64,000 bases of DNA from the NCBI RefSeq assembly GCF_026151205.1, contig NC_087082.1:19676494-19740493 (forward strand), given 5' to 3'. A model generated the notes under the pieces. The model did no database searches. It was not told the origin of the DNA and worked only from the letters and a program-made list of their open reading frames with translations. Positions 1 through 64,000 of this stretch are shown here, one piece after another. This stretch comes from Bolinopsis microptera. Taxonomy: Eukaryota > Ctenophora > Tentaculata > Lobata > Bolinopsidae. Position 1 is the stretch's first letter. Each line of letters opens with the position of its first letter. Both the position numbers and the translations under genes were made by a program.

Positions 1-120
1 CTGAGGAGGAAGAGGAGGAGGATGAAGAGGAGGAGGAGGACCCAGGAGGAGGACCCAGGAGGAGGACTCAGGAGGATTGATTGAGGAGCACTACCCAGAG
101 GCATTACTCGGCACTAACGC
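1..120. repeat. GGA-rich simple repeat, left part
   Basis: Runs of GAGGAG and AGGACTCAGGAGG units fill this stretch. The same purine-rich repeat resumes at 1558-1740, so the LINE between them appears to have inserted into or beside a GGA satellite. Confidence 0.85.
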
Positions 121-124
121 CTTA

Positions 125-1561
125 AAATCTTTAATTACAATCAAATATAAATATATGCACACAATGTATAAAATATGAATAATGTATAAAATATGATTAC
201 GCTATTAGCAAATTTGAATAGTACTACTATTAAGAATTTGTAAATAACTCTTATCTCTTGACATAAATTTAGAACAGCGACACAGGGTCTGAAGAATGCG
301 CGGTGATATTTTTGTCTTGTAAATGACAGTGAAATTGCGCGGTAGCGATAGCATTGTAGAAAATGCTCGAAGATAGTCATATTTCGTTATGAGGTTAAAG
401 TTTTGTTGCTCGTTATTATCAACGTACGTTGTATCAAATTATTTAAATTTCTAAAAGTACGAAATTTGAGTTTTTCCAGTCCTTGTCATCCGGGTTAAGT
501 GCTTGTGCAGTAAGCACATGCTTGCTGACTGTAGACTTGAATGAATTTAGGAATTTGTCTTGTAGGCAAGTCGTGACATATTTTATGTCCTTGTTAATAA
601 TGTTGACTGTTTTGTTATATAACTTAGGCCCAATGTAAGAAATGCTCTTGTCTGAATTACATAAACGGTTAAATGGTACTGCAAAGAACTCAGGTTCTCT
701 TCTAGGTGCGTTTAAGTTTGAAACAGTGAACATTCTTATAATATTTGGTGGTGCAGTGTTAGAATAAACTTTGTGCATTAAGCATAATATACATTTAGCT
801 ATCACGTTCGGTAAAGCTAATACTTCTAGTTTATTGAAAATTTCCTTTGTGTGTGAAGGTGTACTGTTCAGATCTTTGTCATAAAAATAGCGGTGGTATT
901 GGTTATCTGCAGCGCGAATGCCCTTTTTCTGGGCAGAGAAGACTCTTTTAACGGAGTTTAGCGATCTTGTTCCCCAAACTGTGCAGCAGTAGTACAAGTG
1001 AGACTGAACAAAGCTGTTGTATATCAACTTGAGTGCTTTGTTAGGTACAGAGCCTTTGAGTTTGTAGAGTATGCCCGCATTTCTAGATAATTTAGTGGCT
1101 AAATGTCTAATGTGGTGGGCCCAATTTAGCTTGGTATCAATGATCACGCCAAGAAACCTTTCGTGATCACTTTGCTTTAATCGTTCACCTCCCATGTAAA
1201 TTTCTATATCCTCAGTTTTCTTATTTGTAAAGATCATATATTTAGTTTTGCTAGCATTTAATTTAAGCCCGTTATTAGTAGCCCAATCAATTATCAAAGT
1301 CAGAATCTCATTCACCATTGCATTAAGTTGTTCAAATGTATCTGTACTTATTATTAGGTTTGCGTCGTCAGCGAAATAAATATGTTTAGCTAAATTACTA
1401 ATCTGAGGAAGGTCGTTGATGTAAATTATGAACAGAATTGGTCCGAGAATGGAGCCCTGTGGTACTCCGTAGTTAAGTTTGAGGTGAGAGGACTTGCAGT
1501 TGTTGACGCTCACGTATTGCTCTCTATCGGTAAGATATGAGTGAAACCAAGATAAAGCCAA
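125..1561 (-). mobile_element. 5'-truncated non-LTR retrotransposon (LINE), reverse transcriptase part
   Basis: An open frame at 443-1561 gives about 372 residues of the second half of a Jockey/CR1-type reverse transcriptase. Visible motifs are GVPQGSILGP near residue 32 and the catalytic YFADD near residues 62-66, followed by thumb and C-terminal connection regions ending in an ordinary stop. The first codon of the frame is TTG, lying exactly at the border with the GGA repeat. There is no ATG, no endonuclease domain and no ORF1, so this is a 5'-truncated copy, the usual product of incomplete target-primed reverse transcription. The frame is otherwise unbroken, which suggests a fairly young insertion. 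The 3' UTR probably runs to about position 125. I could not place target-site duplications because both flanks are simple repeat. The clade assignment is inferred from motif style only. Confidence 0.85.
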
Positions 1562-1740
1562 GGAGGAGGAGGAGGAGGACTGGGGAGGAGGAGGACTGTT
1601 GAGGACTGATGAGGAGGACTGAGGACGAGGAGCTAGGAGGAGTAGGAGTAGGAGGAGGACTGAGGAGGGGAGGAGGAAGAGGACTGAGGAAGATCAGGAA
1701 GACCTAGGAGGAGGAGGAGAAAGAGTAGGAGGAGGAAGCA
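1561..1740. repeat. GGA-rich simple repeat, right part
   Basis: Continuous AGGAGG/GACTGAGGAGG units. The small minus-strand frame read through it is Ser/Pro low-complexity sequence and not a gene. Confidence 0.85.
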
Positions 1741-2014
1741 TTTAAATGTTATTTCCATTTTAGTCCGTTTTTGTCCATTTTTGTCCGCTCTATTTTTTGT
1801 CCGTTTTGAAAATATAGGGTACCGAACGGACAAAAAACATGATATAACAGCAAAAATTGAATATTTTATTTAGCAATTTAGGTGTCCATTAATGTCCGCT
1901 AAAGTCCGTATTATATGTCTGTCTATGTCCGCCTATGTCCGCCTATGTCCTGTCCTTTTAGGATTCTATGAGACAAGCGGACATAGACGGACGTGACACC
2001 CCCCCCCCCCCCCC
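1741..2014. repeat. Degenerate GTCCG-rich repeat ending in a C16 run
   Basis: Many spaced copies of TGTCCG/CGGACA occur here, including three successive variants of CTATGTCCGC near 1920-1950, and the stretch ends in 16 consecutive C (1999-2014). The GGACAT wording resembles the ends of the pogo-like element at 2705-3592, so this may be a decayed relative. No coding signal. Confidence 0.5.
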
Positions 2015-2107
2015 ATATAACATTTTATTATCAATACTAGTTGCACCCAAGTGTGACCCAACTGGCAAAGTTGCCTAAACAAATCCAGAAACTCCTGTGT
2101 TACTCAC

Positions 2108-2273
2108 GAGAGATCCCTCATGTTAACAGCTGAAGCTTGTCCGGAGTTCCCGGACACCTCTTTAGGACGCGGCCACAACACCCGGGTAGCTGAAGGAGCA
2201 CCTTTGTCTTCTTTGGCTGTTGAGACACATTCCAGCTTACACTTGGACGGAGGCGTGAAACTCTCGTCATCAA
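2108..2273 (-). CDS. Orphan internal exon of an unidentified gene
   Basis: A 166-nt open segment is bounded by a good acceptor (CCGCAG just upstream) and a consensus donor (GTGAGT at 2107-2102). It starts in phase 1 and ends in phase 2 and encodes about 54 residues, Ser/Pro/Lys-rich with the string TRVLWPRPKEV. I do not recognise the family. No neighbouring exons could be assigned with confidence. The gene must be separate from PFDN1, whose stop lies upstream at 4648. Codon use is more balanced than in the flanking DNA. It could be a chance open segment with lucky splice signals. Confidence 0.45.
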
Positions 2274-2702
2274 CTGCGGATTAAATATTATTCTCATTGC
2301 ATTTCTCGTTTAAATCTTATATGTTCGTCCGGTCCGGTCCGGGTCAATGCCATGCAGGTATAACCTCCACTTTTATCAGTGACAGTAGTTTTGGGCGCGC
2401 GTTGAATTACCTCTTTTATCTCTGCAGCTATGTACTTGTAGAATGTAGATTTGAATACATTGTTTGTACATTTTCTGTACATCTGACATCGTGTACGATG
2501 CCTTTTCCGCTACTACATATACAAAATGAACACTTGGATATGGTATAGATGATGCAGCTTTGCACTACTGCTAATATTATTGCTAAAGTATTATATAACT
2601 ATAAGTTCGATGCCATGAATTTGAATATCTTGATTTTTACATTTACAATAATGAACAAAACTAAAACTCCGGGAATTTCGAAAGCCCAAAGGTTGTTAGT
2701 GT
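2274..2702. other. Unassigned stretch
   Basis: Short overlapping frames occur on both strands, none with a recognisable motif or paired splice signals. I see nothing I can support as a gene. Confidence 0.5.
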
Positions 2703-2704
2703 TA

Positions 2705-3592
2705 CTACCTTATCGGACCTTATTTGGACGGACATTACATGAACGGACATAATTATGAACGGACATTAATATGAACGCTCGAAGGCATTCAAAACCATCA
2801 AAAATCCGAATTTTTTAAATTTTTTTTGACGTTTTTTAAATTTCAGCAAATGATTGTTAAATCCATTTTTTATACAGTAAGTAAGAAAAGCAGTCATTAA
2901 GCAGTAAAAATGTTAAAATATGTGTAGATGATCAGTTTCTAATATCAGATATCATCTTCATCAAATGGGTTTTCGGTTTACCGTTTATGGAAACCTTTTT
3001 TATCAAACTACCCCGGTACTCCTGCATTTCAGTGTTAACTTTTACAAGCCATTCGGCGTGAGCCGTGAAGTAGTTTTATCTTCTAAGACAATTTAAGGTT
3101 AACCTTAACACCTAACATCACGTGGAGCTTTCCTAGCACTGTTTCATTACCGCCCCTGAGTAATATGAGCTATAACAACGTCGGACAATGTCCTTGGCAA
3201 CACGATTTACCGTAACATCTAGAGGCTGGAACAAGTTTGTCATGTTGGCGGGGACTATTTCATGAACTATGTAAATGTTGTTGAGTGCCATAATTTCGTT
3301 GACTTTTTTCCGCCAAGTGACCCTTGAAAACATCATATACTAGTAGAGTTTTCTGTGCCTCCGGCAGACCAAGGAGAACCTTTCCGTCGTTAACTTACGA
3401 CTTAATAAAGTTCTCAAAGTTGTCATAATCTGGACAAAAAGTTTGAAATGGAAAAATGTTTGAAAAAATTTCAACGGACTTTAACTTGGACGGACATTTA
3501 TTGAACGGACTTTATTTGAACGGACATTAAGATGAACGCTAGGGCCTCCAGCGTTCAAGTAATGTCCGTCCAAATAAGGTCCGATAAGGTAG
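2705..3592 (-). mobile_element. Pogo-like (Tc1/mariner superfamily) non-autonomous element with perfect TIRs
   Basis: The two ends are inverted copies starting CTACCTTATCGGACCTTATT; the identity runs about 34 bp before the first mismatch and then continues. The element is flanked by TA on both sides (2703-2704 and 3593-3594), the target duplication of the Tc1/mariner superfamily. Inside, the minus strand at 3133-3336 keeps a transposase C-terminal scrap reading VPANMTNLFQPLDVTVN, matching the conserved region after the second catalytic Asp in pogo/jerky-type DDE enzymes. The rest of the transposase is missing, so the copy is a deletion derivative. A lone end fragment of the same family lies near 48333-48352. 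Confidence 0.75.
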
Positions 3593-4647
3593 TAGTAGTA
3601 CTATAACTACAAATTGCAAATACAATCTCTGTATCTGATCTCGTAACATATACCAAGTAGCAAGCTTCCGTGATCAATATCAAAACTCCGTTCAGTGAAG
3701 TGAAAGATAAGATGCTCAAAATCAAATGTACATTGTACAACTACAAACACAGTAGGTTTGAACTGCCTTTACATTGATATTGTAAAATTATACTTCGTTT
3801 TTAATAATGTATAATGTAGTAAGTTATATTAGTAAGTTATATTACTATCCTGTTGCACTGACCTTTCAGTTGCCGAGTGCAAGCAGATGCGGTGGTGTTA
3901 CATCTCCATGTATAAGGAAAGTCCCCGCTAACAGAGGAGTGGAAGGTAAGCAAAGAGAGGAGGATGGTTATCATTGTTGGGTACGATCAGCTCACAACGG
4001 CAAAACACCAAACATACATTCGGGGTCAAGTCTCTCCTAGTCTTCAAGTTACAATTCTGAGATCTAGAGATTTAATCTAAGAATTACTTATGTAATTAAC
4101 ACCATATGTTACGTAGGTTGACCTACCTCAAATCCAATTTTGTAGGAGTCTTATAAAGTTATAACGAGAGCTAGATGATCGATTTTTGTCAGCACAGTTT
4201 GGTTAAATTAATCTCATCAGAGCTGGAGGACCAAAACTGGTATCAATGTGGAAACACAGTTTTACAGGCCATCTAACGGCAGCGCTTCAAGCTAGCTGGC
4301 GAGTGAGAAATTCTTGATTTTTGACATTTAATATATTATCATGGTTTGATGGGGTGGACTTTGACCAAACTCAAGATAAGCTCACTAAACATTACCATTA
4401 AATTAACAACGTTATTTCATTACAACGGTATTTCATTTTCAATCACCAAATATTTGTTTTGATTCACCGAGATGCTTTAAGATGACAAAACCGAAGAGAA
4501 AACACAGCGATTGACAAATAATGTTATTTTACAAAAGATATAGTCCAGAGAACAGAAAACCGTCCAATTAACTCTACAAATATAACAGCAAATATAAACA
4601 CAAAGAGAAAACCACTACAGAGGCGCAAAAGATGAAAATGTTCGTGA
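3593..4647. other. Region between transposon and PFDN1 3' end
   Basis: Mostly AT-rich with no defendable gene. The only coding-like signal is a plus-strand 76-nt segment at 3870-3945, listed separately. Confidence 0.4.
3870..3945 (+). CDS. Possible small exon, unknown gene
   Basis: An acceptor (CCTTTCAG ending at 3869) and a donor (GTAAG from 3946) bound 76 nt that are open in one frame, with Cys and Gly residues (SRCGGVTSPC). There is no family match and no partner exon, so it may be chance. Confidence 0.25.
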
Positions 4648-5720
4648 TTATTTTGCAATCGTCGTTTTCTTGCTCTCTACCAGTTCACGTAGTGCGTTCT
4701 CGCTTTCCTTTAAGTTCTTGCTCAGGTATACCTTCTGATTCTGTAATGAAGAGAGTGTGAATAATCGTCAGTATTTCTGTTTTAAAAACAAAAATCGGCA
4801 GTATTTCTGTTTTAAAACAAAAAATCGGCAATATTTCTGTTTTAGAACAATAAAATATCAAAAATTTGTTCATTAATCTTCATCAATAGATTTCCTATTG
4901 TAAATTTTTTTTGTGCAAAGATTTTTGGAACGGCATTTTGATCGGTTTTGTGGTAATTACGTTGTGTTTTACATTAAATCGGATGTATTTTCGGTTGGGA
5001 CGAACATTTTTTAATGCGATTAAAGCTTTCTCACAAATAATATTACTATAGCTTCCTCTCTGTGACCACGGGTTTTCTAGTCATATTATATAAAATTATT
5101 TCGATGAAAGATTAAAATCCCTTCATACTTTGAGTATAATTGCTGAAAGCACAGTGTAAGGCCTACACGGACCGCCTCTAACTAGCCAATCCCTGTTTAC
5201 ATGCCGTGTAGCAGGGGACTAGAAAGAGCTAAACTAGTAAGCGGGGCATAGCCAATACACTATACTTCCATCATTGAGTATATTACCAACCAGAAGGAAA
5301 ATTTCCTTGTGTTTGGAATCTACCAAGACGAAAGTTGTACAATCCAGCGAAATTCCGAAGAATCATTCCAGTAGACTAGGCGCATTGCAACCACAGCCAC
5401 GGAAATACTTATGAGTATTGCCGAAAGCACAGTGTAAGGCCTACACGGACCTATGTCAGGCTCGATACCACCAGGCACCACCTCTCGTAATGTTATGTTA
5501 ACATTTAGATGAGGGCCAACCAAATAACGAAATATCAAGACAGTTACTTGTACTTTAACATGAAAATATCATCCTCTATTCCCTCCGAAGGATGTAACAT
5601 TTTCTTAAAATATTATAAACCTCAAAGTTAGCACCTGTACCATATTACTGATCATGTGTGTTTACTGGCATTGTTATTAATTTATTCCAGAGGCGTTCCA
5701 TGAGGTGATTATAACAATAT

Positions 5721-5773
<53 letters not shown>

Positions 5774-8700
5774 ACCACCTCTCAGTTTATTGTCGTTACT
5801 ATTATTAACTCATAATATTAATATTTAAGTTATACTCCTCTGCATTATTTCGTTTTCGAATGGAATTTTACCGAATTAAAACCTAGTGTGTGTGTTCCTG
5901 TTCGTTTTGTATGATTGTTATACAATCATGTTTTAAAAAAAAGAAGAATTGAGTGCTTTAGATGCATAGTACAGTATGACGCTATAATTGTAGTTGGCAC
6001 TATTATTTCTAATCATCTATTATTTCTAATCATCTATTATTTCTAATCATCGATTAGTTGTTTAAGATAATAATATCTGATATCAGAATTTATCAATTAA
6101 AATTAAGATGTCTTTGGAATTAAGGGCCCATACACTAAATCTGTCCAGCCTAAATGACTTCACAGGAAGTTTGAGAACACTAATATCTGTAATCGAGCAT
6201 TTCTTGATTTAAAATCATCTTTCGGAAAAGAAATTTATTTGATTGAGTTATAGCCTCTCCAAATATTTTGTTCCGAAAAATAATTTCACATATTACGTAA
6301 TATGTGAACGACCCCTTACATAATATGAGAGTGTAACTGCTGATTAAATAATAAATACCAACCTCAAGTTTCTGGATAGATTCCCTGCTCATAGCAGCGC
6401 GGTCTTTGAGCTGCTCCAAAATAGTATCCTGTGTCTCCAACACAAACCTGGAGGTAAAATCACTTTAAATAAATATGATGCTAAGTTGTGATCTAACCGG
6501 AAAAAAACCTCAGTTAGAATTTAATAACGGTGGCATGATACAAGATAAGGATAGAGTCGCTGTGCAAAAGGTTCATCCAGCAGTCCTGAAAGCTGAAGCC
6601 AGCCAAAAAAGTACCAACACGTAGATAAGTTGTTTCTCTCAACAGCTGGCAGGACGCAGACAAAAGTCCGTAATAGAATAGGCCCAAGTTGTTTGCGCAA
6701 TAGTAGTCTTAAGGTACTTCTTGAGACTTTGAGAAAAGAAGGTTAATGATGAAACTTCACACTCGTGGTATCTTCTTGACCTTGTGACATGATGAGGCAG
6801 CTTTAATTGTACTATTGGACTTTAAAAACAGTCTGCAAGTACAACCATAACATTTGGGTCATGGCATGGACATTGGACATGACTTTATTACACAAAATGG
6901 GACTTGAAGTTGAGCGCCATTTGCCTTTGGGAATCCCGATTTTCGGGAAATTCCCGGTTTTCGGGACTCCCGGGATTTTTTGTTCGAGATTCCCGAATCC
7001 CGGGATTGATTTTTTTGATCGGGATTGACTTCACTACTGTGCATACATTCTAATTTCTATGCATTGTTTGACTATTGAGTATAGACGTAGTTGAATGCCG
7101 TTAATTTCTGTCTCTCGTAATTTTGAATTGATCTCGCGCCGTATTTAAAATTTTCGTCGACTTATCTGTGACGGCGTGGCAAATGCGACGTAGAACTAGA
7201 AGGTAAACACTTCATTCCAGTATCAAGATTAACATAAACAAAGTAATAACGTTCCCAAAATTATGCTATACTAAAGATGTATTTACTTAAGTTTTACTAA
7301 ATCAGCAGTCTAAAGCGATTTGGTAGTTGGTACTTAATTAAGGGTGTCACAACTCATAGAGTCAACATAATATCGTTATCCAGATATGGTATACCTTACA
7401 AGACATATTTATAACGTACGAAATGTGGCGGTTTTCCGAAAATTTCGCCACATTTTCGGACCGCCAAAATTTCGGTCGTCGTAATAGAATCCGTCGCATT
7501 ATCTTTTAGCTTATTTCAATGACTGTGCCTTCACTGCTTTATTTTGTTTCTAAAAAGTAATATCAAGTAAAATAAATAAATAAATTCTGGCATCTTGGGA
7601 CAAATTATCAACACACCAATGACGAATTGAATGTCAAGCAATACAGTTTAAATTTGCATTAAAATACATGTATGTGCTAACATGAAAGTCTTACAGTCTT
7701 AATACAGACTAAGTTTGAACACGATTTTACCGAATTTCAGAAATTTCCTTACTCCTTAAGTCCTTACTGTCACAAAAAATGATGAAAAATACCCTTATTT
7801 TCTGTGACGTCCGAAATTTGACGGTTTTTGTTTAATTTCGCCATATTTTCGGACCGCCAAAATTTCGGTCGTCGCAAATTAGGCCGCCATAAATATATCT
7901 TGTAAGGTAACAGTAAACTTCAAGATTAGATATAACTTTAGAGTGAGATAATAACACCAACAAATGAGGAGCACACCACAGATGGTATCCATGGCAACAC
8001 GTTCGTCCACCTCAAGTACTTTTGATCGGTAGCAACATATCTTCTCATAAAGTCTCTTATGTTCCTCTTAAACAGTATTAACTGCCGCTATTCCAAGTAT
8101 TGGGCACATTAGTAAGCCGACAATATGGTCCCTCCATCTCAATCCCAAATTCCTCTCGTCCGATCCTGGCAATCCAATCACGTGCCTCGCTTGGTATGTC
8201 AACTTGGGGCGTCTTACTCACAATCTTCCTACTGAGAGGAGAATTACGTTGGGAGTCCTTCTCAAGAGCAGTCAGCGCAAGAGAAGTCAACTCTTCCTTA
8301 ATGCCCAGTTCAAACAAGAGGTTTTTGCAGAATTCCTCTCGGTTTTCTAAAAGCGATTCGTAGGAGTAGGCTCTCAACTTTCTCCCACTTTGGGATTCCA
8401 GATAGTAAGGATGAATTTGACATAGCATTGCAAATAGGAACTTTTCGTAAGATCGTGTAACTTTGATCTTCTCCCATATTCTCCTGTACTTGGTTGGTAG
8501 CAGGTTTACTCCGAAATTCGCAGTATCCTTGAAGCGCCGCGCACCCATTACACGTGCCCAGGAGAATAAGCAGGGCATCAGTGATCTGTACATGTGTATT
8601 TCTGTAGCACCAGGAAGGGCTCTGTGAACAAGATGTATCAAACTTCCAGTGAAGATGCCGGAAATCTTTACAAAGTAACGCTGATCTGGTTTATTACAAA

Positions 8701-11700
8701 GTAGAAGCAATGTCGTCTTTATTAATTCCAGGTTTTCTTCACAGTGCAGTGGATGAGTATCATTCCGCTTGCTCATCATTATAGCAAGTACCGTCAGGGG
8801 AAAGGGTTCAGAAAGAATGTGAAACTGTTTAGTTTTGTGAACCATTGAAGCAATGAGCGTTGAACCACATCTTCCTATATTGTGTAGTATGGTTAAATTG
8901 CCACCTGAGCTGTGTGATTTGCTTTTCAGGTATTTGACAACTGTGTCACGTGGAATAGTGATAACTTCAGTAGCATGGTCGTGGATGGTAAAACTGTTGA
9001 ACGGGTACAGATCTATGTCCGTGTAATCAACTCCTGGCCTGATCCGCACAAAATGGAATTCGTGGAATGTAAGCGAGTACAGCAGGACATCATTCTCCTC
9101 AATAACTTGGATACTTGCCAGCTCTTTAAACTTTAGGAGGTAGAAGTGGAGCCCGTTTGGTCTGCGAAACTGTTGCTTGAAATTCCAAACTACATGGTAG
9201 CACACAGCTACATCCTTATCTTTTATGTCTTCATCTTTTGGTCCGAACAGGAATGTGAAGAGTCTTTGCAAGATAGCTTGAACCACAAGTCCTAGGGGGT
9301 ACAAGAAAAAATATTCCAGTACGTCGTATACGTTTCTTGATGTTATCATGATACTACTGAAAACGGGGGAGTGAAGGATTATTCGTTCAGTCTTATATAG
9401 CGAACAAAAAATAACTGTCTTGCACATAATTTAGAACAATCTAATTATTCTCACAGTCAAACTAATAGCAACCAATAAAACCCAGCACCGAAAAACAGAC
9501 TTAATGAAAATTATGAGATGGCACAAAATATAATTACCCGTACATTAACTAATATCTTTTATTAGTATATAATAGCGGTAAATCGGAGTATTACTGTATA
9601 TTACACAGTTACATTTACAGGAGACCAAAATATCTAATAGGAGGTAAAAAACATGGAATATGAAAGTTAGAAAAATATTCGTGAGACTCAGCACTACCAG
9701 ACTGCAGCTGGAGTGAGAAATATTATGTAAAACAGTGAAATTTATTTCGGTTGAACCAAAACACAGTGTTATTTAAAACCATAATTACAAGTGCCGATAA
9801 TATAATAGAAGTTACAATACGTGAGGCTTATTCTCATTGCGAGAACCTCCGGTACCACTCAATTGGGCTAATATCATTTTGCGTGACCAAAACTATTTTT
9901 TGCTCATTACTCCTCAGGGAAGCATTTTGCCTTGCGTCACGGGGTGATTCGGAATCAGCGCCTAATAATACATCGATTGAAATTCACGCGTTTTATTATT
10001 CGCAAAATTAAACTCAATCTATTAAACACAATTTATTAAACATTCATAATTTATTCCAAACCGGCGCGGTATTCTAGGGCCTGTTGTGATATCATGGATC
10101 GCTTAGGTTCCACCAAGATCTGGTAGTCCTCATAATTCCGCGGCCTCTATAATGTAAGTATGTATCGTCATAATAACATAGAGGCCGTAAGGTAAATGCA
10201 ACTGTCAGTTCCCTCCTGGAAGATCTCGGCGTGATATTAAGATCGAGACTTTTCACGAAATGTTCGGGCTCTTTAGATAACATTAACATATTCGGTGCTT
10301 ATTACTTTATATTATATTTCTCACACTAATTTAACTTACTCAGGTAAGTTAGCGGGTTTTATAACATATTGCAGACGCGTAATTCACTTCATTCCCGAAT
10401 AAATAATGTCGGAGGATCATAATCAATCTTATTCATTTTGTGTTGCTCGACCTTTTCTTGCTGTGTTAAATATTTTATTTATCTCAATTATCCAAGGAAA
10501 GGGAATTTGGGGTGGCGGATGATATTCCTTGAATTTTAGAATTAAATTGATGAAAAATATTGTTTTTTTGTCAGTTAATCACAAAACAGCACGGATCCAC
10601 GGATCTGGTAAATGCTAAAATTATGGGTATTTAATAATTCCAAAGCGACAATGATCAATCTTTTGTTACCTGGAAAAGAATCGCGTATAAAATGTATTTT
10701 TGTAGACAGCAAAGTTACATTATCTTATTTTATTAGTCTTGTTTTATTGTGTTCTGCAAGTTAGGCGGTAGTTAGACGGGTATCTTGACTTAAAGCGTTA
10801 TTGATTGAATCATGGTCAACTATCATCTTCCTGCGGCTCTGGTGTCTTGTTTTGAGACACATTGCTAAGTTATTCTAGAACGTTTTGGAAGCCTCTAACT
10901 ATATTTCCATTGGTCCATTATAGACACGTGGTGTTGGTTTAAAACGCTGATTGGTCAGCACAAATTTAGTAATCACAAGAAGGAGGATATAGGATATTCT
11001 CAGTTCTGTTCCGAGAATGTTAGTTTATATTAAAGTCATTATTGTAACGGTATATTAGAACCAGGCAGAAACAAAGTGTGAAGGGCCTGAAAGTCTCCCA
11101 GAAAGGAGTCTGTTCTGGAGATTTCATTTTCTGCTCAACTAATTATAAATGATAAGGTTGAAAAACGCTTTTCGTGATTCAATCATTCAATCAAAAGGTT
11201 ATAACTTTCAGGATATTCGGTCCGAATATACTGACTTTAAACGTTATTGATTGAATCATGACCAACTATCGTCTTCCTGTTCCTGAGTCTTGCTTGGATA
11301 ACAGTTCATTTCTAAGTCATTTTAGAAAGTTCTGAAAGCCTTTAACTGTGTTTCAATTGGTCCGTTATAGACACGTGGTGTTGGTTTAAAACGCTGATTG
11401 GTCAGCCCAAATTTAATTATCACAAGAAGAAGGATATAAGATATTCTCAGTTCTGTTCCGAGAATGTTAGTTTATATTAAAGTCCCCCAGAAAGGGGTAT
11501 GATCTGGAGAGCCGAGCTGAATATTCTGACTTTAAACGTTATTGATTGAATCATGAACAACTATCGCGCCGTCTTCCCGTTCCTGAGTCTTGTTTGGATA
11601 ACAGTTCATTTCTAACTTATTCTAAAACCTTCTGGAGGCCTTTAACTGTATTTACATATTTCCTTTTTATTAACGTGGTGTTAGCTTAGAACGCTGATCA

Positions 11701-14700
11701 AGGACTGTTAATCACTGATTTTATCAGTGATAAACAATCCTTGATCTGCAAAGGGAGTGTTTGTTGGGTGAAGGTCTGGACTGCTTGTTGCAGTGACCTG
11801 AGCATTTAAACTATGCTGTAAGATAATATTATGACACATTTAATTTCCAAGCCACGGGATTTTTATTTTCGATGGGCTGTAATTATATATTACAAAGGAA
11901 TTTAATTTAAATCACTTACTTTCTAGGTAATTTATCTGTGTATATTATTTGATTATTTTACTTCTTGTCCAAGTCTGATGTAGCCATTGACCGTTCCGTT
12001 CGAAAGCCCGATTAAGTTGTGATTTATTTTGGATATTATGACAAACAATATAATATATAGAGGGGTAGCCCCCGTTCAAGATTAGAGCAGCACTTGTTCG
12101 GGTTGAATCAAGTTTACTTCTTCAGCAATATTGAAACCATAACAATATTTACCGATTGATAACACCTCCCATTAAATAGCACAGTATGGACGGATTAGAC
12201 GGACAGACAAATCCCTTCATGGACCTGGACCAGGGAGGAAAGTGTCAGGCTTACTACATCTGGATAGACGGATCCGGCCAGTTCCTCAGAGGCAAGACCA
12301 AAACATTGATGGAACCCACCATGGATCCCGACACGCTGCCGGTCTGGAACTTCGATGGAAGCAGCACAAACCAAGCCCTTGGGGAGAACAGTGATATCTA
12401 CATAAAGCCTGTAGCCTGCTTCAAAGACCCCTTCAGGCGAGGAGACAACATACTGGTGATGTGTGAAACCCTGGACCACGAGGGAAACGTACACCCCACT
12501 AACAGACGACGCAGCTGTGCTAACAACATGGACAAGTGCGCAGACCTCCACCCCTGGTTCGGGATAGAGCAGGAGTACACCATGTTTGACTTCACCGGAG
12601 TGCACCCTTACGGCTGGCCTGTAAATGGGTACCCTGGTCCCCAGGGTCCGTACTACTGCGGCGTGGGATCTGACAAGGTGAAAGGGAGGAAGATCGTGGA
12701 GGCGCATTACAGAGCCTGCATGTACGCTGGGATTAAGATAGCCGGCACTAACGCAGAGGTGATGCCTTCTCAGTGGGAGTACCAAGTTGGTCCCTGTGAA
12801 GGTATCGAGATGGGAGACCACCTCTGGGCATCCAGGTGGATCCTCCAGAGAATAGCGGAGGAGTTTAACGTGGTCATCAGCTTCGACCCCAAACCTATTC
12901 CTGGGGATTGGAACGGAGCTGGTTGTCACACCAACATCAGTACCCTGGCCATGAGAGAAGAAGGAGGACTGGAAGCTATCTACGAGGCGATAGAGTTACT
13001 GGGGAAGAAACACATGGAGCACATAGTGGAGTACGACCCCTCAGGTGGGGAGGACAACAAGAGAAGGTTGACGGGGCTCCACGAGACGGCCAGCATCAAC
13101 AAGTTCAACTACGGAGTGGCGCATCGTGGAGCTAGTATTAGGATCCCTCGCCAGGTGGCAGCTGATGGGAAGGGGTACTTTGAGGACCGCAGACCCAGCA
13201 GCAATGCTGATCCCTATCAGGTGACTGACAGGATCATCCGAACCATGTGTCTTGGAGAGTGAACCATCACGTGCCCAGTGATGACGTCATTATATACCGC
13301 TGACGTCATCAACATTTGAAGAGACAATTAGCATGATAAGGTAAAACTTTATTCGAGATAAATCTTTTAATATCTTTACGGTTCTACGCATGATGGTGAC
13401 CTTATGTGTTGAAAAGTTTGTTGGATCTGTTAGTTAGGGAATAATGCAAAATGTCTGGGAAAAAATTTGCGACAAGCTGATTTTTACAGGAATGTGTTGT
13501 CCATAGTGTCAGGAACCACCCCAAAGAGTTTTGAATCTGGATCTGTTGAGCAAAAAAAGTTACAGCTAATTTTCTCCAAGCGCGTATATTAGCCTGAGGA
13601 CCGCACTTGAAAAACTCGTAACTATCGTAATAAAGACCCCCAGGAGTACCATACATACATGTTACATGTTACATGGCGAGATCTCCATCCAAAAGGATTA
13701 GTCTGCGTCGACTGCGTCATTACTTTGTTTTTATAGGCTGACCTCTCAAAAATTTACTAAAATTTTGAAATTTTACTTAAATTTGGAAATTTAGCAAAAT
13801 TGTTGTACAATTAAAACATTGTCTAGTTATCAGTATTCAAATTCTAAAATTTACTTTCAATTGTCAATTGATCCTTATATTAGTATAGTAAATAATATAC
13901 ATATCACATCAAATTCTGTAAAAAAAGGTCCTGAATTATTAGCATGGTGTCTTTGATTGGCAACTATTAGGTCACTTCTGGCTATCCCATTTCCTCAGAG
14001 TTGTTTGATTCTCCTGAATCGTCCTGTCTTTCGGGTGCATTAGTGCAACTTAATCCACGACATTGACCACATGCAGGTAGACATTTAAAGCCATACTTCC
14101 GGCAGGAACACCTTAAGTACTTACAACTTTTCAAGGGTTCTCAACCTCCACCGAGCAATTGCAGCAAATGAGGTTGCGCATCCCTGACGGGGCAATCGCA
14201 GCTTTAGTCGGAATTGACCGGTAGTATCCTTCAGAACTCATCTCCCATCCATAATGTAGTGGATTTAGACTTGCAGTGTCGAGTGTCACCCAGTTATGGT
14301 ACTGAAGATATGATCTTAATATATGCTCAGTTGCAGAGGATGTAGACGGTGGTAGCCTTGATGGGTTGAGTCTTTTCTTTGCTATCATTCTACTGTAGCT
14401 GAGAAATCTGAGAGTTTCAAGTGCCTTGGTTTTATCTCCATAGATATGTTGAAACAAGGAGAGGCCAGCTTTAATTACTTCATTTGTTGAAACTCTCACA
14501 GAGAGTAATGATGCTAAATGACCCTCCTCATGAAAAGAAACTGCCTTTTTCAATATCTTCACCTTACCAAAGCCATGTATACTGCTGACCGTGTCACATC
14601 CTGAGAAACTGTGAACAAACAGTAATATGCGTTTTATGTTGGCATCAAGAGCATTTACTATTTTACTGATCGAGTGTGAACCGTTTTTGGTCGTCATCAC

Positions 14701-17700
14701 AATTTCATTGTGATTCTCAGTAAAATGATGAATAAGGAGGCAAAGTATATCAGTATCCTCTGCTTTTACCTCAACATCTTCGTAGAAGAACAAGTTTAAA
14801 GCTTTACTAGCTACCATGGTATCAGCATCATCAGTAGCTACATGTACTTCAATTACATGTACTGTAAAAACGTTCGACAGAAGCTTTATAACTTTATAAG
14901 CTCATGCTTGTTCTTTGAGTTGCTGAACAGTTTTTTTCATTGGAACTGTGCACACAGTAGTACTTTTAATAGCTATATCAGAGCAGTATGCCTTGATTCT
15001 TCGCTGATGCTCATGATCTTTTGTCGATCGGGCATAGCCATCAAACACAACAATCACTTTCCGCTGTTCGGATTTCGGAACTAGCTTAAGGTATTCATTA
15101 GCTATGTCGCCGTATGTTTCAAAGCCTGTGAACGAGGTAACTTGATAGAGTATCCATCCACCATCAATTATTAATGGGGAGGATGGGTTGCTAAATGTCA
15201 CAGTACAATCAACATAATTCTTGAGGTATTGCCCAAGGGCTGCCTTGTTTGCCTTTCTCATCATCTGCTCATTGTTAAAAAGACTCATCGGCATTGCTGT
15301 GAGCTCATATTGCAAGCTTTCCTCCAGTGTAGACTCTCGTTCAGATGCGAAGACAAGCCGATTAAAAATTGTCAATGAGTCTATAACAATGTCTTTTTCG
15401 TTCACCCTCACTGTCCTCTTTAGAAGGGTCAAGTTTCCGACTTTGCCTTTAACTCGAAACTTATCGATAAAGCTTTTTCCATCCAGCTCTTTCTGGAGGG
15501 CAGTACCAACTAAAATACAATCTTCTGGGTTGACATTATCCTTCTCTTTCTGTGATATGAGACCCGTTGAGTACGATAGCATTTTAGTCTTGTCTTCAGA
15601 TTCGTCGAAATCAGCTGTATCTTTAAACCAACACAACAGCTTGGTAAACACTGCAATATTTTTCTGTACAGAAGATTTGCTAAGATCTAAGTGATTAGCA
15701 CTAGAGGCTTTTGTTGTTGTTCTTTTATTCGATAAGTCTGCAATAGCTTCATCGACACTCTCGTTTATCAACGCCATTTGATTGAGGGTTGCAGTCCATA
15801 ACTTATGGGCAGATTCATGAGTTCGCATTCTCCCTCCAGACAAACCCCCTGATGACTTTACAGCCTTCATTAGTCGCTGTTCGATCGACAGGTCTGTCCA
15901 CACACCAGACCACTCGTGTTCATTATATCGAACTGTGTGCAGACCTACGACCTTGAACGTTTTGACTAGTGCCCCATACTGAATCTCAAGTACGGTAATC
16001 TGCTCAAGATACAGCCGTAGAGCTTTGGAGTACTGACCTCGACCTGCTGCTGCAAAGATAGGCAACATCTTAGCCACAATTGCAAGATGTAGATCGAAGT
16101 CATGTAACCGTTCTGCTCTTATAAAATCTTTTATTAAGCAAATGAAACCATGATAAGTTGTCCAAAGAGCAGCTGTGCGGCTGTTCGACGATAAAATATC
16201 GAACTTCTTTTTTATACGCTCTGATAACTCTTGTACGACTCTGGTCTTGTGGTTTACACCGAGTTTTTCATTGCTACACTTGGCAGCTATGTATGTGTAG
16301 CTAGCCATATCTTCAAGATCCTCCTCTGCTATTTTGTCCTCAAATAAATAGCAGCAGAGCACAATCTATTAAAAAGTGGGCCCTCAGTGCTTTGTAATAG
16401 GATCCACCGTCCATTATGTGAGTTACATTCCCAGGGTAGACTAATCTCATAAGGTCTTCCAGTCCGATGTCTGCCATGATATAACCCACACACCCCAAAA
16501 AGCTTTTCAGGGTGTGGAAGCCTCCCAGCCTAACAATAACTGGCATTCCTGTCTCGAGAACTATCCGACTAGCCTTCAACCAAAGTGGTAAATCGAAAGT
16601 GATTACCATCGGTTTGGTTGAGGCTGTCTTCAAGCACTCAATAAGTGTTGTATAGACTGTTGAGTAGCTGTCTGGGGGTTGATCGATTATCTGCAGGAAC
16701 TCAATTTGTGATCTTGCCTTCACATTGGGCTTATGCAGTGATTTCATGAAACCTTTCCAATTGACGGGAGGATTGGCAGGGGTAAGTTCATCTCAAAAAT
16801 ACGGCTTTTAAGCTTTACAAAGAGTTTTATCAGAATTTGAAACGTGATAATTGTTGACAAATCAACAACCTTATTTACAACTACAAAATAAGGAAGCCAT
16901 ATCCGTACTCGGCTTCCATAACATCCCCACTACAACAATTTTCGCAAAATTTCCAAATTTAAGTAAAATTTCCAAATTTAAGTAAAATTTCAAAATTTTA
17001 GTAAATTGTTGAGAGGTCAGCCTATAAAAATGAAATTATCTCAATAAGTAAAGATCTGACGACCCTGAAACACTGATTCGCCCCACATAATGTCACTATT
17101 GCGGTCACTATTGCGGTAATTTTACACCCCCTATGGTACTCCTGGGGGTCTTTATTACGATAGTTACGAGTTTTTCAAGTGCGGTCCTCAGGCTAATATA
17201 CGCGCTTGGAGAAAATTAGCTGTAACTTTTTTTGCTCAACAGATCCAGATTCAAAACTCTTTGGGGTGGTTCCTGACACTATGGACAACACATTCCTGTA
17301 AAAATCAGCTTGTCGCAAATTTTTTCCCAGATGGTCCTATATTAATGTTAATTGTCCCTAACTATGTGTACTTATTTTACACTAACTAACGAATTTCACA
17401 TAGGTTTTATTAAGATTCTTTTTGTGAATTATACTGAAATTAATTTTAATGATCGTTATCCGCATTGAATAGTTTTATTTACATCTTATTATTATATATG
17501 TATAAATAAAATTCCTAATTCTCGAAAATAATAGATTCTAATTCCTAAATTGATTGCCGAATTACTGCGAAAATTGACTAACAAAACTGTCAACCACAGC
17601 TAGTTTAAACAAAGCCTTCACCCCATACAACCAACCAAGAGAGTTTGGCAGAACGCCAGGGGATGAGATACAGTTTTGCTCAACATCGAAAGTTAGGCGA

Positions 17701-19602
17701 GGACATTTGGTAAGATGCCAATAGAAAGTTAGGCGAGGACATTTGGTAAGATGCCAATAGAAAGTTAGGCGGTGACATTTGGTAAGATGCCAATAGTGGG
17801 TATTGTGTCTTCCGGGAAATACGAAATTATTCAGGAAAAGAGGAAGAGTCTGGTGATCACAACTGACTAAACTAATTTATTGCAGAATTCTTCCAGAAAG
17901 ATCAAATCAGGCCCCAATGGAATGTACCCGTAAGGTGTCTTACATCGAACAGGCCGAATATTAATAATTTATATATATATATTAATTTATTACCGGTAAA
18001 TTTATAACCTTTTGATAGACTGATTGAATCACGAAAAGAATTTTTCAACCTTATCCTTCATAATTAGTTGAGCAGAAAACTAAATCATGTAGTTATCGTA
18101 TCCTGCTTTAGCATCCCCATTGTCTGGCGATTTGCAGAGAGACTTGGAAATTTAATTTACAAGATAAGCATAACCGATAACGGCAAACATAATTTTTTTA
18201 AATCGGAAAATTGAATTGTAAATATGCAATTTGTGTGTGAAAGTTTCAGAAACATCACAAATGTTTTTATAACGTAGAAATAATCTTTAGTTTATGTTAG
18301 CCTCTACTACACAAGGTAGGTTCTCAAGTCTAGCACTACTAGAAACGTGACCAGTGACACAACTCTCATTAACCTGTGATAAACGAAGAGATTGTATGGA
18401 TCACTGCTCGCTTAGGACTGTAACGAAAAGGCGGACGGGCCTGAAAAACGAGACACATCTTACGAAGAAACTCCAACTCGTATCTAAATTAGGTTTTATC
18501 AATGCGAACCATGATTCATGATAGCAATTACCGCTCAGCTTCACTTTCGATAGGATTAGCGCTCGTGTTCATCACAACTGTATCGGAATATCCCTCAATG
18601 GACTAATTACACGCTGCATATTTGCAACATTCATTACTTTACTTTTTTATTACTTTAATGTAATACCTCAATATTATAATAAACATTAACCAGTCTACCA
18701 AAAGCTGGTCCCCAAATAAACAGATTACATTTCGGGGTTACAACTTCAAACTCTCTGAAGCTCTGACCCCACCCGCATTAGGTATGTTCACGAAACCACT
18801 GACTTGGCACACGCCCATATTTAGTCATGAAGGAGTATGGAAGGAGTTCTAAATGTGTGCTCCTATAATCTAATCTCTAATCTCTGGGCCCACCCGCATG
18901 GCCCACCTAAGTGATGTGAATATGCCCAGCATTCAGAAACGATTGATCTTCCTTTTTCACAACAGCCCCGAGCCACGGCACATCTTGTCGGGCCCTATCG
19001 TGTGGCGAGTAAAATAACAGAAGGGAAAGGGAAGCGATTTTATCATGATAATAGTCGTTACAGATACACATGCGCGCGGCGCAAAAATTCGTTTGAAATC
19101 GATGAAATTGTGTGTTAACAAGAAAGAACTCGCCGCGCCTGACGCGAAGCATTGTATTGACCAGTGACCGCCCGAATTTAATATCAACTTTGACATGCTG
19201 AATTACTGAATGTGATTACTTTCCCAATTTAAAATCCCTAAGCTTTTATGTGGGAATACTAAGATAAACTGTAAACTTACATTCTACCAACACTTTCATA
19301 CAACTTAGTTGCACCACTAGTTTGCTTTACTTCCATGTAGGTCAGCTCTGCATGCTTTCCTCTGTTTTTGCATTGCTCAACCTAAATTGAAAATTACCGT
19401 TAACAGAAAGAAGAAACAGCTTAAAAATAACAGAACATGGAAACGGTAGAGCAGCACCAAAAATGAATATAGTCATTGACAGAAAGTAAGGTTAGATTTT
19501 TTAAAAAGTCACCTGATTGTCGACAGCCTTGATTCTGGTGGCAGTTTCTACACTTTTATTCTTCAGCTCGGTAAAAGCCTTCTTCAGTTCAGCATCGGCC
19601 AT
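4648..19602 (-). CDS. PFDN1: Prefoldin subunit 1 (PFDN1), four exons
   Basis: Joining 19602-19513, 19381-19281, 6447-6363 and 4740-4648 gives a clean 122-codon protein, the same length as human PFDN1. All junctions use GT-AG sites and the phases agree (0, 2, 0). It reads [16 protein letters not shown] at the N-terminus, [10 protein letters not shown] across the exon 2/3 junction, and [12 protein letters not shown] near the C-terminus, which are the two long coiled-coil helices joined by a beta hairpin typical of the beta-type prefoldin subunits. The family is part of the hexameric cytosolic chaperone that passes nascent actin and tubulin to the CCT chaperonin. Intron 1 is about 130 bp, intron 2 is 12.8 kb and intron 3 is 1.6 kb. 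Intron 2 contains two other genes and at least two transposons. A CAG lies 27 nt before the ATG. No frameshift is present. Confidence 0.95.
4912..5090. repeat. Dispersed repeat copy A (inverted partner at 27500-27672)
   Basis: Beginning GTGCAAAGAT and containing TTCGGTTGGGA and CCACGGG, this roughly 180-bp segment in a PFDN1 intron matches the reverse complement of 27500-27672 with scattered substitutions and small gaps. It is probably a SINE or MITE fragment; I see no diagnostic ends. Confidence 0.6.
5143..5460. repeat. Direct repeat of AGCACAGTGTAAGGCCTACA
   Basis: A 30-35-bp segment near 5148-5185 recurs near 5420-5455, both within a PFDN1 intron. No coding content. Confidence 0.6.
5722..5771. 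repeat. Poly-G tract of 50 nt
   Basis: Fifty uninterrupted G residues in a PFDN1 intron. Such a run can form stacked G-quadruplexes and is also a classical long-read or assembly length artefact, so the exact length is unreliable. Confidence 0.9.
6001..6051. repeat. Three tandem 17-bp units
   Basis: TATTATTTCTAATCATC occurs three times in succession. Intronic, no coding role seen. Confidence 0.9.
6448..7393. other. Intron sequence with CCCG/CGGG palindromic cluster
   Basis: Within PFDN1 intron 2. Around 6930-7020 there are alternating GGGAATCCCG, TTCGGGAAATTCCCGG and CCCGGGATT words, which look like the subterminal region of a DNA transposon whose other end I cannot find. No gene signal. Confidence 0.4.
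7394..7907. mobile_element. MITE with TA target duplication
   Basis: Inverted ends starting CCTTACAAGA are flanked by TA (7392-7393 and 7908-7909), giving a 514-bp element with no ORF. Its interior carries near-duplicate blocks, inverted in part, containing CGGACCGCCAAAATTTCGGT at about 7460 and 7850. It lies inside PFDN1 intron 2. TA duplication and size fit a Tc1/mariner-type MITE, but the autonomous parent is not in the window. Confidence 0.65.
8078..9349 (-). CDS. Sulfotransferase-like P-loop protein, intronless
   Basis: A single uninterrupted frame. I prefer the ATG at 9349 (423 residues) over the one at 9427, because a TTTTCAG acceptor-like site lies 7 nt upstream and the extra 26 residues have no obvious role. 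An N-terminal hydrophobic stretch ([18 protein letters not shown]) looks like a type II membrane anchor or signal anchor. The core carries a P-loop-like [14 protein letters not shown], resembling the PAPS-binding loop of Golgi sulfotransferases and related uncharacterised animal P-loop proteins. It is followed by SEPFP and, in the C-terminal half, the helical string [13 protein letters not shown]. Substrate is not predictable. The gene sits wholly inside PFDN1 intron 2 on the same strand. Lack of introns could mean a retrocopy or a naturally intronless gene. Confidence 0.7.
   Translation of the reverse strand: MITSRNVYDVLEYFFLYPLGLVVQAILQRLFTFLFGPKDEDIKDKDVAVCYHVVWNFKQQFRRPNGLHFYLLKFKELASIQVIEENDVLLYSLTFHEFHFVRIRPGVDYTDIDLYPFNSFTIHDHATEVITIPRDTVVKYLKSKSHSSGGNLTILHNIGRCGSTLIASMVHKTKQFHILSEPFPLTVLAIMMSKRNDTHPLHCEENLELIKTTLLLLCNKPDQRYFVKISGIFTGSLIHLVHRALPGATEIHMYRSLMPCLFSWARVMGARRFKDTANFGVNLLPTKYRRIWEKIKVTRSYEKFLFAMLCQIHPYYLESQSGRKLRAYSYESLLENREEFCKNLLFELGIKEELTSLALTALEKDSQRNSPLSRKIVSKTPQVDIPSEARDWIARIGREEFGIEMEGPYCRLTNVPNTWNSGS
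9357..10784. other. Intergenic part of PFDN1 intron 2 with a dispersed-repeat scrap
   Basis: At 9890-9990 there is a short copy of a repeat also seen at about 39240-39340 and 53430-53500 (shared words TCAGGGAAGCATTTT, GGTGATTCGGAATCAGCG, ACATCGATTGAA). At about 10139-10189 CGGCCTCTAT pairs with ATAGAGGCCG as a small hairpin. No gene signal. Confidence 0.5.
10785..11708. promoter_or_regulatory. Three diverged repeats upstream of glutamine synthetase, rich in ATTGG boxes
   Basis: Copies at about 10785-11045, 11231-11505 and 11528-11708 share TTATTGATTGAATCATG, a TCTTG(T/C)TT(T/G) block, ATTGGTCC, ACGTGGTGTTGG and GCTGATTGGTCAGC; the third copy is shorter and more decayed. ATTGG is the CCAAT box on the opposite strand. 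Position 0.5-1.4 kb upstream of the GS start suggests a duplicated enhancer or promoter module, or a tandem transposon remnant. Function is inference only. Confidence 0.5.
12045..12080 (+). promoter_or_regulatory. Candidate core promoter of glutamine synthetase
   Basis: ATATAATATATAGAGG lies about 135 nt before the ATG and is the only strong TATA-like word nearby. Transcription would start near 12075-12085. A CACAG acceptor-like site ends 1 nt before the ATG, so the mature 5' end may be set by splicing instead. Confidence 0.35.
12186..13262 (+). CDS. GLUL: Glutamine synthetase, type II (intronless)
   Basis: A 358-residue frame converts glutamate, ammonia and ATP to glutamine. Visible signatures in order: [11 protein letters not shown] (about 54-64), the metal-binding GIEQEY (126-131), the ATP/ammonia-site segment [18 protein letters not shown] (233-250), HRGASIRIP (313-321) and [14 protein letters not shown] (331-344). 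Length is close to the 373 residues of vertebrate enzymes, and all catalytic landmarks are present. The coding sequence has no intron and is clearly more GC-rich than its flanks, with a synonymous preference for C and G; this fits strong expression or a retrocopy or transferred origin, which I cannot separate. It lies antisense inside PFDN1 intron 2. An ATG preceded by CACAG-T supports this start. The large antisense frame across it is a by-product of GC-rich codons. Confidence 0.95.
13282..13308. promoter_or_regulatory. Paired CRE palindromes after GS stop
   Basis: Two perfect TGACGTCA sites (13282-13289 and 13301-13308) lie 11 bp apart, themselves arranged as an inverted repeat, in the GS 3' UTR and just outside the transposon. 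CREB/ATF-type binding is the known use of this word; a role here is untested. Confidence 0.5.
13431..17364 (-). mobile_element. Academ-like DNA transposon, copy 1
   Basis: The element begins TAGTTAGGGA and ends with its complement, flanked by a 3-bp duplication TGT (13428-13430, 17365-17367). Long inverted ends of about 220-230 bp (13431-13652 against 17133-17364) continue with an inner block (about 13728-13806 against 16936-17029). The outermost 20-30 bp differ between the two ends, and each type recurs at the matching end of copy 2, so the asymmetry is ancestral. The coding region lies on the minus strand. Long TIRs, 3-bp duplication and a FEN1/XPG-like nuclease are features I associate with the Academ superfamily; the assignment is by architecture, not by alignment. 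Confidence 0.75.
13982..16747 (-). pseudogene. Academ-like transposase with FEN1/XPG-like nuclease and Cys-rich tail (broken)
   Basis: Three frames follow one another: 16747-16340, 16362-14902 and 14817-14131, then an out-of-frame Cys-rich tail to 13982. The N-terminal part includes [19 protein letters not shown]; the middle has [20 protein letters not shown] and an acidic linker. The last third looks like the FEN1/XPG fold: [10 protein letters not shown], then [12 protein letters not shown], then [10 protein letters not shown], then [13 protein letters not shown], which resembles the nuclease helix-hairpin. The tail has paired Cys residues ([17 protein letters not shown]). Breaks seen: a one-base shift near 16350, an 8-bp duplication TTATAAAG with a nearby shift around 14880-14900, and a one-base gap near 14127. 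Protein likely dead in this copy unless some breaks are assembly errors. It acts on DNA ends in transposition, by inference. Confidence 0.7.
17688..17795. repeat. Three tandem 36-bp units
   Basis: GAAAGTTAGGCGAGGACATT followed by TGGTAAGATGCCAATA repeats three times with one variant position cluster in the last copy. Intronic to PFDN1. Confidence 0.9.
17796..19280. other. Remainder of PFDN1 intron 2
   Basis: Contains an inverted copy (about 18001-18085) of 11126-11208, with shared words GATTGAATCACGAAAAG and TTCAACCTTATC. Around 18900-19200 a pair of overlapping minus frames of about 80 residues with GC-rich wording looks like a dispersed repeat; I do not recognise a protein family. Nothing else seen. 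Confidence 0.4.
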
Positions 19603-20261
19603 ATTGTCAAGAAGCTTAATAAATGGGTTCTGTTAATGCTGGAATGTTATTTAAATGTAACTTTACACGACAAATCAAATCAAAACATAAATGATACATA
19701 AGATCATCGCAAATATTCATAAAAATATTTTTATAATTTAATTTAATTGTACATCGGATATTTTCTCCAAGTGTATATATCATATTATAATATCCACATT
19801 TAGAAAGTCAAGAGATAACACGAGAAAGGTTTATTCATTGCAACTTCAACATTTTTATAGAATATACAACAATTCGATTAACGGAATGTATGGCAACTGA
19901 ACATGTAACCATATTTATGAACCACAAAATATCACGATCTACCAATGCAAATGCGAACAAAACTTAAAATGATTAAGGTTAAAAGTTGCTTGTTAAAAAT
20001 GTGGATAACAGAAAAAGTGTAGAAACATGATTCTACAAACAATTCTACATTAAATAACAGTGAAGTGACATATTCAATGATATTTCAACTATAACAAAGA
20101 AGTGTCAGACTAAATAAGTATAGTTCCAAACATGTTTATTTCAACCCAGCCGGATAATTGCATACCGCATCAAATTGAAATGAATTTTATTTACAGAACA
20201 TCATTGAGCTAAAAACCGAAACCAAAACCAAAGCTTATAAAACTTTCAGTCACGTGACAGT

Positions 20262-21359
20262 TCATTTGAGTCCCATTCTTTGTGAGATGGTGTGAGTTAG
20301 GGCAAGAGTGAGATCCTCTCTCATTCCGTATTGTTTTGTGAATGCTTTAGCTAAGGTGTCAGGATCGTCTCTCTGTAATTTGTAATTTGTAATTTGACAA
20401 ATGTAACGAGGACTTCTTGTACACATTAACTAACAAGCAATTTTAAATTTAATAAATTCAAATTACAATAGAATGTCTACATTGTCGCAATGAATTTCAG
20501 TTGATCGCTTTTTATGAAAACCAAAATATAAAGTCTGACCTGTCTGACTTTCAAGACTGCGACCTTGTCAGGACAGTACTCAATGGATAAAGTAAACACA
20601 ACTCCGTCCTTATCCTGAAGTGGAGATCTGCTCTTAATAATTTGTATTCAGCACCTCCTCCTCTAGCATAATTCAGCCCATTTCCTTAATTTTAGATAAA
20701 GATAAAGGCACTCAAATAGTTTGTACATTAATATAATTTGATATTAAATATAATAGTCTATTAGTTCCTACTAACGGGTTTGTCCATGTACTCCTTTTTG
20801 TTTTGTTCTGCAGTAAACCGATCAGTAAATCTTCTGTCATCACGCGATCTTCCTCTATTTCGGCGGTCATCCCGTGAGCGGCGGTCATGTCGGTCCTTGT
20901 TCCTTGAATGATCCTCCTTTACTTGGCCCTGAAAATATGATCACTAATTAATATTTCTGACTGATCCTCCTTTACTTGGCCCTGAAAAATATGATCACTT
21001 ATTAATATTCCTTGACTGATCTTCTTTTAATTGGCCCTGAAAATATGATCACTAATTAATATTGAATCCTAGACGTAAGACATACCAAGAGCGATAGTGT
21101 CTGAAAAAAATATTCGCTTAACTTTCACCAACATCTGGCAAATAAACGGTCTGCAAATCCCATGTAAATCATGTGTAATCCTATGTAAATCCCGTGTATT
21201 CCCGTATATTTGCCCTACTCCAACCCTAGAAAATAATAATATTTGAGGTACCTTTAGTTTCTCCTCGTGGTAATCTCTCCTCTCTATCTGGTTACGCTTT
21301 ATGTGATGTAGAAATCCGTGGTTCTTGTCTAGTCTTGGTTTATGTTGCGACTCTTCCAT
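20262..21359 (-). CDS. Unidentified 148-codon protein with RS-rich segment, four exons
   Basis: Exons 21359-21252, 20928-20776, 20614-20540 and 20372-20262 join in phase 0 at every junction through GT-AG sites. The N-terminus is basic and charged; exon 2 is rich in Arg, Asp and Ser (DRRSRDDRRNRGRSRDD), like splicing-factor RS segments. The last two exons form a small folded-looking unit with a beta-strand-like VVFTLSIEY followed by helices containing DPDTLAKAFTKQYGM and a C-terminal ISQRMGLK. I do not recognise the family. A CAG ends 5 nt before the ATG. The stop lies 660 bp upstream of the PFDN1 ATG on the same strand, so co-transcription is possible. The acceptor of exon 2 sits in a triplicated repeat. 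Confidence 0.65.
20909..21064. repeat. Triplicated splice-acceptor repeat
   Basis: A unit of about 55 bp containing GATCCTCCTTTACTTGGCCC, then TGAAAATATGATCACTAATTA, occurs three times. The first copy includes the acceptor (minus-strand TTTTCAG) and the first 20 nt of exon 2 of the RS-rich gene, so the gene has three near-equivalent acceptors. Confidence 0.8.
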
Positions 21360-21673
21360 CCTTACTGGACAAATCAATTATCAGATTTGGGGGTGGGGTG
21401 GCCGGTGGATAAATTTGTGTTTCTCTTTTGTGATAACTTCAAGCACACATTATAACAATTCTGTCATAAAAACTGAGGTACAAAATAAATTCTACACAAT
21501 TGACTGAAAGAAAAGCATTTATGAGTAGAACGAACAAGTGAATGAATATAATTTATGAATACAATAAAAGTTATTATGTAATACATCATCCTCTATATTG
21601 TAGAGTTGTAGGGATCACCTCAATGCAGTGAACAAGTAAAATGTCAGTTTTCTAGACAACATCGCATTTACTG

Positions 21674-23306
21674 TCACTTACTAAACATAACTAGTATGTT
21701 GTGAAAATTCGAATAAACCTTGAACTCCCAGTCGTCTCTTTCTTGATGAGCATCTTTAACATGAAGCCAACCTAACCAAGTTAGTGGTAATAGTGGGCTA
21801 TAATATTCACTAATAAAAACATGCATTTTCTCTGCTCTAATCTCATCATGAAAGTGCACTGTTTCACCCAGGTAATCTTCTTTATCAGTACACAGTCTCA
21901 ATGTCCACAATGCAGCTTCACTGGGGACTGTTTTTAGAATAAATCCACATTTACCAGGTAGATTACAAGATGATACTGCAACTGACGGGTGTTGGAAGTG
22001 GAAGATCAGCTTGGAGTCTTTTGAGAGTATTGAACTCAGTGGTTTATCAATATCACACGGGAAAATACAGGGAATAACGGTAGTGTGTGAGGTATCTTGT
22101 TTAATGTTTATTAGCAGAGCAGAATTGGTTTAACTTAAACCACACTTGCTGGTGTTTGTTATTCCAAAGAACTAATTCATAGTCAATTAAGTTATCCGGT
22201 AAAAGAGACCAGCCTCTCTTCTCTACTAGGTCTGTTAGTCTAGCTGACAACACAGCAAAGTCAACATTACAACTCATATCATTGTTATTACTCTGATTAT
22301 AATTGTACCGGTATCTGTTCCAAGTGTACACAGCTTCTAAAGCCATCAACAAACTGGTAACATCTCCAGACACAGACAGCCAGTCCAGCAACTGATTAAA
22401 TGACATGTTTATATCGATATCATGGTACAAGTTGGGTATAATGTTACATCTAGATACTGTTGTTGAGCTGGATCCACTTAATTCATCAGAACTATGAGCC
22501 AGCTCAGTTCTCTGTTTGGAACTATTGCGAAGAAGCTCAAAAGTCCATCTCAATTTATCATCTGGAAGGTCCCCAAGAACATCAAATAAGTGGTCAAACA
22601 AAACTCTGTCGGAGTTTCTACACAGGGAAAGATCAGAGTTTTCCAGAAGATACTCACAAGAAACAGAAAGACTGGAACCCTGAACTTTAAACTGTTCTGA
22701 TAACTGATTAGTTAGAGTTTGTACAACACAGTTAACTTCAGAACCAGCTAGCTCTATCACCATGTCTAGTTTCTGTGTAGATAATCTGTCTGCATTCTCA
22801 AGATACCTGTCTATAAACTCCTGTTTCCACTTCATTATCTCAATCTTCTTGATGGTAAGATTTAGATAATCTTTTATCTTCAGCTTCTCATAAACAAAAC
22901 CTGCTTCTTCAAATAGATAAAGTAGTTCTGTATAGGACGGAGTTTTAACCGAGTCAGCTATTTCAGTGAAATATTCAGCACACTTTTCAGCTAACCAAGA
23001 CATTTCAAACACATTAGCCATCTTGTTGATGTCCCTGAATAGTTCCCTGGTTATCCCCTCTGCAGTTCCAGAGTAAGCTGCATCAACAAGCAGCTGAACA
23101 GCAGCTTTACTGAACTCCAACATGTCCACACTGGTCATGTGAAGGGTGGTTGTCATGTGATCAATGACGGGGCTGTTGAAGGATAGGATCACTGAGCTGG
23201 CTCGTACCTCACCTCCCTCACTTGTGTTCAGTTTTAGGTTGCTGTGAGTTGGGGATCCTATCAGGTGCCTTCCAAAATCCATCGGGACACTCACTTTAGG
23301 TAACAT
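21674..23306 (-). pseudogene. BTB-domain protein, copy 1, truncated by a 7-bp insertion
   Basis: The open frame (23306-22101) encodes 401 residues nearly identical to copy 2, then stops. A 7-bp insertion relative to copy 2, around 22101-22107, shifts the frame. The remaining C-terminal part continues in another frame to 21674 without further stops. A BTB/POZ fold lies at the N-terminus (LNTSEGGEVRASSVILSFNS, then a core with LLVDAAYSGTAEG), followed by BACK-like helices. There are no kelch repeats. BTB proteins usually dimerise and often act as CUL3 substrate adaptors; function here is unknown. Intronless. A conserved TTTAGCCAG lies 18 nt before the ATG. Could be a functional shortened paralogue rather than a dead gene. 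Confidence 0.75.
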
Positions 23307-23759
23307 AATGATATTTCTTGATTCCTGGCTAAAGATGGTTTGTTAATTTGATGATGACGAACTTAAACATCGTTTATTTTACAATTTAACATTATTCAAA
23401 GTTTGATTAAAATAAATTTCAATTGTCATACTTTTGTCTTAGTAAAGGTTCCATAGTTTAACTTGAGAAATTATCATCATAATCAATTGAAGAAAACAAG
23501 TCTTAGAAAGTTAAAACAAATCGACAATAATATAGAATTTCATAATTCACATTGATCATTATTAGTCATTTTCGAGAAATATGTCGATAGAGAGAAGAAA
23601 TTAAAAATAAAAGTCATATAATAAGAATATGTCCATTTCCTGAAAACAAAAAAGTAATCGTCAGTAAAATTAAGATAACTTTTTAGGTACAAAAATCAAT
23701 CCAATAAAAAACAAGTTAAAAATTTAACATTTACTCCCATGCTAACATGCAGTCTACTA
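23307..23759. other. BTB copy 1 upstream region
   Basis: The first 200 bp align with the upstream regions of BTB copy 2 (25848 on) and of a third, gene-less leader at about 27274-27460. Otherwise AT-rich with no gene signal. Confidence 0.6.
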
Positions 23760-24000
23760 AATCAGATAAATCTCATATCAATATTCTAGATTATCTTCCT
23801 CAGACCAGGTTAAATAATAAACAACTTACCAAGGAGTCATTACATGCTTAATATACCTTGCTAATTATTAGTTAATTAGTAATTATCTCAATCACACACA
23901 ATTCCACCTTACCCCTTACCAAGTCTACAAAATAGCTGGTTTTTAAATGTCTGATCTTAGTGAGATGGGAAGGAGTAATGTAGTGGTGTACTGGTAGAGC
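23760..24000 (-). pseudogene. Decayed duplicate of the dehydrogenase 3' end
   Basis: This interval between the BTB copies aligns with the tail of the dehydrogenase gene (27984-28200). Shared words include CCACCTTACCCCTTACCAAG, TCTACAAAATA and GGAAGGAGTAATGTA, plus the end segment CAATATTCT. It lacks the upstream part of that gene and holds stops and gaps. Together with the BTB leader copies it shows that a block of BTB plus dehydrogenase tail was duplicated. Confidence 0.75.
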
Positions 24001-24206
24001 TTACAAACATTATCATAACAAAAAGATTATAAAAATAAGTTATCATGAGATCAGCTGATCAGGAACAGAATATTAATTCTGCAGCTGATATACAGTCCTC
24101 TTTGTTACAGGAGGAACCTCAACTTGGTAAACAAGTACACTTCTAGTTTTCTAGAGCAAAACTTATCTTTTCTACAATCAAACAATTACATCAATAACAT
24201 TTACTG

Positions 24207-25847
24207 TCACTTACTATACATAACTTGTATGTTGTAAAAATTATCAAATTTGATTTCCTCCCAGCTGTCTCTTTTTATATGAGCATCTTTAACATGAAGC
24301 CAACCTAACCAAGATAGTGGTAATAGTTCGTAATTATGAGAGTCACTAATAAAAACATGCATTTTCTCTGCTCTAATCTCATCATGAAAGTGCACTGTTT
24401 CACCCAGGTAATCTTCTTTATCAGTACACAGTCTCAAGGTCCAAAATGCAGCTTCACTGGGAACTGTTTTTAGAATAAACCCACATTTACCAGGTAGATT
24501 ACAAGATGTTACTGACGGGTGTTGGAAGTGGAAGATCAGCTTGGAGTCTTTTGAGAGTATTGAACTTAGTGGTTTATAAATATCACACCAGTCAATAGAG
24601 AGAATAACGGTCACGTGTGAGGTATCTTGTTTATTAGCAGTGCAGAATTGTTTCAAATTATACTCCACCCACCAGCCTTTGTTATTCACTAGACGTAAAT
24701 GATAGCCAATAAAGTAGGACGGTAAAAGAGACCAGCCTCTCCTTTCTACTAGGTCTGTTAGTCTAGCTAACAACACAGCAAAGTCAACATTACAACTCTT
24801 ATTTTTGCTTTTCCTCCTATCATTGTTATTACCCCGATTATAATTGTGCCGATACAAGTTCCATGTCCACACAGCTTCTAAAGCCATCAACAAACTGGTA
24901 ACATCCTCAGACACATACAGCCAGTCCAACAACTGATTAAATGACATGTTCATATCCATATCATGGTACAAGTTGGGTATAATGTTACATCTAGATACTG
25001 TTGTTGAGCTGGATCCACTTAATTGATCAGAACTATAAGCCATCTCAGTTCTCTGTTTGGAACTATTGCGAAGAAGCTCAAAAGTCCATCTCAATTTATC
25101 ATCTGGAAGTTCCCCAAGAACATCAAATAAATGGTCAAACAAAACTCTGTCAGACTTTTTACAGAGAGAAAGATTAGAGTTTTCCAGAAGATACTCACAA
25201 GAAACAGAAAGACTGGAACCCTGAACTTTAAACTGTTCTGATAACTGATTAGTTAGAGTTTGTACAACACAGTTAACTTCAGAATCAGCTAGCTCTATCA
25301 CCATGTCTAGTTTCTGTGTAGATAATCTGTCTGCATTCTCAAGATACCTGTCTATAAACTCCTGTTTCCACTTCATTATCTCAATCTTCTTGATGGTAAG
25401 ATTTAGATAATCTTTTATCTTCAGCTTCTCATAAACAAACCCTGCTTCTTCAAATAAATAAAGTAGTTCTGTATAAGTTGGTGTTTTAACCGAGTCAGCT
25501 ACTTCAGTGAAATATTCAGCACACTTTTCAGCTAACCAAGACATTTCAAACACATTAGCCATCTTGTTGATGTCCCTGAATAGTTCCCTGGTTAACCCCT
25601 CTGCAGTTCCAGAGTAAGCTGCATCAACAAGCAGCTGAACAGCAGCTTTACTGAACTCCAACATGTCCACACTGGTCATGTGAAGGGTGGTTGTCATGTG
25701 ATCAATGACGGGACTGTTGAAGGATAGGATCACTGAACTGGCTCGTACCTCACCTCCCTCACTTGTGTTCAGTTTTAGGTTGCTGTGAGTTGGGGATCCT
25801 ATCAGGTGCCTTCCAAAATCCATCGGTACACTCACTTTAGGTAACAT
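24207..25847 (-). CDS. BTB-domain protein, copy 2 (full length)
   Basis: A 546-residue intronless frame. Order: N-terminal BTB/POZ domain (about 10-115), alpha-helical BACK-like region (about 115-240), a linker with Ser/Thr run SGSSSTTVSRC, a second helical block, and a C-terminal part of about 150 residues rich in Trp and aromatic residues (WTLRLCTDKEDYLG, LSWLGWLHVKDAH) that looks like a beta-sandwich of unknown type. It differs from copy 1 by scattered substitutions and a short Arg/Lys insertion near NNNDRRKSKNKSCN. BTB domains dimerise and can recruit CUL3; the C-terminal part could be the partner-binding module. A TTTAGCCAG acceptor-like site lies 18 nt upstream of the ATG. Recently duplicated gene, probably intact. 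Confidence 0.85.
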   Translation of the reverse strand: MLPKVSVPMDFGRHLIGSPTHSNLKLNTSEGGEVRASSVILSFNSPVIDHMTTTLHMTSVDMLEFSKAAVQLLVDAAYSGTAEGLTRELFRDINKMANVFEMSWLAEKCAEYFTEVADSVKTPTYTELLYLFEEAGFVYEKLKIKDYLNLTIKKIEIMKWKQEFIDRYLENADRLSTQKLDMVIELADSEVNCVVQTLTNQLSEQFKVQGSSLSVSCEYLLENSNLSLCKKSDRVLFDHLFDVLGELPDDKLRWTFELLRNSSKQRTEMAYSSDQLSGSSSTTVSRCNIIPNLYHDMDMNMSFNQLLDWLYVSEDVTSLLMALEAVWTWNLYRHNYNRGNNNDRRKSKNKSCNVDFAVLLARLTDLVERRGWSLLPSYFIGYHLRLVNNKGWWVEYNLKQFCTANKQDTSHVTVILSIDWCDIYKPLSSILSKDSKLIFHFQHPSVTSCNLPGKCGFILKTVPSEAAFWTLRLCTDKEDYLGETVHFHDEIRAEKMHVFISDSHNYELLPLSWLGWLHVKDAHIKRDSWEEIKFDNFYNIQVMYSK

Positions 25848-26095
25848 AATGATATTTCTTGATTCCTGGCTAAAAATAGTTTGTTAATTTGATGTTGACA
25901 AAATTGAAATATCGTACTAATATATCAGATTTTAATGTTATTCAAAATATTGTGATAAAAATAAATTTCAATGTTCATACTTTTATCTTATGAAAAGCAG
26001 TAAATTTCTGTACTAAATTTCTGCAGTAAATTTCTGTACTAACAAATCTTCTATAATAGTCAAAACATTGTGCGGTTTAAATTTGAGAACTAGAT
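25848..26095. other. BTB copy 2 upstream region
   Basis: Homologous to the leaders of the other BTB copies for about 140 bp, then AT-rich DNA with a short repeat of TAAATTTCTGTACTA. No gene signal. Confidence 0.6.
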
Positions 26096-26098
26096 TAT

Positions 26099-26963
26099 AT
26101 TTGAGAATTATATGCATTAAGCATTGCCATAGCTATACCTAGTGAAAATATACTGCTCGAAATAAAGATCGAGCAAGCTGCTGCTAGCTCATCATCTTGT
26201 GCATATAAATTGGAGGATGGCTGCCCTGAATTTAAGACTGAACTTACTACAAATGAAGATATGATTGAAATGGGTCATATGAATTCCTGTAGCTCTGTAG
26301 GTTAGTCCTTTAGTCATAAAAACTGAAACTGTAGACTGTAAAGAATTTCAATGTGATTATTAAAAGTACTGCCCGATCATCTATAATATTTGAAGTCTCC
26401 TAAATAAAGTGCCGGGCTAATAACATGATCAGTTTCTGTCACACTGTTATTGAGCTTCGACCATGTTGCTCGAGCAATTATATGTTGCTCAGGCAATTAT
26501 TAGGGGTGGTTTGGACAGTATATAGATTAGTCTCATTACTTGCTGCACGACAACAGTGGAACATGTCCCCGGACACAAATTATGCTTCACATTGACCCGG
26601 TTAAAAGAGTTGCTGGGTACTATAAGAACGATTTCAAATTACTGCTAAGAGATCAGGACAGTACTAACAGTTGCTGAAGCACTAAGTTTTATCCCCTAAA
26701 CATCGATTCAATTGATTTTGATGTCGTTCAACTCTTCAATATAACTGCTGATCCAAATGAAGCTGACGATATATCGTCGGGTAATCCTAACATTGTGACG
26801 GATATGTTCTATGATGTTACTGACTACTTAAAGGAACATTGCAATGCATGCTTCCTTCAGTCGATGGAAGCTATCCTAATTATGATGTCCCATATTACAT
26901 ACCATGGGATTATAGCCCGGGATATTTACTGTTTTCTGCATTTTACAAGCAGTTGAAATACAA
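26099..26963 (+). pseudogene. Decayed protein-coding sequence of unknown type
   Basis: Several plus-strand segments read like protein. About 68 open codons end at a donor-like GTTAGT (near 26301; includes EFKTELTTNEDMIEMG). A second stretch from about 26583 has HIDPVKRVAGYYKNDF, then one in-frame TGA, then SIDFDVVQLFNITADPNEA. After a one-base shift near 26849 it finishes with YPNYDVPYYIPWDYSPGY and a stop at about 26966. I cannot name the family. It occupies the place where a third BTB copy would be expected. Confidence 0.35.
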
Positions 26964-27273
26964 ATAATTGGGTTAAATATCATGTTCGAGTAGTAAAACG
27001 AAACTTTAACAAATCGACAGTTGATAAAATTTACAGTTTATAGCATAATTGCTCAAAAATGAAGGAAATTAATTAATTAATAAATCTTAAAAACATGGTG
27101 AGCAAACGTTATATTTTATTTAACCAAAAATGTGGGCAAAAATGGAGCTAGTTTAGCAAAAATGTAGGTCAAACATTTAAAAAAATAAAACTTTGAAAAT
27201 TCAACTCTGGTTTTCAAATCGTTCATTTTGTATATAATTTAATATTTCAGTGCAACCATCGCAATCTATTGTG

Positions 27274-27460
27274 ACATTTCTTGATTCCTGGCTAAAGGTA
27301 GTTTGTCAATTTACAACAGGTAATGTTTGTACATTTGACTTAATTCACAACGAAATGAAAATAAATGTTGATGGTAATATATTTTATTTCAGTGAAGGTT
27401 GAACTATCTTGTCTAGGGCCTAGGCAGGCCAATTATTATCATAATTGAAGAAAACGGAAT
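27274..27460 (-). repeat. Third BTB leader copy without a gene
   Basis: ATTTCTTGATTCCTGGCTAA matches the 5' leader of both BTB genes, and the similarity continues for nearly 190 bp (ATCATAATTGAAGAAAAC). No BTB coding sequence follows on its lower-coordinate side, so the gene was lost or replaced. Confidence 0.65.
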
Positions 27461-27499
27461 TCAATAAATACCGTCAAATTTTATTTATCTTAGAGAATT

Positions 27500-27672
27500 A
27501 TAATCTACTAGAAAGCCCGTGGTAACAGGTAGTATTCTTTGAAAGAAAGTTTAAATTGCATCAAAAAACATCCATCCCAACCGAAGATACAGCCAATTTA
27601 AATATAAAACACTTTAAACACAACATAATTACCATAAATCCGATCAAAATGACGTTAAAACAATCTTTGCAC
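27500..27672. repeat. Dispersed repeat copy B (inverted partner at 4912-5090)
   Basis: Reverse complement of the PFDN1-intron copy, with CCCAACCGAAGATACAG and AATTACCATAAATCCGATCA as landmarks. Confidence 0.6.
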
Positions 27673-27983
27673 GTGCATGTGTGCATTAAAACACCGTTGC
27701 TATGGAACGTTTTGGTTGTTACCTAAATTCCTATTTTTCATCTAATTTGCACGTGGGCGGTCGTACAACATCAGAAAGAATTCTCTGAATTATAGTAGAG
27801 ATATCCATTCAGCAATCCACCATAAAAGATAAAAGTCATAATATCAATATTTCTTAGAAACAAAAAAAGATGCAAAATATTAAATAAAAATTCGTATAAG
27901 TTTCTTTGAAATTAGAGATTCACTCTCAATACTCATAAGCTCATATCATGCAAAAGATATGAAAAAATGTCCTTTTTAAGTTT

Positions 27984-29012
27984 TCAATATTCTGGGATTT
28001 CCTCCTCGGACCAGGCTATCTTAACCGGTAACCCACTAACCGCAGACTCCTTACAAGCCTCCACTACCTTGCTCACAGCCCTGGTCATCTCTCTGTCACA
28101 GACAACTCCACCTTACCCCTTACCAAGTCTACAAAATAACCCAGCTGGTTCTTAACGCTTGGTCGTAATGAGATGGAAGGAGTAATGTAACGGAGTGCTG
28201 GTGGAACCTGATGGGTCACTTGTCACCAGGTGGTTGGGTCTGGAATGTTCACAGTGCAACATACCAAGAGGTCCAAACACTTCCAGCCTCTGATCGTACC
28301 CGTAGCTGGAGTACCTGTTCAGGTCTATCGTACCCAGAGTACCGTGCTTGAAGGTCAGGAGGATTATCATGTTGTCGTAGTCGTTGTAGTCGGAGAACTC
28401 GGGTATTTGAGCGTTTCCAGCCACAAACACTTGTACAGGAACATCCCCGGTAACCCAGAGTAACAAGTCAATATCATGAACTGAGAAATCATCAAATATC
28501 CCTCCAGAGGGTCCGATATAAGACAGGGGAATGACTGGAGAGTCTCTGCTGACTGACTTGATAGTCTGAACTTTACCAACAGCACCGGCCCTCACTTGAG
28601 CCTGGATGTGCGAGTAACTCGGATCAAATCTTCTGTTGAAAGCACAGAATAAAGGTAGGTCAGCCTGAGCTGCTGCCTGGTAACATTGTCTTGTTCTCTC
28701 TAGACTATCTGATATAGGTTTCTCACAGTACACCGCCTTATTAGCAACTACAGCTGATAATATGAGATCTACATGGGAAGCAGTGGAGGACGCTATGATA
28801 ACAGCCTCAATACCCGGGTCAGAGAACGCGCTCTGTGGATCACATGACACTGTCACATGGGCTGGTATCCCGTGCTGCGCGCGAACCTCACCAGGGTCCT
28901 GCCGGGGAGACAGCACCACGCAGCAGAGCCTCAACTGTGTGTTAGCTCTGATGTTGGACAGGTACATGACACCAATACGACCTAGACCAATGAGAGCTAC
29001 TGCTAGTGGCAT
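27984..29012 (-). CDS. Gfo/Idh/MocA-family NAD(P)-dependent dehydrogenase, frameshifted 3' end
   Basis: The frame 29012-28152 encodes 286 residues: a Rossmann N-terminus ALIGLGRIG (6-14), EKPISD (97-102) with the catalytic-region Lys, and SVHDIDLLLW (177-186) with the family His. This resembles myo-inositol 2-dehydrogenase-like members, which oxidise cyclitols or sugars with NAD(P). The frame ends early. The expected C-terminus follows in other frames: NQLGYFVDLVRGKVELSVT, then MTRAVSKVVEAC, ending IPEY and a stop at 27984. Three single-base gaps within about 90 bp would explain this. At two of the three sites the decayed copy at 23.9 kb keeps an extra base. The start is uncertain: an upstream ATG at 29461 follows a CTCCAG site directly, with the CACGTG satellite in between. 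Confidence 0.75.
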
Positions 29013-29015
29013 GAT

Positions 29016-29420
29016 GCTGTCACGTGGTGTGATGCTGTCACGTGGTGTGATGCTGTCACGTGGTGTGATGCTGTCACGTGGTGTGATGCTGTCACGTGAT
29101 GTGATGCTGTCACGTGGTGTGATGCTGTCACGTGGTGTGATGCTGTCACGTGGTGTGATGCTGTCACGTGGTGTAATGCTGTCACGTGCAATGTTGTCAC
29201 GTGGTGTGGTTGTAGTGCCACGTGAGGTGTCACGTGGTGTGGTTGTAGTGCCACGTGGAGTGTCACGTGGTGTGGTTGTAGTGCCACGTGGAGTGTCACG
29301 TGGTGTGGTTGTAGTGCCACGTGGAGTGTCACGTGGTGTGGTTGTAGTGCCACGTGGAGTGTCACGTGGTGTGGTTGTAGTGTCTCACGTGGTGTGTCAC
29401 GTGGTGTGGTTGTAGTGAGG
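29016..29420. repeat. Satellite of CACGTG sites (18-bp and 36-bp units)
   Basis: The first block repeats GTGATGCTGTCACGTGGT (18 bp) about ten times; the second repeats a unit of about 33-36 bp containing GTGGTTGTAGTGCCACGTGG. About two dozen CACGTG palindromes occur in 400 bp, directly at the 5' end of the dehydrogenase frame and 0.46 kb downstream of PITHD1. Open frames through it on both strands are repeats without protein character. Confidence 0.9.
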
Positions 29421-29461
29421 GTGGAGTAGGGTGAGTGTGTTTTAAACCTTGCTGTTGCCAT

Positions 29462-29877
29462 CTGGAGGAAAATAGTTGTTATTATTGTAAACTAATAACT
29501 GCATAAATACTATGATTTATTTTCATTTGACGAATAAAATAGTGTCCGGACATGATATGGTGAAAGTCTAATATCGTTTTAATTTTCCTGATTGTTTAGT
29601 ATTCAGATCACGGTAAAATGAAGATAGCTTTGAAACAATTAAACTGGATGAGAACACACCTCTTACATACAAAATATCAAAACTCAAATAAACATATTTT
29701 AATGAAATAGTTACGTACACCAAATTTTCATCTTTTCATACAATTCATCGCAATTTAAAATTTCAAGGCAAGAATCCGACAACCTGGGCCTGTCTCTATA
29801 CGGAAGGAAAACAATAACTCTTAATTAACTACTAATTAGCCACTAATTAACTCTTAATTAGGCACTAAACTGTAATT
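29462..29877. other. Intergenic spacer between PITHD1 and dehydrogenase
   Basis: AT-rich, with TTAATTAACTACTAATTAG-type short repeats near 29821-29865. No gene seen. Confidence 0.6.
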
Positions 29878-31402
29878 CTAAGAAACCCCATGAGCCGAAT
29901 AGTCTGACGCCCCCGGAGTTTTGTGGTCCTTGAGCTGTGCGGATGATTCGTAGGTACATATCACAACGCCACGTTTCTGAGCCTGCCCGGGTATTGACAG
30001 TGAATATAAGCAGTGAATCACTAGAGAAGTGGATTTTACAACCATAGAAAAAGTTTGGGATTTTAGGAGACAGATGAATAAAATATATCAATTATCAAGC
30101 AACTAATGAGCATTTACCTCCGAAAAGTCACCCCGCAGCCCGATGTAACAGATTTTAGTTTCATCTGCTCCAAAGTTCTTGTCAAAATAGAGGGACAAAC
30201 TCTCACAGTTGTTGAATCTTGCTACCCTTACCAATAATTTTGTTAAAACAGTCCGGCAAAAAAAGTATAACTACTTGTATAAATAGAGACAGAAATAAAA
30301 TAATGTTGTGACACTGAAACTGGTCACAAGATTGAATGTAATCATTACAATTAACACTGTTACAGTATCAATTGAGTAATTGGTAATTATGGACATCTTC
30401 ACATCAAGTGTTTAACAGTAAACAGTAAATAATTAATCACATAATCACATAATTAATCACATAATTAATGACATAATTACTTGGTCTGGTACTCCACTAC
30501 ACCGTCCTTGTCGTGCTGTAAATCGAACTCCTGTTCAGCGTGTCTACCAGCGTCATCAAAACTAACCGGTACTGCGTTCTTAAACCTACACGTGCATTCC
30601 AGTGTGACATACACGAAATATACACGTGATATACACATGATATACACTTATACACATGATATATACACATGATATACACGTGACATACACGTGATATTAT
30701 ATACACATGATATACACTTATACACATGATATATACACATGATATACAAGTGACATACACGTGATATTATATACACATGATATACACTTATACACATGAT
30801 ATATACACATGATATACACGTGATATACGCGTGACATACACGTAACATACACGTGACACAACTCGATACAGTTCGGTGTGGCAATTCTACGTTGTTTTTT
30901 ACATTATTTTGCTAATCTCGAAGTTTCATTGATATAAAAAGTTGTGAATGTTGGGAGAAAGTTTTCCAAGTAAACTCACACTTTTAGATGAGAAGGGTCA
31001 CTCTCCCCACCGCCACCTATAACTATAATCCCTTTTAACTTGACACTTCCAGTAAAGAGAAGTTGAACAGTAACTCCTCGTCCAAATCACTCTCTACAAA
31101 CTGAAAATATCCAAGTCACTCTCTACACATGTATGTAACATGTATGTAATTAATTTTGTTCCCGATAAGACCTTTGGACGTGAGCCTACAACAACCTCAT
31201 AGAAACTACCCAAAATAGCTCGCGCTACAAACCTTTGATTTATCCTTCCTCAAATCCCAGGGTTTAAAAACGCTTGCTCCAGACCCCTCTATAGTTTCAT
31301 TGAGACAGTCCAAAGTCTGAAATCTATCTTTGTGTACAAGCTGTACTCCCTCCCTCGTTCTGGATCGTCGTGTTGGTGAGCCTCGTGGCTACAGCATGAC
31401 AT
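29878..31402 (-). CDS. PITHD1: PITH domain-containing protein 1 (PITHD1), five exons
   Basis: Exons 31402-31233, 31100-30980, 30585-30481, 30226-30118 and 29982-29878 give about 203 residues, near the 211 of the human protein. Landmarks along the chain: GSGASVFKPWDLRKDKSK, then FVESDLDEELLFN, then SVKLKGIIVIGG, then FDLQHDKDGVVEYQTK, then LYFDKNFGADETKICYIGLR, ending VVICTYESSAQLKDHK. PITH is the beta-sandwich shared with TXNL1 that binds the 26S proteasome; PITHD1 itself is a small cytosolic protein. Splice sites are all GT-AG and phases fit. Two single-base gaps break the frame: one C missing in exon 1 (TTCAGACT near 31320) and one T missing in exon 2 (near 31045). Both are in homopolymers, which points to assembly error in an otherwise intact gene. 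A CAACAG lies 3 nt before the ATG. Confidence 0.93.
30605..30860. repeat. Minisatellite in PITHD1 intron 2
   Basis: About three units of roughly 69 bp built from ATACACATGATATACACTTA, then ATATACACATGATATACACG, with short CACGTGATAT variants. Overlapping frames (YHVYIMCI-type repeats) are not genes. Confidence 0.85.
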
Positions 31403-31842
31403 GACCTGTTGTGGTATATTGGTTAAGTTATAATACTACTTACTACTACTACAGCATGGTAATTTGAGGTGCTTTTCTACAGCTTGCTTGTTTGTTTGTT
31501 TTGAAAGTTTACAAATACTTTGTTATAATATAATCATGAGGAGGGATGGGGAGGTTCAGGGAAATGATAAAAACTCTGACTTACTCCAGAAAACCAACTC
31601 TAACCCACTCCACAAGTTCCTCACAAGTTTCAGATGAAGATCCCACACTGCTCCAAGTAATTTTTTGTTTTGATACCTATAACATCCCTAGCTGAAGATC
31701 ACTTATATGTTTTAAACAAATCCAGGTACCAATAATCATTTCTTTCAGATGGATGTTTTCTTCTTAAACTGCTTTAGTTTAAGATGGAAGACAGTCAAAC
31801 TGAAGATTCCGGAATCTTATCCGTTTCTTTGTTCAGTGGTCC
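31403..31842. other. Region upstream of PITHD1
   Basis: Short TACTACT repeats near 31435-31450 and mixed sequence to 31842. Two alternative short open stretches on the minus strand near 31570-31660 lack consistent splice support. Nothing firm. Confidence 0.4.
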
Positions 31843-32552
31843 ACCAAACCACCACAAATACCTCACATATCACCAAACCACCACAAATACCTCACATACC
31901 ACCAAACCACCACAAATACCACACATATCACCAAACCACCACAAATACCACACATATCACCAAACCACCACAAATACCTCACATACCACCAAACCACCAC
32001 AAATACCACACATACCACCAAACCACCACAAATACCTCACATACCACCAAACCACCACAAATACCTCACATACCACCAAACCACCACAAATACCACACAT
32101 ACCACCACACATACCACCAAACCACCACAAATACCTCACATACCACCAAACCACCACAAATACCTCACATACCACCAAACCACCACAAATACCACACATA
32201 TCACCAAACCACCACAAATACCTCACATACCACCAAACCACCACAAATACCACACATATCACCAAACCACCACAAATACCACACATACCACCAAACCACC
32301 ACAAGTACCACACATATCACCAAACCACCACAAATACCTCACATATCACCAAACCACCACAAATACCACACATACCACCAAACCACCACAAATACCACAC
32401 ATACCACCAAACCACCACAAATACCACACATACCACCAAACCACCACAAATACCACACATATCACCAAACCACCACAAATACCACACATACCACCAAACC
32501 ACCACAAATACCACACATACCACCACACATACCACCAAACCACCACAAGTAC
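31843..32552. repeat. 29-bp minisatellite
   Basis: About 23 copies of a 29-bp unit containing ACCACCAAACCACCACAAAT. Because 29 is not a multiple of three, all frames open into 29-residue protein repeats (HQTTTNT, KPPQIPHI), which explains the long but meaningless frames on both strands. Confidence 0.95.
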
Positions 32553-33124
32553 CTGTATGGGTCACGCAGCGTTTCCATATCTTCAACTCCCACTTCAATG
32601 CAAGGTGAAATGATATCCTGGCCAGCGGAGATTTATTGTAAACTTGTTTAATCTGTAATAAATGGCATAAAATTGAAATTTTTGTTTAACTGAAATTTTT
32701 GTTTAACTGAGGTGAGGGTATTTGAGTACACTGCACTGCACGACATCTCTTAGCAGGTCACTATCAAACTCAATATTTTACCCTTCAGTATTGTAGTTAC
32801 ATAGCTCTTAGCAGGTCACTATTGAAAACTCTTTTACCCTTCAGTATTATAGTTGCACATTATATTTTTCTGCTGTTTCAGCTGTTTCCTAAGTAAAATG
32901 ACAGTGAAATTGTACTGAAAGCATCATGTAGCCTCCAGGCTCGACAAACCACGACAAACCCTGACAAACCCGGAATATCCCGACAAACCCTGACGTGTCG
33001 AGATATGTCGTATCATGTCGGGCCCACCGGCTACATGATGCCTCCCTGGGATCATTTCATCCGTAAAATTGTATACAATATAAAATAGTACAGTAAAATA
33101 TCTACAAAATTTACATAAACAAAT
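32553..33124. other. Spacer with TGTCG-rich patch
   Basis: A direct repeat of AGCTCTTAGCAGGTCACTAT-like sequence near 32750-32830 and a cluster of CGACAAACC/TGTCG words at 32940-33020. No gene. Confidence 0.5.
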
Positions 33125-33832
33125 CTAGGAGACCTCAAAGCTCGTCTTCTGGGGGATGAGGTTGAAGGATACGCCTTGCAGTTCAAGATGTTGGGCTGTT
33201 GACCTTCCTCTGATTCCCCTCAGTGCAATGAGTGTACTCCTTAACAGATCAAATCTGAATCGTGTTCTGATATGATTTTTGACTTGGCTCTTGACTTCTT
33301 TTTTGTGGTCAGCTATCATCTCAGAGACACGATCTACAAACACTGTGCAGAGCGGTCCCATACCTCCGGAGGTTGTGAAAACTAGAGGGACAAAGGATCC
33401 CTTCTCCGACTGAAGTACTCTCTCTTCAGACAAATCTTGCTTTTCATTCTCATGATCTCTATAGATCTTATCTAGTGGCTTAAATGTATTTGTGTCACAG
33501 TTAGGATGTGTGACGCTGATGTCATAGAATGTTCTTACAAAAGGTGCATACAATCCGACAGCTGCTACATCGAGACGGGCTTCATCCTGGGTGTTGGTCT
33601 TTCTTGAGAATGAGCTTGGTTGGACTGTCAGGAGTGCTGGTTCTATCCTTACGTCTTTACACTTTGCTTCTCGGAGGAAGAGAGCAGCAGTGTCTCTTAT
33701 GGCATTGTGGCGCATGGAAACATATCCACCTAGTTTACAGTCAAGGGCGTGGTAGATACTGTTTATATTTCCGCAGGCACATTTAGAGGGCACTCCTTGG
33801 ATCTTCCAACCATAACGTAGGCATATGCTGTC
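33125..33832 (-). mobile_element. Retrotransposon C-terminal fragment (CCHC finger and nuclease-like end)
   Basis: An open frame from 33832 (no ATG; a stop lies just before) to 33125. It begins SICLRYGWKIQGVPSKCACG, then a Cys/His finger ending YHALDCKLGG, then RHNAIRDTAAL, then DEARLDVAAVG and FYDISVTHP, then GSFVPLVFTTSGGMG. This order is a recurrent C-terminal region in animal retroelement polyproteins, with the acidic DEARLDV segment suggesting a restriction-like nuclease core. The reverse transcriptase itself is absent, so the copy is 5'-truncated. Exact retroelement clade not determined. Confidence 0.65.
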
Positions 33833-33943
33833 TTAGAACTCCTGCCTGTTCAGAACATAGTTGAGGTCCTTCAGTGGTAGTGTTTAGAGTTAATTTGGTT
33901 TTATATTAGAAGATTTAGGTATATTATTATTGTATATTACCAG

Positions 33944-34045
33944 AACGTGGTAACTGACCTGAAGAAGAAGAGGGCTGAACAGTCTCATCTCAACCACTAC
34001 ATCCGTAACGGGAAGGTCTGTAGCCGGGTTAAGAAGACACCATGA
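33944..34045 (+). CDS. Possible terminal exon, unknown gene
   Basis: After an acceptor (ATATTACCAG) the plus strand encodes 33 residues, Lys/Arg-rich (VVTDLKKKRAEQSHLN, then NGKVCSRVKK), and stops. It reads like the end of a charged helical protein. No upstream exon identified; the preceding DNA is a retroelement fragment on the other strand. Confidence 0.35.
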   Translation, partial: NVVTDLKKKRAEQSHLNHYIRNGKVCSRVKKTP

Positions 34046-35149
34046 TGACGTAATTCGTGTTTCTCGGACACCGATCAGTATAATATGTACTTGTAGGAGT
34101 ATTTTAAGAGTTTACGGACGTTATCTGTATTTGAAAGACAATTATATTATATACATACATTATTATTTGATTGTTTCACACTTTTCACATTTCATAATTT
34201 TATTACTAGGTGGAGGTTATGTTATTGAGAATTTGGGCGGCCAAAAAACTCCTGTTCTGAAAGTTGTCCTTTGTACTTGTTTCACTGACCCACGCTTTTT
34301 AGCATTTATCCATTTCGGCCCATTTTATATGTTTGTTCGAATTGCTGTACATTTGTATACTTGCTATTTTGTAAAAGTTTCAAATCAAATCAAATCATGT
34401 ATGAATTCTTGATTAAACATTAACCAGTAAACAGAGCTGGTTCTCAATCAATCGACAATTTCAAATTTTTCATAATTTCTAGAAATTTTAAATTTTATTT
34501 TAGTTCCATACCTAACGACGCTTGACTCTTGGAGCTATAAAAGTCTCTTCATTTGATTGTCGATGAAATTTATTGTTTCATTGATAAAACTTATTGTTTC
34601 TTTGTTTAATTTATTAAACAAATGCACCATGCATTTTAAATCTTTATACTATCTTCACAATTACTTTAAAACCAAATTAACTAACTCAATTTCAAAGCAT
34701 AAACAGCTGAAATATCGTTTACATTTACAAGCCTGTCGCGTGAGCGCGTTTGCTCTATCCAAAGCCCTTGCGCTTGCAGTAGTAGTGAAACAAGCGCGCC
34801 CGCAGTGGCGTGAAAGCACATGGTTAGGTGAATGCGTGCGTCTGACAAAAATGGTCATTGGTTATTTGCTCATAACGACATAACTTGTACTTGTTAAGAA
34901 ATGATTTTCATGCTAAGTAATACGTTTTATTTTATTAGTATTATGGTCAGTCTCCGTGGAGAAAAAGGTGCGAGAAAAAACATTGTTGATATAAACAGTC
35001 TAGATCTTAACTTGGAGCCACAAGGCCAAGGGTAAAAAAAATGTTTGATTGTTAAGGGAATTTTTTGAATTCTTAAAGGGTTGATTTTATATAGGGTCAT
35101 TGCTATATTATGTGTATATTGTTTGAATAATTTATATTAATGTATGTAT
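34046..35149. repeat. Spacer with an inverted dispersed repeat at 34735-34840
   Basis: The segment with GTGAAACAAGCGCGCCCGCA and GAAAGCACATGGTTAGGTGA is found inverted at 40150-40198, and GCGCTTGCAGTAG again near 40740-40752. The pair brackets the DDE transposon and may mark an older host element. The rest is AT-rich with no gene. Confidence 0.5.
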
Positions 35150-35606
35150 TATGCTGCCGTTTTCTCAGAAAAGGCAGTAAGTCCATATTTGCCATTTCGA
35201 GATATTGCGACTTTTGCGTTTGTGATTTTTCCTCCGCTTATTTTTTGCGTACGATCGAAAGTAAACACGTTGAGTTATCAATAATTAGTCAAATTTTAAT
35301 TTGTATAAAAAATTAAAGCTTTGTGCCGTTCATACGCTTAGATATAACCATTTTTATGCCAAATAATCGAGCTAATTTTTCATATTGAATGGACTTACTG
35401 CCTTTTCTGAGAAAAATGTGACTTACTGCCTTTTATGCAAATGATCTTTGTTCGAATATTTTCTGAGAAGGCAGTAAGTCCAAGGCTTATACGCAATTAT
35501 TGAGGCTGGATAAATGTAATTTGAGGATTGAATTGTGTAATATAAATAACAAGGTACATTCAAATTCTTCCATTTTGTTATGATAAAACTAAATGTTTAT
35601 AAGAAA

Positions 35607-38037
35607 TCATAAATGTAGCCAGAAATCTTTCCGGTCAGTTGGCATAAGCGGACATAGCTTTTTAATAATATCCTGTTTCCTTTCATTGTCGAGAGGTGGT
35701 TGCGCTTTGACAACTTGGGAGCTCATGAAACGCCTTTCGGCTGCCATATCCCTGAACCTTTTCATTAGGAAATCTGCGCAAAGGTACTCAGTTGCTTCAA
35801 AAGAGCGCTTGAAGAACATCTTTGCCTCACCAGCTTTAAATTGTGCCTCGCAAACTTCGTCTAGGAGTGGTCTAGAGTCTTTGGAAGCCTTTCCTTGAGA
35901 GAGTCCAGTTTTCCAATCCAAGAAGTCATCTGACCCCATTTCAATGCATATACCCACCTGTCTTATACAGTGCAGATAATCATTGAAGTCGTAGATGTTT
36001 TTAATCTTTTTGAACTCTTTTTCCACTCTAGCATGGAAACTGTCGGCAGCCATAAATGTATGCCCAGCTTCAAAGAACTTGAACGTGATGCTAGAGGGAT
36101 TACTGGTAGCCTCTTGCTCACCCATGAAACATGCCATAGTTGTAAACAGGGTCCAATTTTTGTTTTGAGCCGAACAGTTGTCCAACCAAATGACAATGTG
36201 CGGGTATTTTCTTATTTCTGGTAACCGAAGAATCCTGAAATGGTAAACATTGGTAATGGTAGAGGTTATTTTAAACAATCATTTGCCAGAAGCTGTAAGC
36301 GTACTACTGAACAATAGCACTTGCTTTGGTAACATATTGTATTAATGCGTAAGTTCCTTTCTAAAATATCTTCTGCTTACCTCATAAACGCGCTTGTGAT
36401 ATCTTCGTCATTCCTCCCCATTAATGCCTGATGCCAAACAACTCCGAAAGATCTCCCACTACCAAGCTCGCTGAATGTCTCATTGTAGGCAACATATCGT
36501 TTGGTGAACACCGCTGTTTTCACCCCACTAATCTCGGGAATCATCTTCACCTTCTGCAGATCAACTGCAAAGAACAGTGTGTTAGAAGGTAGTTGTTGGG
36601 CAGCATCTTCTTTGTACAGTTTCCGGGCCATGGTGTACTTTTCCTTGTGTGCCTTTTGTTCGTCACAAGCTGGACATGATCCCGTTGTTCCTACTGAACA
36701 CTCAGAATTTTCCAGATGTCTGTCGTGCTTTAAACATTGTTCGCACTCCTCGTGTCCTAGCTTTGCGAAGGATATATTCATGGCCTTCACCTCTCTGAAA
36801 TTAGTTACATTGTTTTTACAATGAAGATACGAAGTCAAACAAATCATAGAATGTATTAAAACAGTTGAGTCTTTATTTAATGATTCAATTCTTACCTATA
36901 GTACGAAATGTAGCTGAGAGAGTCTGCAGTCCGACTTTTATAGTCGTTGAACATATCCCGTATCGTCAGCGATGGGTCCAAGTAAAGCCGCTTGGGAGCA
37001 TGCTTCCGCCGATAATGGGATATGCCAGGACCGAAGCTGTTGATGTGCTTCTTGACTTCTTCAATCTGCACAGCAGTTACCTTCTTCCGGTTGTTTCCTC
37101 TCTTTCCAACCATAGTTTGGCCTCGTTGATCTTTTACTGTCGAAGAAGACCGGAATACAGTTAAAATCTTGTCGGTGGCAAATCCCAAGGTTGCCAAAAA
37201 CATTTCTTGGCACACTTCAGTGGTGCTAAAATAATATGTATATACGGTATCTCGTTTACAACGTTCCTCTTTTCTGGGTCTTTTTCGAACCACTTCACAT
37301 CTTATCATGTGAGTAGCTAGAAACATTTTCTGTTCCTCGTAATCAAGGGACCAGTAATTTAACCAAATATATTTCCTTGCCTCCGTTGAGAATTTGGTGA
37401 AACACTTACGTCTCTTGCAAGTGCAAGGATCTCTTAGTAGATGCTTTGTTGCAACTTTTTTCCGGACAATAGATTCACTGGAGCTGTCACATGATTGTCG
37501 AGTTAAAGCGTCCACTGAGGTTGGCTCTGTTTGTTCTACTCTTTGAACATCTTCTACCTCTTGTTCTACTCTTTGAACATCTTCTACCTCTTGTTCTACT
37601 CTTTGAACATCTTCTACCTCTTGTTCTACTCTTTGAACATCTTCTACCTCTTGTTCTACACTTTGAAATTGAACATCTTCTACCTCTTGAGGGTGTTCAG
37701 GACGGTTGTCCCATTGGAGGTTAATTGAACTTGTGCTGTTTTCGTCCATCGGTGTCCATGATGACTCCTCCTCCATAGGTGAACGAGCATTGGTTTGATT
37801 ATCCAAATCTGCAAGGACCACATCCGCAGTGCTGCTGTCGGCCTCTTGTGTCAGTGGTAGTCTTGATCCCACTGGACTGGAACGTAATAGCCTCGAAAAA
37901 ATATCTGAGTGTGTCAATGTGGCCGACGGCCGATCCTGTTGTGATGAACTACCAGCATCATTTACACCCCCTGCTCTTGACAGTTGATTCAGCTGCCTAG
38001 ACGTGTAACATTTCAAGAAGTCTGGATTAAAGTTCAT
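35607..38037 (-). CDS. DDE-type transposase, three exons
   Basis: Exons 38037-36896, 36794-36381 and 36234-35607 join through GT-AG sites with matching phase 2 at both junctions, giving roughly 720 residues. I start at the ATG at 38037, since the frame before it looks like intron or UTR (poly-pyrimidine then TAG). N-terminal half: disordered, with five 10-residue repeats of EVEDVQRVEQ type. Then a Cys/Lys cluster CTCKRRKCFTKFS, helices including IWLNYWSLDYEEQKMFL, and basic KRGNNRKK. Exon 2: a Cys-rich HEECEQCLKHDRHLE/CPACDEQK unit, then FFAVDLQKVKMIPEI with the likely first catalytic Asp. Exon 3: IVIWLDNCSAQNKNW with the second Asp, and EAGHTFMAADSFHARVEKEF, which may supply the last acid. 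No stop or shift inside, so it may be active. Confidence 0.8.
37530..37690 (-). repeat. 30-bp coding repeat in the transposase
   Basis: Five copies of a 30-bp unit (ACATCTTCTACCTCTTGTTC, then TACTCTTTGA), the last one lengthened by 6 bp, encode the acidic 10-residue repeats. The unit is in frame. Confidence 0.9.
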
Positions 38038-38280
38038 GACGCTGCAAACAAGATTCTCTACAAAAGCAAAGCAAGAAAGGGAAATTAGCAGTAAGAACAA
38101 ATTATTAGTAACCGTGCCACACATCGTTAAACGATGATCGTTTCGATAATAAGGGATCTAAAACGATTCACTGCCAGTGTTTTATAACATGGAGGGGGTT
38201 GTTGAAGCATATTTAAGTGATACAAACGTTCTGCTAACATACATATCGGTCTACAAACGAGAAATTAGAAAGCCTGCCAA

Positions 38281-38488
38281 AAGGCAGTAAGTCCCAGTTC
38301 AGAAACAATTTGTTCGGTATTGCCTAAATAATTTCTGAGAAAAGGCAGTAAGTCCGGACTTACTTCCTTATATCAGAAAATATTCAAGATTTTCTCAGAA
38401 AAGGACGTAAGTCCGGACTTACGTCCTTCTCTCAGAAATTATTTAGGCAAAACCGAACAAATTGTTTCTGAACTGGGACTTACTGCCT
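38281..38488. repeat. Long internal palindrome of the DDE transposon
   Basis: About 80-90-bp arms with CAGTTCAGAAACAATTTGTT at one end and its complement at the other, with a second nested inverted pair (GTAAGTCCGGACTTAC). The strand can fold on itself as one long hairpin. Confidence 0.85.
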
Positions 38489-38625
38489 TGAAAATTGCAT
38501 GCAACAACGTTTCCAGACATTAATATGTAGCTCATGTTGTAGAGAATTTTCTACTGAAAATTTTGATACCAATATTGCCATATTTCGAAAAATTGGACTT
38601 ACTGCCTTTTCTGAGAAAACGGCAG

Positions 38626-39720
38626 TATGGTCAGTCTAATAAGCGCCAAGCGCGAGCACAGAACTTTTTTCTCCGATTTCAATAAATGTTGTACCAAAAT
38701 TTGTTTTAAAATGGAAATAAAATGAATTCACTGTGTAGAAATTTTTGTTAAAAATACTACACGGCGCAGCTTGTTTGGCGTGCTTCTTTCACGCAAGTTT
38801 TTAGTTTTTGGCTTATAACATTTTCAGTTATTATCACATAATTATAATGGCACGTAATCAGCTCATCGACGAAACTTTTAGTATCAATGTTTGAAGATTT
38901 AAAGGAAAATTATTTTCAAAATTTTTAAATCTTAACGAAAGGTTCCTTTCTTGCTTTTGTGTAAAATTCGTCGAGCAACGATCTCGATGGGTTAACATCG
39001 TCAATCAATACGGATGATGATTAATCACTATACACTCTACTGTCCCGTGACTTTTTCAACCCCTTCTCTACTGGTCCTGAACGACTATTTGAAACCCTAA
39101 CCCTTTAATCCGATCCCAACCCTAACCCCAACCCAATCCTTAACAAAAGCATATGCTGAAACCCTAACCCTAACTAGATATTATCAATTATACTAACTTT
39201 CTTATAGGTCATATCACGTGATCCGAAACAGTTTTTCGCCAATATCTCTGATCTTGTCAGGGAAGCATTTAAACTTTATATTATGCATAGGGGTGATTCG
39301 GAATCAGCGTCCGAAAATACATCGATTGAATTTGGTTTCAAATGTCGGGGGCCCTTTTTACGGGTGATACTCGTAAAATATTTGTTCCAACTCAGCGCGC
39401 GTCCTGTTAGGTTTTAAACCTACAAGGCCAAGGGCCCTTTTAAAACAATCTCGAAGATCGACTGTAGAGTGATTTAGCGCACAATCGATGCCTTGCGGCA
39501 AATTTTCATTATTCACAGTCAGAGGCAACTTTTGGTACCAAATTTATCAAAATCAGAGACAAAAAATTCTGTGCTAACTTATGGCGCTTATTACATAGAC
39601 TATTATTTGAAATTAGCATAAAAAGTACATTAGTATAGCTTACTTTCACAATCCCACAGCTTATTCACATACTAAAAACGTATAAGCATATCCACGGAAC
39701 GGTCCAGATCTAATTACCAC
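38626..39720. repeat. Dispersed repeat with telomere-like words, copy 1
   Basis: At 38970-39345 the plus strand carries CGAGCAACGATCTCGATGG, then several CCCTAACCCTAA words, AAAGCATATGCTG, and GGTGATTCGGAATCAGCG. The same order in reverse complement is found at 53432-53880. The CCCTAA words are part of a dispersed element, not a chromosome end. No gene. Confidence 0.65.
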
Positions 39721-41060
39721 CCAACCTAAGCGATTTTTACTTGTAGCGCGATTCCAAATGCGTTTATACTGGGCCGCGCCGTGCATCCATGAATAATGTT
39801 TCTTTTGACCATTGTTAATGGTCTGGCCCGGCGCGCGCTACTTCGTAGCACTTGCCATCGAAGAAAGCAGCGCGCGCTACTTCGAAGAAATTTAGACGAG
39901 TAACATCCGTCAAATGTTTCTCGCAATCTTCGTTATATCGGCAAAATGCGCCACTCAGCTCACAGGATAGGAGGAGCAAAGTGCAAAAAACTGCCACTAA
40001 CTGCTATAAACTGCTACAAACTGCTACTAACTGCTACAAACTGCCACAAACTGCTACTAACTGCTACAAACTGCCACAAACTGCCACTAACTGCTGCAAT
40101 TGCGCCCACGCATTCGCGCACCGTCTGCAGCAGTTTGTAGCAGTTTGTAGCTTCACCTAACCATGTGCTTTCGCGCCAGTTCGGGCGCGCTTGTTTCACA
40201 AGTCAAGAAAAGCACCTATCCACGAACCCCGATGGGAAGGTTCGTGCGCGCGTGCGCAGTGCTGACAACAGCGTATATGTAGCGCTGGTAGTCTTGGCAC
40301 TTCTCCCTCCAGTATGCAGTAACCACTTTTCAGGTTTCTATAGTGCATAGTGACAGTGTATAGGGGTTAATTAGGTATAAACTACAGTACAGCTGTACTT
40401 ACACCTACATTCACAAGCATGCAAGCTCACCTGGTCCAATGAGCGGGAAACGGAGGACAAAGTCTGGTGACGTCATAGTCACGTGACCTCATAGGCTCAT
40501 AATCACGTGACCTCAGACCCAATTAATGATCAATTAGGTTTGGGCATGGTCAGCCCCCTGTCACCCGATCTTGAGGTGACGTACGACACCTCGTTTACGC
40601 AATCAATGTCTGAAAGGCTACACACGTCGCATATGAGGACAAAAGCGCGGGTAATTCTGGCACCACTGTAGAGTGGTGCCAAAATCGTTGGGTGGGTTCA
40701 TGGCTAGAGCCCTTTTTACCGCCGTGAGGCGGGCGCGCGCTACTGCAAGCGCAAGGGCTCTGGATAGAGCAAGTTTGTAGCAGTTGCGCGCGGCGTGTGT
40801 TGCGCAGTAAAGACACGCGCGTTTCCTAACCTAAAGTAAGTAAATAATCCGCTTATTTACTTACTTTAGGTTAGGAAACTTTACGTATTCTAAATCTTAC
40901 GTCATACGTATTTCTCAAAAATATTTATATTGAATACGCCGTATTTTGAGCCAATATTTTGATGGTGCAAACCACATAAAAGATTTTAGATAGCAACTTT
41001 TTCAAAAAGACATTTTAAGTTTTTCGAGGAACATTCCTACATGACGGTGCACTACTTTTC
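39721..41060. repeat. GC-rich repeat patch with (AACTGCTACA) array
   Basis: 39990-40155 is an array of CTGCTACAAACTGCCAC-type units. 40145-40200 is the inverted partner of 34780-34832. 40470-40545 has two TCACGTGACCTCA units. 40822-40878 is a perfect hairpin. No gene: small frames here are repeat translations. Confidence 0.6.
40822..40878. repeat. Perfect 25-bp hairpin
   Basis: TTTCCTAACCTAAAGTAAGT plus AAATA is followed by a 7-nt loop and its exact complement. Confidence 0.95.
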
Positions 41061-43095
41061 GGTCCGAACCATTCTCCATTCTCGTTACATGCCCATGGCG
41101 CTTTTCCATTCATGCACGGCTTATTTCCGAATGTATAGGTTTCGATAATTACATCGATCAATGCTGTAATAATCTCTTTGGGTTGCGTTCGGGTCGATAC
41201 CGAGTATTTCGGATAAGGGTGGTAGTTAGTAAATTAGTGAAGTTTAATGATCTTTATTGCCGAGTACAGCTGTCTTCGGGTGTTGTAGTTCTTCTTAATC
41301 TATTACATTTGTAAATGAATGGGTAAAAGCGAGGCGACCGATTTCCATTCTCGGATCATTTTGTATTTGAAAACGGTCAATCAAATTAATATCATTTCCT
41401 TTTGTTTGGGAAAGGAAAGAGAGACACTGGCAGCGGTCCACTCTACCCATGATTATGGGTTTTGGTAAAACTATCCTTTATTTTGATTAATGTCAGGGTA
41501 CTTCTATAAAGTCGAAATATAAACTGATATTTTATTAATAAGGAGAAGTTTCAACGATTTCGATATTTTTCTTTTGAAAACATTTCCTTGTGTTTGGGTA
41601 AGCATATCGGTCGATCACTGACTGAATTTGCCACTTTATACTCATTCATGTTGCATTAAACTTATATACATTGAACGGTTCAGTGGTTAAGCAGAATTGT
41701 TCGAAATCCGAATGAGCAACAATTATCACCTTTCGCACGTGCAAACTATGAGCCGTGTTGCGTGCGCATCCAATATTGAATCGCCGTAAATTTTTGCGTG
41801 TTGGTGTTTTTATATATATAGTTTGATAAGCATACAAGTTTCAAAGTATTTCAAGAAGAATGTAATCCACCGGCCACCAACCCGTTTACAGAAAAATGGT
41901 AAAAACAGTGATTTTCAGTTGATTTAGCAATTTTTAATCATTTGAGGCGTGTCCCCACGTGTGCAACTTTTAGGATTTTTAACTTTAACATAGCTAATAC
42001 AAATTTGTATACCTATAGGAGGCCAAACTGAGCTCCCAACCCAAGGGGATTGCCAAACACAGAGAATACTAAATCGCAAAAATTGACGTTTTTAGAAAAT
42101 AATTCTTCAAAAAGCACTAACTTCATGGCAAATATCTTTTATGACGGAGCAAGGTAGGAAAACTTTCCGGTAAATTTTCAGAATGCTTGAACAATTATCT
42201 AAGAGAAAATGTCCTCAGATTTTGAATAAAATTACTCCTTAATGGTGTAAAATCAGTTGAAAAGTTGTTTTTTTGTCAAAAAATCAAGTTTTAAAAACAC
42301 TATATTGATGACGTCATCAGTGGTGATGATGGAGGTTAAAGTATTTTTTGATTTAACTGAAACTGCAGTTGTAAACAAATTATCTTTTAAGAACCTGTGT
42401 CGGAAATTGCTGTATCTTTTATAGGTACAAATTACAGACACCCTGAATTTTAGCCTTATAATTGTTGGCAAAGCGTCTATCCCTGAATTATAATTATATG
42501 TTTCACTACAATCTATCGTAAAAACAGGGGTTCCAGAAAACCCATTTCCGATACTCCTGAAACACGATAAAAAAATTTTTTAACAGTCGATATGGTCAAC
42601 ATTAGACGCCCTGCAAAAGTTTCAGATCTCTAATCAATTTTAAATGGTTTTTAAGGCTCCCTAAATATGGCGATTTTGGGTTTTTACTTATTTTCGTATA
42701 AACATGCTGAGCGCGTTATTTTGCGCCCAAATTTATTAAAATTAAAAAACCTTCACATAACTATTTCTTATTTTGTCATATTACAATAAATTGAAATGTT
42801 TTGAACTAAATATACCGCTGAACTACTTTCGATGAGTCTTAATGCCTGAAAAACAACTGAGGGGTATAATAGTAAAGGGGGGAATAAAGTAAAGGGGTGG
42901 TATCAAAATAGTAAAGGGACGGTAAAAGTGAAGTGTGTAAATAGTATGGGGGTAAATAGTAAAAGGTGGTGAATAGTAAAGGGGGGTAATAGTTAAAGGG
43001 GTAAATTGTGAAGGGTGTAAATTTGTTATGGGGTAAATAGTAAAGGTGGTGGAATAGTAAAGGGGTAAATAGTAAGGGGGGCGGTAAAATTAGTA
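41061..43095. repeat. Fold-back repeat family, copy 1 (one arm plus half core)
   Basis: 41061-41460 is a partial core containing GGCAGCGGTCCACTCTACCC. 41460-42860 is an arm matching 54495-55800 in the same orientation, with many one-base gaps. The arm ends in GTAAAGGGG-type tandem units (42860-43095), and these occur inverted at 51520-51570 and 52060-52100. No ORF of note. Confidence 0.7.
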
Positions 43096-43651
43096 TTGTG
43101 AGTATAAAGGCACGGTCATGCTTGCCAGCATTGTAATACTAGACATATTACTACGACATATTACTAAGACCACTTAATAATAATTACATAACAATACATT
43201 CACTGTGAATTGTTGGGACTAGCGTCGGCGCGAGTACGTACTTTCGTTGGTTTTAGTTATGGTCGAATCCACGCGTTATGAATGATGCCCGGGTGCGCGT
43301 GACTATTCATCAAGCTGTACTATCTATAGTATCTCACTTCGCTTTATACTTATATTAAAGTCAATGACAATAGTGTGGTCGGTACAGCGATCGGGCATCT
43401 GGCTTCCAATGACCGTCTTAATGAGTGCCCAGGTAATGTGGACCTATCCTAGTGTTTGGGGAAGAGAATGGATTATGATACCTCCCGGCTTGTGAAGTGA
43501 ACCCTTGGTTAATGATCATGCCCGCCTGGTACGTCACGGACCACGTGAAGCCAATGCCATATTCAGTACCAGTTACCTTTAAGTAAATCAGTAAGGCCAA
43601 GGATATTCACGCAGAATATGCAGCCACCTGATTGATGATATACCGCTAAGA
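43096..43651. other. Unassigned stretch
   Basis: Unique-looking sequence with one 60-codon minus frame lacking a family match. No firm gene. Confidence 0.4.
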
Positions 43652-46600
43652 TAGTTAGGACAATTAACATTAGACAGGATCCAACTGGGGGGAAAAAATT
43701 TGCGACAAGCTGATTTTTACAGGAATGTGTTGTCCATAGTGTCCGGAAACCACCCCAAAGAGTTTCCAATCTGGATCTGTTGAGCAAAAAAAGTTAAGCC
43801 AATTTTCTTCAGGGCGCGGGGGTTTTATTTTTGGGGGGGTAAAGGCCTGAGGACCGTTACTTGATAATCACGTAAACTATAGTAATAAAGGACCCCCGGA
43901 GCACATAGGGGTGCAAAATGACCGCAATAGTGACAGTTATGTGGGGGCGAATCAGTGTTTTAGGGTCGTCAGATCTTTACTTATGAAATAATTTCATTTT
44001 TATAGGCTAACCTCTCAAAAATTTACTAAAATTTTGAAATTTTACTAAATTTGGAAATTTGCGAAAATTGTTGTCGTGGGGAGGGTTATGGAAGCCAGTA
44101 CGGATATGGCTCAAAGAAAATGGTCTCTACGCACAGTCCATTAGGCCATTTGATAAATACAGCGAAAGTTTGTTATGATACCTCTTGCCTTGGAGACACG
44201 TCTTTTTATGCGCGTGGCTCATTTTCTGAAACTTACCCCCTGCCAATCCTCCCGTCAATTGGAAAGGTTTCATGAAATCGCTGCATAAGACCATGTAGAA
44301 GGCAAGATCACAAATTGAGTTCCTGCAGATAAACGATCAAACCCCCAGACAGCTATCTACAGTCTCTACAACACTTTTGAGTGCTGAAGACAGCCTCAAC
44401 CAAACCCGTTGGTAATCACCTTCGATTTACCACTTTGGATGAAGGCTAGTCGGATAGTTCTCGAGTAAAGAATGCCTGTTATTGTTAGGATGGGAGGGGG
44501 GGGGGCGCTTCACACCCTGGAAAAGGTTTGGGTGTATGTGTGCCGTGTGGGTTATATCATGGCTGACTACGGACTGGAGACTTATGTGATTTGTCTACCA
44601 TGGGGATGAACTCAACATAATGGTACGGTGGATCCTATTACAAAAGCACTGAGGGCCCACTTTTTAATAGATTGATGCTCTCTGCTGCTATTTATTTGAG
44701 ACCAAAAAGCAGAGGGAGGATCTTGAAGATTTGGCTAGATCCATTGCCAAGTGGTAGCAATGAAACTCGGTGTAACCACAAGGACCAGAGTCGTTACAAG
44801 AAGTTATCAGAGCGTCGTAATAAAAAATGAAGTTCGCTGATGTTATCGTCGACAGCTGCACAAAGATGCCCTTTAGACGTACTTATCATGGTTTCATTTG
44901 CTTCATAAAGTTTTTAAGAGCGAAACGGTTACATGACTTCGATCAACATCTGCAATGTGGCTAAGATGTTGGCCTATCTTTGCAGCAGCAGCAGCAGCAG
45001 GTTCGAGGTCCAGTACTCCAAAGCGCTACGGCTGATCTGAGAGATACCGTCTTGAGATTCAGTATGGGGCATAGTCAAACGATCAAGGTCGTAGGTCTGA
45101 CCAGTTCGATTTAATGAACACGAGTGGTCTGGTGTGTGGAACGACCTGTCGATCGAACAGCGACTAATGAAGGCTGCAAGTCATCAGGGGGTTTGTTTGG
45201 ATGGAGATGTGACTCATGAATTGCCCATAAGTTATGACTGCACCTCAATCAAATGGCGTTGGATAAACGAGAGTGTCGATGAAAGTATTGCAGACTTATC
45301 CAATAAAGAACAACAACAAAAGCCTCTAGTGCTAATACTCAGATCTTAGCAAATCTTCTGTACAGAAAATATTGCAGTGTTTTTACCAAGCGTTGTGTTG
45401 GTTTAAAGAACAGGATTTCGCCGAAATCTTGAAGACAAGACTAAAATGCATCGTACTCAACGGGACTCATATCACAGAAAAGGAAGGATAAGGTCACCAG
45501 AGATTGCATTTCGTTTGTACTGCCTCCAGAAAAGAGCTGGATGCAAAAGCTTTATCGATAAAGTTTCGAGTTAATTAAAGGCAAAAGTCGGATACTTGAC
45601 CTTCCTAAAGAGGCTGTGAGGGTGAACGAAAAGACAGTGTTATAGACTCATTGACAATTTTTAATCGGTTGTCTTCGCATCTGATACGAGAGTCTACATG
45701 GAGGAAAGCTTGCATATGAGCTCACAGCAATGGCACGATGAGTCTTTTTAACGATGATGAGAAAGGGCAAACATCGGCAGCCCTTGGACAATACCTCAAG
45801 AATGTTGTTGCTGTACTGTGACATTTAGCAACCATCCTCCCATTAATAATTGATGGTGGATGGCTACTCTATCAATTTACCTCGTTCACAGGCTTCTTTG
45901 AAACATACGGCGACATAGCTAATGAATACTTAGCTAGTTCCGAAATTGGAAACAGGGAAAGTGATTGTTGTGTTTGATGGCTATGCCCGTTCAACAAAAG
46001 ACATGAGCATCAGCGAAGAATCAAGGCATAGCTCTGATTATAGCTATTAAAATGTATACTGTGTGCACTGTTCCGATAAAAAATACTGGTCTGCAATCAA
46101 TGAACAAGCATGAGCTTATAAAGCTTCTGTCGAACGTTTTTACAGGATCATGGTATTGAAGTGCTTGTACTTACTGATGATGCTGATACCATGGACTAGC
46201 TAGTAAAGTTTAAATTGTCCTTCTACGAAGATGTTGAGGTAAAAGCAGAGGATACTGAGATACTTTGCCTCCTTATTCATCATTTTACTGAGAATCACAA
46301 TGAATAATTGGGATGCCACCATGAAACGGCTACACTTCGATCAGAAAATAGAAATGCTCCTTGTGCCAACATAAAATGCATATTAATGTTTGTTCACAGT
46401 TTCTCAGGATGTGACACGGTCAGCAGTATACATGGCTTTGGTAAGGTGAAGGATATTGAAAAAAGGCAAGTTTTTTTCATGGAGGAGGGTCATTTAAGCA
46501 TAATTCCTCTTGTTGAGAGTTCACACAAATGAAGTAATTGAAGCTGGCTCTCTCCTTGTTTCAACATATCTATGGAGATAAAAACACAATGGCACTCGAA

Positions 46601-47596
46601 ACTCTCAGATTTCTCAGCTACAGTGTAGAATGCTAGCAAAGAAAAAACTCAAACCCATCAAGGCTCCCACCGTTCTACATCCTCTGCAAAACTGAGCATA
46701 TATTAAGATCATACCTTCAGTACCATAACTGGGTGACATCGACCCTGCAAGTCTAATCCATACATTATGGATGGGAGATGAGTTCTGAGGATTAATACAC
46801 AGCCAATCCCGACTAAGCTTGCGATTTGCCCGGCAGGTGATGCTCAACCTCATTTGCTGCAATTGCTCGTGGAGGTTGGAAACCCTTGTAAGTACTTAAC
46901 TAGGTTGTCCTGCCGGAGTATGGCTTAAATGTCTACATGCACATGTGGCCAATGTCATGGATTAAGTTGCACTAATGCACCCGAAAGAAAGGACGATACA
47001 GGAGAAATCAAAAAACAACTCTGAGGAAATGGGAAAGCCAGAAGTGACCTTATAGTTCCAATCAAAGCACCATGCTAATAATTCAGGGACCTTTTTTTAC
47101 AGAATTTGATGTGATATGTATAGTATTTCCTATATAATATAAGGATCAATTGACATTGAAAGTAAAATTTTAGAATTTGAATACTGTACTAGTCAATGTT
47201 TTAATTGTTACAACATTTGCTAAATTTCCAAATTTAAGTAAAATTTCAAATATTTTTGTTAAATTTTGAGAGGTTAGCCTATAAAAATGAAATTATCTCA
47301 ATAATTAAAGATCTGACGACCTATAAAACCATGATTCGCCACATTATGTCACTATTTCGTCATTTTGCACCCCCTATGGTGCTACTGGGGGTCTTATTAC
47401 GATAGTTACGAGTTTTTCAAGTGCAGTCCTCAGGCTGACATACGCGCCCGCAGAAAATTGGCCTTGTAACTTTTTTTTTGCTAACAGATCCAGATTGGAA
47501 ACTTTGGGGTGTTCCTGGACACTATGGGAAAAACATATTCGTAAAATCAGCTTGTTCGCAAAATTTTTTCCAGACATTTTGCATTATTCCCTAACT
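43652..47596 (+). mobile_element. Academ-like DNA transposon, copy 2 (decayed)
   Basis: It begins TAGTTAGGACAATTAACATT, the type of end found at the right of copy 1, and finishes with the complement of the left-type end (TGCATTATTCCCTAACT). It is therefore a full-length copy in opposite orientation. Length 3945 bp is close to copy 1. TIR blocks with AAATTTGCGACAAGCTGATT recur at both ends. I find no convincing target duplication. Confidence 0.75.
44230..47034 (+). pseudogene. Academ-like transposase remains
   Basis: Fragments of the copy-1 protein occur in order on the plus strand but switch frame every few dozen bases: for example [10 protein letters not shown] near 45150, FDGYARS near 45975, and [19 protein letters not shown] near 46390-46445, then the Cys-rich tail near 46900. 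Most differences from copy 1 are single-base gains or losses. This is either old decay or poor consensus. Confidence 0.7.
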
Positions 47597-48454
47597 TGAC
47601 CAGTTTTTCCCATATAGGAGACCGTGCGAACTAAAAGGCTAGTCGTGGATGCGGATCGTCAAATAGGCTGCCCATCTACTATAAGGGGCGATCAGCAGCT
47701 TAAAATTAATGCAGAAGCGGAGGACAATGGAAATAAACCAACTAAGCAAAACCGTTAAAAAACAATAACCCCACGCCCCCGCCCCTATATTCCCTCCCTA
47801 TGATCAGCCCACGTCATGAGATCAGGAAATTTGTCCACATTTTTGTACGGTTATTTCGAAGCTATTGGTTAGGACATAATATCGTTTTGCACGTGTCTAA
47901 ATAGAATAAATTCGTTCGACTTCCGGCCGGGGAAAAGAATTTCGTTAATAAGCAACATACATTTTTTTGTCTCTAATCGTCAGGCAATTAGCGAACCTTA
48001 GGGACTTCGCGATTCATTATCACTGTAGTATAGAGTGTAGGACTAAACATTATCTGATTGTCAAGTGCAAACGGATAAGTTGATCTGATAAGTTGATAAG
48101 TCTGATTGTGTCATGGAACGGGCTTATATATAGTACACCTCAGGGTTCAGAATAATTAGCGGGCGGGCGCGGATAGATTGTTACTGTATTGATAATCCCG
48201 GCCTCCCGCTGGTTAGTTTTTTCCCGCTTAATAAATAACCCCAGCACAGCTTATTAATCCATTCCCGCTATTTGGGCTCAGTCTCAACAGATTTGTTTTG
48301 TTTTGATATTCCAACTAACGTTCATTTAAAATAAGGTCCGATAAGGTAGTCATTTTTGACCAGAGAACGGGTTTAACAAGTCACATGACAGTCGAGTGTT
48401 AGAGTTGATTATTATCATCATGGCCATAGAAGTAGAACACCCTGCTTTACAGCT
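47597..48454. other. Spacer with a pogo-like end fragment
   Basis: AATAAGGTCCGATAAGGTAG at 48333-48352 matches the end of the 2705-3592 element. The rest shows no gene. Confidence 0.45.
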
Positions 48455-49694
48455 CTGCCGTTTTCTCAGAAAAGGCAGAATAAGTCCATTTGCCAGTTTC
48501 GAGATAATTGCGACTTTTGCGTTTATGTTTTTTCTCTGCGTACTTTTTGCGGTGAGATCGAAAGTAAACACGTTGAGTTATCAATAATTAGTCAATTTAA
48601 TTTGTCAAAAAAATTAAAGCTTTGGAGCCGTCCATAAGCTTAGATATAAACCCTTTTTATGCCCAATAATCGAGCTTATTTTTCATACTGGCTGGCTTAC
48701 TGCCTTCTTCTGGAGAAAACTTGGACCTTACTTCCTTTTCTGAGAAATCTCTGTTCAATATTTTTCTGAGAGGAAGTAAGGTCCAACTTTTACTAATTTT
48801 TGAGGTTTGGATCTATGTATTTTGGATTATATTTTAAAATATAAACACTTAGGTAAATCTAAATTTCATATCATATTAATAAATAATTTTGATAATAGTT
48901 GCCCTTATTTATGCAAACTCGCCAATTTGAAAGCATTCAATGCAATCCCCCCAACCCTTCACCTCCCCCCCCCATCCCCCCCCCCCCCCCCCCCCCCCCC
49001 CCCCACCTCTCCCCCACCCGACCCCCCCCCCACCCCCCCCCACAATTTTGATGAAAATGGAACTTGATCTAAAAGATATACCTAAACTAAAAATTCTCGC
49101 GATTAGAACAGCTCAATAACTGCTCCAAAGTTTATGTTTTGCGACTAATAATACAACCGGCGTTTTTGAATCGGCCACCAAATTTTTTTTTGAGGCCTAA
49201 ATGGAAAATTTGATCACTTAAGCTAACAAGTTGAAATGTAATTTATACATCGATTTCTGAAAAATTTCAAGCTGAAAATATCAATCGGCAATTAAGTTAT
49301 GGGAAATGCTTTCTAAAATTCAGCTTTTAGCATGCTTTTATGGGAAGTAAGTCCAGCTACTTCTTTCCTTTATGATAAAATAAACAGATAATTTATCTCA
49401 GAAAAGGCAGTACGTTCCACGGAATTACTTCCTATTATCTCAGAAGTTTCAAGATTTCTCGGAAAAGGCAGTTAGTAAGTCCCGGACTTACGTCCTTCTT
49501 CAGAAAATAATTAGCCAAAAACAGAACATATGTTTCTCAACTTGGACTTACTTCCTTAGGAAAATTGCATGTTTAGCATGTTTCTATAAAAATTATGAGC
49601 TCATGTTGTAGAGAATTTTCTACTTAGAAAATTTGAATTACCAATATGTATATTTCGACAAATTGGACTTATGCCTTTACTGAGAAAACGGCAG
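48455..49694. mobile_element. Deletion derivative of the DDE transposon
   Basis: The first roughly 370 bp match the left end of 35154-38625 and the last roughly 370 bp match its right end, with CTGCCGTTTTCTCAGAAAAG at both ends. The transposase is replaced by about 500 bp of other sequence that includes a C-rich tract (48950-49042). It could be mobilised in trans. Target duplication is not clean (AGCT against AGTG). Confidence 0.75.
48950..49042. repeat. C-rich tract inside the deletion derivative
   Basis: Long C runs separated by A or T. Length is unreliable for the same reason as the poly-G tract. Confidence 0.85.
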
Positions 49695-50559
49695 AGTGCC
49701 CTAATGGAAAATTCTTTGCTGAACTCGCGATAGCTCATGAATAAAGAAATAATGCAGCAGCGATGCAATTGGATAAAAGTTTCGAGCGATAAATAGCAAG
49801 TTTTATAAAGTATGACGTTCAGCAAAATTTGTGGACGAAGAAAATTGAAATTAAAATAAAACACGATCAGTCCGGAAAAATGAAGCTGGCGGTGGGGATC
49901 GAATGATAAATTAGCTTAGTGACTGAATGTTTCATGTTAACATTACATAAAGACTGTATCTTAGCTGTTATAAATGGTTGTGGACAGCCTTAAACTTCTG
50001 CAATTTATGGAGGTTTTCGGGAATTTATGGAGTTATTGAATTTACGGAAGTTAAACCAGTAGAGGAATCTACGAATCTTTCTAGCGTTTAAGTAAACATC
50101 TACGGTTAAGGTGATGCTTCCCTTGCGATAACCTAGCCTGCGGAATTACTATGTTTTTAAAATAAACATATATCTCTGCAGCTATTTCTATCCTCAGGAT
50201 GCCAGATATGTGAAAAAAAAACACTTCGTTTATATTTGTCGTTTCGCTTTTCTTATTTGATTCATTCACGGCCTGTTTCATTCTCGGCAAACAAGTTACG
50301 TGGCCGCGTCAGCCTTGTCATTCCGCAAATCTTTATTCATATCTATATGTTAATGAACATAAAGCCTGGGTTCCTCAGGTAAGGCAAACATTTCGCGTTT
50401 ATATTAGTACAGAACGGTAATTTAAATGAGATCTTTCTCGAGGTCCCCAGGTAAAATTCTTGGGGAGATATAATTAAATTTTCAATCTTGATGTGGTATT
50501 GGTACCCTGATAATGATTTGTAAAGTTATTACTTACTAGCAGAAAAACTTGTATTCACT
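49695..50559. other. Unassigned stretch
   Basis: Mixed AT-rich sequence. Small frames only, and I see no gene or clear repeat. Confidence 0.4.
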
Positions 50560-51330
50560 GTGACCCTTTGTATACGTGGTGAACCCCTGTAGTAGAGTTT
50601 GACGATACTGGGGGAGCCCGCGCACTTCGTGCGCGGCGGTCAGACAAACGTAAGACAACAGAAAACCGTTGATTCTCTAAAAGCCTAAAGTGGTGTCATG
50701 ATGAAGTCAAGAGACGTTAAGAAATTAGACAGTCTTATTTAATTTGTGCTTTTGACCCACTTTGGGGTCCATTTTCGGGACCTAAATTATTTATCCTTGG
50801 CCCAATTTTTATTTCTTTATACTGACAAAAGCTTGTATCACGTGTGACCCCCACGTCGTTTCTCTATGTATGGTGTAGAGTTTCGACGATACAGGGAGAG
50901 CGCGCACTCGTGCGGCCGTGCGCGTGCGGGGGTCCTTACAACGTATGACAACGTCATACAACGTCTGACAACAAAAGGCCAAAAAAGCATTGGACCGCAA
51001 AAGAGTTTCAAAAGATATTCTTTTACGGTTTTTACGGAACTTCGTGTTAAAGTTGATGCGTGGTGTCAGTAAAACTAAAATGTACGGATTATATACATGC
51101 CAAACATATCTCGTCTGCTTTCGAATCACAGAGCTGGCAAGCACGACCGTTGCATTTACTAGCAGGAACCAGTCTAACCCTAAAAGTGGTGTCAAGACTA
51201 CGAGAGACTTAAAATAATTAAGACTATTTAATTCGCGTGTTTGACACCACTTGGGAGTCCAAATTTTGGGCACTAATATTAATTTATTCCTTGGCAATTT
51301 TTTATTTTTCATTGCTGATTTGAAAGGCCA
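50560..51330. repeat. Two diverged tandem units with CGCGC hairpin words
   Basis: The units at about 50580-50830 and 50870-51330 share GTAGAGTTT(G/C)GACGATAC, GCGCAC..CGTGCG, AAAGTGGTGTCA and TTTGACACCACTT/TTTGACCCACTT blocks. Frames of up to 167 codons across them are not supported by motifs. Confidence 0.6.
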
Positions 51331-53431
51331 TTAAAGCTTTAACCAGTCAAAAAAGGTTTCAGTTGATATATTTTTACGGTTTTTGCGGAAAGTTGCGTTA
51401 AAGTTGATGCCGTGGTTGTCAGTAAAATGGCACAGATATTTATATATTATTATCGTCTCGCTATATTTATTGTAGATTGTGGGTATACTTATGTTCCCCA
51501 TTTTATTAGACCCCTTTACTATATACCCCTTTACTATTATACCCCTTTTACTATTAAACCCCTTTGGTACACGTTACATGCCTATTTTGTTGCACGCCGA
51601 AGCGTGACACTCCGGCGGAGGCGTCGGGACGAAGGCCGCCGCCTCCGGCAGGAGTTTTCCAGGCATTAAGATCATCGGAAGTGTCCAGCAGATTTATTTT
51701 ATAGTTCAAAAACATTCTAATTTGATGTCAAAGATTGACAGGATATTAAAATAAGTTATGTTCAGATTTTAAGAAATTTGCATAAAATTACTCGCCAGAA
51801 CTGTTATACGAATTCGGTATAAAACCCAAATCGCCATATTCAGGTGCCTAAAAACCTGTTAAAATTGAGTTATGAGATCTGAAATTTTTCAGGGGGTCTA
51901 GACGTTGACCAATGACTGCAAAAAAAGTTTCTGGTTTCTGGAAGCATTGGAAACTGGGTTTTCTAGAACCCCCTGTTTTACGTCAGGATTGACGGGACAT
52001 ATACATCACTGTGATGGCAGGCTCGAACGTGGCAATTTTATTGTGGTATACTATGTACCACCTTTACTATCATCCCCCCTTTACTATCATACCCCTTTGG
52101 TACACTGTTACACGCCTCTTTCGTTGCACGCGAAGCGTGCACTCCGGGCGGAGGCGGCGGCCGAAGGCCGCCGCCTCCGGCAGGAGTCTGTTCAGGCATT
52201 TAAGACTATCGGAAGTCGTTCAGCAGATTTATTTTAGTTGAAAAACATTCTAATTTTAATGTCAAGATGCCAGATATAAAAAATAGTTATGTTGAGTTTT
52301 TAAGAAATTTGCATAAAATACTCGCCAGCACTGTTATACGAAATTCGGTTAAAAACCCAAAATCGCCATATTCAGGTGCCCTAAAAAACCATGTTAACAA
52401 GTTGAGTTAGAGATCTGATTTTTTTCAGGGCATCTAGACGTTGACCAAATCGACTGCAAAAAAAGTTCAGGTTTCAGGAGCATCGGGGAAATGGGTTGTC
52501 TTAAACCCCTGGTTTATACGACAGATTGTGGTGATACATATATATATACATTTTTTACCAAAAACCCGTTATCAATGGGTAGAGTGGACCGCTGCCTGTG
52601 TCTCTCTTTTCCAAACAAAGGAAAGATCTTAATTTGATTGACCGTTCTCAAATGCAAAAATGATACCGAGAATGAATCGGTCGCTCGCTATTCCCATTCA
52701 TTCACGGCTTACGAATTGTAATTAAGTTTCGATTGATTACATGACAATAGATGCAGTAAAAATCTCTTTGGGTTGCGTCGGGTCATACTAGTATTTCGGG
52801 GTAAGGGTTGGTAGTTATCACTTATTGCATAGCTGAAGTTTATTGATATCTTTTTTGCGAGTTAACAGCTGCCTTTGTATAGGAAATGGGTAGTTCTTCT
52901 TAATCTATTACAATTGTAAAATGAATGGGAAAGCGAGCGATCGATTCATTGCGGTATATTTGCAATTTGAGGGAACGGGTGCAATCAAAATTAATATCAT
53001 TTCCTTTTGTTTGGGAAAGAGAGACACTGGCAGCGGTCCACTCTACCCATGATTAGGGGTTTTTGGGTTAATAATATCATCTCTTTTTGATTATAATGTC
53101 GGGTACTTTATAAGTCGAAATATAAACTGATATCTCATTATTATAAGGAGGAAGATTCAACGATTTCGAAATTTTTCCTTTAAAAACATTTTTCTTGTGT
53201 TTAGGTAAGCATATCGGTCCAAAAAAAAACTGAGGTTATACCACTTAATACTCATTCAAGTTGACATTAAATTCATATATAATGTCATTAAACTGTCGTG
53301 GCAAAGCAGAATTTGTGGAAAATCACGAATGAGCAAAATTCTCACCTTTCGCACCGTGCAAATTGAGCGGACGTTGCATGCGAACCAATATTAAATCGCC
53401 CGTAAATTTTTGTTGTAATTGTTTTATATAT
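51331..53431. repeat. Fold-back repeat family, copy 2 (two partial left arms, core, right arm)
   Basis: 51500-51990 and 52055-52520 are tandem copies of the arm end in inverted orientation, each with CCCCTTTACTAT units, a CGAAGCGTG hairpin and a GGCCGAAGGCC palindrome. 52553-53065 is a core whose two halves pair (GGTAGAGTGGACCGCTGCC against GGCAGCGGTCCACTCTACC). 53065-53430 is the start of a right arm. Confidence 0.7.
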
Positions 53432-53880
53432 AGCGCTGATTCCGAATCACCCCCCATGCATAACATAAGGTTAAAATGCTTCCCTGACGAGATCAGAGAT
53501 ATTGATGGCAAAAACTGATTCGATCACGTGACATAACCGTATAAAAGAAAGTTAGTATAATATCTAGTTAGGGTTAGGGTTTCAGCATATGCTTTTGTTT
53601 TAACGGGTGATACTCGTAAGATATCTGTTCCAGGACCGTCGACGAGTCCAACTCGGCGCGCTTCCTGGTAGGTTGTAAACCTACAACTTTTGTTAAGGAT
53701 TGGGTTGGGGTTAGGGTTGGGATCAGATTAAAGGGTTAGGGTTTCAAATAGTCGTTCAGGACCAGTAGAGAAGGGGTTAAAAAAGATACGTGACAGTCGA
53801 GTGTATAGTGATTAATCATCATCCGTATTGATTGACGATGTCAACCCATCGAGATCGTTGCTCGACGATGCGAAGCAAGA
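53432..53880. repeat. Dispersed repeat with telomere-like words, copy 2 (inverted)
   Basis: Reverse complement of 38970-39345, with TTAGGGTTAGGG words and an extra insertion around 53604-53690 that also has a partner near 39360-39420 (GGTGATACTCGTAA). Confidence 0.7.
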
Positions 53881-54137
53881 ATGCAAGTTCGCGCGGTGCG
53901 TCTAAGCGGCGAAGTCCTCCAACATCCGTAAGGCACGATAACGTCGAGCTGTATGTGGGCCTCCTGTGCATTACAAGAGTGTACAAAGGACGAAAAATGG
54001 TTGACATACGTTGCATGCCACTTTTCGCGCGCAAAGCACGCGCCGCCGAAGGCTGTTTGTGATACGTAACATGTATCAAAAAATGGGTAATTTATTGCTT
54101 AAAATGCCGGTAACTCCTAAAATATTGAATATTTTAA
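53881..54137. other. Short spacer
   Basis: GC-richer start then AT-rich. Small frames on both strands, no motif. Confidence 0.4.
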
Positions 54138-54495
54138 TTTGACCAAAACCCATAATCATGGGTAGAGTGGAGCGCTGCCAGTGTCTCTCTTTCCCAAACA
54201 AAAGGCAATGATATCAATTTGAATGACCGTTATCAAATGCAAAATGATACCGAGAATGAAATCGGTCGCTCGCTTTTCCCACTCATTCATGGCTTATGAA
54301 TTGTAATAAGTTTCGATTTATAACATGTAATCTATTTCAATTGTAAATGAATGGGAAAAGCGAGCGACCGATTTCATTCTCGGTATCATTTTGCATTTGA
54401 TAACGGTCATTCAAATTGATATCATTGCCTTTTGTTTGGGAAAGAGAGACACTGGCAGCGCTCCACTCTACCCATGATTATGGGTTTTGGTCAAA
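54138..54495. repeat. Fold-back core hairpin, arms about 150 bp
   Basis: TTTGACCAAAACCCATAATC at the left end pairs with its complement at the right end, and the pairing continues to a loop of about 50 nt. It is the most compact core of the family; others have a loop of about 200 nt. Confidence 0.9.
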
Positions 54496-56765
54496 TATCA
54501 TCTCTTTTTGATTATAATGTCAGGGTACTTTACAAAGCCGAAATGTAAACTCATAACTTCATTAATATTAATAAGGAGGTGATTTCAACAATTTCGAAAA
54601 TTGTCCTTTAAAAACATTTCCTTGTGTTTAGGTAAGCATATCGGTCGATCACTGACTGAATATGCCACTTTATACTCATTCAAGTTGGCACTTGGCATTA
54701 AATTCATATATAATGACATTGAACTGTCGTGGCAAAGCAGAATTTGTTCAAAATCACGAATGAGCAAAATTTGAACCTTTCGCACGTGCAAACCTTGAGC
54801 GGAAGTTGCGTGCGCATCCAATATTGAATCACCGTAAATTTTTGCATCATGGTGTTTTATATATAGTTTGATAAGCATGAAAAGTTTCAAAGTATTTCAA
54901 GAAGAACTGTTATCACAACGGCACTCCAAAGTTGACGGAAATTGGTGAAAACAGCAATTTTCAGTGATTTTAGCAATTTTCTATCAATTTGGGCGTGGCC
55001 CCACGTGTGCAACTTTTCGATTTTAACTTTAAAACTAGCCTATGACACAATTTAGACCTTTAGGAAGCAAAACTGAGCTCCACAACCCAAGGGATGGTGT
55101 AACACCAGAGAATACTAGAACGTAAAATTAGCGTTTTTATAAAATTATTCTTTAAAAAAGCACTAACTTCAATAGCGAATATCTTTATGAAGGAGCAAGC
55201 TAGAAAAACTTTCCGGTAGATTTTCAGAATGCTTAAACGATTATCTAAGGTGAAAATGTCCTCAGATTTTGAATAAAATTACTCCTTAATGGCGTAAAAT
55301 CGATTTTAAAAATAATTACTTTGTGAAAAATCAAGTTTTTAAAATGGTTAACTTGATGACGTCATCAAGTGGTGATGATGACGTTGACTTACTTTTTAAC
55401 ATAATGTAAACTAAAGTCTAAACAATTATCTTCAAGACCTGTGGTCCGAAATGGCTGTATCTTTAAAGCTTCTGAATCTACGGACACCTAAATATAGCCT
55501 ATAATTGACTGGCAAAGCGTCTATCCCTGAATATATATGTATGTATATATCACGACAATCTGTCGTAAAACAGGGGTTCTAGAAAACCCATTTCCCGGTG
55601 CTCCTGAAACTTGAAACTTTTTTACAGTCGATTAGGTCAACGTCTAGACGCCCTGCAACGTTTCAGATCTCTAACTCAATCTTAACATGGTTTTTAAGGC
55701 ACCTGAATATGGCGATTTTGGGTTTATTACCGAATTTCGTATAACAGTGCTGGCGCGTATTTTATGCAAATTTCTTAAAAATCTCAACATAACTATTTTT
55801 TATTTATTCGTAAGAGACGGTTGCTGTCTGAAAACAAAATCTGATGAAAAATATTGTCACATTTTAGATATGTGAGAATTTTTATGTAATCAATCGAAAC
55901 TTATTACAATTCGTAAGCCGTGATGGTTCTTGCATATGACATTTGCTTTGTAGTCTGAGAAGTTCGACAAAGAGACGGTTGCTGTCTGAAAACAAAATCT
56001 GATGAAAAATATTGTCACATTTTAGATAAGGTGAGAATTTGCTCATTCGTGATTTCCAACAAATTCTGCTTTGCCACGACAGTTTAATGTCATTATATAT
56101 GAATTTAATGCCAACTTGAATGAGTATTAAGTGGCATATTCAGTCAGTGATCGACCGATATGCTTCCCTAAACACAAGGAAATGTTTTCAAAGGAAAAAT
56201 TTCGAAATCGTTGAAACTTCCTCCTTATTAATGAAGATATCAGTGTATATTTCAACTTTATAAAGTACCCTGATATTATAATCAAAAAGAGATGATATTT
56301 GACCAAAACCCATAATCATGGGTAGAGTGGACCGCTGCCAGTGTCTCTCTTTCCCAAACAAAAGGAAATGATATTAATTTGATTGACCGTGCTCAAATGC
56401 AAAATGATACCGAGAATGAAATCGGTCGCTCGCTTTTCCCATTCATTTACAATTGTAATAGATTAAGAAGAACTATCCAAAGGCAGCTGTACTCGGCAAT
56501 AAAGATTCAATAAACTTCAGCTTATTCAATAAGTAATACTAATAACTACCACCCTTACCCCGAAATACTAGGTATCGACCCGAACGCAACCCAAAGAGAT
56601 TTTTACAGCATCTGATTGATGTAATCAATCGAAACTTATTACAATTCGTAAGCCGTGATGGTTCTTGCATATGACATTTGCTTTGTAGTCTGAGAAGTTC
56701 GACAAAGAGACGGTTGCTGTCTGAAAACAAAATCTGATGAAAAATATTGTCACATTTTAGATATG
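54496..56765. repeat. Fold-back repeat family, right arm and an inverted left arm
   Basis: 54496-55800 matches 41460-42860. 56030-56455 is an inverted arm plus half core. The unit GAGACGGTTGCTGTCTGAAA, then ACAAAATCTGATG, occurs three times (about 55815, 55971, 56707), the last two with a shared GTAAGCCGTGATGG leader. Confidence 0.7.
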
Positions 56766-57061
56766 TATCAAATATATTTTTGTTCGACTAGGCCCAACCA
56801 CATGAAAGAATGTTGTGAAAACGCAGTTCGTGCCGAATATCAATAACAATGTTTTGATTGACAATTTATAAATATTTATAAACATTTTGCAATCTCTTTT
56901 AATATTTTCGGATACACATTTTTATTCCTTGAGCTGGTGCAGTAAAGACGTTTTGAAATACACATATTATAAAGATATAACATAATATTAAATATTCGTT
57001 CATGGGGCCTGTATACTAGTTACTTTCACAAAGACAGTTACAATAATACAATATAAAACAT
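56766..57061. other. AT-rich spacer
   Basis: No repeat or gene signal seen. Confidence 0.5.
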
Positions 57062-58349
57062 TTATAGTAGCCAAACCCGGTTAAGCACTGTAACCAAAAC
57101 TACTCCAGCACTTCCTTTGCTCGGTTTACCATCCGTCCCGTAAAGAGCAAACTGAACTTCATCTGTAATAGTAAGCAATGCTTTAGACGATTATAATTAT
57201 CAAATGCAGAGAGTTCAATTTAAATACATTATATATTAAGACTTTTTCAGTCTGATCAGTTTATTTAACATTATATCCCATCGTACTTGGGATAGAACTC
57301 TTCCCATGTACGCAGTCGCACATTTCTGGGGATTAAGCAATGGTACTATAACGGTACACAAAATTCGACGGTATATAATCTGGCAAGTTTTAGAATTTTT
57401 GCAGTACTTCATTAACATGAACACTAACAGCATCTAACCTTAAAAAGTCCAAACTATTTGGTCAGATATATAAAGTTGAGTAGTTAAATTAATAAAACAA
57501 ATATCTAATAAAAAAATATTTATTTTTACGGCACAATCAAACAATATCAATAATAGATAAATCAGGGGACCGGAGGTTTGAAGAGGTTTCAAGTGCCGAA
57601 GGCCACTGCTTATCTTTAGGATTTGAGAGTGACCTGTGCTTGAAACCATCCACTACGTCCATATACTTATTATACAAATATAGAAAAACAAAATTATCTA
57701 AAATTGCTTATTGGTCTAGTTTGGTGACATGCTGGAGAGCCCAGTTGAGTTTTAGTTTATGTTTAGGTTTTAAATTATAGTCTAAAAGGTTAGCCATGTT
57801 TCATGGCAGAGAGAGATATCATGTGTGCAGAGCCGTACCGGATGTAGAATTTGAGATATAATATAGATTAGTTACCAATTACTGATATCTGGATATTATC
57901 CGGTTGGAAGAGACAAGGACAAGTGAATAATATCCAGATATCAGTATTTCAATCATGAGACTAATAAACAGCGAATTACTCCGTTATTTGATAGTTACCA
58001 ATTACCATATATTAGGGTTATCTCGATTTTGGAGGGATAGCAAGTGCTTTTTAAGGTTAGATTTAATAATACCTGGCTGATAAGTTGCAAAAGCAATGTT
58101 GGTAAAACTTAAATTCCTAAATTAGAATCATGTCGCGAATTGTTTTATTACACTCACTAGGGCATTTCTTTGTGTTGCAGATCTGGTACTCGGTACTATT
58201 CCCACAATATGATCTACCCAATGGGGTACCCAAAAAATTCATTGTATCTTTATCTTGACACCTCCTATATCTGGATCTAGTGCCTCCTCCACAGTCGGCT
58301 GAACAATCTGACCAGCTATAGAAATCACCCCAAGAAAATCTTTCAAGAT
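57062..58349 (-). CDS. 3' end of a thrombospondin type 1 repeat protein (two exons)
   Basis: Exon 58349-58158 encodes one TSP1 module: WGDFYSWSDCSADCGGGTRS, then six paired Cys to CNTKKCP, with the W-x-x-W-S-x-C-S-x-x-C-G-G-G core. It is a symmetrical phase 1-1 exon (acceptor TTTCAG, donor GTGAGT), the usual type for shuffled extracellular modules. A terminal exon, 57162-57062, begins in the matching phase and encodes about 32 residues ending in a hydrophobic VVLVTVLNRVWLL. A short upstream exon ending at 58879 (PT at its end, donor GTAAGC) would join in the right phase but is tentative. TSP1 modules are found in secreted and membrane adhesion or matrix proteins. Remaining exons must lie above 58.9 kb or outside the window. 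Confidence 0.6.
57163..58157. other. Intron and repeat between TSP1 exons
   Basis: Intronic. Around 57875-57950 GATATCTGGATATTATCC and its near-complement form a short inverted pair. No other signal. Confidence 0.45.
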
Positions 58350-59487
58350 CTGAAACAGTCATGTATAGTATACTAAAATCCCGCTAGTCAAAATCATTTA
58401 TGTTTAAACTCTAATCTATTCACCATTTAACTCTAAGGATCTGTACTGCATAAAGTATGGATTTTATTTGAAATTGACGACAACGTTAAAAGTATTCGAA
58501 TTCCCTAATCGATACCATTTACCGCATCAAAAATATATCAATCAGAACCAAAGTTATGAATAGTTATAGCGTGAGCGTAAATGTGAGCTAGTCATGACGT
58601 ATCATCAAAAGATAAAAGCATAAAGCATAACAACGCACGTTGCAAATCTGTTTTGCTCGCGCACTGGCAATGTTTTGATGTTGCTACACAACGGCGCAGG
58701 TAACCTTTAACGAAATTACGACACTATTCTAACGTTTATTTTACCTCACTTCCGACGTTAATTATAAGAAATCTAAAGCCTAAATCTAAATTCTATATAC
58801 CTATATTCCTATCCTTTTTTTACAACCCTGCTAAAAATGAAGAGGTTTCAACCCATTTGCGAGCTGAAATTAGCTTACCTGTTGGACATTTTTGGTCGAT
58901 GTCCCTGTTGCCGGGGGGATTTCGTCAAGTTTAAAATATAGTATAGATTGTTGGAACCCTGTTCTTGGGTTAATTAAATAACAAATAATACTCAATTATT
59001 ATAAATACAAATTAGATGAATAAAGAGGTTATAGAAATAAATGGTGTTTCAAATGTAACCTTGTTACTCTATGTACTCACCCTCAAATAGTGAATGAGTG
59101 ATTAAAAGGTGATTGGTGTGACTCAGCTACTCACACTGCTATAACTAATACACAAATCAATACTAAACTAAATAATGTCTTTTTACTATTAGATTAAACT
59201 ACTATTAAATTAAAACTACTACTCCTGATGATGATGTTCTTCTTACTATATGAGGGACTTCTGAATGATGAGAACTTCAACTAAACTGGAACTGATAACT
59301 ATAAAACAAAACCCTGGGGGAAAACAACCGTGAGTAAAGTGAAAGGTAAACCACGTGAAACTATAATGAAAGTCAAAGAGGAAGCGGGAACTCCTAGACT
59401 AAACTACTAAACTATAACTATAAACTACTTACCACTCTTTCCACGTCACAGAACACAGATAGTATCTGTCGACTGGAATCTGTGGGA
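58350..59487. other. Upstream part of the TSP1 locus
   Basis: Only the tentative exon end at 58879 was found. The rest is AT-rich. Confidence 0.4.
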
Positions 59488-59645
59488 TCACTAAAACAAC
59501 GTCACTCTTCTCCCTTCTGCTACGCTAGAGTCTGGAGTCGACAACGTCACTCCTCTCCCTTCTGCTTCGCTAGAGTCTGGAGTCAACTAAACACTGGACA
59601 CTCCTCTCTCTTCTGTTACACAACTAGAGTCTGGAGTCGAACCTT
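59488..59645. repeat. Three tandem units of about 55 bp
   Basis: CTAGAGTCTGGAGTCGA is repeated three times with CACTC(C/T)TCTCCCTTCTGCT between. The plus frame across it is a repeat translation. Confidence 0.85.
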
Positions 59646-62574
59646 GTCTGCCTTCTGGAGTCCCTTTACCCCAACACTGTATATACAATTACATCACTGG
59701 AACTAAACCTTTGCTAAAGTGAGATACAGGGTTAGTAATATGAAGTACAAAAACAAGCTACAAATACAATTAAGATTCTAACATAGATAACCAGAAAAAC
59801 TATGTGTTCGTCAAATATGTGGTTCAACTAACTACATACTTAAATGATTATTAAGAACTAGTACTTGGTTCAATCGAACATTCTTCCCGGCTGCCCGCAT
59901 AGACTAAGTCTGTCTAGCCCAAATTTATTCTTATGAAATTCGTTGACCATAACTCGCACTATTTTCACATCAAACACCTTTTTTAGAACAACTTCTTATG
60001 TAGTTCCCACTGCGAGCTGATCATTCGCGAGGTGAAAATGAGCGCTGGGGACGATCTCTCTGAAATTTTGCCTGTTGGTTCAGTGGACGATTTTAGCCAC
60101 AGCGCCTTAAATTTAGCACGATCGTCCATAATCACACAAAGTTACAGCTAATTTAGTGATGTAAACACTCGTCGCAATATACTGGAATTGAATCGAGCGC
60201 GTTACTATGGTTACTGCGCGTTGATATGGTTACTAGATTTAGATTAGATTCATCGTTTTAGCGCGCGTAGCATGTAGCATTATTACAATTCTATCATATT
60301 GTCATATTATTATTAGATGCACGAGTTTAGCCGCATTTTACATTTAATTTCAGGAATCTGCAAGATTTGTAATCGATTAGATAATATTTAATTTCGTTCT
60401 TCATTCCTTGCTTGGCGGTCCTCATTTATGTATGTATTTTACCTGGGAGCGGGAACTCCAGGCTACGCTTTTCATTAACCGGATGTAATTTTCATAAACC
60501 GATTAGAGTTTAGTCAGTATGACATGCTGATCGCCGCCAGACAGTTGAAAATTGGTTTCATACACATAAAATTGATTGTGTCATATCTGAGTTCTTGGCT
60601 GTATTTCGAAACCTCAGTCATAAAAGTGCAGTTGTGGGTTTTTACCGGCCTAAATAAAAAGTCAAGTTTACAGGACATTTCTGGGGAACCTTACTATGTG
60701 TTTTACTTAACAAGATCAAAGATGCGAAGGTGAGGAAAAGGAAGCGTGCATTCGAGAGCGTATCATCTTGTACATTATATTACCCCGATCTGAAGTTTGA
60801 TGACTAGAAAACAGTGAATACAATTAATATGTTTATTAATATTATTATCGAACTTCATATTATATTGTTTATCCTAAGTAAAGATCTGATAACTCTACAA
60901 CAGGGATCGGTTAAACTATAAATGGAAACAATTTAAATACTGAAACATAAACTAGTGTTAACATATCTATAATACGTTAACTTAAAATTACATCAACTTG
61001 CAAGATTTAAAAATTTTCCCTATAAAATACAGAGGCAATATCAAATATGGCACAGTTCAGTCAAATGAAAAAATCTGTTTGTTGATGGCACTGAAGAATA
61101 TTTTGAAAAAAGCTACAATGAAAGTTGAAGGAACAGTTAAAGGAACACTATACCAATTTCAGAATGTAAATTTTCGTGTTTAAATATCATACTTTATAAG
61201 GTATAAAGTTTCGTATTATTAATCAAAAGTTGGTGTAATATCACACGTAACACGTTTTAGATATTAAACAGAAGAAAGTTTATTGTCCTAGATCAAGAGC
61301 TGCTTATTTCTCACAAGCAGTGTGCTCGGGGTTCTGTTCTTCGATTCTTGCTACCTTTGTCTTCCGCACGCAAGTAGGAGTACCCTGAGGATTAGAGGCA
61401 ATAATAATAATAACGCTTTATTTGTATACCGCTTAGGCCGTATAATCAACCATGAATTATTAAAATTTTATAGTTCTACAATTGGAACCTGCGACTTGTT
61501 TTGCAGTGAATCACAATCCAGACGAAATGTGTAATTTTAAAAAGTATAGGTACACACCTGTCCGTAGTTTCTCGTACATCACGCGTGACGTCCGGCTAGA
61601 AGGAGTTTCTCCCAGGTCTGCTGTCTAGGAAGAGAGAATGGGAGATGAGAGCTGTTTGAGCAGATGAGATGGTGGTCCAAAAGAAACTGCTGGGAGCCTG
61701 ACAGAAAACCATATTGCAAGCCCCGAAACGGTGTCAGGTTTGTGACTGAAGATTCTGATCAAGCTCAGGTTTGAGTCTACACAGTGTCGCCACTTGCCGA
61801 TGCCAGTTGATGCGACAGGACACTGATTTAAGTGGGAAGTTGTGTCTGAGAAACAGCGTGTGGTTCGGGTGCCGGTTGAACGCATGTAATAGGGAGGGTA
61901 TATCCGTATTTCGCTGCTAGGAGGTGGTCCGCAGATTGCGTGAAGATGCCTACTTTTAAACCTATCAATAGGTTCAATAGGTAGGTGTTAGTGATGCAGT
62001 GCTTGACCCGGTAGTTAAGGCTTCCCCGTTTCTCGCTCATTTGTGCTCCGATGTTCTTGTGACCTCTGCAGGGGTCAAGTGCAGGATGAGGGACATGGCC
62101 GACCAGGAGAAGGTTGTTTTTGAGAGGTATTTTTATACAGTTTAACTGTATCATTACCCTTGGAAATCTCTCGACCCAAACGATGCCAAATTCTGCCTCC
62201 GAGCACAAGTACTTTGTAGGGGGTCAGCGAGTCATTTCATGTCTATTGTTCAATGTCGTTGAGTACAGGGGAAGTTAGCTGCTGTCTACTGCCGTTATTC
62301 TCCAATTCTTAGAGTTCGTCTTTTTGCACGTGAGTAAGTTTCCTGGGGAAAATAAATAGTCAACCAAAAATTATTAATAATAAACATAGATGGACTCCCC
62401 ACAATTATAACCAGTAAATCTGACACCTGCTAGCTGGCGTAAATTTAAAATTTAACACGCAGTGCGCGCGCCGCGCGCTAAAAATATCTCAAATTTGAAA
62501 ACTGATGTGGTTCTTACCGAAAATCGGATTCGCGCCAGCCGCCATCAGAAGATGCAGTAGATGAATTCATAAAT
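59646..62574. other. Mostly unassigned
   Basis: At 60037-60160 both strands have short open frames with protein-like wording (minus: DDRAKFKALWLKSS; plus: GDDLSEILPVGSVDD), undecided. Around 61390-61510 there is AATAATAATAACGCTTTATT followed by mixed sequence, which has the look of a non-autonomous repeat end. The minus frames at 61625-62208 carry no motif. Confidence 0.35.
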
Positions 62575-63060
62575 TTGGAACATGGGCACACCACAGTATT
62601 GGCCGTATTTGAGTGCTGGGAAGGTTCAGTTCGGATTTCTAAGATGGATATAGCCGTTAGCTAGGCCTAGGAACCATAAAAAGTTGTATAAAACTACCCA
62701 TGGAATGACCAGAAATGAACGAAAATGAACATTCTTCTCAAAGTGCTCAGAATGGTTTAAAATGGGTCGGAAAGTGTTTATATTAGTCCTAGGACCACTC
62801 AAACCAAGTTTGAGAATCATTGCATGTCTAGAACCGATGTTACCAATGTTCCAAAATGTCCCAATTTTGGCACAATAATCCTCCTGAGAATCCAGATTTT
62901 TGGAACATGGGCACATCGAAGTATTGGCTGTATTTAAGTGCTGGGAAGCCTCAATTCGGTTTTCTAAGATGGATGTAGGTAAAAACTAGGCCTAAGAGCC
63001 ATCAAAACTCAAATAACATTACCCAGGTTCATGGAATGTATGGAAAATGAACAAAAATGA
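62575..63060. repeat. Two diverged direct repeats, about 320 bp apart
   Basis: GGAACATGGGCACA, GTATTGGC(C/T)GTATTT and TTTCTAAGATGGAT recur at about 62577-62735 and 62900-63060. Two units only, with no terminal structure. Confidence 0.7.
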
Positions 63061-64000
63061 AAATAGTAGTTGAGATGGTGGAAACATTTGAGACAATTTT
63101 GGAAACATGCTTTTACAGCCGTATTTATGCTTGTACTGACTTGGACACGTTCATAAAAAGGTGGCACTAGAGATTGATTTTTCACTGCCAAAATTGTGTG
63201 AAGCATTTTAAAATACTTGTATCTCAAGGAGTATGCTATGAAAGTTAACCAAATTTTAATGTGGTCCAAAAAGATTCAAATGTCACATAATAAAGTCATT
63301 CATCTCTTTATATCTGTTAATTGTGCAGATATGAGCCAGAAATCACAAAATATTCATTTCTTGCACCTCTAATGATAAATTTACATTCTGTGAGTGTGTC
63401 CTGCTTCTCAATGTGATTATTGAACCTTTTTGAGATAGCTGAGTGTTAAAAGTGCAAAGAATCACCGGTTAAATGTGGAGTTACGATGCAATTATCACAT
63501 ACAGGGTTAATTCTGACTAAGTATTTTAGAATGATGAATGTGATATGAATATCAACGGAATGATTGTAACAATGAACTCTATCAATCACAATTATATCAT
63601 GCTAACTAATATTTAGAGAATTTAGATGGTTAAAAGTGCCATAATGAGTCAAAAATCACATAAATGAGCATGTATTGAAATGATGCTGTATCAGGGGAAT
63701 GTACACTGTCCATTTGAAGACTGTCCATTAGTACTCCGATGAAAAAGCGATGAATGTCGATTTGCCGTGATTCTAGCTTTGTGTGTTATTGTGTGATTTC
63801 AATGCACGGCAATGAAGGGACTCAGGTACCACGATCTGGCAGACAAACATGTCTGAACAGACATAGCGAGTCAGATCTGGTTCAGGAAATTTTATCGTTA
63901 AAGAGATATTCATATTTCATATGAATCAATACTCAGGTTTCTAATTTTGGACTCGCCCGGGGTTTGATTATGATACTTTGAGGAATGACATTTGATTTAT
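63061..64000. other. AT-rich end of the window
   Basis: I see no gene, repeat or site that I can support here. Confidence 0.5.

What the first reader, a model, noticed from the sequence alone, without database searches (positions are those of the whole stretch)
9347..31408. Every defended start codon sits right behind a 3' splice-site-like CAG: possible spliced-leader trans-splicing
Distances from CAG to ATG: GS 1 nt, sulfotransferase-like gene 7, PFDN1 27, RS-rich gene 5, BTB copies 18 each, PITHD1 3, dehydrogenase upstream ATG 0. Intronless genes show it too, and most of the genes are co-oriented with short spacers (315 and 660 bp in two cases). Spliced-leader trans-splicing is known in several animal groups, including hydrozoans, ctenophores, flatworms and tunicates. 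The alternative is cis-spliced 5' UTR introns.
Basis: partly seen in the sequence, partly recalled or inferred. Interest (0 to 1): 0.75.

Follow-up and report, generated by a model that had tools for sequence, protein, structure and literature searches.

The report
Comb jelly's shared mRNA leader
The window comes from what is almost certainly a comb jelly, whose genome shows that it stitches one common 42-letter leader onto separate messenger RNAs and keeps fossil DNA copies of such stitched RNAs; the process is already known in comb jellies, and the particular sites in this window are plausible but not individually proven.

Summary
The distances are right: all eight starts have a CAG 0–27 nt upstream. 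Alone this is weak: 32.5% of 2,278 window ATGs do, and the sites score only modestly as 3' splice sites. The wider hypothesis, however, holds. Assembly figures match Bolinopsis microptera, a comb jelly. The genome has 72 exact copies of a spliced-leader (SL) donor junction. Eleven units read alternate with 5S rRNA genes and carry a ~42-nt leader close to Hormiphora's published one, a GTAAG donor, hairpin sequences and an Sm-like site. Leader 3' ends not followed by GT number 1,314; reversed control 0. In one, the leader is fused to an intronless copy of an EMC6-family gene. In the intron-containing parent the fusion point lies directly after a CAG, 12 nt before the ATG. A repeat family shows the same swap after a TAG. 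So SL trans-splicing onto an AG just before a start codon is recorded in DNA here. No SL-tagged copy of a window gene was found, so cis-spliced 5' UTR introns remain possible gene by gene. SL trans-splicing in comb jellies is published; the SL-tagged DNA archive seems less described.

The parts
9357..9359 (-). candidate SL trans-splice acceptor CAG, 7 nt before the ATG (9349) of the sulfotransferase-like gene; tract CCTTCACTCCCCCGTTTTCAG
12182..12184 (+). candidate acceptor CAG 1 nt before the ATG (12186) of the single-exon glutamine synthetase gene
   Evidence: GS by Pfam PF00120/PF03951; 49th percentile of CAGs; kept in the duplicate L129
19630..19632 (-). candidate acceptor CAG 27 nt before the PFDN1-like ATG (19602); other AGs 12 and 36 nt from the ATG score better
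   Evidence: Prefoldin_2 E=0.0045, below the curated cut-off; kept in the duplicate L130
21365..21367 (-). candidate acceptor CAG 5 nt before the ATG (21359) of the RS-rich gene (Pfam UPF0561)
   Evidence: 94th percentile of CAGs; kept in duplicate L131
23325..23327 (-). candidate acceptor CAG 18 nt before the BTB copy 1 ATG (23306)
   Evidence: 46th percentile of CAGs
25866..25871 (-). candidate acceptors TTTAG/CCAG 22/18 nt before the BTB copy 2 ATG (25847)
   Evidence: BTB by Pfam PF00651
29462..29464 (-). candidate acceptor CAG directly before the upstream ATG (29461) of the GFO/IDH/MocA dehydrogenase gene; tract TATTTTCCTCCAG
   Evidence: 67th percentile of CAGs; tract kept in the two other copies L133 and L147
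31406..31408 (-). candidate acceptor CAG 3 nt before the PITHD1-like ATG (31402); TAG in the duplicate L132
   Evidence: weak site, 17th percentile of CAGs; PITH domain E=6.6e-5, just below the curated cut-off

Best explanation
The genome is that of a comb jelly (best match Bolinopsis microptera) that uses spliced-leader trans-splicing. A small SL RNA is made from tandem genes, many of them alternating with 5S rRNA genes. It carries a ~42-nt leader, (G)TTTTAATACTTTCAACACTACTATATAACAAATAATTTGAG, followed by a GTAAG donor, two hairpins and an Sm-like site. The spliceosome joins the leader to an AG acceptor lying shortly before the start codon of many mRNAs, discarding the transcript's own 5' end. 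Most of the start-proximal AG sites of the window genes are probably such acceptors. Shown from DNA: the SL RNA genes, and joining of the leader exactly after a CAG 12 nt before the ATG of one host gene and after a TAG in one repeat family. Inferred: the expression, Sm binding and capping of the SL RNA, and use of the window sites themselves.
For: (1) Identity: 264.65 Mb; C1 26,206,493 bases; the 12 contigs among C1-C13 whose length was shown are 16-26 Mb (C12 not shown). Published B. microptera: 265 Mb, 13 chromosomes, largest 26.2 Mb, GC 38.5%. (2) Leader: aligns to the Hormiphora leader of PMC8527503 with score 58; best of 2,000 shuffles 37. (3) SL RNA genes: 72 exact copies of leader end + GTAAGATTAAG, reversed control 0. 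Eleven units of the C5 and C13 arrays were read and alternate with 5S. The fold has two hairpins flanking AUCUUUUGG (unpaired in the centroid, partly paired in the minimum), z = -3.2, 0 of 200 shuffles as stable. (4) Leader copies not followed by GT: 885 + 429, reversed control 0. Of 83 junctions read, 70 match the leader in at least 37 of 41 bases, and agreement with the SL gene drops beyond -42. (5) EMC6-family retrocopy L080/L081 (Pfam PF07019): leader joined to TTAACAGAAAACATG. The intron-bearing parent reads ...CATCTCATCAG|TTAACAGGAAACATG; three of its introns are absent from the copy. (6) Repeat family of L067: 13 other copies are listed; in 8 of the 8 fetched the body is preceded by the family's own TTATAG, while L067 has the leader at that exact point.
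Against: No leader-tagged copy of any window gene was found (40 of 57 candidates scored; start regions of 33 of 36 non-window matches read) and no leader copy lies in the window. Window sites score only modestly as acceptors, PITHD1 poorly. Only one host gene gave a parent-copy pair. In the L063 family the junction is blurred: leader and body meet at shared TTTAG-like bases. The copy's 3' end is a T-run followed by an A-rich stretch, not a clean poly(A) tail.
Confidence: 0.8

Rival explanations
1. The window's start-proximal AG sites are ordinary cis 3' splice sites of introns in the 5' UTR or after a short upstream coding exon.
For: Cis introns with usual acceptors exist in three of these genes (PFDN1, RS-rich, PITHD1). 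In the BTB copies the reading frame is open for 12 codons upstream of the ATG, including the acceptor. A cis and a trans acceptor look alike.
Against: The genome demonstrably trans-splices at such a site. Of nine BTB relatives with different upstream sequence, eight have a CAG 4-15 nt before the ATG, which fits an acceptor that needs no particular upstream exon; the C2 copies among them are a tandem group and not independent. RS-rich and BTB genes are only 315 bp apart.
Confidence: 0.2
2. The CAGs near the ATGs are chance or reflect start-codon context, with no splicing there.
For: 32.5% of all window ATGs have a CAG within 27 nt; site scores are only modestly raised; several sites are weak (GS, BTB copy 1, PITHD1).
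Against: All eight starts have one; the RS-rich and sulfotransferase-like tracts look like splice sites; the AG is kept in the duplicates read, though these differ by only 3-19%.
Confidence: 0.15
3. The dispersed leader copies are just a mobile element whose 5' end happens to equal the leader, so they say nothing about trans-splicing.
For: 56 of 83 junctions read share their first 10 body bases with another, i.e. belong to repeat families.
Against: The same leader is fused to unrelated bodies. One is a spliced host mRNA copy whose parent lacks the leader and has CAG at the fusion point. Another repeat family has its own 5' end ending in TAG in 8 of 8 other copies fetched.
Confidence: 0.03

Closest known systems
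Ctenophore spliced-leader trans-splicing (Hormiphora californensis, Mnemiopsis leidyi; PMC8527503, passages read; Derelle et al. 2010 not held, known from citations)
   Same: Leader of nearly the same sequence and length ending AATTTGAG; hundreds of leader copies in each genome (718 and 491); leader on 56% of Hormiphora Iso-Seq reads.
   Different: Here no reads were used. SL RNA genes with donor, hairpins, Sm-like site and 5S linkage are set apart from dispersed copies, and at least some dispersed copies are retroposed trans-spliced RNAs. The passages read describe the copies as shared first exons or leader loci.
Dinoflagellate leader-tagged retrogenes (DinoSL relicts; PMC6050394 passages; PMC12014239 abstract start in listing)
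   Same: DNA copies of trans-spliced mRNAs recognised by the leader fused to the body.
   Different: Animal, 42-nt leader; most copies read belong to repeat families, one clear host-gene copy.
Hydra spliced leaders on TE transcripts (PMC12220107 passage)
   Same: Transposon transcripts receive the leader.
   Different: There seen in Iso-Seq reads; here fixed in genomic DNA, with a family that swaps its own 5' end for the leader.
SL RNA genes linked to 5S rDNA (copepods, PMC4664967 passage)
   Same: SL RNA genes in tandem repeats or clustered with 5S rRNA genes.
   Different: Sequences not compared. Here there is also a C3 array of 591-bp spacing in which (47 of 7,194 candidates scored) listed no 5S gene.

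Membership tests
Spliced-leader RNA gene | short exon followed by a 5' splice donor | tested here: met
   leader end then GTAAGATTAAG in 72 exact copies, reversed control 0
Spliced-leader RNA gene | Sm-type site between hairpins | tested here: met
   AUCUUUUGG between two hairpins, z -3.2; sequence resemblance only, one of 11 units read has one T fewer; binding not tested
Spliced-leader RNA gene | multicopy, tandem, often with 5S rRNA | tested here: met
Spliced-leader RNA gene | covarying structure in relatives | not tested
   no second species' SL RNA gene sequence was on hand
SL trans-splicing in this genome | one leader joined to different RNAs exactly after an AG of the source sequence, which lacks the leader | tested here: met
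   EMC6-family gene and L067 repeat family; read from DNA copies, not RNA; L063 family ambiguous
SL trans-splicing of the window genes | leader joined at the stated CAG | tested here: inconclusive
   no leader-tagged copies of seven 170-nt start regions found; needs RNA reads
SL trans-splicing of the window genes | recognisable 3' splice site before the ATG | tested here: inconclusive
   17th-94th percentile of window CAGs
SL-resolved operon | polycistronic pre-mRNA | not testable with these tools
   only spacing is known (315 bp between BTB copy 1 and the RS-rich ATG)
Retroposed copy (EMC6-family) | introns lost | tested here: met
   three parental introns absent
Retroposed copy (EMC6-family) | poly(A) tail and target-site duplication | tested here: inconclusive
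   after the AATAAA a T-run and then an A-rich stretch; AAAAAAAGAAA stands both before the leader and after the insert, but is of low complexity

The most novel reading that the evidence does not exclude
Most of the 1,300-plus dispersed leader copies in this comb jelly (and perhaps the 718 and 491 reported in Hormiphora and Mnemiopsis) are not leader genes but DNA records of trans-spliced RNAs. Several retroposed repeat families are mobilised as leader-capped RNAs, losing their own 5' end and acquiring the leader each time. The genome is thus an RNA-free, genome-wide map of trans-splice acceptor sites in an animal, like leader-tagged retrogenes in dinoflagellates.
Probability: 0.65. Interest if true: 0.6.

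Novelty: new member of a known kind. Interest (0 to 1): 0.45.

Why it matters
What is useful is that trans-splice junctions can be read from genomic DNA alone: a leader-tagged retrocopy marks the exact acceptor of its parent gene. That offers annotation of true mRNA 5' ends in comb jellies. It also gives a way to date the leader and to ask whether mobile elements depend on the host's trans-splicing. And it cautions that counts of leader sequences in such genomes are not counts of leader genes.

Tried and rejected
Leader search with the 3' half of the Hormiphora leader: 204 + 173 hits against 144 + 178 for the reversed control, so not specific as a count. One hit (L001, near 5S arrays) led to the genes. 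Leader end followed by a strict Sm motif: 12 hits, against 11 for the control. Two resembling each other (L013, L014) looked like SL genes, but their likeness runs through the whole 400 bp printed, with many indels, so I rejected them as an old repeat.

Rfam at gathering scores on the window: 0 hits. Leader in the window with up to 3 mismatches: 0. Leader-tagged copies of window genes (40 of 57 candidates scored, 47 matches): 11 matches are the window itself. The other 36 are duplicates of the cluster at C11:20.61–20.65 and 6.73–6.74 Mb and BTB relatives. Start regions of 33 of these 36 were read and none has the leader's last 17 bases with fewer than 4 mismatches. Three were not read: one BTB match at C11:13448041, for which fetched the wrong stretch, and two dehydrogenase repeat pieces.

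Acceptor matrix from six cis introns: low power, since the proven acceptor itself scores mid-range. Search for further parent genes with seven bodies (40 of 153 candidates scored): repeat families (L104, L063, L067) and the loci themselves; no second host-gene parent. Sulfotransferase-like ORF: no Pfam match at E<=0.1. Operon evidence: not pursued.

Papers: passages read of PMC8527503, PMC7986045, PMC10282587, PMC10232365, PMC11797021, PMC4233971, PMC12220107, PMC6050394, PMC4664967. Others only as listings. That ctenophore leader-tagged retrocopies are undescribed rests on searches in one open-licence library, of which I saw listings and the passages named; Derelle et al. 2010 is not held.
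Full report
What was claimed. All eight distances are correct. A small 3' splice-site matrix from six cis introns puts the sites between the 17th and 94th percentile of window CAGs. For PFDN1 and BTB copy 2 another AG scores better, and in the PITHD1 duplicate the site is TAG.

Which organism. G000 has 264,652,675 bases; C1 is 26,206,493 bases long and the 12 contigs among C1–C13 whose length was shown are 16–26 Mb (C12 was not shown). The published Bolinopsis microptera assembly is 265 Mb, 13 chromosomes, largest 26.2 Mb, GC 38.5% (table passage of PMC11797021); window GC is 34–43% per 4 kb. Scaffold counts differ (346 published, 232 here). The organism is thus a comb jelly, very probably this species. 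SL trans-splicing is already reported in comb jellies: in Hormiphora the leader GAGTTTCAAACTTTTCAACACTACTTTAAACAAATTAATTTGAG is on 56% of Iso-Seq reads and 718 copies lie in the genome; in Mnemiopsis a leader motif occurs 491 times (PMC8527503 passages).

The SL RNA genes. A search with the 3' half of the Hormiphora leader gave one hit with a single mismatch, on C13 near 5S rRNA genes and followed by GTAAGA. Eleven units of the 5S arrays on C5 and C13 were read. In each, the leader end is followed by GTAAGATTAAG, then a hairpin sequence CTGGTTCTC/GAGACCAG, ATCTTTTGG, and a hairpin GCCTTCC/GGAGGGC, with small variants between units. The predicted fold is more stable than 200 of 200 shuffles (z -3.2). 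The Sm-like stretch is unpaired in the centroid and partly paired in the minimum-energy fold. An exact search for leader end + GTAAGATTAAG finds 72 places: 36 on C3 (mostly ~591 bp apart), 12 on C5, 22 on C13, one each on C1 and C2; the reversed pattern finds none. Divergent copies are also present on C13. The leader aligns to that of Hormiphora with score 58, against a best of 37 for 2,000 shuffles.

The fossil record of trans-splicing. The last 17 bases of the leader occur 885 times followed by A, C or T and 429 times followed by G and then A, C or G: 1,314 places where the leader is not followed by GT. The reversed control is 0 in both. I fetched 79 stretches: 78 around places listed, plus the C7 place. 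In them I read 83 distinct junctions with the exact 17-mer (junctions with fewer than 59 upstream bases, followed by GTAA, or identical to another were left out by the script). Seventy match the leader over at least 37 of 41 bases. Beyond -42, which was not used for this choice, agreement with the SL gene falls to 6–44%, which reads like the 5' end of an RNA. The bodies differ: 56 of 83 share their first ten bases with another (repeat families), the rest are single in this sample. These are the first listed places on C1 and C2, not a random sample.

Two exact acceptor records. (a) L080 on C1 is the leader joined to TTAACAGAAAACATGACTGAAGC..., an open frame with an EMC6-family domain (PF07019, E=7.5e-14; by recall it resembles RAB5IF). 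Its parent lies 4.2 Mb away in pieces. Upstream of the parent's first exon the DNA reads CTATACTCTTTTCAAAACATCTCATCAG and then TTAACAGGAAACATGACTGAAGC, with no leader. The parent has three introns in the stretch compared, with acceptors ending TTTTCAG, ATTTCAG and TTTCCAG, all missing in the copy. After the AATAAA the copy leaves the parent sequence with a T-run and then an A-rich stretch; AAAAAAAGAAA stands on both sides of the insert, which fits a target duplication but is of low complexity. This is best read as a retroposed copy of a mature mRNA on which the leader replaced everything upstream of a CAG 12 nt before the ATG. (b) L067 carries the leader joined to CTAATGTGAGAAGG. One search lists 13 other copies of this repeat; 8 were fetched, and 8 of 8 have instead a common 5' end TGTTATAATATATG...ATATTATAG directly before CTAATG. 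Again the leader replaces everything up to an AG. A third family (L104; 6 other copies listed) has the leader in 5 of 5 fetched; a fourth (L063; 14 listed) has it in 2 of 6 fetched, with a blurred junction, and three of the other four have 5' ends that look like a diverged leader.

What follows for the window. The one proven host-gene distance is 12 nt. In the eight fusions that have an ATG frame of 40 or more codons within 80 nt, the distances are 6, 7, 7, 7, 12, 19, 56 and 60 nt; some of these frames may be chance. In the BTB family, eight of nine relatives with different upstream DNA have a CAG 4–15 nt before the ATG, one (L136) does not; the C2 copies are a tandem group and not independent. 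No leader-tagged copy of a window gene turned up in the 33 of 36 outside matches read, and a 5' UTR cis intron would leave the same trace. I put the organism-level claim above 0.95 and the typical window site at roughly 0.6–0.7; the overall 0.8 is for the combined statement.

Compared with the known. The mechanism and its presence in comb jellies are known. The Bolinopsis SL RNA gene, its 5S linkage and the split between leader genes and leader-tagged retroposed RNAs are, as far as searches of one open-licence library go, not described for comb jellies. Leader-tagged retrogenes are well known in dinoflagellates, and leaders on transposon transcripts in Hydra.

Weak points. One host-gene pair only; the dispersed copies were sampled from the first listed; identity of the species rests on assembly figures and the leader; the Sm-like site is a motif by eye; nothing here measures RNA.

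Noticed in passing
G000:C1:3731159-3731236 (L057), C1:5605592-5605678 (L065) and others: Among the places listed, nine pairs of leader copies lie within 80 bp in opposite orientation, in all nine with the 5' ends facing each other; the two read form perfect or near-perfect palindromes. Template switching at the RNA 5' end is one possible cause; unexplained.
   Followed up: partly
G000:C2:1844714-1845297 (L118) and C1:24530377-24530635 (L110): Head-to-tail series of leader plus the same short body (TCAGGGAAGCGG...), as if the leader had been acquired repeatedly or the 5' end had been tandemly duplicated.
   Followed up: no
L148-L154, L166; pairs at C7:7683855/7688213 and C6:5584103/5588426: The L067 repeat starts TGTTATAAT, and some copies lie about 4.3 kb apart on one strand, several after the same GGGATGAG; by eye it could be the long terminal repeat of a retrotransposon, so the leader would sit inside the repeat's own 5' end.
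   Followed up: no
window 8078-31402 and G000:C11:20612040-20649860: The gene cluster (sulfotransferase-like, GS, PFDN1, RS-rich, BTB, dehydrogenase) has a second copy about 0.9 Mb away on the same chromosome, start regions mostly 90-100% identical (dehydrogenase 81%), and PITHD1, dehydrogenase and BTB a third at C11:6.73-6.74 Mb.
   Followed up: partly
window 31402-31230: PITHD1-like exon 1 is frameshifted relative to the C11:6.73 Mb duplicate; BTB copy 1 is also split between two frames. Assembly indels or decaying copies.
   Followed up: partly
L160, L162, L165 (5' ends of the L063 repeat family): 5' ends look like a strongly diverged version of the leader, possibly an older acquisition or an older leader variant (by eye).
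   Followed up: no
G000:C13:12.79-12.91 Mb (L030-L035, L037-L040): Many diverged SL RNA gene copies with numerous small indels near 5S genes, as in a decaying or poorly assembled array.
   Followed up: no
window 443-1693: Open frame resembling part of a retrotransposon reverse transcriptase (by eye; not searched).
   Followed up: no
G000: 25 BTB matches outside the window on C2, C3, C5, C6, C8, C11: The BTB gene is a large, partly tandem family; nine C2 copies lie about 2-5 kb apart.
   Followed up: partly
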